DNA of 64,000 nucleotides from Leucosporidium creatinivorum (lineage: Eukaryota > Basidiomycota > Microbotryomycetes > Leucosporidiales > Leucosporidiaceae): assembly GCA_001600635.1 (NCBI GenBank), contig BCKL01000006.1, forward strand, positions 434,001 through 498,000, read 5' to 3'. Position 1 is the first letter of the stretch; the number at the start of each line of letters is the position of its first letter. The notes below the pieces were generated by a model that had not been told where the DNA came from, ran no database searches, and was given only the letters and a program-made list of their open reading frames with translations. Shown piece by piece: positions 1 through 64,000 of the stretch. The translations under genes were made by a program, and so were the position numbers.

Positions 1-2
1 TC

Positions 3-1574
3 GATTTTGAGCCGGAGTGGTGCGAGGGCGAGTCAGACGGCTTCTATCTCGTCACAGGACAGTGCAGTGAGCTCGACCTTGCTCCCAGAGGCTGAGACGA
101 GGGCTCACTCGAGCTGAAGAGCTGACTCGCGCTCATCTCGCTTCCGCCCTCGCAGGCCTCGCCGACTCGAATGGCGTTCTCCGCCTCTCGCTCGAGCTCT
201 TCCGCCCTTCCCACATCGCTTCCCCCTCCTCCGCCACGCGCTCCGAGCCCTATGCCTGCTTCGACTTCACACTCGTTTCGACTCTCGCTGCGCCACAGAT
301 CTGGAGCTCGCCCGAGCTGTCGGCTTCGCTCGTCTGTGAGGCCGGTGAGAGACCCTCCGGGAAAGCTGGGGAACCGGATGAGGAGCAGTCGGGCGAGAAG
401 GATAAGCAAGAGCGTGGACCTTTGGTCGTCAAGCTCAGAATCCCGCCGAGGAGAGCTCAACCCCTGCCGCCTCTCGTGCTCTTCGAATCTGACGACGAAG
501 ACGACCAGAGTAAGTTGCCCTGTTCTGACACAGTATCTCAAGTAGCTAGCTGATCTCTGCGCCCCACAGTGGAGCGCAGCATCCTCTCCCCCATCTCCGA
601 AGTGACCGAACCTCCCACTTCTCCTCCCGCTCGTCCGCCCTCTCCCAACCCACCTACCTCCGCCGCTCCCCTCCAGACTACATACAGCCACGATCAAACC
701 CTCAAGCGCCCGCACTGCAAAGTCGACGACACCCCTGCGGCCCTCCCCGGTTCGAACAGCGCCGAACCGCCTACGAAACGCCCTCGAACTCGCTCGCCCT
801 CCCTCTCGCAAGCCCCCGTCTCGTCCGCACAACCGAGCATCTTCAAGCCCGCTCCTATCGCCGAGGTCATCCCTCCTCAGCCTCAGCAGCAACCTCACTG
901 CCCATCCTCTTTTCTCGGCGTTGCCACCCCTGCTCCTCGTCGACCTCTCTCGCCTCTCGATCTCTACGGTGGTGCACCTTGGATGGACTTGCAGACGATA
1001 CTAGGAAGGAACGCACAGCTTCAGGCGAGGTTGAAGACCGCTGCTGAGATGAACGGACACTACATGGTGAGTCGACGTCGTGCTCGGCGATCTGAGCGAG
1101 GCGGAGGGAAAGCTCGAGAGCTGAGCTGGCCGTCTCTCCTCCCCCTTCGACACACTACAGGATACGGCAACTCTGCTCCTCAACCGTCTCCCTCCCCGCG
1201 AGGTCGCCGAGCACCTGAAGGAGCAGCTTAGGAACCCGAACTTGGCGCCCGAGCAGAGGGTCGAGAGTGAGTCCTGCTTGCTCTACGTCCCCGCTGTCAG
1301 TGGATACCGACCATCTGTTCTCTCACTTTACTCCCTGCGCACAGTCGCCCTCGCCAAGCAGCGCGCCATGGCTGCGACGAAGAGTTTGGCGAAGGTCGAG
1401 GTGGACGCCGAGGTGCGCAGCTTGCTGGGGATTTGGACGTCGTTGGCGAGTCTTCTCTTGTTCTGCCAGTTGGGAGCACAAGCTGAGACACCTTCTATTC
1501 CCAGTCGTAACTCGCTTGGAATGGGGAGGTGCTGGTCGGCTTGGGTCTCGCTTGAATCTCGTTCGCTCGTGTAG
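3..1574 (+). CDS. hypothetical Pro/Ser-rich protein, 5' end outside window
   Basis: The coding sequence enters from the left edge in frame 3 and is assembled from exons of about 3-66, 156-509, 570-1065, 1161-1268 and 1345-1574. Each join has a GTGAGT or GTAAGT donor and an AG acceptor, and most introns carry CTGAC. The visible protein has an acidic tract (ESDDEDDQ), a long Pro/Ser-rich region with a basic KRPRTR stretch that could be a nuclear signal, then a more ordered helical C-terminal part (LNRLPPREVAEHLKEQL). It is convergent with panB, with a 124 bp gap. I do not recognise the family. The basic and acidic low-complexity composition would suit a nuclear protein, but that is only a guess. 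The last exon could be misjudged, because its final 30 residues look less constrained. Confidence 0.55.
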
Positions 1575-1698
1575 CGCTTCACGGGTCGCTATCGTCTTGC
1601 AACTCATTCTATCCACTCTCCGTTGCGCGAGAGCAGTGCTAGCAGACATTTTCGTCTTGAGCAAAAGCTAGCAAGGTCTACGACTTCGGCGCTGGGCT

Positions 1699-2877
1699 CT
1701 ACTTCCTCGGCTTCTGCTCTACAGCCTCGAGAAACCCCTCCCACTCCTGATCTTCAATAGGATAGCCGTGGACCTCATCATGAGGGAACGACCCCTCCCT
1801 CACCTCCTTCACATACTCCTCGATCGCACTCGTCGCCTTGCGCTCCATGTCCTCGAACCGCTTGAGGAATTTGGGCCCCCTCTCGAGGCTGTTGACTCCC
1901 AGCATATCCAGCTGCACCAACACCTGTCCATCGGCTCCCGCTCCCGCTCCAATTCCAATCGTCGGGATCTCGAGGCGCTCCGACATCCATCGACCGAGGC
2001 GAGAAGGGATGGCCTCGATGAGAAGGGCGAATGCTCCCGCCGCTTGGAGAGCCTGGGCGTCCTCCCATACCTTGAGCGCACCGGCTACAGTCTTGCCTTG
2101 TACGCGGAATCCACTGAGCGCGGCTTGGCGTTGTGGCGTGAGGCCAATGTGGGACATGACGGGGATTCCTCGCGACGTGAGCCTTTCGACGAGGGGTACG
2201 AGCTCTTTCCCTCCTTCTAGTTTGATGGCGTCCATGTTGCCCTCTTGGATCATGCGAACGGCATTCTTGATGCCATCCTCGGTGGTGTGGTACGTTCCGA
2301 ACGGCAGGTCGGCGAGAAGGAGGGAGGAATGACAGCCCCGAGCGACCGAGCGGCAGTGATAGAGCATCTCGTCGAGGGTGAGGGAGGTGGTGGAAGTGTA
2401 GCCGCAGGCGACCATGGCGAGTGAGTCGCCTACGAGGGCGATGTCGATGCCTCGGCGGTGGGAAGGAGCTGCTGGGTCCGAGGTCGAGGAGGGCGCCGAG
2501 GAGGCTTCGATGAACCGTGCGGAGGGGTAGTCATGCGCTGTGAGGACGGTGATGGGGATCTTTTTGCGCTTGAGGGATTGGACGTCGAGGATGGTGCGCT
2601 TCTTGCGAGAGGGACCGGCTTGAGAAAGGGGAGAAAGGGATAGAGTCAGCTCGCGGTCAGAAGGTTGTGGTACAGCAGGATGAGCTTGGAGCGTACCAGG
2701 CTTAGCCGAATAATGCGAGCTGTAGCGCTTGGAGGTGGATTGGAAGCAGGTGCAAGTGCTGACTTGAGCCGGAGACGAGGAGAGGAGGATGCGCGAGGTG
2801 GAAGCGACGGGAGAAGACCAGGCGGTCGAGGTACGCAGAGCGGTGCGAACGGATCGAGCTACAGATCCGGTGCTCAT
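1699..2877 (-). CDS. ECM31: 3-methyl-2-oxobutanoate (ketopantoate) hydroxymethyltransferase
   Basis: This is the first committed enzyme of pantothenate/CoA synthesis. It transfers a hydroxymethyl group from 5,10-methylene-THF to 2-oxoisovalerate. Family signatures are clear: TVLTAHDYPSARF, the metal and substrate site VGDSLAMVACGY, LLADLPFG, AIKLEGG, VMSHIGLTPQ and IGIGAGAGADGQVLVQLDMLG. The start at 2877 (MSTGSVARSVRTALRT) gives an Arg/Ser/Thr-rich N-terminus typical of a mitochondrial presequence; an in-frame Met 25 codons upstream is less likely. The frame is open throughout, but 2611-2694 looks like an 84 nt intron. It starts GTACGC, has GCTGAC and ends TCAAG, and its removal would keep the frame. 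The gene is divergent from the NDUFAF7-like gene. Confidence 0.93.
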   Translation of the reverse strand: MSTGSVARSVRTALRTSTAWSSPVASTSRILLSSSPAQVSTCTCFQSTSKRYSSHYSAKPGTLQAHPAVPQPSDRELTLSLSPLSQAGPSRKKRTILDVQSLKRKKIPITVLTAHDYPSARFIEASSAPSSTSDPAAPSHRRGIDIALVGDSLAMVACGYTSTTSLTLDEMLYHCRSVARGCHSSLLLADLPFGTYHTTEDGIKNAVRMIQEGNMDAIKLEGGKELVPLVERLTSRGIPVMSHIGLTPQRQAALSGFRVQGKTVAGALKVWEDAQALQAAGAFALLIEAIPSRLGRWMSERLEIPTIGIGAGAGADGQVLVQLDMLGVNSLERGPKFLKRFEDMERKATSAIEEYVKEVREGSFPHDEVHGYPIEDQEWEGFLEAVEQKPRK

Positions 2878-3122
2878 TGTGAGGCTGTGCGCGACTGAGA
2901 GGCGAGCGAAACGGCAGGAGAACAAGAGACGCGCTCTCGACTTCTCCGGCAACTCGAAAGAACGGCTTGGCTCCTTGCCGTGACCCGCTCGTTTCAGCTA
3001 CAGCTTCAAATCGACTTCAACTCGTCCAGCAACCCTCTGCCGGTCTAGCTAGCGCCTCCTTCGCCCTTCCTCGCCTTTTCCTCGACCAACTCGCTCCGTC
3101 GGAACAGCAGCGCCAGGAGATC
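2878..3122. promoter_or_regulatory. bidirectional promoter, panB / NDUFAF7-like
   Basis: This 245 bp gap lies between two divergent genes for mitochondrial proteins. No TATA box or named operator was recognised. The head-to-head layout implies a shared promoter. Confidence 0.4.
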
Positions 3123-5260
3123 ATGCTTTCTCAGCTCCGTAAAGGCTCTACGCGGGCGCTCATCAAAGAGGCAACCAGGACGACTGTACCTCTGTGCTTT
3201 GCTGCTGCTCGGACAGCTCCAGCGACGCTTCGCCAGCTCTCGACGAGCACCACTCGTCGCGATCTCGGCGCGCAGACACCTCGGTCCACTCCTTTGACGT
3301 CCGGCAAGGCTAGAGGTACACCACTAGTACCAACAGAGCTGCTGCAGGTGTTGGAAGAGACGATCAAGGTGCGTAGAGCGCTCTCCGAGCCTTCAGCTGC
3401 TTAAGTTCACCGCTCTCCTTCCTGCACCCAGACTCATGGACCGCTTCCCGTCTCGCGGTATATGACCCTGTGTCTCGCGCATCCTACCCTCGGCTACTAC
3501 ACCACTCGCAAGGTCTTTGGCTCGTCAGGCGACTTCATCACCAGCCCCGAGATCTCGCAGATCTTTGGAGAGGTGTGTAGAGTGCAGCTCGTGAAGTTGG
3601 GCGGTACACTGACTCTTTCTCGATACCCACAGCTCCTCGCCATCTGGTATGTCACGCAATGGGCTGTGCAAGGCGCCTCCAAGCGCGTGAGGATCGTCGA
3701 GCTCGGTCCTGGTCGCGGTACTCTGCTCTCCGACATCTTGCGCGTGAGTTAGATATCGCGGTGACCAGAAGGGAAGCAGATCTGACCTTCGACATACACC
3801 CAGACATTCAAATCTCTGCCGAATCATTCCTCGCCGCCCGTCACTTCAATCCATCTCGTCGAGAACTCGGAGGCGCTTCGTGAGGAGCAGAAGAACAAGC
3901 TGCAGGCTGGAGGATTTGGAGAGATTCCTGTCAGCTGGTGGGGTAGCGTCGACGAGGTGCCGACGAGTAAGTCCTTGCCTGCTCTTCACCTCGGCGATGC
4001 GCTAGCTGACCATCGCTGTCTACCTGCAGCCAATGACGAGTTCACCGTCATCGTCGCGCACGAGTTCTTTGACGCCCTCCCCATTCATGTCTTCGAGGTG
4101 GGTCCAGTCGAGGATGAGGCATCGAGAGCCGAAGCTGAACCTGTCTCTCCTGGCAGAAAACACCCAATGGCTGGCGCGAGGTCATGGTCGACATCGCCGA
4201 CCCCAAAGCGATCATGTGGGTACATGCCGCTCTCTAGACTCGACTCTTACTGACCCTCGCCGCTTCACAGCATCCCAAACAAGACACGCGAGCCACTGCG
4301 ACTCGTGCTCTCTCCCTCTCCCACACCCGCTTCCACCCTCTACACTCGCCTCTCCACTATGGCCGAAGAGACCGCACCACCGACTCCCGCACCATCCACG
4401 TCGTCCGCCCTCTCCTTCGACACCACCCTCCCTCCTGCCCACACTCCCACTCCGACAGCTACCGCCCAACCCACTGCGCCGCGGTCATCATCACCATCTG
4501 CTCAGCAGCAGTCCATCTCCCCTACTCTAGCACGCTTCGCTCGGCTACCGCAGGGCTCGCGGATGGAGATCTCGCCGGCTAGCTGGGAGGTTGCGAGGGG
4601 GATGGGTCGGCTGCTAGGTGGCGAGAAGGGAGGAGCAGGCCTCGTGGTCGATTATGGAGATGCCAAGGCGTTTGGGCGGAGCTGGAGGGTGAGTGCTAAT
4701 TCTGCTTGGAAATTTGCAGGCCGACTCGTCGAGACGAAAGCACCGCAGCCGACAGCTGACCCATACTTCTCTCTCGCTCGCAGGGCTTCCGCAAGCACCA
4801 AGTCGTCGACCCGCTTTCTGAGCCAGGTCATACCGATCTGACTGCCAACGTCGACTTCTCCTACCTGTCCGAAGCCTTGGGTGATCTCGGTGAGTTCGAC
4901 GGTGCGCTTTCCGGCCCTCTCCCAGCTTGCTAACGACTTTCCACCTCTACCTCTTCCTCTCCTCTCCGATCTTCCCTTCACTCAGCCACGTCGCACGGCC
5001 CCCTCCCTCAATCCACCTTCCTCACCTCCCTCGGCCTACAGCCCCGTCTCGCCGGCCTCCTTCGCGCTGCCTCCCCCGAGCGCAAGAAGGAGATCGAGAG
5101 CGCCGCCAAGCGACTCGTCGACAGCACGGGCATGGGATCGCAGTACAAGGTCATGGCTATTACGCCGAAGAAGCCAGACGGAGCGGCGGCAGAAGAATGC
5201 TTCCCTTTCGTGAAGGAGGCTGCCGAGGGCGAGGCGGAGGGCGCCGAAGAGAAGAAGTAG
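3123..5260 (+). CDS. NDUFAF7: NDUFAF7/MidA-family protein arginine methyltransferase (complex I assembly)
   Basis: SAM-dependent methyltransferase of the mitochondrial matrix. The animal homologue NDUFAF7 dimethylates an arginine of the complex I subunit NDUFS2 during assembly. The spliced protein starts MLSQLRKGSTRALIKEATRT, Arg/Thr-rich and likely a transit peptide. It then shows the family blocks HPTLGYYTT, VFGSSGDFITSPEISQIFGE, LLAIWYVTQW, the SAM motif VELGPGRGTLLSDILR, VAHEFFDALPIHVFE and VVDYGDA, and ends in SHGPLPQSTFL and MGSQYKVMAITPKK. About eight short introns are inferred, several with CTGAC. A Ser/Pro/Thr-rich insertion follows the NGWREVMVDI block (roughly 4300-4540). It looks like a lineage-specific loop. 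A homologue implies that this fungus has respiratory complex I. Confidence 0.9.
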
Positions 5261-5630
5261 ATAGACATGTCGAACGCATAGATTGGAGCTTCTTTCGCTC
5301 TGAGACTGGTCACGGGCGTGGAGGCGAAGCTCAGCGAGCATCGCCGAGAATTGGCATCTAGCAAGGTTTGGTCGTCGCTGCGATCTGTGCTGGAGTCGAA
5401 TAGTCGTTGCAAGTGAGCAACTGGAAGGGCTACTTACAACAGAGCAGTCACGCTTGACCCCTTGGCGACTAGGTCGAGCGAGCTGGCGGGTCCGCTCCTT
5501 CGCCTTCTCCATTTCGCTCGCTTCTCAGCACACCTCACACCCAACTTTCGTAAGTTGTACAGAACCTGTATAGGCGCAAGTGCTTCTCAATGTGCTCAGG
5601 CTGACCCTCTACACCTCACGTAGCGCAACT
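5261..5630. other. intergenic, with RPN10 5'UTR intron (5550-5623)
   Basis: This 370 bp stretch holds the 3' flank of the methyltransferase gene and the RPN10 promoter. A canonical intron (GTAAGTTG ... GGCTGACCC ... CACGTAG) ends eight bases before the RPN10 ATG, so it would lie wholly in the 5'UTR. Confidence 0.5.
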
Positions 5631-7380
5631 ATGAGCCTCGAAGCAACGATGCTCGTGCTGGACAACAGCTCCTACTCGATCAACGGCGACTACCCTCGTG
5701 TGTAGCTCTCTACAGGCCTAGCTCGTGCTCAGCTCACCCTCCTGCCCACCTACAGCAACACGTCTGGCGGCTCAAGCGGATGCCGTCCACCTCATCTTCA
5801 ACCACAAGCTGCGAGCCAACCCGGAGAGCGAGGTGGGATTGATGGTCATGGGCGGCAAGGCGTGAGTTGGATCTCTTTGGAGCTGCTGCAGACGAGATAC
5901 TGGGTGTAGCGAAGCAGGAGGTAGCTGCTGAGGCGAGGGTGACGACGCCTCCCCTCAGGCGGGCGAGCATCGCGCTGGAGGCTAGCACGACTGTTGCAGG
6001 GGATTGGAGCGGATGTTGTGTGGTGCAGAAGTCTCGTGGCGGTCGCACAAACGGCGCTGAAGCAGGCAAGACTGCTGGCTCGCTGAGCTATTCGCTGACC
6101 CATCGCTCTTCACGCAGGCCCGAGGTTCTCGTTACCCCTACACAGGACGAGGGAAAGCTCATCGCTGCTCTGCACGACATCAAGCAAGGCGGCGACGCCG
6201 ACCTTAGCACAGGCATCCAGGTTGCTCAGGTGCGTAGCGAGCTCGCGACCCTCCTTTGCGAGCACCAGCTGACCACACTCACATCAACAGCTCGCTTTGA
6301 AGCACCGTCAGAACAAGAACCAGCGCCAGCGCGTGATTGTCTTTGTCGGCAGCCCTCTGAGCGCCTCGACCGCTTCGCTCGTCAAGGTGCGTTCGCCGCT
6401 TGTAGCCTGTACGCGAACCGTGGAGCTGACCCGGTCACCTACAGCTCGGCAAGAAGATGAAGAAGAACAACGTCGCGATCGACGTCGTCTCCTTCGGCAC
6501 CGACTCGGCTTCCCTCGTCGACCTCACCATCCCCTCCCTCGGCGCTTCCTCCTCGACCGCTCCCGCTCCTTCAGAAACCAACGAGACTAAGCTTCTGGCT
6601 CTGCACGAGGCTGTCAACAGCTCCGACAACTCGCACTACCTCGCCGTGGAGCCAGGACCTCATCTTCTCAGCGAGCGGATCAGCGCGAGTGCGATCCTGA
6701 GGGGTGAGGGAGCTGGAGATGATGATGTTATGGGAGGTGGTGGAGGAGGGGGAGGAGACGAGTACGGTGTCGATCCCAACCTGGATCCCGAGCTCGCGAT
6801 GGTGAGTTCGCTCGGCTTTGGCGCCGGCGCAAGCTCGAGAAGCGCTGACAGCCGTAAGCTGACCTTTATTGATCTCACAGGCTCTCCGCATGTCGCTCGA
6901 GGAAGAGCGCGCTCGCCAGGCTGCCTCCGCCCCTTCCACCTCCGCCGCTCCTGCACTCGACACTGTCGCAGAGGGCTCGACTGCTTCCACCTCGGCTGTG
7001 GTTCCTTCAACTCCTGCACCCGCAGCTGTCAAGACCGAGGGATCTGATGACACTGCTGCCGTTCTCGCTGCCGCTGCTGCATCCGGAGGGATTGAGGACG
7101 TGGGCATGGACGCAGAGGGAGAGGGAGACGATGATTTGGCCCGAGCGCTCGCCATGAGCCGGGGAGACGACGTGGAGATGGGCGATGGTGACGATGATGA
7201 TGAGGATGCCGAGATTGCGCGTGCAAGTGAGTCCCGAACAGACTGTTCTTTCTCTCGTCTCGCAACGATGCCAGCTCGGCGCTCGCGGCTCTCTAGGTGA
7301 GCGAAAGCTGACCTTCTCCCTGTCCCCCCACAGTCGCTCTCTCGATGCAAGAGGCGGAGGAGAACAAGGAGGAGAAGTAG
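5631..7380 (+). CDS. RPN10: 26S proteasome regulatory subunit Rpn10 (ubiquitin receptor)
   Basis: Ubiquitin receptor that links the base and lid of the 19S regulatory particle. The N-terminus MSLEATMLVLDNSSYSINGDYP begins the VWA domain, which continues with LIFNHKLRANPESEVGLMVMGG, VLVTPTQDEGKL, RQRVIVFVGSPL and NNVAIDVVSFG. Three ubiquitin-interacting motifs follow: PELAMALRMSLEEERA, DDLARALAMS and, across the last intron, AEIARAIALSMQEAEE. Acidic Gly/Asp-rich linkers separate them. At least seven introns are inferred, one of them in the 5'UTR. The sequence between the VWA domain and UIM1 contains a poly-Gly run. Budding yeast Rpn10 has one UIM, so the three seen here resemble animal or plant architecture more closely. 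Confidence 0.94.
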
Positions 7381-7660
7381 CTTTGAAGAGGCTGCAAGTA
7401 TACCATTACCAGTCAACTCGCTTCGGCCGAGTTCTCGGAGTGGGCATGCGGTCATAGCTGCTCGGCGATTCCGGCTGTAGCAAGAAGCAGTGGAGCTTTG
7501 TTAAGTTGATACGCGAGCGCGAAGCAGTCCAGTGCAGAGTTCGAACGGAAGTGTTGGCAATGGCGGTGGGCAGCAAGGCCGAAGGAGCGCCTAGCGCTTG
7601 GCCATTCCGAACTCGCGCCTTGTCCTCCTTCATCCCTCTTTGGCTCGTTTCTTCAACTCG

Positions 7661-9521
7661 ATGGTGGTCCTGGACGAGAGCGACGGTAGCAAGGACTCGT
7701 ATGGACGCTACAGCTCGGACGAGGAGTCTTCATACGGCTGGCGTTCCCCTCCAATCGCCTCCACCAGCTCTTCGCCGCTGAAGCGCGCCCAGCACTATGG
7801 GCAGGCGCACCCTCGTCGCTTGCTGTCGGCAGTGGCGCTGCTAGCGATGCTGCTGCTGTGGGTTTCGTCAAGGCCAGCAGCTCCACCAAAGCTCTGGCAG
7901 TCGCACGCCCGGCGGAGGGAAGGCGTCTCTTTCTTCGAGACTGGCGTTGGACGAGGAGGCCGCGTAGCTGGAGTGAAAGAGGTGAGTGAGGTACAGGGAT
8001 GCTCGCTCTACCTCAGAATACTGACCCCTGCTCTCCCACTGCAGCTGCTCACCGCTCAAGCGCCCGCCACTTCCTACTACGACGCCCTCCGACCCGACTT
8101 GCGCTACCTCACCTCAGACAGCTGGAGCGGCCTCACGGGCCAGTTCTTCACGGCACTCTCCCTTCTCCATCTCGCTCAGCTCACGCAACGAGTCGCCGTC
8201 ATGTGAGTGGAAGCGGCCGTGGCTCTCCTCGGTCTCGACGCTGACCTTCGCCGAGCAGTCCGAGCTGGCGAGATGATGGACACTACGGTCCCGTGATCAC
8301 TCGCATGTCACTTCTGTTCGATATGGATCGCTACCGGAACGAGACCGGCTCTCTCTTCGTCGAATGGGATGATGTGAAAGAGAACAGAGAGAGAGGCGGA
8401 GAGGCGGAGGAACTTGGCTGCTTCAAGGCGAGTTACTTCGAGAACGCCGTAAGTCGACCCCGATCTCACCCTGTCGGAGATGCTCGCTGACGGTCGCGGC
8501 GCTCACAGGTCTCCTTCGGCGACCACAACCTTCGTCAAACTGTTTGGGATGTGCCCCGACCCGGTCAAGACACCGTCTGGTCTTATGAATCCTTCACTCT
8601 CTACGACTACGAATCACGAATGCGACTCGAAGGAGCTCGGCGACTCTCGAACGAGACGAATACGCCCCTGCCTCGCAACATCGCCGAAGAAACGCCTGAG
8701 GCCGGCCTCCTCTGCTACACCAATCTCTGGGACCTGCAGCATGCGGGAAACGGTCTCAAATCCGGACCGATGGTACCGCTGCTAGCTGATCCACTGAAGG
8801 GTGTGCATCCCGGTGAGTCTCCGCTCCCGTTCAGCTACTCGGCGCTCGCTAACTCGTTGCTCTCCTCTCGCAGAGTGGTACTCGGTCGGCAAGTACATCG
8901 ATGTGAGTGATCTCTGTGCTCTCTCAGCTCTCTGCTGTCGTGACCGAGCCAGCTGACCCTCACCCGTACAGTTCGCACCCGCCATCTGGGACGTCGCCCT
9001 CGACTGCGCCTACCGCACGCTCGGAACCACTCGCCACAAGCTTCCTCCTCTTCTCACCGTCCACATTCGCCGAGGAGACTTCCTGGTTCGCTACAACCTC
9101 ACTTCCTCCCTTCCAAGGCGACCACTAACCCCTTCCCTCGCAGGACTGGTGCGAAAAGCACGAGAACTGCACTCCCACCCTCGACGCCTATATTCCCAAG
9201 GTCAACGACCTCCTTCGCGACATGCCCACCAACACCAAGGTCCTCGTCACCAGCGACGAGACGACCGACGAAGCCTTCCTCTCGGGCATCGACGTCCTCG
9301 GCTGGCATCGCGTCAACCATTTGGCGCTCGGTACGGCCGCTCGCTTGGAGGGGCTATTCGGCGACTCGGCGCGATGGGCAGATGGAGCAGTGGATCAGGC
9401 GCTGCTGTCGTTGGGGTCGGCGTTTGTAGGGACAGAGGGATCGCAAGTCTCGCAGATTTCGGAGCTGAGGGTGGCGAGCTGGAACGCGGGAAACACTGCG
9501 TTGGTCCAGAGGCCGAGATAA
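7661..9521 (+). CDS. O-fucosyltransferase-like type II membrane glycosyltransferase
   Basis: The start at 7661 gives a short cytosolic tail rich in Ser and Asp, then one signal-anchor helix (LLSAVALLAMLLLWVSS, about residues 55-71) and a luminal domain, as in Golgi glycosyltransferases. The luminal part carries the GDP-fucose protein O-fucosyltransferase hallmarks: an early SWRDDGHYGPVI segment, the nucleotide-sugar motif LLTVHIRRGDFL, a middle KVLVTSDETTDE, and a C-terminal FVGTEGSQVSQISELR. Seven exons are joined by short introns, several with CTGAC. An in-frame upstream Met at 7598 exists, but it would only lengthen the cytosolic tail. Acceptor and linkage cannot be inferred. The gene is convergent with the nitrilase. 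Confidence 0.8.
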
Positions 9522-9628
9522 TGGCATGGGGGACGCATTCTTGTACATAGACATAGCTAGAGCCTCGCATAATAGAACGCATTGTACCGCTTTGTCACCG
9601 AGTCCGCCGTCGCCGAGAGCTTCGAGCA

Positions 9629-11075
9629 TTACTGCTTGATGGCGAGACTCAACATGTCCGAGCGAGCATAGTGTCCGACAGGATCAAAGTCCAGCTTTGC
9701 TCCGAGGATCGTGTCGATGTCGATATCGGCGTACAAGATTCCCTCTTGGTCCCACAGAGGGCCAGCGAGGAGGTTGCCTAGCGGGTCGACGATGGCGCTT
9801 CCTCCTCGGCACCAGACGTCCTCTTTGGCTCCTCCAGCGCGCGAGATGTTGGCTGGGTAGTCGCTCGGGAAGTCGGTCGTGCCGTGGTATTGATTGGCTG
9901 CGCGACGAAGAGGGTCAGCTCAACCCGGCGCTCGTGAAGAAGACGAGGGAAGACCCACCCGAGACGACAAAGCAGCGACCCTCTTGAGCGATAGTCTGTA
10001 GGAGAGGCGGCCAAGTCGGTCGACCGTCCGCTGTGGGTGCAGTGTAGCTGAGGAAGCGGTCGAAAGTCAGCGCTTCCTCAAGACCGCCAAAGCGGAAACA
10101 AAGCTGAACGTACATCTCAACTCCCTTCTGGTAGAGCGCATATCGGGCAAGAGGCATGAAGTTCTCCCAGCAGATCAAGCCGCCGATCTGGCCAAGGTGA
10201 TGAACGTCAGCAAGCTGGGCGAGCCGTTCAGAGCTCGGCGACTGCGCACCTTGCCAATCGCAGTCTGCGCAACGGCGAGGTTGTCGGTGGTGGGTAGTCC
10301 AGAGTTGGGGTGTCCCGGCTCATTGGTAGCATACCCTTGCGACCAGACGACGCGCTCAGCAGCGGTAGGTTGCAGCTTTCGGTGCTTGCCTGGTTCGGCG
10401 AACTGTTAGTGTGGTTCTCTGACGTATGAGAGCTCGGACGCACTTAGCAGGACACCCTCGTCCGAGATGAGGATGTTGGTGCACCACAGTGTAGCTCCGA
10501 CCAGCGAGCGTTCGATGATGCCGACCGAAAGGTGCTGAGGGGAGCCGGGAGGAAAGGTTAGCTCGATGAGCGGGAGGCGAGGGCGCGACAGGCGCGAAGC
10601 AGAATAGGGCTAGAGGGAGGGAAACATATAGCGTCTACTCACAATCTGGCTGCCCCTCGCAGCCCTGCAGAGCTGCTGGAAGGCCAAAAAATCGCCATCC
10701 TCGGCGATGTCTTCCTCGTTCGCCGAGAGCCAGTCTACGCCCTCGGCGCCGTCCGGTATCTTAACGGCAGCTTTCACATAGCGAGCAAACCATTCCCTGT
10801 TCTCATCAGTTCTTGCTCCGATCTTGAAATCGAGGTGCCGAGGGTATCCGCCGAGGAAGGCTGTATTCGGATTCGGAGGACCGTCAGCGCTGTTGCAAAG
10901 ACGGGAAAGGAAGGGGATGATACCACAACTCCTACTCACCTTCAGGGAAGACGGCCAGTCGAGCTCCAGCGGCTGCTGCCTCCTTGACGAGGGGGATGAG
11001 CTTGGCAACCGAGGCGAGGAGATCATAAGCTACAGAAGCAGTCTGTACCGCGGCGACCTTGACGATAGGAGCCAT
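9629..11075 (-). CDS. nitrilase (carbon-nitrogen hydrolase, branch 1)
   Basis: Hydrolyses a nitrile to the carboxylic acid and ammonia. The first exon [20 protein letters not shown] ends in GARLAVFPE, which supplies the catalytic Glu. Later exons give [23 protein letters not shown] with the catalytic Lys, and [18 protein letters not shown] with the catalytic Cys, followed by [15 protein letters not shown] and [11 protein letters not shown]. The CWEN context and the block after it match aliphatic/aromatic nitrilases rather than cyanide hydratases, which usually read CWEH. About five introns are inferred, and the total is near 350 residues. The gene is divergent from an aspartyl protease. The substrate is unknown. 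In yeasts such enzymes can release ammonia from nitriles or process indole acetonitrile; that is family knowledge, not shown here. Confidence 0.9.
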
Positions 11076-11388
11076 TCGAGCGAGAGAGCAGAAGCAGAAG
11101 GTGAAGGCAGGAAGCAAAGAGACGATTCGAGCGAAGGAGCGAGAGTTGGCCGTCGGCGAAAGAGGTGGGGAATCGAAGAGGAGAGGGGTGCAAGCGTTGG
11201 AGATGAAAGGTCTGAAAGGGTGCAAGTCAGCAGCACCATTCATTTCGACTGCGAACGGTTCAATTTCATGAAGTCTCGGCGGCTCAACTGACATGCAACT
11301 GACTGCGAGTGTCTCTCCCTGAGCTGCTTCGAGCCTCTCTTGCTCTTCACATCACCTCGTCTCGCGCTTTCTCGACTTCGCTTGAGCC
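11076..11388. promoter_or_regulatory. divergent promoter, nitrilase / aspartyl protease
   Basis: This 313 bp region separates two divergent starts. No recognised operator was seen, and it encodes no convincing gene. Confidence 0.35.
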
Positions 11389-13525
11389 ATGCAGCTCTTC
11401 ACCTTAATATCACTGCTACCGCTAGCAACCCTGGTCGATGCTGGATCAGTCTCCCTGCCCCTCCGCCGGCGCGCGTCGAGCTCAAATGAGAGTCGCGTCG
11501 CAGCAGCTCGGCCCAGCAGGCTCATCTCGCCAGCGTCGCTCCAGGCAGAGCTACAAAAGACTCGCGTCAAGTACAACCTTGGAAAGAAGGAGGATCGTCG
11601 GAGGTCCACTGGAACAGTCCGTCTTGAGGAGGAATCTGGTGATGCGAGCTACTACGCCCCAGTGACCATCGGCGGCAGCTCCTACAACATCATCCTGGAC
11701 ACTGGTAGCGCCGTAAGTAGGATCACCCCCCTCTTTACGACCAGCCTGTGCTCTCGCCAGTCCCCGCGTCGCGTCCCTCGCCCGCCCAAGCAGGAAGGAG
11801 ATCACTAACTGCCCTTTCGCTCGCAGGATCTCGTCGTTGCTGCGTCGGGCTGCTCGACCTGCGACTCTTCTACACCTCTGTACAACCCTTCTACCTCTTC
11901 AACGGCCTCCTCGACCGGCACGGCTTTCTCCATCACCTACGGAACGGGGTCGGCATCCGGAACTCTCGTCACCGACGACATCTCCATGGGCGACTTCTCG
12001 GTGGCTTCTCAGGTGAGTGATATCCTCTCTACGTGGCCTTCGAGTTTGAGCTAAACCTTTGACCACCCTCCAGGTCTTTGCCGCCTGCGACACCTTCGAC
12101 AACTTGCTTTCGGGCGAGGAGTCGGGGCTGATGGGACTCGGCTGGCAGTCGCTGTGTGAGAGAACTCGCAGCTCTTGTCGTCTCTCACAGTACAATACTC
12201 ATCTCCTCATCCCTCGCAGCGTCCTCCGGTGCCATGCCCTTCGTGCAGGCGCTCTACGAGGCTGGAGATTTCGACAGCCCCGAGTTCGGTCTGAATTTTG
12301 ATGGCCAGCAAGGCGGAACGTGCGTCTCTGCTTAGCGCCGTCACCCCTAGTGATCTTGAGCTGACTGTTGCCTTCGTTCTCTTCGTATCAAGCCTGACCC
12401 TCGGCGGTGTAGACACCGCTGCCACCGCTGGCGACCTCAACTACGTCTCGCTCGTCGATAGCGGGAGCTACTGGCAGGTGCCGCTCGATGGTGTCAAGGT
12501 CAACGGTGTCGATATCGGCGTTTCTGCGTCGAGCGTCATCATCGACAGGTGAGCTCGCTTTCGGCGTTCAACTCTCGACCGAGTCAATCGCTGACTCTGC
12601 ATTTCTTGTAGTGGAACGACCCTCATCTCGATGCCAGCTTCGGCAGTGTCTTCTGTTTACGCTGCTGTATCGAGCGCATCCGTCGCTTCGGGCGAGCTCA
12701 TGCTGTACCCGTGCTCGACGAGCGTGACCCTCTCTCTCTCCTTCGGCGGAGTCTACTACGACGTGCCCGCCGCCGACTTCTCCTATGGGCGCGCTTGCCT
12801 CTCTCATCGTCTTTGCTGTGCCTCGCTAACAGACACTTTCTACAGCACCATCGACAGCGAGAACTCGCAATGCTACGGAATCGTCTACGACGCGAGCCAG
12901 GGCACCTCGGACAGCACCTTCATCGTCGGAGCCGCCTTCTTGCAGCACATTTACTCGGCCTACCGGTTCAGCAACGTGAGGTCTTGAAGACGACGGCAGT
13001 CTTGCGCCGAGCTGACCCCCACTTTCGCAGCCCGCCGTCGGCTTCGCCAACCTCGCTGGCTCCGCTTCGTCGGCATCAGCCTCATCGGCCGCCAGCAGCG
13101 CTCCTGCAGCTTCATCTACAAGCTTCACCATCCTTCCTAGCGCCATCACCACCCTTCTTACAACCATCATTGAGTCTTCCGAGTCGAGCAGCACTTCGGA
13201 CTTCGTCGCCGCAACCTCATCACCTACCGACATCTCAGCATCTTCCGCATCATCAGCATCCGCATCCGAGTCTCTTGACACTATCGCCTCATCCTCATTT
13301 GACACACCCGTCCCCATCAGTAGTGGGTTCTCTTCCATCACCGTCACCTCGATTGCGCCGACTTCGACGGCAACAAGCGAGGCTGCTCCCGCTCTCAGCG
13401 ACTCGGCCCCATCGACAGCCGCCAGCCCTGTACCTACCGAGTCGAGCGCATCGGCCGCTACACCTTTCGCGCGGGCCGCGAGTGGCCTTCTCGCCGTAGC
13501 ATTGCTCCTCGCCATCCTCATCTAG
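11389..13525 (+). CDS. GPI-type secreted aspartyl protease (pepsin family A1)
   Basis: A signal peptide (MQLFTLISLLPLATLVDA) is followed by a propeptide with Arg-rich sites (LRRRAS, DRRRS). The pepsin fold then shows the first catalytic motif NIILDTGSADLVV, SITYGTGSASGTL, GLMGLGWQSL and the second motif IIDSGTTLISMP. The conserved pair CSTCDSS is present. After the core (VGAAFLQHIYSAYRF) comes a long Ser/Thr/Ala-rich stalk ending in a hydrophobic tail (GLLAVALLLAILI), the usual layout of a GPI-anchored yapsin-like protease at the cell surface. Several short introns are inferred. The join at FSYG near 12788 has no GT donor and seems to use GC instead. The gene is convergent with the BIM1-like gene. 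Confidence 0.88.
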
Positions 13526-13753
13526 ATCACACAGACACTTTTCGTCGTAGCATTAGATCTTATTTAGTCGCACTTGTAGCCTTAGCGGAATGTAGACGCA
13601 TTCTATAGCACTCAAATTACTGGAGAGACTAAGCAGAGACCGCGAACCGAGACCCTCTGCCTCACCACTTCCTCCTCGCTCAAGCCGAGACCTTCTGCGC
13701 CATGTCTCTCGAGGCGAGCTGTGAAGGCGAGTCGCACGTCAGACGACTTTGAC

Positions 13754-14797
13754 CTAAGTGAGCGAGAGCGAGCTCACCGAAGAGTTGTCGCCGTGCAGGG
13801 TTCGGCCGTCAATCGAATGGCCCGAGTTGGCCGGAGCAGCGGCGTCCTTCCTCTTCTTCATGATAAGCCACGCGAGGCCACCGATGATGAGGAGTCCTGC
13901 AATCGATACTCCGGCTCCGATGCCACCCTTCTGGCCCTGTAGTGGTCAACCAAGGCGGTCAGCCAAGTCCGAGAGCCGAGGGGAAGAGAAACGTACGGCA
14001 GTGAGGCCACTGCTGAGGCTGTCGGAGTAGTCATTGGTGTCGGGGGTGGCGTACTCGTAGGCACCGTTAACGCAGAAGGCTCCCTCGGCGGCAACGAAGC
14101 TGTCTGTCGCGACCAGAGTTACATCGGCACACTGGTAGAGACGAGTGTCGGCAGCACCAGCAACGTAGCTGAGCTGAAGTGTCACCTCGTCACCAGCCGA
14201 GAACCCGAGAGTCGAAAGGTCGGGAGCGTTGTAGCATTGGTGGCCACGGTAGGTGACGGCGACCTCGTGGATGAGGGTGCGGAAGTTGCTGTTCTCGGTG
14301 GCCTCCGAGCTCTTGGCAATGTTGATTTGAACTTGATCGCCATCTGCCTTGGTGAGGAGAGAGATGTCTCCGCCAGCTGCGCACGAGGGGGGCAGGTGAA
14401 GGGTCTCGGCGTTAGCTTCGGCGCTCTTTCGGAGCGCTAGAGACGATTGCTCACACATGGGGAAGTCGGTACGGTTACCAGCGACTGCTGTAGTATCACA
14501 CAAGAAAGATCAGCTGTAGCCCGGCGGGTGAAGTCCAGCAGAAGGGACTGACCGATGCCTCCGCAAGGCGACGCCGAGTCAGTGGCATCAGCCCATCCAC
14601 GGGCAACGGGGAGCTTGAAGCCGACTGTAGGGGAGAGAAGCATGTCAGATCGCGTCCTAGGGTTCCCGCTGGGACGTCCCTGAGGTGCTCATCGGAACAG
14701 ACTTACCAGGCGAGCCCGAGATGTCGGTCGCTCGCTTGACGAGAGGGGCAGCAAAGGAGAGAGGAAGGACCGCGACGACGGCGGCGAAGGCGAGCAT
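13754..14797 (-). CDS. BIM1-like (X325) copper-domain surface protein
   Basis: The signal peptide MLAFAAVVAVLPLSFAAP is followed by a possible Kex2 site (KR). The spliced domain begins VGFKLPVARGWADATDS and continues PCGGIGAVAGNRTDFPM, which matches the start of the fungal Copper acquisition factor BIM1-like domain. Other conserved pieces are TLIHEVAVTYRGHQC and TRLYQCADVTLV, with several Cys residues. The domain is followed by a transmembrane helix (GVSIAGLLIIGGLAWLIM) and a cytosolic tail starting KKRKDAA. Classical BIM1 proteins expose a mature N-terminal His and carry a GPI anchor. Here I see no His at the expected cleavage point, and the anchor is a true helix. The protein may therefore be a relative without the copper brace. 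Membership is inferred from motifs only. Confidence 0.68.
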
Positions 14798-15545
14798 ATC
14801 AAAGATCCTGACCGAAGGAAGGGGAGAGAAGGTGGATGGAAGGGATGCGGGAGACAAAGAGGGAGAAAGAAGAGTGGGTCCTTCCTCGGCTTTCCCATTT
14901 TTCGCAAGCAGATCAAGCTCGGCGGATACTGAACCGGGAGAGCCAGGAATCAGAGGTCCTTGGCGAGCAGAGTTCTTGCCTTTTGCAGAAGGCTGCGCGA
15001 GCAGCCTTCGCTGGGCGACGAGCGATTTTGCCTACGCCGAGCGCCGAGCTGCTCGAACAGTGGGAACCGGAGGAGCAGGCGAGCCTTCCCTCGCCTTTCC
15101 GCTCAAGATCAGCCTTAAGAGAGGATCATTCTTCCCGTGACGGTTGCTTGCATCGTCCATGGTCCCGGCGTGAGGCTCCAGCGCATTTCGCTCGCGCCGA
15201 GCTTTCTCGCGCCTTTGCCCGGGTGAGGTCTGAGTGGCTTCTGCAGGTCACCGGAGCTGCAAGGAGCATGTTGTGAACAGTCGAAGCGTAGTACTGCACT
15301 TATCGGAGAGCAGGCTATCGAAAGACCGAGGAAGAGTGATTGGTGAGGAGCAAGCGAGTCGCGAGGCTCAGAAGCTTGGCCGAACCCCCTCGCTGTCGCT
15401 CTCCTCCACCCGCAAAGGAAGCCGTAACGTGTATATTGAAAGCAACGAAGAGCAAAAGATATAGCAAAGACATAGTCATACAAAGCAAGCACCACCTCTC
15501 AGCCGTCGACTTGTCCATCCTCTGCCCCGACTAAACTTCCCACGC
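14798..15545. other. intergenic, 748 bp
   Basis: Contains the promoter of the BIM1-like gene and the 3' flank of the PB1 gene. Open frames here are short, lack splice-consistent extension and do not look like proteins. No repeat or RNA gene was recognised. Confidence 0.4.
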
Positions 15546-17986
15546 CTACTCGCTGCGCTTCACCAGCATCTCGACCACAGCGTCGACCATCTCTCCGAGA
15601 CTCTTGCCCCTCTTGGCCTCCCACACGCGCTCAGCCGCTCCCCTCGTGCCCACGTCCTTCAAGTCGAACCCGAGCTCGGCGAGCTGCTTCTTGAGCTGCT
15701 TGGGAGTGACTTCGGCCCACTCGCCGTCATCGGGGAGGGTCGAGGTAGAGGCTTGAGGAAGGGGAGTGGGCGAGGTGCTAAAAGAGGAGGTAGGAAAGGA
15801 GCCTGGAACAGAGAGAGGGCGGAGGAGAGTGGGAGTGTAGGTCGAAGGGCTGGGAGGAAGGCGATAGCGGGGGGTGCCCTTGACTGAGCCGGTGAGAGGA
15901 GGGAGAGGAGGGAGAGGAGGCTGTCCGGAGGCGGGAGGGAGACGAGGGGCGAAGGCGTAAGGGGCGACGGGAGGGGAGGGGGTAAGGGCGACGGGAGGAG
16001 AGGGCGTAGGAGCGAAGGAACCAGGCATGGAAATGCGACGGCGGTACATGTCGTCCTCGGGGCGAGCGACGAGGTCGACCGAAGGGGTGGCGGTGGAGGG
16101 ACGGATGGCTTCGACGATGGGGACCTCGACCGAGGCAGTAGAGTCGTCGAGGGCGGGAGCTGTGAAGAGAGATGTCAGCTACAGCAACCCCCAAAGCTCC
16201 GAGAAAGAACATCAAGCTCACCAGCATCGTCACCAGCAGCCTTGATCGCCTCCTTGAGCTCGGCCTTGCTCGCCTTGCTCGAGCGCCTCGAGTGCCTCGC
16301 CTGATGCTCCCTCGCCTTCCTCGCCTCGCGCTCCTTCCTCCTCATCTCCCTCGCAACGCGCCTGACCTCCTCCCTGGCCTCCTCCAGCTTCTGCGCGGCG
16401 AGACGAGCACTCTCGCCGATGGCGTTGAGCTCGGCGGCGGGAGTCGAGGAGGCCTCGTGCTGCCTGTCCTCGACGTGGACCTCCTCCTGAGCGACAGGCT
16501 CGGCAGCAGCAGCATTCTGCTCTTCCTCCTCCTCCGTCACCTCCTCCTTGACATCATCCTTCTCCCCCGCTCCGGGACCACTCGGCTCCTCCCAAGCCCT
16601 CCTCAACTCCTCCCTCATCCTCTCCCTCTCCTCCCCCACCTCCCTCTGAATCCTCCCAAACTCCTCCTGCAACCCCCTCGCCTCCCTCCTCACACTCCCC
16701 ACCAACTCACTAATCGCCGCTTGCACCTCGCTCTGAACCCCCCTCGCGACGGAAGGGATCTGACCCAGAGGAGCGGAGGGGACGGAGAGGAGCGCGGAGA
16801 GCGTGTCGGAAGAGGGGTGGTTCAAGAAGGTGGTGAGGTTGGTGGAGAGGGCTTCGGCGTGCGTGGGGAGGGAGGTGAGGAAGGCGGCGAGGGAGGGGGG
16901 CAGCCCGCCGTGAGGGGAGTAGGGGGGCTGTTGCGCGTTTGTGTGAGCGGTCGAAGCGTCGTCGGTGAGAGGGGTGGAGGAAGAAGGGAGAGCGTCCTCG
17001 GGAGGATCGTCCGAGGCGGGAGCGGGCGGAGTGGTGGCGAGAGGCTCGTTGTGAGGATCCGCGGCGTTGAAGTCGGGCTCGGTGGACTCGAGAGGAGGCA
17101 TCGAAGTCTTGAGGTCCTCGACGCCCACGGTAGCCGCAGCGAGGGACTTGTACTCCGCCTCCTCCTCGCTATCATCATCGACAAAGCCAAAGTCCGAACG
17201 CCGAGGCTCGGCGACGTCCGCCTTCTCCTTGCCCTTCCCCTCGATGATCTGCACGTCGGTCGTATCGCTCACGCTCCCGCCATCCTCCTCCTCGCTCTCC
17301 GTATCGCTTCCCTCGGAGAAGAACTCGATCTGCTCATACTGCTCCTCCTCGAGGTGGATGAGAGAGTCGGCGGGGCTGAGGGTGCCGAGGTGATTGTTCG
17401 TCGATTCTTGACGCGCAGGAGGGGGGACGGCGCGGAGCTGATGCAGCGTGACTCTGTAACCATCGAGGAGAGTGAGATCCACGTCGGGCTCTGAGAGCAT
17501 CGACGTGTTGGCTGACGACGACTCGGCGGGCTGATCCTGAGGTGGGGCGGCGGCGGCGACGAGCGATTCGGCGACGGAGGAAGGGGGGTAGGAGGATGCA
17601 GGGTAGCCAATGGAGGGCTGAGCGATTTCGAAGCGAAGGGTGGTAGCCCCATCTAGCGAATCGAGCACTTCTTGGAATTCGACTGGTGAGGACTGAGAGT
17701 GGCGGCGGCCGGCGAGGGAGAGATGAGAGTTCGGGGTCAGCTACAGTACAAGCGGCGGGAAGGTACGAGCGAGCAGGGAATGACATACGATGGTGATACG
17801 ATCTCCCTCTGCATCCCTCCAGATCAAAGCGAGTGGCTCGTCGTCCTGCAGAGCGAAGCGGTCCTTCAAGAGAGTGGCGATGCGAGTGAAGTCGTCCCCA
17901 GTGTTGGAAGGGATAAAGGGTACACGGCGGGTGATGGGAGTGCCCCCAGGAGTCTGTTGGGTGATTTTGAAGACGAGTTGGGCCAT
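15546..17986 (-). CDS. PB1-domain protein with coiled coil and UBA-like C-terminus
   Basis: Exon 1 from 17986 encodes a PB1 domain (VFKITQ, TRRVPF, LALIWRDAEGDRITI). The second exon completes it with SSPVEFQEVLDS if the acceptor is the upstream of two AGs, which restores the standard PB1 ending. The middle is an acidic disordered region containing EEEQYEQIEFF, then a long charged coiled coil (about residues 330-480). A Pro-rich segment follows. The last 60 residues (EVTPKQLKKQLAELGF ... AAERVWEAKRG) form a helical UBA/UBA-like module. PB1 plus coiled coil plus UBA recalls the Nbr1/p62 autophagy receptors, but neither a ZZ finger nor an FW domain is visible. EQIEFF could be read as part of a LIR-like motif. 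The function is inferred and unproven. Confidence 0.72.
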
Positions 17987-18342
17987 CTTGATGCGAGCAG
18001 CGAGCGGTAGGAAGCGAAGAGATCAAGTTCGACCTCGCCGGCTCTTTGAGACGCGCCAGCTCGTTCGCAGTGAAAGCTGACTCGACTCGTAGCAGCTCGG
18101 CGTGGGTCGTGCAAGCTTCGCAGTATTGCTTAGAGAGATGCTGTAGCTCAACTGACTCGATCAAAGCTGTGGTTCTCTCGACCGAGGTTTGAGGCGTGAA
18201 AGGGGCGGTGTCGGCCGAGAGGGTCGAGTCTGAAGAGCGTTACAGTTCGGCACTCCAGCTACTTCGCCACGCTGATCATCTCAGCAGCTCTGCACATCGA
18301 GCTCTATAACATCATTCATTTCTATTCCCCTCACCCCCCTTC
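17987..18342. other. intergenic, 356 bp
   Basis: Promoter and 5'UTR of the PB1 gene plus the 3' flank of the carrier gene. No other feature was seen. Confidence 0.35.
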
Positions 18343-19825
18343 TCACCCTCCTCCACCCCTCTCCTTCTCCCCCGCCTTCCTACTCAACCACCGACTGACC
18401 TGCTCATACACAACAAACGTCACGCACGTGCCGGGGAGGATCCTGACTGCATTAGTGGCGAGGCCTTTGTAGAACCCTCGGAGCCCTTCTGTGGCGTAGG
18501 TCCGCGAGATGCAGTTGGGGATGGAGGTGTAGGGTAGGGAGGTGAGGGGTTGGTACTGTTTGGGTGCGGGTGTGATGAGGAGACGAATGAAAAGAGGTTG
18601 GTGGGAGGAGAGGAGCAGGAGGGGCAGGAGAAGGAGGAGAGGAGGGAGTGAGTCGGCAAAGGGCGGGGGCGGGTGTGAGAGCAGAGGGGAGGCATTAGCG
18701 TCTGCGCGAGGTAAGGACTAGTAGTCGAGAGAAGTGGACTCACCTGTATCCGTGACCGAATGACCTGATACGGGTACGTAATGCCAATCGCCATGAGCTT
18801 CGCCGAGCCCGACATCAAAATGTACTCGGTGTTGGTCTGTGCATGCCCTTGAATCAGCTGCTCTTCCCCTCTCTCTCATCACTTAGTCCCATACTCGAAC
18901 TCACCAGCGCCTTGACCTCCTCCTCACTCGCCCCTGCTCCCAACCTCGCCCGCTTGACCTCCTGCCTCCACCGTTTCAATTCCTCGTAAGTCATGAACTG
19001 GATCGCTCCGTTCGATACTCCAAACAGGGCAAGCACCATGCCTTTGGAGAGCCCGCGGATGCCTTCTTGTCGGGCTATTTGGTTTAGGCCGTCTGTTCGA
19101 GCGAGAGGGGAACGCCGAGATGGGAAAGGAAGAGCGGAAGGTCAGTGGGAGTGGAGAGAGAGGAATGAGAGGGAAAAACGTACCGAACACTCCTTTGTAG
19201 GCGTGCGTTTGTGTTGCCGAGGTGGTGAACATGCGAGTCTTGACGACCCAGAGAGGGTTGGTCATGACGGCGGTGATCACGCCTGTGTCCCAATCACCGT
19301 GTTAGCCTCCCTCGCTCAGGGTGGGTAGCTAGCTACAGAACACCCTTATAGACCTTTACTTTACTCACCACTCTCGGCACTCGCCAACAAATGCTGCCCG
19401 GCACTCAACTTGCCCCCCTCGGCGCTCCCTCCGCTCTCCACCGCCCTGGCCTTGAGCATCGTGTACCACAAAAAGTACAAGCCCCAGCTACTCGCATTGC
19501 CCACCAAATTGACTCCAATCCCTCGATACAATCCCCGGACCCCTCCCTCGTTGAGTACAATCTCTCGCAGGCTGCCCCAAATGCCCGTGATGTCGGTGGT
19601 CCGGACTTGAAGTTTGACTTTGAGCAGGTCGAGGGGTTGCATGCACAGGGTCGAGAGGATCCCGGCGGTGATGCCGGCGAAGGCTTGGTCGAGGGAGTAG
19701 GAGGGGAAGAAGGAGAGTGGTGGTTGATGGGTGCTGGGGGAGGGGGAGGGAGGAGAGGGCGGTGGGCGAGGTGGAGGGGAGGCGGAGGAGGTGGTGGAGA
19801 GGGGAGAGCTGCTTGAGCTGCTCAT
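18343..19825 (-). CDS. FLX1: mitochondrial FAD/folate-type carrier (SLC25A32/FLX1 family)
   Basis: Mitochondrial carrier with three repeats, each with its signature: PLDLLKVKLQ, PLWVVKTRMF and PYQVIRSRIQ. The NASSWGLYFLWY segment of the first repeat and TYPYQVIRSRIQ of the third are typical of the FLX1/SLC25A32 branch, which moves FAD or folate across the inner membrane. The N-terminus before FAGITAG is a Ser/Pro-rich extension of about 40 residues. Inner pieces include VFGVSN-type GVSNGAIQFMTYEELK and the C-terminal RILPGTCVTFVVYEQVSRWL. About four introns are inferred; the one near 18540-18750 is longer than usual and its borders are uncertain. Substrate assignment within the SLC25 family is by motif resemblance. 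Confidence 0.83.
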
Positions 19826-20234
19826 GGTGAAGATGTAGTCGAATCGCTGGAGAGCATCCAGTCGCGCGGTGAGTCGAGTTGCGCGCTGAGGCGAGCTTTT
19901 GTTGGTTGTGCAAGAAAAGTGGCGTATAGTCCTGGTGTAGCAGCTTGCAAAACTGATTCTAATGCGGTAGAAAACGAACGACGGGGTTCAAGACGAGTGC
20001 GAGACGAAGTCAAGGGCGAGAGAGAGAAAGTCCCGAGCTCCGCCTTGCGCGTCCTTCCAAACGAGCTGCTCGCCAGTCCCGAGAGGTATAGGGAACAGCA
20101 CAGCACTAAGTGTTACAACTATCGTACAGAGTCCCAAATCTCGCCTGCTTCCTCCTCCTCCTCGCACGCCGCCTGCTCGGCGCTGAGTCCCTCCTCCGCC
20201 GCTCCGTCGCCTCAACAACCACTCCCTGCAGACT
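19826..20234. other. intergenic, 409 bp
   Basis: Promoter of the carrier gene and 3' flank of SPT4. No gene-like content was seen. Confidence 0.35.
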
Positions 20235-20898
20235 TTAATCATCCATCTCCCTCGAATGCACCTTGACACCACGAGCCTCCAAATCATCGACAATGGAATC
20301 AGGGAGCTGGCCCGTGACTCTGCGAAGGGGGGGGGTTCGGATCAGCTTGGGAAGCTCGGAGCTCGGGCTACTGGCGAGGAATCGCTACAGGAGAGCAGAA
20401 GGAGGTGGAAGCGTACCGCACAGCGTAGACTCCGGGGGTGTGCTTGTCTGCAGGTGAGGTGTGAGAGAGGTCAGTCAGTCGCTTGTTCTTCGGGGCGAGG
20501 AGAGCTCGGGCGAGGCGAGGAAGCTTGCCATTGCGTTGCCATTTGGCCTGTGGGGGTTAGTAGAGGGGTCAGTGGAGGTTTATCTAGGTAGCTTTTAACA
20601 AGGGACTGAAACATACGACCCAGCTCTTGGTTGGTGAGATCAAGGCGATGGTGCCGTCGAACTGAGCTGTCGTGCACTCGAGGACACGATCCGAGGAGCC
20701 CTTCATCTGTGAGGTGTCAAGAGAGGAGGTCAGTAATCACCTACTGTAGCCTAGGAGAAGCTACAAGCTGGTTGAGAGAGCTGGACTGACCTCGAGGAGC
20801 TCGTCGCAGTTTGGGCAGCCTTCCTTGCGGAACTCTGTTGGAGTGGCTACGAGGGAGCACATCAAGCATGCTCTGAGCTTCTTGGACCCGGCCGACAT
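20235..20898 (-). CDS. SPT4: transcription elongation factor Spt4 (DSIF small subunit)
   Basis: Small zinc protein that pairs with Spt5 to form DSIF on elongating RNA polymerase II. Exon 1 reads LRACLMCSLVATPTEF and GCPNCDELLE, giving the C-x2-C ... C-x2-C zinc site. Exon 2 has MKGSSDRVLECTTAQFDG and exon 3 the very conserved KSWVAKWQR. The last exon ends VTGQLPDSIVDDLEARG, close to the usual Spt4 ending. The total is about 115-130 residues, normal for the family. Introns are short, with CTGAC on the coding strand. The ORFs of this gene are small enough that a naive search would miss it. It is divergent from the SS18-like gene, also a transcription factor component. Confidence 0.93.
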
Positions 20899-21306
20899 GT
20901 TGGTAAAGAGGCGAGACAAGAAGCTGTAGAAGCAGAGAGTTAGCTGGCGTAGAGAGCTGAGTGAAAGAGCGGGTGAGATTACTGTGTGAAGTGGTGGCTG
21001 AGTCTGAGTCCTAGAGAGAGGCTGGTGTGAAGCGAGTTTCAAGTTGTAGTCGATTCTAGGTAACGCGAAATGCAGTAGAAGCGAGACCCTCTTCGACTGC
21101 TCATGCTCATGCTCATGCTCGCCCCTTGAGCTTGCCCTCTCCCCCTCGTCTCTCTCAGCCAGCGCTCCCCTGCTCTGCTCGACGCGTCGCTGTCGGGCTC
21201 ACCTCAACCAACGCAAGAAGGGTACAAACTCATTAGCCAAGGGATCCTACCGCCCTACACTTCTCCCTCACTCAGCACCACCAAACAAGCCCTCGCCTCG
21301 CCGGCC
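20899..21306. promoter_or_regulatory. divergent promoter, SPT4 / SS18-like, with short tandem hexamer
   Basis: This 408 bp region lies between two divergent transcription-related genes. A direct hexamer repeat (ATGCTC, about four copies) lies at 21098-21121. A likely SPT4 5'UTR intron lies close to its start. Confidence 0.35.
21098..21121. repeat. short tandem repeat (ATGCTC)n
   Basis: About four head-to-tail hexamer copies inside the SPT4/SS18-like promoter. Such a tract may vary in length between strains. Confidence 0.7.
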
Positions 21307-24300
21307 ATGGCGCGCTCAACCTCTCGTCAACCCTCAGCCTCTTCCTCGCCCTCCCAAGTCCCCGTCTCCACTCGTCGTTCTACTCGCGCTTCTTCTGTAG
21401 CTTCTTCCTCAGCCGGTGCAGAGCTACAAGGAGAAGCCTCAACTAGCCGTGCTACCACTCCCGCCCCTCTCTCACTCGACCAACAACCTACAACTGCGAC
21501 TCCCATCCGTCGAGGCAGGAGCAGAGGCGCTAGTGCTGCTGCAGAAGTCGACCCTTCGCGACGAGCTACTTCGAGGGGGAGGAGTCGATCCAAGGGCAAA
21601 CAGAGGGAGGGGGAGGGGGTCAGATCACCCTCGTCCAGTCGATTGCAGGAGGGGGACCGAGATCAGATGGGACAGGGAGATGTTTCAAACCGTTTACGCG
21701 AGATCAAGGATGAACCGCAGGAGGACTACACCCTCCAGAACGAGCAGCAAGGCGACGAGGAGGAGGAGAGGCGCGTCCCTTTCGCCGACCAGGAGCTACC
21801 AGTCGAGGGCGAGTCTGCAGGTGAGTAGCCTAAGCTCGCATCGTACTCTATCATCACGCCAACCCTGATTCCAACACACAGACCCCGACGCGTCTCGCGC
21901 TACTCTCGACAGCGCCGACGCTGCCACGCCCACCGCTATAGCACCTCCTTCTCCCTCCGGCTCAACTGCAGCTACTCCAAAACCCTCCTCCACCATCCTC
22001 GAGCCCGCCTCTGCTCCCTCCCCTCCCCCCAGTAACTCGGCGCCCGCTTCACCTCCTACCCTACCAATCGGTGTTCCCCAGCCTGCTGTGGAGCACGACG
22101 AGCCGAGAAGTTCGGCACCACCAGAAGGCATCTCGCCGATGAAGAAGATCTCGAGTATTGGGGAGGAGGAGGGAGCTGAGGAGATGGACCTCGGCGGTGC
22201 TGGAGCTGTGGGGGGAGGAGCATTGCTGGGATTGGGAGGGTATGGATCTTCGGAGGATGAGGAGGAGGAGGAGGAGAAGGAGGAGAAGCAGGTGGAGAGC
22301 AAGGGGGGCGGTAAGCCTGGCTTTAGCTCGCGTTGAAGGAGAAGAGGGAGCACGTTTCGGCCGAGATCTGACCTCCCCTCTCATCTCACATCAGCAGTCC
22401 CCGAATCCGCTCCCCCAGCAACCAAACCCACACACTCCTCCATCGACGTTGATGCCGACAACTCCCTCCCCATAACCGAAGCCGAAGCCCTACCTCATCC
22501 TCCAGCATTTACCGCCGACGAATCCGCTCCTCCACCTCCTGCCGCTACGAATGAAGCCGACGGAGAGGACACCGAGATGGAGGACGTCTCAGCTGCCGAT
22601 GACTCGGCCCAGCTCTCGACCGACGCCCCTCCCAGCACCATCAACGACGAGAAACCCCCCTCACCGCCTCCTTGCTCCTCCGAGCTCGCCAAACCCGCCG
22701 CCTCGCAAGCCGACGACGCCTCTGCCACCGACCCAGTACCACCACCCAAACCCACCGACGCCTCAGCAGCGCCTTCTTCAGCGGAGAAGCAGGAAGGAGG
22801 GGAGGAGGGAGAGCAGGGAACCGAGCTATCGGTGGCCGACGAGTTGGAGATGGCGGTGGCGCATGAGTTGGAGGATATTGCTGAGGTGCCGGAGGTGGAG
22901 GAGGATAAGGAGAAGGAGGGCGAGGGAGAGAAGGGGCAGGAGGCAGAGGGAGGGAAAGAGGTCGAGAAGGAGAAGGAGAAGGAGAAGGAGAAGGCCGCTC
23001 CCGCCGTCGAAGCCCCCAAGACGAACGGCAGCGACTCGTCCACCACCGCACCCACCGCCACAAGCAGCACCCACAACCCACCCCGCCGCTCCCCTCCCAT
23101 CCCCGGCGGGCTCATCATGCCCCCCGGCCTGCAGAGCATGTCGCAAAAGGACGTGAGGAAGCGGTTCAATGGACATAAGATTATGTGTGTGTTGGCGTTG
23201 AATGTCGAGTTGATCAAGTGAGTTTTTGACCTCGAGGGCGGCTCAGAGGACGGAGAAGGAGGGAAGGGAGAGGGAGAGGGGAAGCTGACCCGGGGTTTGA
23301 TGTTTGCAGGATTGCGGGAGAGCTGCAGGCGAAACAGCCGGTTGATAAGACCGAGTATGGAGCGTGAGTTCTTTGATCTCGAGAGATTAGTCTTGAGCTT
23401 CGCCGAGAGGAGACGAGAGAGCTGATCCTTGCTCGCTTCTTCGCTCGCTCGCAGCCTCACCCAACGCCTGCAGTCCAACCTCTCCTACCTCGCCGCCATG
23501 GCCGACCAGTTCCAACGCCACGACAACGTAAGACGCTGCTCTCGCTCGCTCCATCCTCGCCGCTCTCGCTGACCCACCCTCTCCCTCCTCCCCTCCCACT
23601 CCCACAGCAGCGCGCCCCACCCCCACCCCCCCTCCTCGAAGCCCCTTCAACATCCCTGCTAGGCCCGCGCCTCTCAGCCTCCTACCAATCCCTCAAAGGC
23701 TACTTTGTCGCCTCGGAGCGCTACGAGCAGCAATCCGCCAAACAAGGCGCGCCGGGGTTGACGCTCATTCCTACTACCGCGGGCGCGGCGGGTAACGTTC
23801 CGGCGCCGAGTGGGATGCCCCCGCCGTTGCCTGGGGGATTTGGGACCCAGGCGGTGCAAGGTGGTGGAGCTGGAGGGGGAGGAGGAGGAGAGGGGTGGGC
23901 CGGAGCGATCGAGGCGAATACGAGGAAGGCGACCGAGGCGGTCAAGAGGATGAGGGAGGAGGAGGCGCTGGGCGGAGCGGTCAAGAAGGGCAAGATGGAC
24001 GAGCAGGTCGTCGGTGGAGCTTCGGCGCAGATGGTTCCTCCACCTCAGATACCTCTCCCACCGACGGCCATCGCTGCTCCTCCCGTTCTTCCTCCTCCTG
24101 CACCTCTACCGACCGCTCCTTCACCCTTTCAGACGGGAGCGCCAGCGCCCTTCGCTGGAGCATCGCCCGTTCCTCCTCATGCACCGGCGCCTGCGACGAG
24201 GACGACGATGGACCCTCCTGCCCTTCCCAGCAGCTCGTACCCTCCTTCCTCCTCCTCGACCAACCCACCTCCCTCCGGCCCCACGCCCTTCCAGACCGGC

Positions 24301-26881
24301 ACCCCAAGCCGCTCTTCCACTCCCTCGGCGCCCATCCCATCCGTCTCCTTCCCTCCTCCCGCTCAACCTCTCGGCGCACCAGCATCCAACAGCAATAACC
24401 CCCTCGCCTCGGCCATCCCTCCTCATCTCCAACAACCGGGACCGAGTCCCGCTCATGCCCATTCGCAACTCTCGCCCGAACAGCAGATGTACATGCGTCA
24501 GCAGCAGGTCGCTAATATGCAAGCGCAGCAGCAGCAGCAAGTCGCCGCTCAGCAGCTTCAAGCTCAACAGCAGCGAGGAGGAGGATCGGCCTCGGGCAGC
24601 CCGAGGAACAATCACGCGCAGATCCCCGGAGGAGGAGGAGGAGGAGCGCCGCCGAGACCCATGTCGGCGCTCGGTCAGCAGTCACACATCCCTTCTCCAG
24701 CTTCTTACGTCGCTTCGCCCTCGTACCCTACCGCCGAAAGCGCCTCCCCCGCCTACGCTCAACCTCAACGACCTCCACCTCCTCCCTCCCAGCTCTCCGC
24801 CGGTCCTCCCCCTCCGTCCACCGGCGCCGCTGGAGGGCCACAAGACAACCGCCCCCTCGCCGAACAATTCGCCTCGGTCCAATCCATCATCTCGGCCCCG
24901 ACCTTCCGCCAACTCCCGCCCAACCTCCAAGAGAACCTGCAGCGGCAAGCCCAATCGCTCTTGTATCAGATGCAGACGGCCTCGGTGTCCAACTCCCGTG
25001 GTGGACCGGGCACACCTCAGCAACAACAGCAAGCGAGGGCGATGAGCCCTGCTGGATCGCAGGCTGGAGGAGCGGGAAGCCCGCATGGCAGCGCTCCCCC
25101 TCCTCAGAGACCTTCGTCGGTCGCTTCGTATCATGCGAGTCCGCATTTGCAGCATGCGCAGATTGGACAGGGAGGAGGAGGAGGAGGAGGACAGGGAGGA
25201 CCGAGACAGCCGAGTGGGAGTTACCCTGGGAGTCATGCGGGGAGCGTGGCGGGCAGTCATGCGGGAAGCCCACCGCCGAGCGGTGGTGCTGGAGGACCGC
25301 CGAGCGCGCAGAATGAGAGTAGCTCATCGTCCTTCTTTAGGGAGCAGTGAGTCTGATCTTAGGTTTCTTGGCGAGGGAAAGGGAGAAGCTGACTCTTTTT
25401 TCTCGTCGACAGGCTCGCTCAGCAGCAGCAGAACCTCATGCGCGCTGGTTCGCCGGCTAGCTACGTTCACCAGCAGCAGGGCATGATGGGCTACAACCCT
25501 CAGCAGCAGCAGCAGCAGCCCGGAACGCTCAACAACTACGCCGGCTTCCAGCAAGGTCATCAGCGTCAAGCTTCGGGCCAGCAGCCCGGCGCCGGCGGTC
25601 AGCAGTTCTACCCTCCTCAGAACCAGCCACAGCACCACTCGTCCTCGCCCTACCCTCAACACCCTCCTCCCTCCTCCCAACACCAGTCCCCCGCCGCCTT
25701 CTCGGCCCCCTCCCCCGCCTACTCGCAATCGGCCGGCGCCGGCGGCGCGCCTCACAACGCCCCTCCACAATCGCCCTACACGACTGCACCGACTCCTCGC
25801 TCCGCCTTCAATGCAGACTCCCCCTCCGCGTCGACTAACGCTCCTTCGCCGGCGGGCTCGGCGGGAGGCCCGACGAGCGCGACGGGCAGGACCAAGCGAG
25901 TGACCAAGAAGATGAAGCAGGAGCAGGAGGAATTGGCGCAAAAGGCCAAGCAGGAGGAGGCGAGTAGGTTGGCGCAGCAGCAGGCTGTTCAACAGCAGCA
26001 GGCGGCCGCGTTGTCGACTGTGAGTTTCGAGCGCCGAGTCGGTTAGAGCGAGACGAGAGCTGACCTTGTTCGCCTTTCGATCTACAGCAGGCGGCACAGC
26101 AACAGCAACAGCAGATGCTCCAACAGCAACATATGCAGCAGATGCAGATGGTGAGTCCTCTCGATCGAGCGTGTCGTCGAAGCCGAGCTGACCTTCCCTC
26201 TCACTTCTCGCAGATGCAAGCTCGCCAGCGTATGGCCTCGAACCCCGGCAACCCTCAAGCCCAAGCTCAGGCGATGTATCAGCAACAGCAGCAGCAGTAC
26301 ATGCAACAGCAGGTACGTCTTTGAGTGGTCTGCCCGTCCCCTCGACCGCCGAATATCAGAGCTGACCTGCTCGCTTCGCTTCAGCAGCAGTTCATGAACC
26401 CCGCTCAAGCTCAAGCGATGGCGCAGAAGACGGCTCAAGCTCAGTACCTCGCTCATCAGCAACAGCAACTGCTCGCCGCCGAGCAGGTCAGTCTCGGCAG
26501 TCTTCTCCGTTCCCTCGAGGTTGCTCGCCCTCAGATAGTCCCGAGGACTGACTCCTCCTCCTCTCCCCGCAGCAACAAGCCGCTCAACAGCAGCAGAGAT
26601 CCACCTCGGCCGTCTCCTCCATTGCACCCCCTCCACCGCCCTCCGCTCCATCTCCCTTCCTCGCCGGCGCTTCCAGCAACACAATGGCCGGCGGCGCCTA
26701 TCCCTCGGCAGCCGGAAATGGCGCCTTCGCAGGCTACACCCCGTCGACGCCCATCAATGTCGGCACTCCCTCAGTCGGGATTGGAGAGTGGGGTCAGCCG
26801 TTGCCGGGGCTGGCGACGCCTCAATTGGGCAACTCAGCGGCGGCGGATGATGATTGGGCGCAGTTTATCAATACGGATTGA
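21307..26881 (+). CDS. SS18/SSXT-SNF11-type SWI/SNF subunit, giant Gln/Pro-rich
   Basis: One gene of about 11 exons and roughly 1,600 residues. The N-terminal third is Ser/Pro/Glu-rich and disordered. A folded core follows at about 23.13-23.53 kb across three exons: DVRKRFNGHKIMCVLALN, VELIKIAGELQAKQPVDKTEY and LTQRLQSNLSYLAAMAD. This matches the SNH/SSXT domain of human SS18 and the yeast Snf11 core, where a helix pair ends in (H/S)RNLVYLA-IAD. A very long Gln/Pro/Gly-rich tail, with QQ runs and PQ repeats, continues to a conserved-looking acidic end DDDWAQFIN. SS18 also has a Gln-rich transactivation tail. The protein is probably a chromatin-remodelling coactivator. The assignment rests on the 60-residue core; the rest is low complexity. 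Confidence 0.75.
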
Positions 26882-27323
26882 TTGAGTCCAGCTGGAGGGT
26901 TTGTGTGATGAGGAGGGAGTGCAGTAAGGGCGGCGCTAGTGCTCGAGGTCGCCGAAGGGGAGGGGAGGGAGCGAGACGAAAAAGACGTGCTTCTGTGGTC
27001 GTGGCGGTACTCTATCGTCCTGTTGTATTTGTGTCTAAAGCAGCCAACGAGTTTTCACTAGCCGTTGGCCCTGCAGCGAGAGGGTGGACGAGAGGGATCC
27101 GGCGATGGCTCTGCTCGCGTGGTAAGCTCAAGATGATAGTGGTTGCGCTGAGATAGCAGCGAGCTGACGAGAGAGCCGAGATACCGTCGAACAGGAACCC
27201 GAGCAAGCTCCGAGACGAGCAAGTCTTCGAAGTTGAGCTGCCTTGCCCCTCTTCGGCTCCCTCTCTCTCTCCCTCCTGCCATTTCCCGCTCGACTCGCTT
27301 CATCTCTTCGCCTCTCGCTCAGC
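26882..27323. other. intergenic, 442 bp
   Basis: 3' flank of the SS18-like gene and promoter of MND1. No further gene was seen. Confidence 0.35.
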
Positions 27324-28579
27324 ATGGTAGGCTCTCTGACTGGCTCTGCTCGCCTGCAGCACTCGGCTGACCCTCTTCTGTAGTCCAAGAAGGGTCTCTC
27401 GCTCGAAGAGAAGCGCACTCGCTTGCTCGGTTCGTGTCTCTCTCGCTCACCTTCCGCTCTGCTTCGCTCTATGTCGAGTTGACAGCTGCCTCTCACTAGA
27501 CTTGTTTAAGGAGACGAAGGAGTTCTACAAGCTGCAGGAGCTCGAGAAGGTGAGACTCGCTCTCTCGACCTCCTTCTCTTCACAGAGCACCCTCGCTCAT
27601 CCCTGCCACTCGTCTCGACGACAGCTCGCTCCCAAGTCCAGGGGTATCACTGCGATGACTGTCAAGGAGGTGCTGCAGGGACTCGTCGACGATGGCTTGG
27701 TCAAGTGAGTCCGAGGCGAGCTGGCGAGGGAGGCGGAAGGGAGGCAAAGCTGACGATGTGGCTGCTACACGGCAAGGTGCGAGAAGGTCGGAATCATGGT
27801 GAGCTTTTTGCTCGCTCCAAATCCCTGCCGAGCTGACCCATCTCTCCTGGTTGCAGAAGTGAGCTCGTCTCTCGCCTATCTCCCTCACCTCTCCCTCACC
27901 CGTCCCTCTGCTTCCCGCCAGCCTCTACTGGCACTTTCCCTCCGACGCAGCCGCCTTAGTGCTCTCTCGCCACAGCAAGCTCAAGGAGAGCGTCGAGGGA
28001 ATGAGGACTCGCGCAGCTGCCGAGGAGGAGGTCGTCGCGAGCGAGATGGTCGGGAGGGAGGATACGGTGAGTTTCGATGCTCGGTGGTGGCTGAACAGCG
28101 GGTAGCTTTGACTAAACCTGTGGATGAGGAGCTGAGCAGAGCTGATCTCATGTTGGTCGAGTAGGAGGAGCGCGCCGAGCTGCTTCGCCGTTTCGAGATC
28201 GCTCAAGCGCAGGTTCAGCAGCTCAAGGACGAGGAGAGCAAGTACACTGGCTGTGACCCGAGCGTCTACGCTACCAAGGGTGAGTCTCGAAGCTACTGCT
28301 TTCTGCCATCTCCGCCGACAGCGACATACCGTCGACCTCGGTGTTCATGCTCGGGCCTCGCAGAGAAGCAACTCAAGGCCATCGCTCTACAGCACACCGG
28401 TGAGTACGACAGAACAGTGGTTACTGGGGAGAAGCCCTCGCTGATGGCTACACCTGCCTACAGAGAACGTCTCGGCGGGCCTCTGCTACATCCGCGACCA
28501 AGCTGGCGTCGAGTCGAGGGACAACCTGAGGGCTCAGTTCAACATTGATGAGGAGTGGGAGGACCTGAGCTTTGCTTGA
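27324..28579 (+). CDS. MND1: meiotic nuclear division protein Mnd1
   Basis: Partner of Hop2 that stimulates Dmc1/Rad51 strand invasion in meiosis. The spliced protein begins MSKKGLSLEEKRTRLLDLF and continues FYKLQELEKLAPKSRGITAM, TVKEVLQGLVDDGLVKCEKVG and LYWHFPSDAAAL, all strong Mnd1 blocks. A coiled coil, KYTGCDPSVYATKEKQL and a C-terminal GLCYIRDQ ... EEWEDLSFA follow. Nine introns are needed. The first leaves only the ATG codon in the first coding exon. Between the exon ending at 27798 and the one starting at 27922, a two-base exon (27857-27858) is required to keep the frame and give the conserved NLYWHFPS. Presence of MND1 implies a meiotic programme in this fungus. Confidence 0.93.
27857..27858 (+). 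other. candidate 2-nt microexon of MND1
   Basis: The bases AA sit between an acceptor (TTGCAG) and a donor (GTGAGC). The flanking introns are 58 nt (27799-27856, with GCTGAC) and 63 nt (27859-27921). Joining them supplies the missing two bases of an Asn codon before LYWHFPS. Skipping them shifts the frame. Confidence 0.6.
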
Positions 28580-29010
28580 TGTAGGGATATGGCCAGACTA
28601 TGGTGGGCATCGTGTCGCAATCAAGTTCGGCGCTTCCTCGACTCGACTCCAGCAGCCTGCTCGGCGTTCGCGAAAAGCGGCTGGACTTGCTCGGTCTCGC
28701 CAGTCGCCGTTTAAGATGCAAGACTCTAGGGGACTGACTCCGAGCCTGAGCTGAGCACCCGCTCGATCCTGCACTTCAATCACTCCGTCGAACGGCCCCT
28801 CCCCTCTCTCCGTCCCAGCTCAGCGCCAACAGCTCTTCCTCCGCCATTTCCCTCGACTTTAGCTTCTCGACCTTTCGCACAGCAGCATCGCTTCGGTAAC
28901 AGCCGCACTCTCCACCTCCACCATCGACGGTAGCCTACCCACCTACAACTTGAGCAAGGACCGCTCGTTCATCTCAGCTTGTGGCCGGAGGCTGTCGTTC
29001 AGCGGCTACG
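28580..29010. other. intergenic, 431 bp
   Basis: 3' flank of MND1 and promoter/5'UTR of the kinesin. Nothing else was recognised. Confidence 0.35.
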
Positions 29011-32000
29011 ATGTCGTCAGGCGGGAATATCAAGGTAGTGGTGAGTGAAAAAGCTCCGTCTGTACTCCCTCGTGCTCCCTCGTAGCCTGTACGAAGCTAC
29101 CGAGGCAGTGGGGGTCCAGGCGGCTTCAGCCGCCTTCAGCAGCACGCCGGCGCGAGTAGCTCGCTGACCCTTCTCGCTGACTGTCTGCAGGTACGATGTC
29201 GTCCGCTGAACGCTCGAGGTGAGCTCTTGACCTTCCTCGCTTTGCGCGCTGAGCTCATAACTGATCTGGTCGCGTGTTTGTCCCGCTGTCCCAGAGCTGG
29301 CGCGAGGAGCGAAGGGATTAGTTCGCATGGAGGGCAACAACACCTATCTTGATCCACCAGAAGTACGTTGCGCTGCTCTTTCGCTCGGTCCTGGCTCAGC
29401 TGACCTCTGGAGCGACTCACAGGCGGCGAATGTCAGCTCGGGGCGGGCGACGGAGAAGGAGACCAAGAGCTTTGCCTTCGACAAGAGCTACTGGTGCGCT
29501 GGGGAAGGAGTAAGGATGATGATCGAGATGCTCACGCTGCTCCCTATACAGGTCGGCATGCCCCAAGGATGAGCCAGGCTACGCGTCTCAGGAGACCGTC
29601 TACAACGACCTCGGCCAGGACCTTCTCGACCACTCGTTCGAAGGCTTCAACACTTGCATCTTCGCATGTGAGTCGCAAGGCTTCTCTCGAGCTAACCGTC
29701 CGCTGACCTTTGTTGACTGCGCAGATGGACAGACCGGCAGTGGTGCGCTCGCCTGCTCGGCCGACTGATTGACTCCCTCGCTGACTACCAACTGGCTCAT
29801 AGGAAAGTCCTACTCGATGATGGGATACGGAGCGGATCGCGGTATCATCCCCCTCATCTGCGAGGCCCTCTTCGAGCGGATCACGGCGCTCTCGACCGAC
29901 AAGCTCTCCTTCACCGTCGAGGTGAGCAATTCTCGCACTCCGTTGCCCCCTGCAATAGCTCACAATCGTCTTGAACAGGTATCTTACACCGAGATCTACC
30001 AGGAGAAGGTCCGCGACCTCCTCAACCCCAACAACAAGGGCAACCTCAAGGTTCGAGAGCACCCCAGCCTCGGTCCCTACGTCGAGTCGCTCTCCAAGCT
30101 GGCTGTACAGAGCTTCGCAGACGTCGAGGCGCTCATGGACGAGGGAACCAAGGTGCGTTGAGCAGCTATCCCTTGCGATCGCACACTCAGCCCGCTGAGC
30201 CCTGCCCTACCTCGCAGGCTCGAACCGTTGCGGCGACTCAGATGAACGAGACGTCGTCAAGATCCCACGCCGTTTTCACTCTACTTCTAACTCAACGGCG
30301 TCAAGATACCGACACGGGCATGGCCGGCGAAAAGGTGTCGAGGATCTCGCTCGTCGACCTCGCCGGTTCGGAGCGAGCGAATGCCACGGGAGCCACGGGC
30401 ACTCGGCTGAAGGAGGGAGCGCTCATCAACAAGTCTCTAACCACTCTCGGTCGAGTCATTGCGGCGTTGGCGGCGGCGAGTCAAGGTGGGAAGGCGGGCA
30501 AGGCGGCAGCAGAGAAGGTGCCCTATCGAGACTCGGTGTGCTACACTCTGGCTCTTCGCTTTCGAGACTGTTTGCTGACAACGCTTCGTCGACAGGTACT
30601 CACTTGGCTGCTCAAGGACTCGCTGGGAGGCAACTCCAAGACTGCCATGGTCGCCGCCATCTCGCCCGCCGACTACGAGGAGACCCTCTCGACCCTTCGC
30701 TACGCGTACGCTGCTTCTCTCCCATCCACAAGCCGGAACGCCCGCTAACCCTCCATCACAGGGATCAAGCCAAGAAGATCAAGAACAAGGCCGTCGTCAA
30801 CGAGGACCCGAACGCCAAGCTCATCCGCGAGCTCAAGGAGGAACTCGCTACGCTGCGCGTGCGCATGACGGGCGCCTCGACCGAAGCGACCTACGACCCC
30901 GAGGTCCCCGCCGAGAAGCAGATTGTTTCGTACCGCAACCAGGCTGGCGAGATCAAGACCATCACCAAGGCCGAGTTGCAAGATCAGCTCGAGATGAGCG
31001 AGAAGCTGATGGCGTCGGTGACCGAAACGTGGGAGGAGAAGCTGGTGCGGACGCAGGAGGTGCAAAAGGAGCGAGAGCAGGCGTTGGAGGCTCTCGGCAT
31101 CACCATCGAGAAGAACTTGGTCGGTGTGCATACCCCGAAGAAGGTGAGCTCTTCGACGATGCAGCTCCCAGCGCGCGTAGCTGATTCCTCTCGCCGCCAG
31201 ATGCCCCATCTCGTGAACCTCAACGAGGATCCTCTCATGTCCGAGTGCCTCATCTGTGGGTAGTTTTCTCTTGCCGCCGAGCGTGCGGAGAACTCACCTG
31301 CTTTGCATCGCAGACCCGATTAAAAGCGGACGAACAACGGTCGGCAACATCGACTCGGAGACGCCCGCCGACATTCGACTGAGCGGCGACAACATCCTCC
31401 CCGAGCACTGCTACTTCGAAAGCGCTGCTGACGGCAAAGTTACGCTACACTCGCTTCCCAACGGCACTACCATGGTCAACGGCCAGCGCATATCTTCATC
31501 AAAAGTGAGACCTCCTTTCGTAGCCGCGAGAAGCACAAGCTGATTCTCATCTAACTCATAGCCGAGGGAGCTGCAGTCCGGCTTTCGCATCATCCTCGGC
31601 GATTTTCACGTCTTCCGTTTCAAGTAGGTCCGATCCCGAGACCTTGTATGACACACTCGAAGCTCACACTCGCGCCCAACAGCCATCCCGAGCAGGTGCG
31701 GAAAGCTCGCGACGCAGGCAGCGCAAGAAACGAGCTTCGTTCGCCCTTCATCGACGAGATCGAGGACGCCGGCACCAGCTCTCCAGCGACTCGACCAGAA
31801 TCGCCAATGTCCACCTCCGAGAACGCCGATTGGTCGTATGCACGGCGCGAGGCCGTCGTCGCTCGTCTCAACGGAGCCAACGTCAACCTCGACGAGCTGC
31901 GCGACGAGGATCTCAACCAGCTCTACTCGTCCATACTCAAGGTTCGCCATTCGCGCACGGCGTCCAGCGTCGCTAGTGGAGACCGACCGGAGAGTCGGAT

Positions 32001-34988
32001 GAGCTACATGGAGTCCGTCACCGAGGACGACGACGATGAGGACGACCACTCGAGCAGCTCGCCATGGAACCGACCATTCTCCGGCAGCACCTGGAGCACG
32101 GAGCCGACCAGCGTCGGCGACTCTACAATGACGCTCGGCCATGTACCAGAGGTCGAGGAGCGACTGCAAGCCGTCAAGCTCGAGTACGAGGAGCGCATCA
32201 AGACGATGACCGAGTCGGCCGCCGAAGTCGACGAGGTCAAAGCGGAGAAGCAGCAGATGCAGGCCAAGCTCAAGTCGCTCGAAACGCAGATGAAGCGCTA
32301 CGAACGACGGGCGAAAGGAAAGAAGGGCGCAGCGGAGGACGAGGACCTGTTCGACGCTCCTCCTCTCACGCCCGAGCAGGAGCAGCTGGCAAGGAGGGTC
32401 GTCGCCAAGTGGAGGAGCATGCGGAAGGTCCGCATGGCCGAGGATGCGCTATCGCAGGCCGTCGCCATCAAGGAGGCCAACGTCCTCAGTCGGGAGCTCA
32501 AGAAGGGCGTCAGCTTCCAATTCGTCGTTGTCGAGCGGGACGTCCCCACGTCGGCGAGCGAGGTCATCGCTGGTCTGGGGGACATCGAGGAGCCCTCGGA
32601 TCCTGCACTTCTCGCCTCCGCCAAGCCCTGCATCGGCGTCAAAGTCCTCGACCGACGGAATCGCGCCGTCCACATTTGGTCCCTTGCCAAGCTTCAACAG
32701 CGCCTTCAACAGATGCGCAACCTACACCAATGGGCCGACAAGCCAGAGTACGCACAGCACTTTGCGTGGCAGGACCCCTTCTACGAGTCGCCCTCTCCGC
32801 CAGGCGGCTACTCGTTCGTGGGCTCCGCCTTCGTCTCCTTAGCTCCCCTCTCCCGCAACTTCCCCTCTACCAGCACCATTCCCATCTACTCGCCTTACAC
32901 CGCCGACCCGCTCGGCACCTGCCGCATACGCCTCAAGCCCATCTCGGTCACTTCCCCCGACTCGCCCATCACTCCGTTCAGCCAGGGCTGTCATCCCGCC
33001 CTCTCCCCCTTTATCGAAGGATCCACTCTCACCTACGAAGTGAACGTCGACCGTGTCGTAGGCTTGACCAAGACCGACTTCTCGACCGTCCACCTACAAC
33101 TCCACCGCTCCTCCTTCCTCGGCTCCTCCCCCTCCGAGGCCGACGATGCGCTGGCAGCAGAAGCGGTGGACCTCGATCGCTCGTCGTCGACCGAGATCAA
33201 GCTCAAGCAGACGATCACGGTCGTCCTCACAGCAGACGTTCAGCGTCGCCTCGGCGAGGCATACGCTCCCATCGAAGTCCTCGCTCGCATCGCCCCCGCC
33301 CACCTCGACAAGATCGAGCGCTGGGACGAGGCGCGCGATTCATCGACTACCGCCAAGGTCGCCAACATGGACCCGCTTCGCGGCGACCCTCTCAACGGCG
33401 ACGTAACGCGGCGGCCAGAGAACGAGCTCATCACCGAGCAGCGTCACGATGTCGTCGCCAGCGTTGAGATTCGGGAGCTCGGCGAAGGAGGCGAGTACAT
33501 CCCCGTCCAAGTCGTATCCTCCAACAGCCTCGACGGCGGCGCCTTCTTCCTCCGGCAAGGCCTTCAACGTCGCTTCGTCCTCAAACTCTCGCACAACTCG
33601 GGTCGCGGCTGGCAGTGGAAGCGGATCTCGAAGGTCTCGCTGGGCAACGTCAGGATGCTCGACAGTCGCGGGAGAGTCCATGCGGCGACATCGGCGGCGG
33701 ATGTCGAGCTTCGTGGGATGGGCAGGCCTCGCGCCATCTTCACCTCGGACGGGACTGCCACGCTCTCCTTCGCCGCTGCTTGGGACAGCTCGGTGCACGA
33801 CTCGCCTCATCTCAACCGCAACACCCCCACCAACCAACGCGCACTCGTACACCTCTCCTTCGAAGTCACCGCCGACAATTGCTCCTCACCTATCGCCTTC
33901 GAGATGGACATCGCCGTCACCGTCCAAGGCCGCGATGCTCGTGCTCCCTCCAAGCTCATGTCCCTCCTCTCCTCTTCACGACTCTCATCTCGCATCACCA
34001 GCCTCTTTGCTGTTCGTCTCACGCCTATCATGACCAAGAACTCCACCGACATCTGGCGCCTCGACACCGCCGAGCAGTACGTTCGGGGCGAGGAGGCACT
34101 CGCAGGCTGGAAACCGAGAGGACTCTCCCTCATTCGCGACCATGATCAGGTTGTCTCTGGCCAGAGGAGCGCAGCCGACGTTGAGGCGGCAAAGGCGGTA
34201 TTCGCCGCCTTCGAGCTCACGCTGCCGAGCGCGGCGGAGGGGTTGTCGAGAGAGGAGCGATTGTCGTCAAGCATAGAGCTGTGGAAGAAGCACTTTGGCA
34301 CTCAGGACGAGGTGAGTCTGCGCTGCGTTTCTCCTCGGCTCTGCTGACCCTGTCGTCCATTCAGATCAAGCTCGAACGCGACACGGCTCCCACCGTGCTC
34401 GACCTTTCTCCCTCGCCTGCCGCCGCTCTATCCCCCTCGCCTACTCCTCCTTCTCCTCCTTCACCCGCGCTCATCGGAACAGCAACCATCATCCCTCGAA
34501 CGTAAGGCCCTACGCGCTCCTCCCTCTCTGAAGCGTCCGCTGACCACTTCCTGTCCTCGCAGCGATGCTTATACCAAGCGTGGTCCGCTGGCGATCCTTC
34601 GCGATCCGACGAGCAACCAGTGGAAACGCTATCACGTCGTCCTGCGCCGGCCCTACTTGCACCTCTACGAGTCCTCGTCCGAGGTCGAGGAGGTCGGCGT
34701 CATCAACATCTCGACTGTCCGAGTCGAGCAGAGCCCCGAGATTGAGCAGATGCTTGAGGTGAGCCTTCCTTTCACTCCCCGCCTCGAACGCCGAGCTAAT
34801 CCTCGCTCTTCGTGTTCACAGCGCAAGTTCGCCTTCGCCATCTTCACTCATCAAAACAGGTGGGCTTGATTTTGGGCTTACGCGAGCGCTCGCTGACGCC
34901 GCTCCTCTTACGCAGCTACTTCCTGTCCACCCAAAGCCTCCGCGACATGCTGAACTGGATCAAGGCCGTCGATCCAGCGCTCGCCTAA
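29011..34988 (+). CDS. kinesin-3 (UNC-104/KIF1 family) motor with FHA and PH domains
   Basis: Plus-end microtubule motor for vesicles and endosomes, about 1,600 residues. The motor domain starts [12 protein letters not shown]. Its P-loop [16 protein letters not shown] lies near residues 105-120 and is split by two introns. It continues with [28 protein letters not shown] (switch I), [15 protein letters not shown] (switch II) and [14 protein letters not shown] neck coil and an FHA domain follow ([10 protein letters not shown] ... [14 protein letters not shown]). A single long exon (31.65-34.31 kb) encodes the kinesin-3 stalk (KIF1B/DUF3694-like regions). The C-terminus is a PH domain ([20 protein letters not shown] ... 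LHLYESS), ending [18 protein letters not shown]-mediated phosphoinositide binding is known for this family. The head carries many short introns, while the stalk exon has none. Confidence 0.93.
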
Positions 34989-35182
34989 AGCGTCCATTAC
35001 CCACCTCTGTCTCATACCACCTTCCTTCGTTTCTCATCGTTTTCTATCCCCCCACTTCACCGTCGTTACTTCGCAACTTCTGATACCTCTCGGCGCTCGT
35101 CCGCTCTCGCTGCAACGTTAGACGCCTTCCTTATGACTACTGAATGCGGGATGATTTACAAGGGGATACAGAGAGGTGGTGC

Positions 35183-35996
35183 TCAGTTGGCGCCAGTCGA
35201 GCCGAAGCCTCCGCCACCGCGAACCGTCTCGGTCAAGCTCTGCGAGAGACGGGACAGCGTCAGTCCGAGCCGCTTCGGCGATGGCGAAGAACGTCAGAAA
35301 GAGAGCTCACCTCGACCTCGATAACCTCGGGAGTGACGATACGCTCGAGGATGAGCTGGGCTACGCGGTCGCCCTCGGTGACTGGAGAATGAAGCGAGCC
35401 GAGGGTCAGTCGGCGAAGGCTCAGGAAACACGTGCGAGGGGCGCTCACCTTCGTAGTCGGTGTCGCTCAGGTTGAACAGCAGGACGTGCACGGTCCCCCT
35501 GTAATCAGCATCAATCACACCGGCGCCGGTATCAATCATGAACTTGGAGGCTGAGAGGAAGCGCGAGAAGCGGGTCGCGTTAGCTCTGTCAGCTCTTGGA
35601 GAGGACTGCAAGCAGCAGGAACTCACCAAGTCCACTACGGGGAGCTACACGGCCGTAGGTGCCCTCGGGAACGGCGATAGCGAGGTCGGTGCTGACGAGA
35701 GCTTTTCCACGCGCTGGGATCGTCTTGGTCACGGCGCTGTAGGCGATTGCAAGTGTCCAGGAGAAGCGCGTCAGCATGCAGGTATCCATCGCTAGCAGGT
35801 GTAACACGCACGAGTAGAGATCGTAGCCAGCAGCGAGAGCAGAGCCACGCGTAGGCGTCTTGGCCTTGGCCGAGAGCTTTTGGATGAGGAAGGAGGTAGC
35901 GGGGAGGACTTGGGGGACGGTCATGGTGTCGAGAGTGGGCTTCTTGGTAGCTGGTTCGGTCGACGTCGAAGGAGGAGGTGAAGAGCGCTTGGACAT
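35183..35996 (-). CDS. DUT1: dUTP diphosphatase (dUTPase)
   Basis: Hydrolyses dUTP to dUMP, keeping uracil out of DNA and feeding thymidylate synthesis. All five trimeric-dUTPase motifs are visible across exons: AAGYDLYS (I), APRSGL (II), GVIDADYRG (III), [11 protein letters not shown] (IV) and the C-terminal GGGGFGSTG (V). The start at 35996 ([15 protein letters not shown]) gives a Ser/Pro-rich N-terminus with a basic KKP stretch, possibly a nuclear signal. The frame is open further upstream but unlike any dUTPase. Four introns are inferred; total length is about 185-195 residues. It is convergent with the kinesin. Confidence 0.94.
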
Positions 35997-36421
35997 GGGC
36001 GGAGAAAGAAGCGAGCGAGTCGCGTCGAGGCGTCCTGAGTCGTGAAGAGAAGTGAAGAGATGCAGGTTGCTTGGGTTGCGAATTGACCGTGCAGAGCAGA
36101 GGATCAAAGTTAGCCGATCCAGCTCCAGCTGCTCGCTTGCTTGCAGAACGTCTAGCCCCCTTTCTCGGCGTTGGCTCGGGGCCGGCGTGGAGCACACAGA
36201 AGTAAGCGTGAACAGCGATGAATGCGGAACTTGCAGGCGAGGGTTTTGCAGATTTCTATAGCTAGCTGGGAGGGAGAGTGAGTCGCGTAGACGAAGGGAG
36301 AGGAGGAAAGGCGAACTATAAGGCGCTCGCCTCGGTGCAGCTGAGAGGCATGGTGCACGCGATCCCAGGTTGCAGCAGGGCTAATGAACATGGGTACTGA
36401 TTTTCCGAGCTTGAACTGAAA
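35997..36421. other. intergenic, 425 bp
   Basis: dUTPase promoter and 3' flank of the GH3 gene. Nothing else was seen. Confidence 0.35.
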
Positions 36422-39400
36422 CTAGACGCTGAAGCTCCCCGTGATGCGAATGTCGCGAGACGAGGCGCCGATGTAGACCTTGAACTCGCCCGAGGGCACC
36501 TCCCAGGCCTGCTTGACGACGTTCCTGTGGGCGAGACGGGTCAGCTCTGCTCTCTTAAACGCGAACAACTGTACAGAGGCCAGCTCACCAAATAGACAGC
36601 CCCTTCTTGTTCAATTTGACCGAGACGGTCGATGAGGCGCCCTCTTTGAGCCAGGTGCGCTCGAAACCTGCGAGTTCAATGGGTCAGATCCGCAGCTTCG
36701 AGCAGTGAACATAAGTACGTACCCCTAAGCAGCTTTGGAGGCTCTCCGGCCGACTTGGGGAAGCCCTGTAGATGTAGAGGTGAGGTCAGTCTTAGAAGCT
36801 CGGCGAACGCTACACAGGTGCGCGAGTCGACTCACAAGATAGATCTGAGATACCTCATGACCGTCGACACCTCCGCTGTTCTTGACGACGAACGAGACCG
36901 TGTAGGCGTCGTCGTAGAGGCCGAGCGAGTGGACCGAGGAGCCGTCGTTGTTCCTCCGCTTCAGATCAGTCGACTTGACGCCGAGCGAGGAGTAGGAGAA
37001 GGTCGTGTAGCTGAGTCCAAAGCCGAACTCGTAGCGAGGAGTGATGTTCTTGGCGTCGAACCTGTTGAGGAGGGTAGCGATGAGCGCTGAGCGAGGCCTG
37101 AGAGAAGTGGGCGTAGCTCACCAGCGGTAGTCGATCTGAAGCTCCTCGCTGTAGGGGATCTGAGGAACCTCGAGGGAGCTGTTGGTGTCTGTTGCGGCGA
37201 CAGAACGTCAGTTGTGCTCTTCCGACGAGAAAAGCAAGAGCGCTCACAGACGACGTCAGCAGGGTAGTCGCTCCTTTTCTTGCCGATGGTGTAAGGAAAA
37301 CGACCAGAGGGGTTGACTGCGAAGGCGAGAACGAGGATGAGCAAGCTGACCTGACTCCGAAGCGAACGCGAGCGACCCACCCTTGCCGAAGAGGACATCG
37401 ACGAGCGAGTTGCCCGTTTCCTGGCCAGGAAGTCCGGCGTAGACGATGGCGGTGATGTTCTCGTGGTCGTAGAACGCCTCCATATCAACAGGACCGACGG
37501 TGTGCAGGACGACGACGGTGTTCGAGCAGTTGGCGGCGACGTTCTTGATGAGAGTCTCTCCTCCGTGCCAAAGCGTGAGGTTGTTGCGGTCACCCTCGTT
37601 CCCATCGAAGTTGACCTGTATATCCGATGCGTTGAGGAGCAAACAGAGGGCAGAGCGAGTGGCATGAGAAGGGATGAAGAGGAAGAAGGGCCGAAGTCGA
37701 GAGAGGTCAGCGACCTCGAACATCGTGCACAAGCAAGCGGCGAGACTCACGAATTGTTCTCCAGAGTTGCTGTTGGCGAAGACGAGGCAGTGGTCGACGA
37801 CTGAGGCGAGTTTGCCGACGCCTTCGTAGTCCCAGTCCTTCAGAAGTCCTTCGACGCCAGCGGTTGGGTTGGCAGCGAGGATATCACGTTGCAGGGCATA
37901 CAGAGGATCGATCAGATAGGGATAATTCGCAGTCCCTATGGAGAGGAGAGGGTTAGCCGAGGTTGGCGCCGAGAGGTGAGAGGGGCAGCGTAGCTCACCG
38001 CTGCCCCAGCCGACGGCGAGAGTTCCTCCCTCGTAAGAAGGTCGTCGATCCTTTCCGCCATTGGGTCCGTTCAGCAGAGGTCCAGCGCTGCGAGGCAAGG
38101 AAGATTCGGCCATGGTCAGCCTCGGTCGAGATGCGAAGGGGAGGGAGAGCTCACTCAGAGCCAAAGATGCCCCAGCGGTTGCCGGAGGACGGGTCGAGAG
38201 GAAGAGTATGGTTCTTGTTTTTGAGGAGGACGATGGAGGCGGCGCCAACCTCTCTGATCAGCTTGTAGTGATCGCCCTGCACGTTGACGTGCTCGTTGAC
38301 GAGCTGGCCATTGAAGTAGGTTGCGGTCGTCTGTCGGCTGTAGTTGGGAGGGGGGAAGTCCTTGTCTTGGCCCATCTTGAAATAGGCGGCGAACGCTGTG
38401 GGACAGAGGGAGAGGTGAGCTCGCTGTTGCGTAACCATCGCCGAGGGAAAGGACGACAACTCACTTCGCGTGACCATGTCCTCGACGCGGTGGCGAGGTA
38501 CAGAGCCGTTGTTGATGGCCTTGACGAGCTCTGCGCCCCAGTAGGAGGAGTTGGACTATGAGGGGTCCGACTGGTCGTCGAGGTTGCCGTAGTGACGGAA
38601 GCCGGGCTGTATGAGAGCAGGGAGACCTTGAGCCATGCAAGTGGAGCTCGGGGGAGGGACGATACACGTACCATATTCATGTCTAGACCGGCGAGAGCCG
38701 AATCGACGCCTGCAAGAGTTCGGAAGTCAGCGGCGCCGAGGGAGAGAATCGAGCGCGGAAGCTCACCCGAGATCGCAGCGGCCCAATCCGAGACGTAGAA
38801 GCCCTCAAACGACAGCTCCTCCTTGCCGAGACCGTTGAGGACCTTTGAGTTTTCGCAGGCTTGCGTCTGGTTGATGTGGTTGTAGGAGGGCATGATGGCG
38901 CCGACGCCAGCGCGAATCGATTCGGCGAAGGGCCAGAGCTAGAGGACGAGGGGAAGGTCAGCATCACACCCCAGGTGAAAGAGAAAGACCCGCGACAACG
39001 CACGTAAATCTCGTGCATAGTGCGGTCGCCGATATTGCTGGAGGAAGTCTGATTCGAATCGCTGCCGCCTCGAAAGTGCTCTTGCTCGTTGCCGATCAAG
39101 TGCTTAGCGGTAGCGATGACTCCCTGACTCTGGATGCCCTTGATCGTCTCGACCGCGGCGACACCTGTGAGGAAAGGATCTCCGCCGAACCCTTCCCAGC
39201 CTCGACCGGCGGCGGGAGCTCGGCCGAGGTTCATCATCGGCGAGAGAGCGACGTTGACTCCCTTGCCACGGAACTCGGCTCCCATGGCTTCTCCTCGCTT
39301 GCGGATGAGGTCCTTGTCCCAGGTCGCGGCGGCGTTAATGCTGAGGGAGATGGAGCTCAAAGTCAGCAAGAGTTCGGCGAAGGCTCTGGCCGCCTGAGCA

Positions 39401-39903
39401 ACGACTCACCCAGCAGGAAAGACGGAAACCAAATCGGCATGAAGAACTCCGAGGGGCGAGTCTTCGAGACAGAAGCCTCTGAAGCCCTTCCTGGTGATCT
39501 CTCCCGTCTGGCCGATGCAGCGACCGAAGAGACCTTGCCCTGTCGTGATGTTGACGAGCTCGAGGAGGGTTAGGTCGGCGACGTAGGCTTTCGCTTTAGC
39601 CACTGCATCCTTCCAGTCGCCTTCGCCAGAGAGGTTGCGAGCGGGGAGGACTGAGGGAGCGGAAGGTCAGCTCGGAGGTCGGTGAGACGAAGATTGCAGA
39701 GCTAACCAAGAGGTGAGACGCTATGGGAGAGCAGGGGGGGTTAGCTACATAGCTTTAGGACGTACTCCGAGGCCGACTCACTAGTCTGCATATGGTGCAG
39801 CGTCGGGCTGGCCGTTTTGGATGTTGAGCTCGACGGCGTCGGGTGATGTGCTCGCTAGGGCTAGAGCTGTCGCCGAAGCGAGCAGGAGCGTAGTCTTGAG
39901 CAT
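36422..39903 (-). CDS. secreted GH3 beta-glucosidase, left copy
   Basis: Signal peptide MLKTTLLLASATALALAS, then the GH3 N-terminal barrel: TGQGLFGRCIGQTGEI, FCLEDSPLGV, MMNLGRAPAAGRGWEGF, ATAKHLIGNEQEH (the KH pair) and the nucleophile region FEGFYVSDWAA with the catalytic Asp. The alpha/beta sandwich has GAASIVLLKN and AIVYAGLPGQETGNSLVDVLFG. The fibronectin-like C-terminal domain (YEFGFGLSYTTF, VVKNSGGVDGHEVSQIYL) is present, giving a full-length enzyme of about 850 residues in more than ten exons. The family releases terminal glucose from cello-oligosaccharides and glucosides. The left copy reads GVLHAD where the right copy and most relatives read GVR. Its 5' half lies in an inverted duplication. 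Confidence 0.93.
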
Positions 39904-40823
39904 GTTGGTGTAGCTCCGAGGTGTGAGAAGAAGGGAAGCAAGCTGCAGAGCGCGAGCCAAGGGGTTAGTTACTCGCTCGAGGTGGGGGAGCGCCGAGCTG
40001 GCCGACCGGCGCGCTCTACCGGCGTACAGCAATCGATCCGCGGTCCAGTTGGTACTCACCAACAACGGCTCCGTCGGGAGATCGCCTCAGAAGGGAGTCC
40101 GGCCGTACTAGCATCGCATGGGCAACGCTAAGCGCATCGAACCTCGCGGTCGCTTGCCTTGCACTCGAGTGGACGACAAGTAGATCATGTATCGACATTT
40201 AAACCGGCGTGAAGTCATTTTGTACAAGACGAGCATCTGCAGAGTCGCTCCGAGACGTGGTGGAGCTGTGCTGGACGAAGCTGGGAGGAAGAGGCAGAGT
40301 CGTGGACGTCGTTGAGGGAGGGTGGCTTGTGAGAGGTCATCTAGACGCTTAACCGAGGTGTCGAGAAATGCTGACTGCTGAGACGAGTGATGTCGAGAAG
40401 TGCGAAGGAGAGAAAGCCATTCGAGAGGCGGCTCCGTTTCGCTGTCGAATTGTTCGGCTCGACTAGCTTCAGCGAGCTGTAGGGGAGCAGTAGTGGAGCC
40501 TCTCAGGTCGCTGTGGAGCAGCTGCTGCTCCGGCGAACTCGCCAGCAGACTCTCTCTCGCTCTCTCGGCGCTCGCTTCGGCGCTTGTTCGGTGCTGGGGC
40601 AAGCTTGCACTTGGATACGTGACGACATTCACGGCAACAGGGGGTACTGAGAAAGAAGAAGGGGGGCTATACACGGGAGACTAGAGAGAAGCGAGGGGGT
40701 AATAGCGTCGACTTGGGCGAGCTTGAGGGGCTGCGCGAGAGAGAGGGAGCGGGAGAGAGAAGTGCGAGCACGTCAGTCAGTGCCGTCGAGGGGGTAGGAG
40801 TGGCGATCAGGGTCAACTCACCC
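39904..40823. other. intergenic within left arm
   Basis: GH3 promoter, with a likely 5'UTR intron just before the GH3 ATG, and the 3' flank of the HMG-like gene. The part at about 39990-40330 is strongly diverged from its counterpart in the right arm. No further gene was recognised. Confidence 0.4.
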
Positions 40824-41611
40824 TCACTTGTTCGCCTTGGGGTTGTCGGGGTGAGTCTGCGAGCGAAGGCGAGATGTCAGCTCCAGCCTCGCCTTCTCGG
40901 CGCTCGTCTTAGTTCGAGGTGAGAGAAGCTTGCCTTCCAGATCTCGCAGGCTGTAGAGCGTCAAAGAGACTGAAGGTCAGCTCTCCACCCGACTTCACTC
41001 CCACCGATCCCCCTCGCTATCCCCCGTCACTCGCTCGAACGACTCACCTTCGGCCCTCCTTTCGTTGCCGTCCATGTCGGGGTTCGTCTCCTTCAACTCT
41101 GCCATCTTGGCCTGTTTCGTGGGGTAGAGCGAGTCAGCTACAGTGCTGGAGGTGAAAGTGAGGACGAGAGGCCTTGCACTGAAGTACTGTGGGGAGGGGG
41201 CGGAGACGAGAGAGCATGGTCAGCTCGGCGAGAAGGCGAGGGATGAGAGCAGGGCAGCTCACAGTACGCCAAGCGCTCCTGGGAGTATCATCACTGTAGT
41301 AGATCAAAAAAGCGCGACGCGTCAGCTAGCCTATCCGCGCCGTCTCTGCCTCCTCCGTCTCGCCTGCAGCGGAGTAGCCGAAGCGGGGTGTCACTCACTC
41401 ATCCTTGTCCTTGGAGCTCTTGGTCTTCTTGGTGGTGGCTGTGGGTAGCGTGTGAGAGAGAGGTCAGCGTTCTGTAGCTCAATACGAGGGCGAGAGAGGT
41501 GAGACCTCATTGGCTGAGCGCTGAGAGCTCGTGATGAGGCGGAAAGCAGAGGGGAAGTTGTAGCGGAGTTGAGGAGAGCTGTACTCACGAGAAGTCTTGG
41601 TTTTGCCCATT
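40824..41611 (-). CDS. small HMG/YABBY-like chromatin protein, left copy
   Basis: Spliced protein of about 65 residues: MGKTKTS, a Lys-rich stretch TTKKTKSSKDKDE/D, then TPRSAWRTYFSAKMAELKET, NPDMDGNERRAEA and CEIWKTHPDNPKANK. A Lys-rich leader, an S-A-x-x-x-Y/F box and a W-K-x-x-P-x-N-P-K ending are typical of small fungal HMG/YABBY-like proteins that bind DNA without strong sequence specificity. Six exons are needed. One is a nine-base exon encoding YFS, and two introns start with GC rather than GT (after YFS and after WK). All splice sites are matched in the right-arm copy. The stop codon overlaps a good GTGAGG donor, so a longer C-terminus ending near 40690 is possible. Confidence 0.72.
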
Positions 41612-42058
41612 GTCAGTTGATAGAGCGCTGAAAAGTTGTAGGTGAAGAGCGAGAGGGTGTGCTGTGGCGTTGAAGAGAAGAGAGAGCGGAGAGGTGCGAG
41701 GGGAGGAGAGTCAGGTGAGCTGGTGAGGTTGAAGCTGTAGCTGAGTAGCTCTCTCACTCACCTGTAGCCTTGTAGAAGAGGGACGAGAGAAGAGCGAAAC
41801 TCGAGCAGTGAATGGTAAGAGCAAGAGAAGCGAAATCGACTTGCTCGCTCCCTTCTCGCTTCTCTCTCGTCTCTCTGCCTCGGCCTAGGGCTGAGCTCGC
41901 AAAGCCACCGCTCTTGACGCGACTGACTTCTGTAGTTGACCGCTTGCTGCTTCGTCTACACTTCCAACTGACCTCTATAGCAACTCACCACTTCTCAGCC
42001 GCTCCTGACGTCCACCAAAGCGAAAGCCGAGCAGCAAGAGCCGGCTCGCATACGCTTC

Positions 42059-42555
42059 CTGCTCCATCTTCGCGTCGAAGGGAGTCAAGGGACTGCGAGT
42101 AGGCTCTCAGACTACCTGAATGCCCACTGCTTGCTTCTGCTGGTCTGTTCTGCTTGTCAAACTCTTCCTGCGAAGCGACGCCGCGGTCGAAGGCCGAGGC
42201 GAGGACCGAGTGGAGCCCATCCGACTTTTTGAAGAGGTGCAGAGGTGTTGGATCTGATCAGAAGTACTTATTCTCGACTCACTTGATCTTACTACTAGCT
42301 TACGGCCCAGCTCTGCTCAAAAGGTGGCCATCTCAGCCCGTGATCGCTGCTCTCGCTCTTTCCCTCCGCACTTTATCTTCTGCTGTGAGTCGTCACTCGC
42401 TGAGGGTTGACCAAGCTACAGAAATACTAACGGTAGCTCTCATATACTTTCCCTGGCCTTACCAAACCCTACAACACACTCTACTCGATTGTAAATCGCC
42501 TCTCACGCAAACTCTCCCCTCGACTCTCAGCTCCTCCCCTCGCCGCTCCTGCACC
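42059..42555. promoter_or_regulatory. EMG1 upstream region with 5'UTR intron (42385-42436)
   Basis: Unique sequence right of the left-arm boundary. It contains a 52 nt intron with GTGAGT, an exact TACTAAC branch motif and a GGTAG acceptor. The frame is open from an upstream Met at 42154, but that would add a non-conserved extension. Confidence 0.5.
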
Positions 42556-43898
42556 ATGTCCAAGACGACTCTACCCACGACCATCTCGGCCCCTTTGTCG
42601 GTCTCTTCCCCTTCCTTCGTTCCCTCGGCCCAACTAGCAGCTTCCACCGCCGCTTCATCTTCCTTTGCCGCCTCATCCTCGTCGCGCAAGCGTCCCGCTC
42701 CTCCTTCCCCTCCCATGAACCCCACTTTGATCCCTTCAGCACCGAAACCACCAAAGTCCAACGCCGAAAAGGATGAGACTCGCAGGCTCATCGTCGTCCT
42801 CGAGCAGGCTTGCTTGGAGACGTACAAGCATTCGGCTCCGGCCAGCGCTCGAGGAGGAAAGAGCGAGGACAAGTACTCGCTCCTCAACTGCGATGACCAC
42901 CAGGGTGTACTTGCCAAGATGGGCAGGGACATTGCTCACGCTCGCCCCGACATCACTCACCAGGTTGGTTTGCATTTTCTTGCCGGTCGTTCGTTCGTCG
43001 AGCGCGAAGGCAGCTCGCTCGCTGGCCTTGGTCGGAGCGGAGGCAGTCACACGACTCGGCGGCAGGTGGCTGATCCTCTGCTTTCACTATCACAGTGCCT
43101 CCTCACCCTCCTCGACTCTCCTTTGAACAAGGCTGGCAAGCTGCAGGTCTACATCCACACCGCTCGCGGCGTCCTCATCGAGGTCAACCCTTCCGTTCGT
43201 ATCCCTAGGACGTTCAAGCGTTTTGGTGGACTCATGGGTGAGTGATGACCTGATGGTAGAGTCTCTTGGCCTTCTGACTGACCCTATGCTCGCCTACACA
43301 GTCCAACTTCTTCACCGTCTCTCGATTCGCTCCATCAACGGCTCCGAGAAGCTGTTGAAGGTCATCAAGGTGCGTTTGAGCTTTGTATAGCGTTTGGCCG
43401 CATCTGTATTGACTTTTCCTTCCCCTACAGAACCCCATCACCGACCACCTCCCCACCAACTCGCACAAGATTAGTGAGTCGGTCTTCGGCGTTGGGTTCT
43501 CTTTGCGCTGTACTGACCTTGACACTTTTCAACAGCCCTCTCCTTCGACGCCACCCCCGTACGATTGACCAAGTACCTCCCCACCATCCCCGACACTCAC
43601 TCCATCGTCGTCTTTGTCGGCGCCATGGCTCACGGGTCGGTCTTGTCCTCGCTTCTCGGCGGCAGAACCTTCGCTGATCTCAGATAAAATCTCTTCAGAC
43701 CCGACAACTTTGCCGACCACATGGTGGACGAGAAGATTGCCATCTCCGAGTACTCGCTCAGTGCCAGTGTCGCTTGCGGAAAGGTGCGCCGAGTTGCCCT
43801 CTCTTCGGGCCTTGCGCAACAGTAGAAGAGCTCTGCTGACCTTCCTCCGTCCACTACAGTTCTGCTGCGCCGTCGAGGACCTGTTCGATGTACTCTAA
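42556..43898 (+). CDS. EMG1: 18S rRNA pseudouridine N1-methyltransferase Emg1/Nep1
   Basis: SPOUT methyltransferase that methylates a hypermodified pseudouridine of 18S rRNA and is needed for small-subunit assembly. Conserved blocks are almost unbroken: [124 protein letters not shown]. The first 75 residues are a Ser/Pro/Ala-rich leader without counterpart. Six introns are inferred. The start at 42556 is chosen because it follows a 5'UTR intron and the sequence upstream is unlike the family. It is the first gene inside the segment bounded by the inverted repeat. Confidence 0.94.
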
Positions 43899-44786
43899 GC
43901 GGCATCTTCGCTCTCTCGGCGCTCCTCCCAGGACAGCCGCGACTGTACCAACATGATCATCTCCAACCACCTCGTCCGCCAGGCGCCGTCAACCGGCTCA
44001 CTTCGCTCACGACCTACATCTACTCTCCCTAGCCCCCCCTCTCGCCTATCGACACCTCGATCCTTCCTCTCCTCTCGGTTCTCTCCGACTTGCTCCCGCC
44101 CTCACTCTCTCGACTTCTTGGTTCGCTGTTGTAGTTCGTCGTGCTCTCAACGGTGCGCTCTGTAACGATATATTCTAGCTCCCTATCTCCGAGCGTGAGC
44201 GAACAGAGAGCAGGACCGAACGCAAAGCGAGAGCTCGGCGCAAGCTGCGAACCGGCCAAAGGGGACAAGGAGAGAGACCTCGCTTTCAAGTGCAGAAATC
44301 TCTACCCGAGAGAGGATTAGCTACAGAGCTCCTTGAGTGGTTAATCTGAGTGGTTAATCTGGCGCAGAATTGCCTGCTTTGGTGCAGTTGGAGTTTGGAG
44401 TCGCTCGCTGCCCTGGGCCCGAAGCGCTCGAGCGCTGCCCCTTGTTTCCCTCTTCCTTCACCTCGTTACGCATCTTCTCTCGCCTCGGACCTAAGCAGCA
44501 GGACTAGTAGAGTACTACACTGGTGAGCTGCAGCCTCTGCCTCAGACTTTGAACGAACGCTGAGCGTCTCCCTCCCTTCGCGCACAGCTCGCTTCCTTTT
44601 CCCTCTCTTCCACCACTCGCGCCCAACTCGCCAGTCGAAGCAAGGCAGGACCTTCTCGACCTTTTCAAGTTACGCGCTCTACTTCCCTACACCTAGTCGA
44701 CTACACCTCTACGGCCCTTGCTCCCTTCCCCTCTCGCGTCGCTCTCGTCTCACCTCAATCAACACCGCCCAACCGCCAAGCAAGCA
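43899..44786. other. intergenic, 888 bp, with a 13-bp direct duplication
   Basis: 3' flank of EMG1 and a long promoter for the membrane sensor gene. A 13-bp unit (GAGTGGTTAATCT) occurs twice head to tail at 44335-44360. The 200 bp before the next ATG are pyrimidine-rich on the plus strand, common in fungal 5'UTRs. No gene was seen. Confidence 0.45.
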
Positions 44787-46433
44787 ATGCGCACCTCGGC
44801 CGCCCTCCTCCCTCTGGCAGCCGTCGCTCTCCTCTCGGTCGTTACCGCTCATGATGTAGACCGTCAGCAGCAGCACCAGGCTCGTCACCTTCAACTCGCT
44901 GGCAATGGCGGAGGCGTGCGCTTGGAGAAGCTCGTGAGGAGGCAATCCCTCGTCAATGCCGCGCTTTCCCTCGCGGATCCTGCTGCCGATACACCGTGAG
45001 TACAACATCTCTCTTTGCTACGTTACACCAGAGCAGGCGCCTCCGAGATCTCGACTTGGAAACGAGGCACCTCGGCCGTTGCGCATCAAGGACGCGCGAA
45101 CCCCCTTCTTCAAGCTAACGATTCTGCTCGGTCTACAGTGCCGCTGCTACCACCCCGGCTCCCGCTGCGACTACTACACCGGCAGGCCCTGCCGCCGCCG
45201 TGACTACGAGTCAGGCTCCCGCTCCCCAGGACACCACTTCGGTCGCCGAGAAGAGCCCTGCTGCTCCGAGCACGACTCAGGCGGCCCCGGCCACCACCTC
45301 GGCGGCTACGACGGAAGCAGCTGCTCCTACCACTACTTCGGCCGCGCCCACGACCGAGGACAAGTCGACTGCTCCCGCCCCTGTCTCCTCCAGCGCCAAA
45401 GCTCCCGCGAACTCGCAGAGCAGCGCCGCCGATACGCAGCCTTCCAGCGTCGCGGGCGGGGTCGAAACCCTTACTTCCACTTCTGTCGACTCGGCGGCGA
45501 AGCAGAGTGGAACGTCCAGCTCTTCGGCCGCCAGTTCGAGTGCTACTTCGGGCGAGGACAAGTCGTCCGGAAAGTGAGTTTCAGGTTTGGGCCGGGCGGC
45601 AGAGAATATGCGCTGACTTCTCTCGATATCTCAGGAGCTCCGGTATCAACAAGCCCACCCTAATCATCATCATCGTGAGCTCCCATGCCGGCGCCGAACC
45701 TCATCTCACCGAGCCCTCTCGCTGACCCTAACTCACAAACAGGTCGTCGCCTCCTCCATCGCCCTCGTCGCCGCCATCTGGACTATCGTCCGCAAGACGG
45801 CCTTCTCCCCTTCCCGCCGCTTCGAAGCCAAGCTCGCCCCCATCTCCTTCGGCACCGGCCGCCGGGACCAAGATTCCTTCGACGGCGGAGCGGACGCCAT
45901 TCTCGCGCACGAAAGGTCGGGCAGTGTGATGAGTGGACAGATGAGCGAGAGGCAGGGGCCTAACGCTGGCTATGCGGCAAGCTTGGGGAGGAGCGACAGT
46001 GGGAAGGGAAGCTTGAGGACGACGGGCAGCATTCGAGGAGGAGGAATCCCGTACAACCCTCAGCCTACGGCGTACAGCGGACCTGCCTACTACCAGCAAC
46101 CTTACCACGGCCAGTCGCAGCAGCAGCACTTTGGCGGCGCTCAACGTGAGTCTTTAGTCCTCTCGCAAATCCAACCGTGTCCCTCCTCTATCCCTCCCCC
46201 TCCCCCGTGCTATCCGCTCCAGCGCTGACTCATCATCTCCCCCTCCACCAGCCGGCTACCCCTCGGAGCAAGCTTTCGGCTACTCGAACCTCCAACGCGG
46301 CGCCTCGTCGCGCACCGACCTCTCGCGCGGCACCTCTGCTCGTCAACCCGCCACGCCCGCCGGAGCGTACGACTACGCGGCGCAGCAGCGTGCCATGGCG
46401 CAGAGCAGGTCGCAGAGCCGTGGACCTTACTAG
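44787..46433 (+). CDS. mucin-like single-pass membrane protein, cell-wall-sensor type
   Basis: Signal peptide (MRTSAALLPLAAVALLSVVTA), a short charged part with a possible Kex2 site (LVRRQS), then about 170 residues almost wholly Ser/Thr/Ala/Pro, expected to be heavily O-mannosylated and rod-like. One transmembrane helix follows, split by an intron (PTLIIII then VVASSIALVAAIW). The cytosolic tail of about 190 residues is rich in Gly/Ser/Gln/Tyr, with RSQSRGPY at the very end. This is the architecture of Mid2/Wsc-type stress sensors of the wall-integrity pathway, but there is no WSC Cys domain and the tail is not recognisable. Four introns are inferred. The function is inferred from layout only. 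Confidence 0.7.
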
Positions 46434-48640
46434 TCCACTTCGCTCGCCCTGCGACCCACCTCGCTTGCTGCTTCCCCCTTCCCCCTTCGTCGTTTGTACC
46501 ACGCTCCCAGCTTCTCTTGTCCATGTCCCCACTTGCCTCATTCCTCTTTCTACGGACGCTCCACCTTCGTTTTACCACCTCCCCTCTTGCGCCGTAGGCA
46601 GCCGATTGATTGGCCTCCCCCTTCCCCTCTCGCCCTTCTCCTACCCCTTTCGAACTCGATCTTCGGCGCTGGTCGCTGATGAGACTAGACTCGATTGAGG
46701 TGTCTGTGTAGACCTCCCTATGCCGCTGCTGGAGGGCTTTCTTCGTTAGTTCCGCCCCCCTCCCTGCGCCTTCTCCCTCCCTTTTTCTGTTCGTAATTTC
46801 ATCTCGCATTTTCATTAAAGTCGAGTTGGCGCCGAGAGAAGAGAGAAGGAGTGAGAAGGATTGGTGGACTTTGCTGGAGAGGTCTTGAGCTTGCTGTGTC
46901 AGGGTCCAGCTGCGGGAAGCTGGTCTCGTTGCTCGGCGCCGGATGGCTGCTCACAAGGGGCGCAACTCGGGCCACGGGGCGAATCCGGGAGGCTTGATTC
47001 AAGCGTGAGTCTTCACTCCAGCGCTCTCTTACGCACGGGAGCGAGGTCTATTCGGAGAGAGCTGACAGCGGAAGGAGCGAACGCGCAGGCGAGCGCCGAG
47101 CTTCGCCAAACTCGTCAGATCGTGTCGTTTCATCACCGGGAAGCGCGGAACTATGGTGAGATGCACTTGAGCAGTAATCCCTGCGACTCATAGATCTGTA
47201 CGAGACGTAGCCGTCAAGGCGAGGACTAGCGAGCGCTGCCAAGCGCCGAACTCAAAACGGCTCGCTTCGTCTCTCCCCTCTCTTTCTCTCCTACCACATC
47301 CTCCTGGAGTGGTCGTTGCGTGTAGCATCCACAAGCATGGTGCTATCGCTCTAGCGAGTGCAGGCCTCTGTAAAAGGCTCTGCCACTGGATCAAGGCCCG
47401 ACTCTTCCTCGCGTGAAGAGGCCGTCGACCTCCAACCTCTCTCAGCGAAGGGTCGCAGAAGCAGTTGCTCCCGCTCTTGTAGCGCTGGGGAGCAATCTCA
47501 CTCACGATCCTGGGACGACCGCTTCAAGCCTCCCAACAGCTCTCGCAGCCTGCTTCTTAGAGGAGCAAGCTCGAAGCTGAGATTGAGCGCCTGAGGAGCT
47601 CGCTGCCCTTTGCTCCTCCTTAGCGATGGGAAGACCGCTATAGACTTCCCACTCGACCCCGCGCCATCCTAGTGGTGGAGACCCTTAGGCTGCTGCTCAC
47701 GCTGTACGCCTTCGCAACGAGGAGCCGCGAGCTCAAGTGCTCCTTCTCAAGCGTCGACGGGAGGCGCGCTACAAGTCCTCCCACTGCAGCTTTCTAGTTG
47801 CTGGTACTTCTAAGGTGTCTGATCGGTGGAGGGTGTACTTTGCAGGTGAGTAGCCTCGTCTTCTCTCGACTGCTAGGGTAAGAGAGCAGTGTTGGAAGCG
47901 AGCGAGAGGAGCGGGGGCGGTGGTTGAGGTGCAGCATGGCGAGGCTCTGAGGTTGTGAGGCAAGGCAGAGCTGAATAAGAGCCATCTAGTACGGTCCCTG
48001 CTGCTCGGAGGACTACAGCTGACCTCCCTCTCGCCATCAGCCCAGTTCCGGCGTCGACTCGGTCGTCCTCAAGCTCGGCGCTCTTACTATAAGGCGAGTT
48101 CTTTCTCTTTACCCACCACCCCCTCCCGGGCACCCGCTACACCAGAGCTTTCAAGTCCAGCCGACTGTCAGGATGAGCTTCGAGAGCTAAGGGGTTTGGG
48201 AGGGCGAGGGACGCGGTCTGCTTTCGCCGAGCATCTGAGCGAGCGCTCTACAGCGAGGCGGGCAGGCTGATGACTCCCAAGAGTCCCCACCACGCCATCA
48301 TAGCCTGTCGTTGAGTCGGGTCGTGCGTACGCTTAGGTCGAGGGAGAGCGAGAGAGGGAAAGGGCGGGCTCTTTCGATCGCCGAGCAGTGCGCTGATAAT
48401 TGGCTCCTCGTTCTCGAGTACGTATTGAGAGGCGATCTGCAGGAGACGCACAGGGACAGAGAAGTCCTTGCAGGGAGTAGCTCTTCCCTCTCTCTCTCTC
48501 TTTCGGCTTTGACGGAGCAAGGCTATGTCTGAGCGAAGAGCGAGGCCGCAGGCGGCGATTGAGATGTGGCTCGTGTGCTGTAATAGAGTAGGGCTGCAGC
48601 ATGTTCTCAATACAAAAGAAGTGCGGACGTAAGAGCTCTT
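46434..48640. other. gene-poor interval, 2.2 kb, with unrecognised coding traces
   Basis: No gene could be built here. The part up to about 46.85 kb is the 3' flank of the sensor gene. Two plus-strand stretches look coding-like: one around 47.58-47.85 kb (RLRNEEPRAQVLLLKRR, then RYKSSHCSFLVAG), and one after a plausible intron ending at about 48031 (QFRRRLGRPQARRSYYK). They are interrupted by stops and match no family I know. They may be a decayed gene, a poorly coding unknown gene or chance. No terminal repeats were found around them. Confidence 0.4.
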
Positions 48641-49345
48641 TCATACTACAGCCGAGTTTGGCCTCATCGCCAATATAGTCCCGAGACTCGAGACGACGGG
48701 AGGAGCCTGAATGGTGGTAGGAGCTGCCTGGGTGGTCGTGGTCGAAGTAGGGGCTTGTGTACTAGTAGATGTAGGCTGGACGGTGGTCGTGGTGGCAGGA
48801 GCGGCGGTCTCGACTGCGAGAGGACGGAGAAAGGTCAGCGAACGGCCTCGGCGCTGCTCCCGAAGGCTCGTAAGACCTTAGCAGGTACAGATGTCGTTCT
48901 GCGCGCCATCGTTAGGGAAGCCCCACCAAGCATGGTATCTGTTTTCCCCTCCTCCTTCGGTCAGCTACTGCTACAAAGTCGAGGGACAAGATCGAGTCGA
49001 GGAGCGGGAGCAAGAAACTCACCCAGGCCTGTCCCAGTTGCCCTTCCAGACGATGTTGGACTCGGAGTTGTAGGCGTACAGAGGGCGCTTGGCTCCTCCG
49101 GGGATCTTGCAGGTGCCAGCCTTGTACTCGGCGGGATCGCACCAGGTAGGGTCAACGGGAGCAGCAATCTTGGCCGTCGAAGTGGCGCCGGTGACCTTGC
49201 AGTCGAAGGCGGTCATGTAGAAGTTTCCAGTTCCGTTGTTGGCGAGCCACATTGCGAAGCGAGTAGAGGAAGAGGTCAGCAAAGACGCTCCCGGCAGAAC
49301 TTGAAGTCGCCGCCACGGCGCCGAGCGAGAGCGCTGCTCTTCCGA
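48641..49345 (-). pseudogene. 5'-truncated gene for a secreted protein with Ser/Thr-rich tail
   Basis: Minus-strand exons read MWLANNGTGNFYMTAFDC, then DPTWCDPAEYKAGTCKIPGG, NIVWKGNWDRPG and, after an intron with GCTGAC, YHAWWGFPNDGAQND. A Thr/Ala/Pro-rich tail ends ILAMRPNSAVV. Cys spacing, aromatic residues and the mucin-like tail suit a secreted or wall protein, perhaps a chitin-binding or oxidative polysaccharide enzyme, but I cannot name the family. There is no signal peptide or N-terminal half: the next gene ends at 49511. At the left edge of the conserved part a CTGAC sits where an intron should end, but no AG follows. I read it as the 3' remnant of a larger gene. A short intact unknown gene is less likely. 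Confidence 0.55.
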
Positions 49346-49510
49346 CACTTGACCTCACTGCTGGCGTTCTTGCGCTCTAAAAACTCCGGAAACTGCACAG
49401 ACACTGACAATACATGACAAAACTGAATAAAGGACCCTTAGAACCCGTACTCCTGCTCGTTTAATCGCCAAACCCCTGACTCCTCGTCTTCCGCCTCCGC
49501 CCATGATAGC

Positions 49511-51753
49511 CTACAAGAAGAAACGGAAGCTGGGATGCTTACTGCCGAGCTGCTCTTGCTCCTCCTCGGAGCACTCCAGCCGATGGTCCCTCTTGCCTTC
49601 CTCGCGGAGCCGGTTCTCTCGGGCTTGGTAGGTGCGAAGGAGCGCGACTCCGACGAAGACGACACAGCCGAGCGACAAGTTAAGCGAGTTGCCGATGCGG
49701 TAGCCGTGCTTGGCGTCGCTCGGGACTGGGGGAGCAAGAAGAATGAGCTGCCGGCGCTCGAGGAAAGGCAGATCGACGGACTGTAAGACCAAGAAGCGAC
49801 GATGGACCCGATTCCTCCAAGACCCGAGACGGTGGCGCCAGTGAGAGCTCGAGCTGAGTCTGTACTAGCGTTGGAGAGAGCCCAGGCGAGGATGAGGGGT
49901 CCATAGAACCCTCTAGAGCGTGCCGAGTTGGGAGGTCAGTATCGCCGAACTCAAGGCGGAGGGAGGTAGAGGGCTGGGAGGACGAGTGAGAGTCAACCCG
50001 AGCTCACCCTGAAGCGTTGATGAAGATGGCGGCGTAGCGAGTTTTGACGTAGGTGCTATCGGTGGCGATCCAGGTTGAGTAGCCGACGATGGTGAGGAGA
50101 GCGCCGAACATGGATGCCAGACCGTGCTGGCTCCTCTTCATGGCGAAGTAGGCTGCAGACATAGCTACTACCCACGCGATACTGCAAGAAGAAGGATATG
50201 TCAGCACTGAGGTAGAGAGAGCGGCGAAGAACGCTACCGACACGAAGGGGGGTACCGAAAGCAGCTGAATGCGCACCGCCGTTGCAGATGGGTAATTGAG
50301 TCGCAATACGGTAGGCGTAAAGGTGGATAATCCTTGCACTGTCACGTTGTTGCAGATGTAGAAGAAGGAGCTCAGGAGGACGAGCGGGTTGAGGACGGTC
50401 TTGCGCGCTTCCGCCCAGCCGAGTGCCTTCTGCTGAGCTTCCTCGCTCTTGTCGACTTGTCCGGCGCTCATCCGAGCCATTGCCATGCGTCGCTCCTCCT
50501 CGTTGAACATGCGCGTCTTGGTAGGATCCGTGGGGCTGGGCGAGAGGCATCAGCTATCGCCGAGCTGCCGGGCTGGAGAGGGTCATGCAGCACCTGTCAT
50601 ATACCACTAGGGCAGAGATCAGGTGGCTGTTCCGAGCCGACTCACTAGATGAAGCACATGATGATACCGACGCAGATGGTGATAACTCCCTCCCATGCGA
50701 AGATGTGGCCTGCTCGTTGAGTTCGGGTCAGCTCGAGCTCGGCGATCGTTTCTCGGCCTGCATCCTGAAGTGGCGGGCCCGACAGCTGGCGTGGAGAGAG
50801 GTGGACTCACGCCATGTCTTGAGAGGTCCAATCTCCCCGAGGGTGAGGAATCCAGACGCGAGCAAGCCGCCGAACGCCGAAGAAACTGAACGCCGAGATG
50901 ATCAGCGGCGTCAGCAGCGGGGAAGATGGACACTACTCACGATAGCCGGCGGTGAAAATGAAGAAGGTGAGACGGGTAGTGAGCTCCTCTCGACGATAGT
51001 ACTGTTACAGTGAGAGGTAGTGTGTCGGCGCAGAGAATGGCAAGGGAAAGGGGGCAGCAGGTCAGCGAACCGCTCCACTCGAGAAGTAAGGAAGGGCCAG
51101 CTTACACGGGTGAGGAGGTATGCGTTGCCCGGGAAAACGAGCGACTCGGCAATGCCTAACAGCGAGCGCATGACGAAAAAGGACCCTCGATTGTGGATGA
51201 AGGAGGTCGCCAAGGTCAAGACGCCGAAGCAAACGACCGAGACGGGGATCCAGATGAAGCCGAACTTCCGAACGATTATGGCAGCGGGTACTTCCGCGAG
51301 AATGAAGGTGATGTAGCTGTGCAACCACGAGGGAAGAGGACGGAACGGTCAGCTCGGCGCAACCTCCTCGGTGCGGCCAAGACTCACTAGAGGCAAGTGC
51401 CAATGTTGAAGTCAAACTCCCAGAAGCCAAGATCTGTAGTAAGACCTGCCACCCTTGCATTACCGGCGTTCGAACGCTGCGACCATCGAAGTCGAGTGAG
51501 CGGGAACAGCGCCGAAGTGAGCGGTGAGGATCGATGGCTGGCGGTGCACTAGCCTCGAAGCGGGACTCACGTCAAAGTAGCAAAGCATGTAGGCGAATGC
51601 GAGTAAGGGAAGGAGGCGAAAGTCGAGCTTCCTCACTAGGCGAGCTTCGGCGGCCTTGTCAATCTCGTAAGCGGCGTCGGCGCCGAGCACCTTGCCTGTA
51701 GTGCCCATCTTCGCTTCGAGGTCGGAATGGGTTGAATTGATGGTAGGGGACAT
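49511..51753 (-). CDS. MFS transporter, allantoate permease (Dal5/ACS) family
   Basis: Twelve-helix H+-coupled uptake permease of the anion:cation symporter family, whose fungal members import organic acid anions, vitamins and allantoate. Signatures: RLLPLLAFAYMLCYFD then RSNAGNARVAGLTTDLG after an intron, the family's D-R-S-N-x-G-N-A motif. Further blocks are YITFILAEVPAAIIVRKFG, RSLLGIAESLVFPGNAYLLT and GGLLASGFL, and PTDPTKTRMFNEEER in the central loop. The end is ASWSYIPSDAKHGYRIGN across a short intron, then GSKHPSFRFFL, the usual C-terminal motif. The start at 51753 (MSPTINSTHSDLEAKMG) is preferred over an in-frame Met 31 codons upstream. It probably serves the adjacent enzymes. Confidence 0.9.
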
Positions 51754-52157
51754 GGGTCGTTGTTTGAGTGAGGGGGATAAGGGAGAGAGAGCGAGCTCCT
51801 CCTCTCGCTCAGAGAACCCCGGCCTTCCTGCTGATATCGCTCCCACCCGCGCCGACGGCCGTCGCCCGGTCGCTTCGATACTGCTCCTGCGCAGCTTCCT
51901 CCGCGCTCGACTGTGGGGTCTTGCGTGCCTCTCGGCGGAGACCTCGGGCGAGAAGGTGAGTCCCGCGCCTCAGCACGAGCTGTAGGTTTCCACGGCCGAC
52001 GAGCAGCGAACGGGAAGAGATGTGTGTGGTCGAAGGGAAAGCAGCAAACTGGGCCAAGCCAGGGCTCCCCCACTCAGAGACAATCGTGCAGGGCTAGGCC
52101 GAGACGATCGTCGCTTCTAACTAGAAATGACTGCTGGAATACCATGCTTCTATTGCT
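51754..52157. other. intergenic, 404 bp
   Basis: Promoter of the MFS transporter and 3' flank of the hydrolase. No other feature was seen. Confidence 0.35.
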
Positions 52158-53414
52158 CTACAGATGCTTCTGGATGAAAGCGTACATTCTATCCAAAGTA
52201 ACATCCTTGCTCATGTCAAACAGATGGTCCTCCCCCTCTCGAACCTCGAACTCGTGCGAAATTTCCCTCGCCTCGAGAGCAGCCACAACGTCCTTTGACT
52301 GCTGGATGGGCACCTTGTCGTCGATACTGTGAAGTAGAAGTCAGCGCGCTGCTTCTTCGCCGCCCCACAGCAACTCACGTTCCGTGGACGATGTAGGTCG
52401 GAGGCGCCGAGAACTCGCCCGAGGCGAGAGCGGGCGCGATGCTGAAGGCTTCTGGAGCGACACCAGTGCCGTCAAGTAGAAGGCTGGGAAGTAGAGCTCT
52501 GTAGGTAGATCTCGGTAAGATTGTGGAGCGCATTTCGTCTCGAGCTCGGCTTACTCCTGGACCTGCGGAAGAGACCAGTCGAGTTAGAGCCGACGAAGAG
52601 CAATGCGACAGAAGTAGAACAAACCATGTAGTGATAGAATACTGATCGGGGACTATCCGAGGCCGAGGAGGCGGAAGGTGGCGCCTCGGGGTCGAGATAC
52701 TCGGCGAGCTCGCTGCTCTCGACACGCCGAGGGAAGTAGGTGACCTTCTCCTGGAAGCGGGAGCGGTCAGATAGCTTTGCGACCGTCACTCACTACCTCC
52801 ACCTACCTGCTTGGTGTTCCAGAAAGGGTCAAGGAGGTCCGAGATGGGGTAGATGGCTGCGACGACCGAGGGAGCAGCAGGTGGCTCAATTCCGCACGCC
52901 TTGAAGCCGACACCAGTACCAGCGAGGAGAGCTAGCCATCCACCAGCGGATCCGCCACTGACTGCAAGCTTGGAACTGTCGACACGGTGCCCAGTTGCCT
53001 CGGCGAACTCGGGCGAGCGAATGAAGACCATGGCCGCCTTGATGTCCTCCATGATCTGGGGCAGCCTCACTTGAGGGGCTAGCCTGTAGTCGGCCGAGAT
53101 GAATGCCAGTCCGTGCTTCTCGGGAGCGGCGTTGAGATGAGGCCAGGAAGCTGCAGGGCGGGGAGGATCAGCTACCGGCGATGGCGGAGGAGAGTTGGCT
53201 TTAGTCTCACCTTTGCGCGTGCCCTGCAGCAATCCTACGGCAGTAGCCGGTCAGATCCATCTAAGAAACGAAAGTTCCGCCCTCACTCACCTCCTCCATG
53301 CCACCAGAGTAGCGCGGGAGCTGGCGCAGCGGCTGTTGCGTGGGAGGGAATGGTCACGTCCAGCTTGATCTCGAGGCCATTGACGGTAGAGAATACCAGC
53401 TCTTGTGCTGCCAT
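52158..53414 (-). CDS. alpha/beta hydrolase (hormone-sensitive-lipase-like, fold 3)
   Basis: Esterase/lactonase-type enzyme. Motifs in order: WWHGGG (oxyanion hole), FISADYRLAPQVRLPQIMEDI, VSGGSAGGWLALLAG (nucleophile elbow, G-G-S-A-G-G), AAIYPISDLLDP, VHGTIDDKVPIQQ (acid Asp) and GEDHLFD (catalytic His), ending AFIQKHL. The triad is complete. Length is about 330 residues in seven or so exons. The start at 53414 (MAAQELVFSTVNGLEIKLDV) fits the usual N-terminus; the frame is open upstream without resemblance. No signal peptide, so cytosolic. It is divergent from the FAD monooxygenase, with a shared 464 bp promoter, as expected if both act in one pathway. Confidence 0.9.
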
Positions 53415-53878
53415 CTTGTCGATCAAATGTGAGACGAGAGCAGAAGAGCAGTGTGAAGGGCGAGAGGTCAAGAGAGGCGACTCGCTTCCCTTCCCCCACT
53501 CCTCTTCCTCCTCCTTCGCCGCAACAAGGACGGCTCGCTCAGCAGGCATAGCATGGACTAGTAGTACCATCCACCCCTAAAATCAGCTCGCCCGACGTGC
53601 TACACCTCCTTGCCGCCTAAACGGCCTTTCATCCGCGCCCTCAACGGCCGAGCGTTGCGAGAGCCCTCCCCGAAGCCGAGCTGAGATCGTGGGCACGGTT
53701 GGAGCGATTCCCCGCATCTCGCAAGATAGCAGACTCGGGAACGGACTCCGTGGCAGTTCCACGGCTTTCGTAGAGACCCCCGTCAACCTCCGCCTCATCT
53801 CTCTCCCTCTCCCTTCTCCTCGCTCGCCAACACGAAGGAATCCGCTGCATCTCACCTCAGACCACCGAAGAACAACAC
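53415..53878. promoter_or_regulatory. divergent promoter, hydrolase / FAD monooxygenase
   Basis: This 464 bp region lies between two cluster enzymes and is a likely target of the Zn2Cys6 regulator at 56.4-59.7 kb. I did not find a convincing pair of CGG half-sites with conserved spacing shared with the other cluster promoters. Confidence 0.4.
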
Positions 53879-56170
53879 ATGTCACCCGCTCTGCTGCTAG
53901 AACCGCTGAAAGCTGATGTGGTGGTGGTTGGTGGAGGTCCCAGTGAGTCCAGCATTAGCGGCGAGCTGTGAGCTTCTCCGAGGTCTGAGCTGACCTCCCT
54001 GCACGCACGCGCAGTCGGCCTCCTAGTCGCCTACCAGCTCGCTCGCTTCGGCGTAGAGCCCTACATCGTCGAGCAGGACGACAAGCCTTCGGCGCCTATC
54101 TACGGCCGAGCTACGACTCTGTGGCCTCGTTCGCTAGAGCTGCTGGACGCGCTAGGACTCGGAGATCATCTACTAGCGCGAGGCGTCGTCAGCAAGACCG
54201 GCGTCAACTTCAGGCAGTGAGCTTCGGCGTTCGTCTCATGAACCGAAACTCGGCGCTGACCCCTTCTCCTTGCAACAGCGGCAAGAGCGCACCAGGAGGC
54301 CTCGACTTTGCTCAAAGGATGGACCGTCATGGCGATACTCGCTACCAGTTCGCGCTGCACATGCGCCAACGCCTCACCGAGCGCGCCTTCGAGCAGGGAC
54401 TCGACGACCTCGACTACAAGGTGCACCATCAGCACAAGCTGCTCTCCTGGGTTGAAGACGACGAGACTACGACTAGCGATTACCCTGTTCGATGCACAAT
54501 GCAGGCGCAGGACGGCGCAATCTACGAGGTCGAATGGTGAGCGCCGAGCTGGCTAATGCCCCCCCTCTGAGCTCTGATCAGACGTTGACATTCTCCTGCA
54601 CTTGTCAACTGCAGCAAGTACCTTGTCGGCGCAGATGGAGGCAAGTCACCCGTCCGCAAGGCCGCCAAGATTCCCTTCCTCGGCGAAGGCAACGGCGCCA
54701 AGTGGGTTCGAATGGATGTTAGTACCATCTCTCCTCGCTTGCAGCTTGAGCAAACAGAGCTGATCGTTTCTTTTTGACTCACAGGCCCTCGTCAAGACGA
54801 ATATGCCCCTCTGTCGGCAGCTGAACTCGGTTCAGTCCGAGAACCACGGACTCGTCCTCTTCGCCCCCATCGACGCTGGCAGGACACGGATCGGCTACGT
54901 CTTCTCCAAAGACTTGCAGGAAAAGTACGGCGAGGATGGTGTGGTCTCGGAGGAAGTGGCGATGGCTGAGGCGAAGAAGGCGGTCGCGCCGTTCGAACTC
55001 GAGTTTGTCAAGGTCGATTGGGTCACGCTCTATGTATGTTCCGGGCTGGTGGCTGTCGCAAGAGCCTGCTTTGACCTTGCTGTCGCTGCTTGTGCTGACC
55101 CTCCTACCGCTGCAGGGTATCGGCCAACGCATCGCATCGACCTTCATCCACGGCCGAGTGATCCTTGCCGGCGACTCGGCGCACACTCACAGTAGTGGTT
55201 CGGCGCAAGGGCTCAACACGGGAACATTTGACGCTACCAACCTCGCTTGGAAGGTGAGCTGTCACTCGACCCGCTCGGCGCAGAACTCGCTAATGCTCTC
55301 GTGCCGATAGCTCGCTCTGGAGATCCGAGGATTGGCCAAGAAGTCACTGGTCGACAGCTACGACGACGAGCGTCGAGCAAGTGTGCAGCAAGTCATCGAC
55401 AACGACGTCATCATCTCCTCGCTCATCTCGGGACAGCTACCGCCCAAGTTTGCTGGTCGAACCGAGAACCCTCGGTCAGTCGGCTGTCTCGCTCTCGAGG
55501 AGAACGATTGCTGACGGTGGTCGACCACAGGGACATCCTCACCGAATGGTTCAGCAGCTCCACCAACCAGCTTTTTACCCTCGGTCTCGGCGTTTCGTAT
55601 CGTGAGTCGCCTCGCCTCGCTTCGCTTGTTCCCTCCCTCGAGCTCACGCCGCGCTCTCCAGCCTCCTCCAACCTCCTCAACCGCGAGACGCCCGACTGGC
55701 CTACGTCCACCGTCATCCCTGGCCAGCGCGGTCCGGATTGCAAGGTCTCTCGCGTCGGCACAGCGGAAGCGGTCTGGCTTCAACGCATTCTCACCAATTG
55801 CGGCAGCTTCAACCTCGTCGTCTTCACCGGCGACACTTCTCGCACTCTCCCCTCTCTACAACACCTTCAAACACACCTCGCCAGCGACAAGAGCTTTACC
55901 AAGCGCTTCCCGGCGCGCAAGCTCTTCCGCTTCACCACCATCATCCTCGGCGAGGGAATTGGCGCGGAGGAGTACAGCGGGATCGCTCCTTTCGGCGTCC
56001 CCTACTTCGACCCTCTACGAGTAGCGCACGAGACCTACGGTGTGGACACGACGAGAGGAGCGTTGGCCGTCATCCGGCCAGATGGATATGTCGCAACGGT
56101 CGTCGGGCTCGAGGAAGCGAGCGTGTTGAGCGATTACTTTGCACGCTTCCTCGTAGAAGGAGCGCTTTGA
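53879..56170 (+). CDS. FAD-dependent aromatic hydroxylase (phenol 2-monooxygenase family)
   Basis: Class A flavin monooxygenase of about 630 residues. The FAD-binding Rossmann motif spans intron 1: VVVVGGGPIGLLVAYQLAR, followed by VEPYIVEQDDKP and RATTLWPRSLELLDALG. The middle has CKYLVGADGGKSPVRK (the DG motif for FAD/NADPH) and GRVILAGDSAHTHSSGSAQG with LNTGTFDATNLAWKLA (the GD motif). The C-terminal thioredoxin-like domain typical of phenol hydroxylases is present (RPDGYVATVVGLEEAS). These enzymes use NADPH and O2 to hydroxylate phenolic rings. About ten introns are inferred; whether the short GC-rich stretch near 55602-55661 is spliced out is unclear. It is central to the putative catabolic cluster. 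Confidence 0.9.
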
Positions 56171-56183
56171 TTAGCTGGCGGGT

Positions 56184-56367
56184 TAGTTCACTCTCGGCGT
56201 CGGCAGCAATGTTAATCCTAAGGACGATTTGCTGTATTGCGTTAGACTGAAGCTACCCAAGAGTTTCGTCTCTCGCAGCGAGCTCGACTAGTTCACTCTC
56301 GGCGATAGCAGCGAGCCAGCAATCGAGACGGGCATGCTACATTACGCCAGACTGAAGCTACCCGAGA
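56184..56367. repeat. imperfect tandem duplication, about 80-bp units
   Basis: Two diverged copies at about 56184-56264 and 56290-56367. Both begin TAGTTCACTCTCGGCG and end AGACTGAAGCTACCC followed by A/G-AGAGT. The second copy overlaps the last codons of the Zn2Cys6 gene. A related fragment (TCACTCTCGGAGATAGCAG) occurs in an intron of that gene near 59077. Confidence 0.6.
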
Positions 56368-59300
56368 GTACTCATGCCACTATGATCAAACTGAGCAAGA
56401 TCTACGAAACCAAAGTTGCCGTCTAGCCCGTCAAGATCGCCCGAGAAGAGCTCGGCGAGCCCTGAAGCGGCGTGGATGCCAGGATAGGTCGGGAAAGTGT
56501 AATTGTTGGAGCCTCCGTAGCTTCCGCCGTTGAATCCTTGAGGCTGTAGACCCATGGAGGGCATTGGCATCGGCGAGTTGGGGTCGAAAGCTGGGCGCGA
56601 CGGCGAGGGGACGGAGCCGCTGGGGCTGTGGCGAGCTTCCTGCTGCGTAGTAGCTTGGAGCTGGAGAAGGGGAGTCAGTAAATGGGAATTCATCGAGGAG
56701 CGGAGGAGAGCTGACGAGGAGCCTGTTCACCACTTGGCGGAAGGGGTCTTCGGTCGACTCGCCGTCGATTCGGCGCCGCTTGTTGCCCTTGCCAGGAGGG
56801 CTGATCTCCTGCTCGGCGGCTGTGGGAGATGACGTCGATGTTAGCGCGAGTTAGCTGTACTGAGATACCGACGCCTTACCCAACAAGCCCTGCAGCAAGG
56901 AGATGGCGTTGCGAGCGGCGGCGCTCGTTTGTTCTCCGTGTCTAAGAAGGCGGGTAACATCAGCGATGAGCCGGAGCGGAGAGAAGACGCGAGCACTCAC
57001 TTGAAAAGAGCTACCGTCTCGTGTAGTGCAGCACGAGTGTCGTCGTTGGGGTTGCGAGTGAGGTCGATGAAGGCGACGATGGACTGTGCAGAAGGAAGAT
57101 CAGCTCCAGCTCGGGCTTGTAGCTGATCAGACACATGGCTGATCTGGGCACGTACAGCGACAAATCCGTAGAACAACACGAGCCACAGTTTGAAGAGATC
57201 TGGCGCCCGCTGACCAGCAATTTGGAGCAGCATGAGGACCGACCTCGCCGAGGTGACGCAGCGGTTCGTCGAGGCAGCGTAGTGCTTGTCGTGGTAGCCA
57301 CGCATGAGGTACGGTCGATGCAGGCGAAGGTGTCGATTGGCCGCGGTGATGCGGATGAGGATGCACTCCTTCTCGAGGTTCGGGAAGCGCGAGTCCCGAG
57401 GCGAGTCTTGGGCGTTGGCAAAGTAGGGCGGGAAGGAGGCGATGAGCTCGCAGATGCGAGTGTCCATGCTGATGAGTGGTAGTAGGGTCAGCTTCGATCG
57501 AAAATCCTCCACCGAGATAGAAGCTGACTTGATGATGAAGCCGTAGTCGGCGGGCTGTTGTTCGTTGAGATGGTCGACGAAGCAGCGATAGAGCGTGACA
57601 AACTGAAGCTTGAAGATGGACATGGAGGACTCCTGGGTATCGAGGTGGTCAGCGCTCGTTCTCGGCCGAAGACTCATCAGTCGAAGCTCACCGTATACTC
57701 GGTCATGGGTCGCTCGAAGTACTCGTCGCCCATGTCTTCATCGTTGACATTCGAAGGCGGTGCGGTGTGATTTTGCGAAGGGTGAACGCAATACGTTCCG
57801 TTGTCTGCGAGAGCTTTTGGGTCAGCGGAAGAGCGGCGGCGAACGAACAGCCGAACTCACGAGCTTGCGCATGACTCCAATCGAGAGTGACGAGGTTCCA
57901 CCACACCCTCCTTCCCGTCTCGCGAGTGCGGAAGCTCTTCCATGCTGGGGGCCACTTCTTAGAGGCGCTTTCGGCGCCGAGGCGAGAGAGGCCGAGGTTC
58001 TGCGCCACCTTGATCGCCGTTCCGAGTAGACTCCAGTGGACGTCGGCCTCGTCATCGACGTTGTACGAGTAGACGCCCATCAATCTGTGAAATGGGAGTC
58101 AGCTTTCGCAAAGCTGAGCTCGTAAGCGGCTGAAGCGTACGTAACCGCCTGCAGAAACTCGAGCGAGGGCGTCCTGAGCCAGTCGGACGACCACAGTAGC
58201 GAGGTTGCCGAGGTGAACAGGGTGTTTGCGAGGTCGGCCGCCTGCTCGCCTGAGAAGCCGAGCGCGGCTGCCTCCGGCGCTTCGATAAGGTGCAAGGCGA
58301 TGCAGAGAACGAGGAGATAGCAGCAGAGGAAGGATGGTCGAGCTTGTCGAACAGCTTCGTGTGGAGGAAGGGCGAGGATCCGTTCGGTCTAGGGAAATGG
58401 ACTCGAGTCAGCGCCGAAGCCCCCGAGTGAGAACGACGAGACAAAGTCACCTCGGCGATGAAGGAAGGCGCATGGAGAGACTTGGTGTACCACTCGTGAC
58501 GGTTGAAGTAGGTGCGAACGAGCATCAGGCTTCTCTGTGGATCGATGATGAAGGGGTGGTTCGGCGCGAGACCTCGGGGCTCGGGCGAGGAGGGGTAGGG
58601 AGCTGCCGTGTGTTCGGGGTTAAGCTGCCGGCTGATCCGCATAGCGTTCTGACTGAACCCCATCGCAAAGTCCTCGAGCATAAGCGCGACCTCCTCCTCT
58701 TCTGGCTGCCCCCGTTCAGCTCGTGCATCTGAGCGAGTTGCGATGGGCTGTTGGCCGCGCTCAGCTCTCGGGTCTGCGCGAGAGGGGATGGACTGGCGAT
58801 GCTCGGGTGGAGGAGGCTGTACGACGACGACGGCGGGAGATGAAGAGATGGAGGCTGCTGCCCCAGGCGAAGCGGTCGCTGGTGTGGCTTCGGCGGCCGA
58901 GCTCCCCTCCAGACGGGCGACCGTGCGCTGCAGCGTACGAACTACATCTTCCAGCGTAGCCATTCGTCCAGTGAGCGTGTCGTAAAGGGCGGGGGTCAAA
59001 GTCGACTCGGGTCGTTCACAGGTAGCCTCGTCGCCGCGCATGGTGCACCTGGGAGGACGTTGGTTAGCCGGCGAGTCACTCTCGGAGATAGCAGTGAGCC
59101 ACACGGAGTGCAAGGATACACGCGATCTGTGGTGATGCAGTCTAGTCAGCGCCGAGCGAGTCTCTCCTCGTCCCTCAACGACTCCGAATCAGCGCCGAGC
59201 GAGTCTCGCTTCGCCCAGCGACTCACCACATCGTACTTTGCGGCGCTTGCATTCTGCACACGACTGAATGGCACGTCTGCCTGGAGGAGGAGGTGGTCCG

Positions 59301-59714
59301 CCTAGTGTACAGCACCAAGTTAGTCTCTGATGGACGAGAAACGCTCGCTCAAGACGCACCGGCCCGTTCTTTCTTAACCGAAGACGTCGACCGAGCTGGA
59401 CCAGAGTCTATTTTTGAGCGAACGTAGACAGTTAGCTTCCACTCCCTCACAGCCGCCTGAGCGGAGGCTGCTTCTGTCCCAGCGTGAGCTGTGACCGCCT
59501 GCCTCTCCTTCCCTCTCCCCTCCAACGCTGCTGAGCTCCTCCGCTGCTCTGGTCCAGCTCGCAATACGATCGCAGACCACTCACCCGAGTGATCCACGCT
59601 CCCATTAGCGCTCTCTGCCCTCTGTCGCGACACTGAAGGGCCTGCTTCGACTGGGAGCGAGCTGTGTCGCCCTTCCGCCGTCTGGTACTGCTGAGGTGGT
59701 GCTGTTCCGTTCAT
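56358..59714 (-). CDS. Zn2Cys6 (Gal4-type) transcription factor with fungal_trans domain
   Basis: The first exon (59714 to about 59363, MNGTAPPQQYQ) is a disordered leader ending in VKKERA. Exon 2 supplies SCAECKRRKVRC and exon 3 with exon 4 DRVYPCTPCTMRGDEATC. This completes the six-cysteine Zn2C6 cluster at about residues 131-160, provided a donor GTGTGG near 59117 is used. A coiled dimerisation region follows (LTGRMATLEDVVRTLQRTVA). The long middle region, in many exons, has SLMLVRTYFNRHEWYTKSLH and VWWNLVTLDWSHAQA, typical of the fungal-specific transcription factor domain. The C-terminal 100 residues are Gly/Pro/Ser-rich with acidic pieces, a likely activation domain. It sits between the monooxygenase and cupin genes, which suggests pathway-specific control. 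Confidence 0.87.
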
Positions 59715-59894
59715 GAGTCGTCCAGTAGGCTAGATACGAGGTTGTAGGCGATTCTATGCTCCGTCTGGGAAGCTTATCGCGTTCGGGGTCCGACGAAGCG
59801 GAGGGAGAGCGAGGACGGCCGTCTCGCCCGAGAGCGTCGACTTGGCCTTCGAGGCTTGTTCTCCTGCCTTACACAGGTGAAAGGAGGAAGCACG
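59715..59894. promoter_or_regulatory. short divergent promoter, Zn2Cys6 regulator / cupin
   Basis: Only 180 bp separate the regulator ATG from the cupin ATG, so the two are almost certainly co-controlled. No named site was recognised. Confidence 0.4.
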
Positions 59895-61047
59895 ATGGGA
59901 CTCTTCTACACTCAGGTGAGCTGCCCCTGCTCTGCCATCACACTACAACGTTCAGCCGACGCTCCTTCCCATCCTCGCTATCTCCGCTGACTCTCATCTT
60001 CTACAGCCCAAGCTTCAAGCTCCCGGACGTGAAGCAGACGGCTCGTGGGTCTTTTTTGACGGAGCGTTCAAAACTTTCTTCATCTCGGGTGACAAGGAGC
60101 ACTTCACTTCGCGCCAGGTGAGCTCAGCTTCCGGCAACGACTACCCTTTCTCCCTCTCATCACTCGGTGCTGCTGCTGGGACCGCTCGATAGCCTACAAT
60201 ACATCTCTTTCCACCCCCCACTGGTCCCCACGCGGCGCCTTCCCGACTCAGTTTCGAGCAGAGCGCCGACCGAGCCGAACGACCCAGCGCTGACCTCTCG
60301 CTCCTTCCTTCAAACGCAGATTTTCACTCCCAACAATCCCTACACCGGAAACGGACGAGCTTCCATTGCTACCCCTCCCTACCACACCCATCTCTACCAA
60401 ACAGAGACATTCGACGTCAAGTCGGGAACCCTGGCCTACTGCATTGACGGCAAGGAGGGCACTCTCGAGGCGGGCCAAAAGACACAAATCCCACCTTTTG
60501 TCCCCCATACTTTCTGGAATGGATCGACCACGGAGAACCTCGACGTGCACATCACCGTTCGCGGCGGAGACAACCCAGGTCAGTCCTGCGGAGGAGGGAC
60601 TAGCCGTCACGGGCGAAGTGGTCGAAAAGTATACAACTGACTCACTCTTCTGCTCCCTGTCGCTTTACAGGCTTCGACGAGACCTTCGTGCAGTAAGCAC
60701 TCTCTCGGACTGCTCGGCGCTTCGGCGAAGCTCGTTCAGTGCGCGTGCTGACCTCCAGCGCCTTCCGCAGCAACTTCTACGGCTACTTGAGCTCGCAAAC
60801 CATGCAAGGGCTAGCACCCAACCCCTTCCAAATGCTCCTCTTCATGTACTCGGCGGACGTGATCCTGATGGACATTCCCTTCGGCCTCGGATCGTGGGCC
60901 AACCTCATTGCTGGTTCGGCTGCTGATCTCTCTCGCGGTGGATATACTTGCTGACGCTCACATGGCTACCCTACAGGCAAGCTTGTCGGACAGAACGTCC
61001 TAGGAATGAAGGCCGAGTATAAGGAGTTCTCGGACGAGTCCGAGTAG
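59895..61047 (+). CDS. metal-binding cupin-domain protein
   Basis: Spliced from exons starting MGLFYTQ, then PKLQAPGREADGSWVFFDG, IFTPNNPYTGNGRASIATPP and a cupin core. Cupin motif 1 is complete: H-T-H, four residues, E, six residues, G (YHTHLYQTETFDVKSG). Motif 2 is G-x5-P ... H-x3-N (GQKTQIPPFVPHTFWN). The three His and one Glu make a full metal site. The C-terminal part (GLAPNPFQMLLFMYSADVIL) is hydrophobic and helical. Length is about 240 residues and six introns are inferred. Cupins include ring-cleaving dioxygenases, isomerases and decarboxylases. Here a step after ring hydroxylation is a reasonable inference, but the exact reaction is open. No signal peptide is seen. Confidence 0.82.
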
Positions 61048-61299
61048 GGCTGTAGCTGGATTAAAAGGTGTAAACTGAAGTGCTCGGTCTCTGCTCTTCT
61101 TGTCTCTCACTCGGCGACTGGACATGCACTCGCGAGTACAGCCGGCCGAGGGAAGGTTTGGTTTCGGTGCAGCTTCTGCTTCCCTGGCGGAGCTTTTGGG
61201 GGTGCACAGGGCGAGCAGAGACCAGCTATCGGAGGCGTCCGCATCTCTAGGTAACGGACTTCGTGGCTTGCTCATAGCTGAGGCCAGTGGTCGAGCGCG
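61048..61299. other. 3' flank of cupin gene up to right-arm boundary
   Basis: Unique sequence of about 250 bp between the cupin stop and the point where similarity to the left arm starts. No gene was seen. Confidence 0.4.
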
Positions 61300-61746
61300 A
61301 AGCGTATGCGAGCCGCTCTTGCTGCTCGACTTTCGCTTTGGTGGACGTCAGGAGCGGCTGAAAGGTGGAGAGATGCTACAGAGGACAATTAGAAGTGGAG
61401 GTAAAGCAGCAAGCGGTCAACTACAGAAGTCAGTCGCGTCAGAGCGGTGGCTTTGCGAGCTCAGCCCTAGGCCGAGGCAGAGAGACGAGAGAGAAGCGAG
61501 AAGGGAGCGAGCAAGTCGATTTCGCTTCTCTTGCTCTTACCATTCACTGCTCGAGTTTCGCTCTTCTCTCGTCCCTCTTCTACAAGGCTACAGGTGAGTG
61601 AGAGAGCTACTCAGCTACAGCTTCAACCTCACCAGCTCACCTGACTCTCCTCCCCTCGCACCTTTCCGCTCTCTCTTCTCTTCAACGCCACAGCACACCC
61701 TCTCGCTCTTCACCTACACCACTCTCGAACGCGCACTCAAACTACA

Positions 61747-62537
61747 ATGGGCAAAACCAAGACTTCTCGTGAGTGCTACTCTCTCAGCCTGCGGTACAGC
61801 TTCTCTCGTCGCCAAAGCTGCTCCTCATCAGGAGCTCTCGCCGCTCAGCGGAGACGACGACACGTCACCTGTCGCGCTCGTATTGAGCTACAGAACGCTG
61901 ACCTCTCTCTCACACGCTACCCACAGCCACCACCAAGAAGACCAAGAGCTCCAAGGACAAGGATGAGTGAGTGACACCCCGCTTCGGCTACTCCGCTGCA
62001 GGCGAGACGGAGGAGGCAGAGACGGCGCGGATAGGCTAGCTGACGCGTCGCGCTTTTTTGATCTACTACAGTGATGATACTCCCAGGAGCGCTTGGCGTA
62101 CTGTGAGCTGCCCTGCTCTCATCCCTCGCCTTCTCGCCGAGCTGACCATGCTCTCTCGTCTCCGCCCCCTCCCCACAGTACTTCAGTGCAAGGCCTCTCG
62201 TCCTCACTTTCACCTCCAGCACTGTAGCTGACTCGCTCTACCCCACGAAACAGGCCAAGATGGCAGAGTTGAAGGAGACGAACCCCGACATGGACGGCAA
62301 CGAAAGGAGGGCCGAAGGTGAGTCGTTCGAGCGAGTGACGGGGGATAGCGAGGGGGCTCGGTGGGAGTGAAGTCGGGCGGAGAGCTGACCTTCAGTCCTT
62401 TTGACGCTTCACAGCCTGCGAGATCTGGAAGGCGAGCTTCTCTTCTTCACCTCGAGCTGAGACGAGCGCCGAGGCTGGAGCTGACGTCTCGCCTTCGCTC
62501 GCAGACTCACCCTGACAACCCCAAGGCGAACATGTGA
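61747..62537 (+). CDS. small HMG/YABBY-like chromatin protein, right copy
   Basis: Same exon layout as the left-arm gene: MGKTKTS, a Lys-rich exon (TTKKTKSSKDKDE), DDTPRSAWRT, the nine-base YFS exon, AKMAELKETNPDMDGNERRA and CEIWK, ending THPDNPKANM. The two GC-AG introns are present here too (AGT followed by GCAAGG, and AAG followed by GCGAGC). The only coding difference noticed is the last residue, Met here and Lys on the left. Intron 1 is strongly diverged from the left copy, whereas introns 2-4 are almost identical. As on the left, the stop overlaps a GTGAGG donor. Both copies look intact, so either or both may be expressed. Confidence 0.72.
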
Positions 62538-63459
62538 GGGTGAGCTGGCTCTGATCGCCACTCCTACCCCCTCGACGGCACTGACTGACGTGCTCGCACT
62601 GCTCTCTCCCTCTCCCTCGCGCAGCCCCTCAAGCTCGCCCGAGTCGACGCTATTACCCCCTCGCTGGTCTCTGGTCTCCTATGTATAGCTCCCCTTCTTC
62701 TTTCTCAGTACCCCCTGTTGCCGTGAATGTCGTCACGTATCCAAGTGCAAGCTTGCCCCAGCACCGAACAAGCGCCGAAGCGAGCGCCGAGAGAGCGAGA
62801 GAGAGAGTCTGCTGGCAAGAGCGACGAGGCAGCAGCTGCTCCACAGCGACCTAAGAGGCTCCACTACTGCTCCCCTACAGCTCGCTGAAGCTAGTCGAGC
62901 CAAATAATTCGACAGCGAAACGGAGCCGCCTCGCCCCTCAAACGGCTCTCTCTCCTTCGCATCTCTTGACATCACTCGTCTCAGCAGCCAGAATTTCTCG
63001 ACACCTCAATGAAGCATCTTCCAGCTCTTCCTACACCCCACGACTTCCACTTTCAGCCCTACAAGATCCTCCGCCGACAAGTGCCTTTCGACGCGCCAGC
63101 GGCTCCCTCCTCCTGCCATCGCTACCGGGCTAAACGGCGCTTCTCAGGATCACCTGTAGTCCTGTTCTGATGTGATCCACCTCCCCACTCCTCAAGGTGG
63201 GCCACCGCGAGGTTGAAATGCTCGCTAGCGTTGGCCCTCCGCACTAAGACCGGAGTCCCTCCTTCACCGAGCGAGCTGCCCGCCGGAATGAGCAGAGGAA
63301 TATGGGCCGCGCATCGATCGCTGTATACCGGCAAGTCTGTTGTACAGCGACCCGGTCGGTAAACTCGGCGCTCCCCACCTCGAGCGACAGACACTAACCC
63401 TTGGCTTTGCCGCTCTGCAGCTTGCTTCCCTTCATCTCACACCTCGGAGCTACACCAAC
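62538..63459. other. intergenic within right arm
   Basis: Mirror of 39904-40823. It includes a possible 3'UTR intron after the HMG-like stop and, near its end, a GH3 5'UTR intron (CACTAACCC ... CTGCAG). The GH3 promoter part is the most diverged section of the two arms. No gene was recognised. Confidence 0.4.
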
Positions 63460-64000
63460 ATGCTCAAGACTACGCTCCTGCTCGCTTCGGCGACAGCTTT
63501 GGCTTTAGCCAGCACTACACCCGATGTCGTCGAGCTCAACATCCAAAACGGCCAGTCCGACGCTGCACCATATGCAGACTAGTGAGTCGGCCTCGGAATA
63601 CGCTCTAAAGCTATGTAGCTAACCCCCCCCTGCTCTCCCGTAGCGTCTCACCTCTTGGTGAGCTCTAGCTTTCGTCTCACCGACCTCCGAGCTGACCTTC
63701 CGCTCCCTCAGTCCTCCCCGCTCGCAACCTCTCTGGCGAAGGCGACTGGAAGGATGCAGTGGCTAAAGCGAAAGCCTACGTCGCCGACCTTACCCTCCTC
63801 GAGCTCGTCAACATCACGACAGGGCAAGGTCTCTTCGGTCGTTGCATCGGCCAGACGGGAGAGATCACCAGGAAGGGCTTCAGAGGCTTCTGTCTCGAAG
63901 ACTCGCCCCTTGGAGTTCGTCATGCCGATTTGGTCTCCGTCTTTCCTGCTGGGTGGGTCGTCGCTCAGGCGGCCAGAGCCTTCGCCGAACTCTTGCTGAC
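63460..64000 (+). CDS. secreted GH3 beta-glucosidase, right copy (3' end outside window)
   Basis: Signal peptide MLKTTLLLASATALALAS, then TTPDVVELNIQNGQSDAAPY, differing from the left copy at a few residues (T/S, V/A, S/P). The following exons match the left gene: SPLVLPARNLSGEGDW, TGQGLFGRCIGQTGEI, GFRGFCLEDSPLGV. It reads GVRHAD, keeping the Arg that most GH3 enzymes have in this motif, whereas the left copy has Leu. The donor after SPL is GTGAGC here and GTTAGC on the left. The sequence leaves the window in the intron after VSVFPAG, before the catalytic Asp, so whether the full enzyme is present is unknown. Confidence 0.9.

Follow-up and report, generated by a model that had tools for sequence, protein, structure and literature searches.

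Two inverted arms and their genes

The window analyzed here, a stretch of 64,000 nucleotides from Leucosporidium creatinivorum, corresponds to positions 434001-498000 of C6, a 1.24-Mb contig in a 27.7-Mb assembly of 63 contigs. Two homologous arms on the kilobase scale lie at this locus in inverted orientation and with different flanks. The left arm occupies 36414-42064 on the minus strand (about 5.65 kb), as delimited by self-BLAST and alignment, and its outer edge was seen again with a 3-kb genome query. The right arm occupies 61293-67002 on the plus strand (about 5.71 kb), with its far end 3.0 kb past the window, at C6:501002. Self-BLAST of the window returns two inverted matches, 40343-42064 against 63019-61293 (92.1% identity, E = 0) and 39362-40047 against 64000-63303 (91.3%, E = 0). 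With sequence past the window end included, the second of these lengthens to 38666-40047 against 64696-63303 (87.4%), and further inverted matches join 36414-37618 to 67002-65798 (90.7%) and 37744-38609 to 65749-64856 (74.0%). Aligned in full, the arms are 86.0% identical over 5524 aligned columns, with 313 gapped columns set aside.

The sequence-only reading of the window had described an inverted duplication with arms of at least 2.7 kb around a 19.2-kb segment that begins with EMG1 and ends with a cupin gene. Coordinates and Pfam matches confirm both points, and following the right arm into the assembly, as that reading had proposed, carries it to 67002, so that the true arms are about twice the length first given. 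The same reading called the arms collinear within a few bases, which is accurate for the stretch that it concerned but not for the full arms, whose longest indels measure 102 and 74 columns and in which left-arm positions 40349-40020 are hardly alignable with the right arm (50% identity). In a DNA-level search of the genome with three overlapping pieces covering the left arm, the arm matches only itself and the right arm. A transposon-borne inverted repeat, with arms in many copies, was considered and rejected, since only two arms were found in the genome.

Each arm carries two complete genes, one for an HMG-box-like protein of 71 residues and the other, with 17 exons, for a family-3 beta-glucosidase (GH3); both were modeled by eye without transcripts, by following splice sites and comparing the copies. 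The repeated part of the latter had been taken for the 5′ half of a GH3 gene because the window stops there; both arms in fact carry the whole gene. The HMG-box-like gene shares the strand of GH3, lies upstream of it, and has seven exons, open in both arms (left, 40824-41610, minus strand, with two GC-AG introns in the by-eye model; right, 61747-62537, plus strand), and the two predicted proteins differ at one of 71 residues. Its protein matches HMG_box (PF00505, E 3.7e-4) and Ccdc124/Oxs1 (PF06244, E 1.7e-4), each match falling slightly short of the curated cut-off, and the name is therefore tentative.

The right GH3 copy (63460-66994, plus strand, of which the part to 64000 lies in the window) has 17 exons, is open, and encodes 809 residues. 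Pfam finds its GH3 N, GH3 C, and Fn3-like domains, and its best match in the PDB is 5ju6 (E 6.4e-214), the closest solved structures being beta-glucosidases. The left copy (36422-39903, minus strand) shares this splice structure, with all 17 exons in the same phase, and is interrupted by an in-frame stop in exon 7, at codon 325 of its 810 (about 38558). A genome search likewise reports a stop in that exon, and none in the right copy. All nine top-ranked structures (5ju6 to 6jxg) score the right copy above the left, by 716 vs 707 bits for 5ju6, while 4i3g reverses the ranking (right 196, left 201); the scores fit, weakly, a relaxed constraint on the left copy. A protein search of the genome with GH3 recovers one further locus, on contig C12, which at 36-43% identity is too distant to serve as an outgroup for silent sites.

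The enclosed segment and the flanks

Between the arms lie 19.2 kb of unlike DNA (42065-61292). Pfam searches of single exons identify EMG1, an exon of a lytic polysaccharide monooxygenase of family AA14, an MFS-like transporter (a weak match, E 0.0014, below the cut-off), an alpha/beta hydrolase, a phenol-hydroxylase-type FAD monooxygenase, and the cupin gene. The left arm is bordered by EMG1 and, on its outer side, by a frame with a dUTPase exon (35592-36380, minus strand; PF00692, E 9.9e-10), and the right arm by the cupin gene and ORC4. The G+C content of the enclosed DNA is about equal to that of its surroundings. The suggestion that a catabolic cluster arrived together with one arm finds no support in this composition or in the presence of the housekeeping gene EMG1 inside the segment.

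Translated frames of at least 60 residues from an 88-kb neighborhood, compared with one another and with 9 kb more, revealed no further homology between the arm flanks; the sole other pair consists of the AA14 exon at 48.7-49.3 kb and C6:519134-519741, in inverted orientation. Elsewhere in the genome, copies of the enclosed segment were found only for the AA14 exon and a dispersed repeat at 47212-48385, a weak negative as the long query missed its own locus. A scan for bacterial promoters and terminators at the inner break was uninformative.

Patchy divergence between the arms

In steps of 50 columns, arm-to-arm identity switches between 98-100% and far lower values, down to about one third. 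The longest runs free of differences span 480, 223, and 140 alignment columns, and the identical tracts include introns. For statistical treatment, silent-enriched columns were defined as noncoding positions and GH3 third positions, with gapped columns dropped; these number 3688 and hold 683 differences, with a longest run of 336 columns without one. Upstream of the HMG-box-like gene, a near-identical tract delimited by a hidden Markov model (HMM) at 41634-41952 differs at one of 318 silent-enriched sites, and an identical 480-bp tract through the exons and introns of that gene (41009-41488) at none of 336. The 5′ part of GH3 forms another near-identical tract (39076-39691; 10/279, three-state HMM), and its 3′ part a similar one (36863-37589; 24/345, two-state HMM). 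Between them lies the apparently unconverted GH3 core (37592-39073), where 299 of 754 such sites differ (about 40%) and dS is 0.93.

The same alternation appears when the arms are divided into blocks, which were drawn after viewing the identity plot. Noncoding differences amount to 45/143 around HMG exon 1, 157/314 in the intergenic DNA between the two genes, and 168/434 in the GH3 core, and to 1/294 upstream of the HMG-box-like gene, 1/337 in its introns, and 0/99 downstream of it. In four successive blocks of GH3, dS is 0.113, 0.931, 0.147, and 0.268. The permutation and HMM analyses are independent of these blocks. In 20,000 permutations of the silent-enriched columns, the longest run reached at most 77 columns vs the 336 observed, and none matched the observed longest run, top-five-run, or window-variance value. 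When the hardly alignable left-arm positions 40360-40020 were removed, again none of 20,000 did so (permutation maximum 91). HMMs with two and three states (BIC 2922 and 2918) are strongly preferred to a single rate (3543), and a four-state model yields two tracts with 0/260 and 0/336 differences, other noncoding blocks among the similar tracts differing at about 2 to 9%.

Overall identity can thus mislead: over the portion first noticed the two copies look about 92% alike, yet a core dS of about 0.9 marks the duplication as old. The preferred reading of this two-sequence comparison, to which we assign a probability of roughly 0.9, is that of an old inverted duplication rejuvenated in patches by gene conversion between its arms. 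It rests on the failure of all 20,000 shuffles to match the clustering and on the contrast between a dS of 0.93 in the core and 0.11 and 0.15 beside it. Recent conversion is favored because introns and upstream DNA are identical over hundreds of bases despite a core dS near 0.9. In outline, the block of HMG-box-like gene and GH3 would have been copied long ago by segmental duplication, in inverted orientation and at a distance of 19 kb on its own chromosome; since then, non-allelic gene conversion would have carried sequence between the arms in several tracts, probably more than once. Overwritten tracts would look young, with the GH3 core and the intergenic DNA between the two genes retaining the old divergence. 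Because difference rates vary among the similar tracts, more than one conversion event is suggested. The left GH3 copy would have gained its stop only lately. The stop falls inside the unconverted core, where dN/dS is 0.12, indicating constraint on the copies during most of the time since they separated; the stop is therefore probably recent, and the left copy is a probable recent pseudogene.

Uneven purifying selection offers another source of such a mosaic, in which a single duplication would have been followed by no exchange and the identical stretches held by constraint. Selection does act on the exons, as the low overall GH3 dN/dS of 0.15 implies; yet the identical tracts span introns and upstream DNA (the 1/294, 1/337, and 0/99 above) in a pair whose GH3 dS reaches 0.93, and this account is considered very unlikely. 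Equally improbable is a history in which an old duplication was followed recently by a second, partial one whose product took the place of parts of one arm. Old and young tracts would then alternate just as observed, but this history would require several separate replacements in register, which is gene conversion in all but name, and the genome search with the left arm found no third copy at the DNA level.

An assembly or haplotype artefact, by which a single locus was placed twice or two haplotypes were joined, deserves consideration given that the assembly contains a suspicious palindrome, the first 1137 bp of C6 being present inverted at 4155-5291 with 100% identity. That palindrome may be an artefact, whereas the arms studied here are too diverged to be one, as their aligned blocks differ by 8-26% and indels are numerous. 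Each arm also has its own outer and inner neighbors (dUTPase and EMG1 for the left, cupin gene and ORC4 for the right). Furthermore, three 3-kb queries outside or at the edge of the left arm (8001-11000, 26001-29000, and 34001-37000, together sampling 8.4 kb of the 36.4-kb stretch to the left of the arm) matched no other place in the assembly, except that the arm portion of the third, which begins at 36414, matched the right arm as well; up to that edge the third is single-copy. In these three sampled stretches, the assembly is not haplotype-redundant. Two queries of 18.2 kb from window positions 1-36400 returned only matches shorter than 100 bp, weak negatives in that each query's own locus was also missed. 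With diverged arms, differing flanks, and single-copy DNA in the sampled stretches outside the left arm, an artefact has very little probability, though an assembly error by which sequence of one arm was locally written into the other is conceivable in a formal sense. Least credible is the idea that the arms serve a programmed switch, as inverted repeats do in the flip/flop mating-type loci of yeasts. The inverted arms around a segment of about 19 kb and the HMG-type gene within them might point that way, but the HMG-like proteins differ at only one of 71 residues, so that this gene provides no alternative alleles, and none of the exons scanned by Pfam was recognised as part of a mating-type gene. 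The only HMG-type gene seen sits in both arms.

Other local duplications bear on the preferred reading of patchwise conversion. Within C6:1-200000, six low-copy pairs of at least 150 bp lie at most 50 kb apart. Two are direct and four, including the contig-end palindrome, are inverted; identity was plotted for three of the six and for the AA14 pair. Identical stretches beside much lower identity occur in the inverted pair C6:101254/121049 (spacer 18 kb) and in the direct pair C6:183297/184552. The inverted pair C6:60613/67309 shows no internal mosaic, being uniformly 97-100% identical, and the AA14 pair no internal contrast (83-100%). Two of the four plotted pairs, one in each orientation, thus support local conversion in this genome, and inverted orientation is therefore not required for it. 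An orientation bias among local duplications was also considered, but six pairs are too few for such a claim.

Orientation of the segment and comparison with known systems

The assembly shows the 19.2-kb segment in one orientation. It has been proposed for the flip/flop region of Saccharomyces that conversion between inverted repeats is sometimes resolved as a crossover, inverting the intervening DNA (PMC9731477). Inversion of the enclosed segment is plausible here because the arms appear to have kept recombining, and an occasional resolution of arm-to-arm exchange as a crossover would be expected to invert the 19.2 kb. It is conceivable, if rather doubtful, that this segment, with EMG1 and apparent aromatic-catabolism genes, flips recurrently between arms in which short stretches are kept identical by conversion despite old divergence. 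If so, a partly decayed and patchily homogenized repeat would suffice for a lasting inversion polymorphism, and the arm coordinates supply the exact junctions at which inversion could be sought.

A gene-converted inverted segmental duplication is a known kind of feature, probably found here in a new place; no title returned by a topic-based literature search, a weak negative, describes the present locus. Because one GH3 copy of the converting pair is broken and the other open, the locus is a compact place to study the interplay of conversion and pseudogene formation. Among known systems, human Y palindromes likewise have inverted, gene-bearing arms kept similar by gene conversion, although on a mammalian sex chromosome (Shi et al., 2019; PMC6790999). 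In Ogataea polymorpha, flip/flop mating-type switching also involves inverted repeats that lie on one chromosome and flank a segment of about 19 kb, but there the inversion is regulated and selects between two MAT loci (PMC5720833, PMC4238957). Candida tropicalis provides homogenized inverted repeats in a yeast; those repeats are centromeric, whereas the present repeat is genic (PMC7292649). The nearest precedent found is the flip/flop region of Saccharomyces chromosome XIV (Salzberg et al., 2022; PMC9731477), where gene-bearing inverted repeats of 4.2 kb (5.7 kb here) enclose a segment of 24 kb (19.2 kb here) and, as its authors propose, are homogenized by gene conversion. The Saccharomyces arms are almost identical, and both orientations occur across strains and species (PMC9731477), whereas the present locus combines patchy homogenization, one broken gene copy, and a single orientation in the assembly.

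Inverted pairs elsewhere on the contig

On C6, the 1.24-Mb contig that holds the window, an inverted pair with a spacer of 18 kb (C6:101254-102957 and C6:121049-122751) contains approximately 400 bp at 100% identity, with the remainder at 56-96%. This pattern of sequence identity suggests that the pair is likely a second conversion locus. Another inverted pair, of 1.9 kb, is found at C6:60613-62540 and C6:67309-69236, where the two copies are 99.6% identical and separated by 4.8 kb; the sole other copy is partial and lies near C6:96.4 kb. At the extreme end of the contig, a perfect inverted pair of 1137 bp (C6:1-1137 and C6:4155-5291) covers what, judged by eye, resembles a glutamine synthetase gene at its 3′ end. 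This palindrome may be an artefact of fold-back during assembly.

Intron boundaries in the HMG-like gene

In a gene model built by eye, two introns of the HMG-box-like gene carried once in each arm of the main inverted repeat (window 40933-40857 and 41177-41112 in the left copy) appear, in both copies, to be bounded by GC-AG instead of GT-AG.

Repeats and genes of the enclosed segment

Between the arms lies a dispersed repeat of approximately 1.2 kb (window 47212-48385), which recurs with 73-91% identity at no fewer than 38 other sites spread over many contigs (39 of 58 candidates scored). Some of these copies are limited to approximately the first 585 bp. The ends are sharp in the three long copies compared, and no terminal inverted repeats were seen. 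A 610-bp inverted pair (window 48688-49297 and C6:519134-519741; 93% identity, 36 kb apart) covers an exon of a lytic polysaccharide monooxygenase AA14. At window 49.0-60.9 kb, exons for the AA14 monooxygenase, an MFS-like transporter, an alpha/beta hydrolase, a phenol-hydroxylase-type monooxygenase, and a cupin protein are grouped, a gene content that looks like an aromatic-catabolism cluster.
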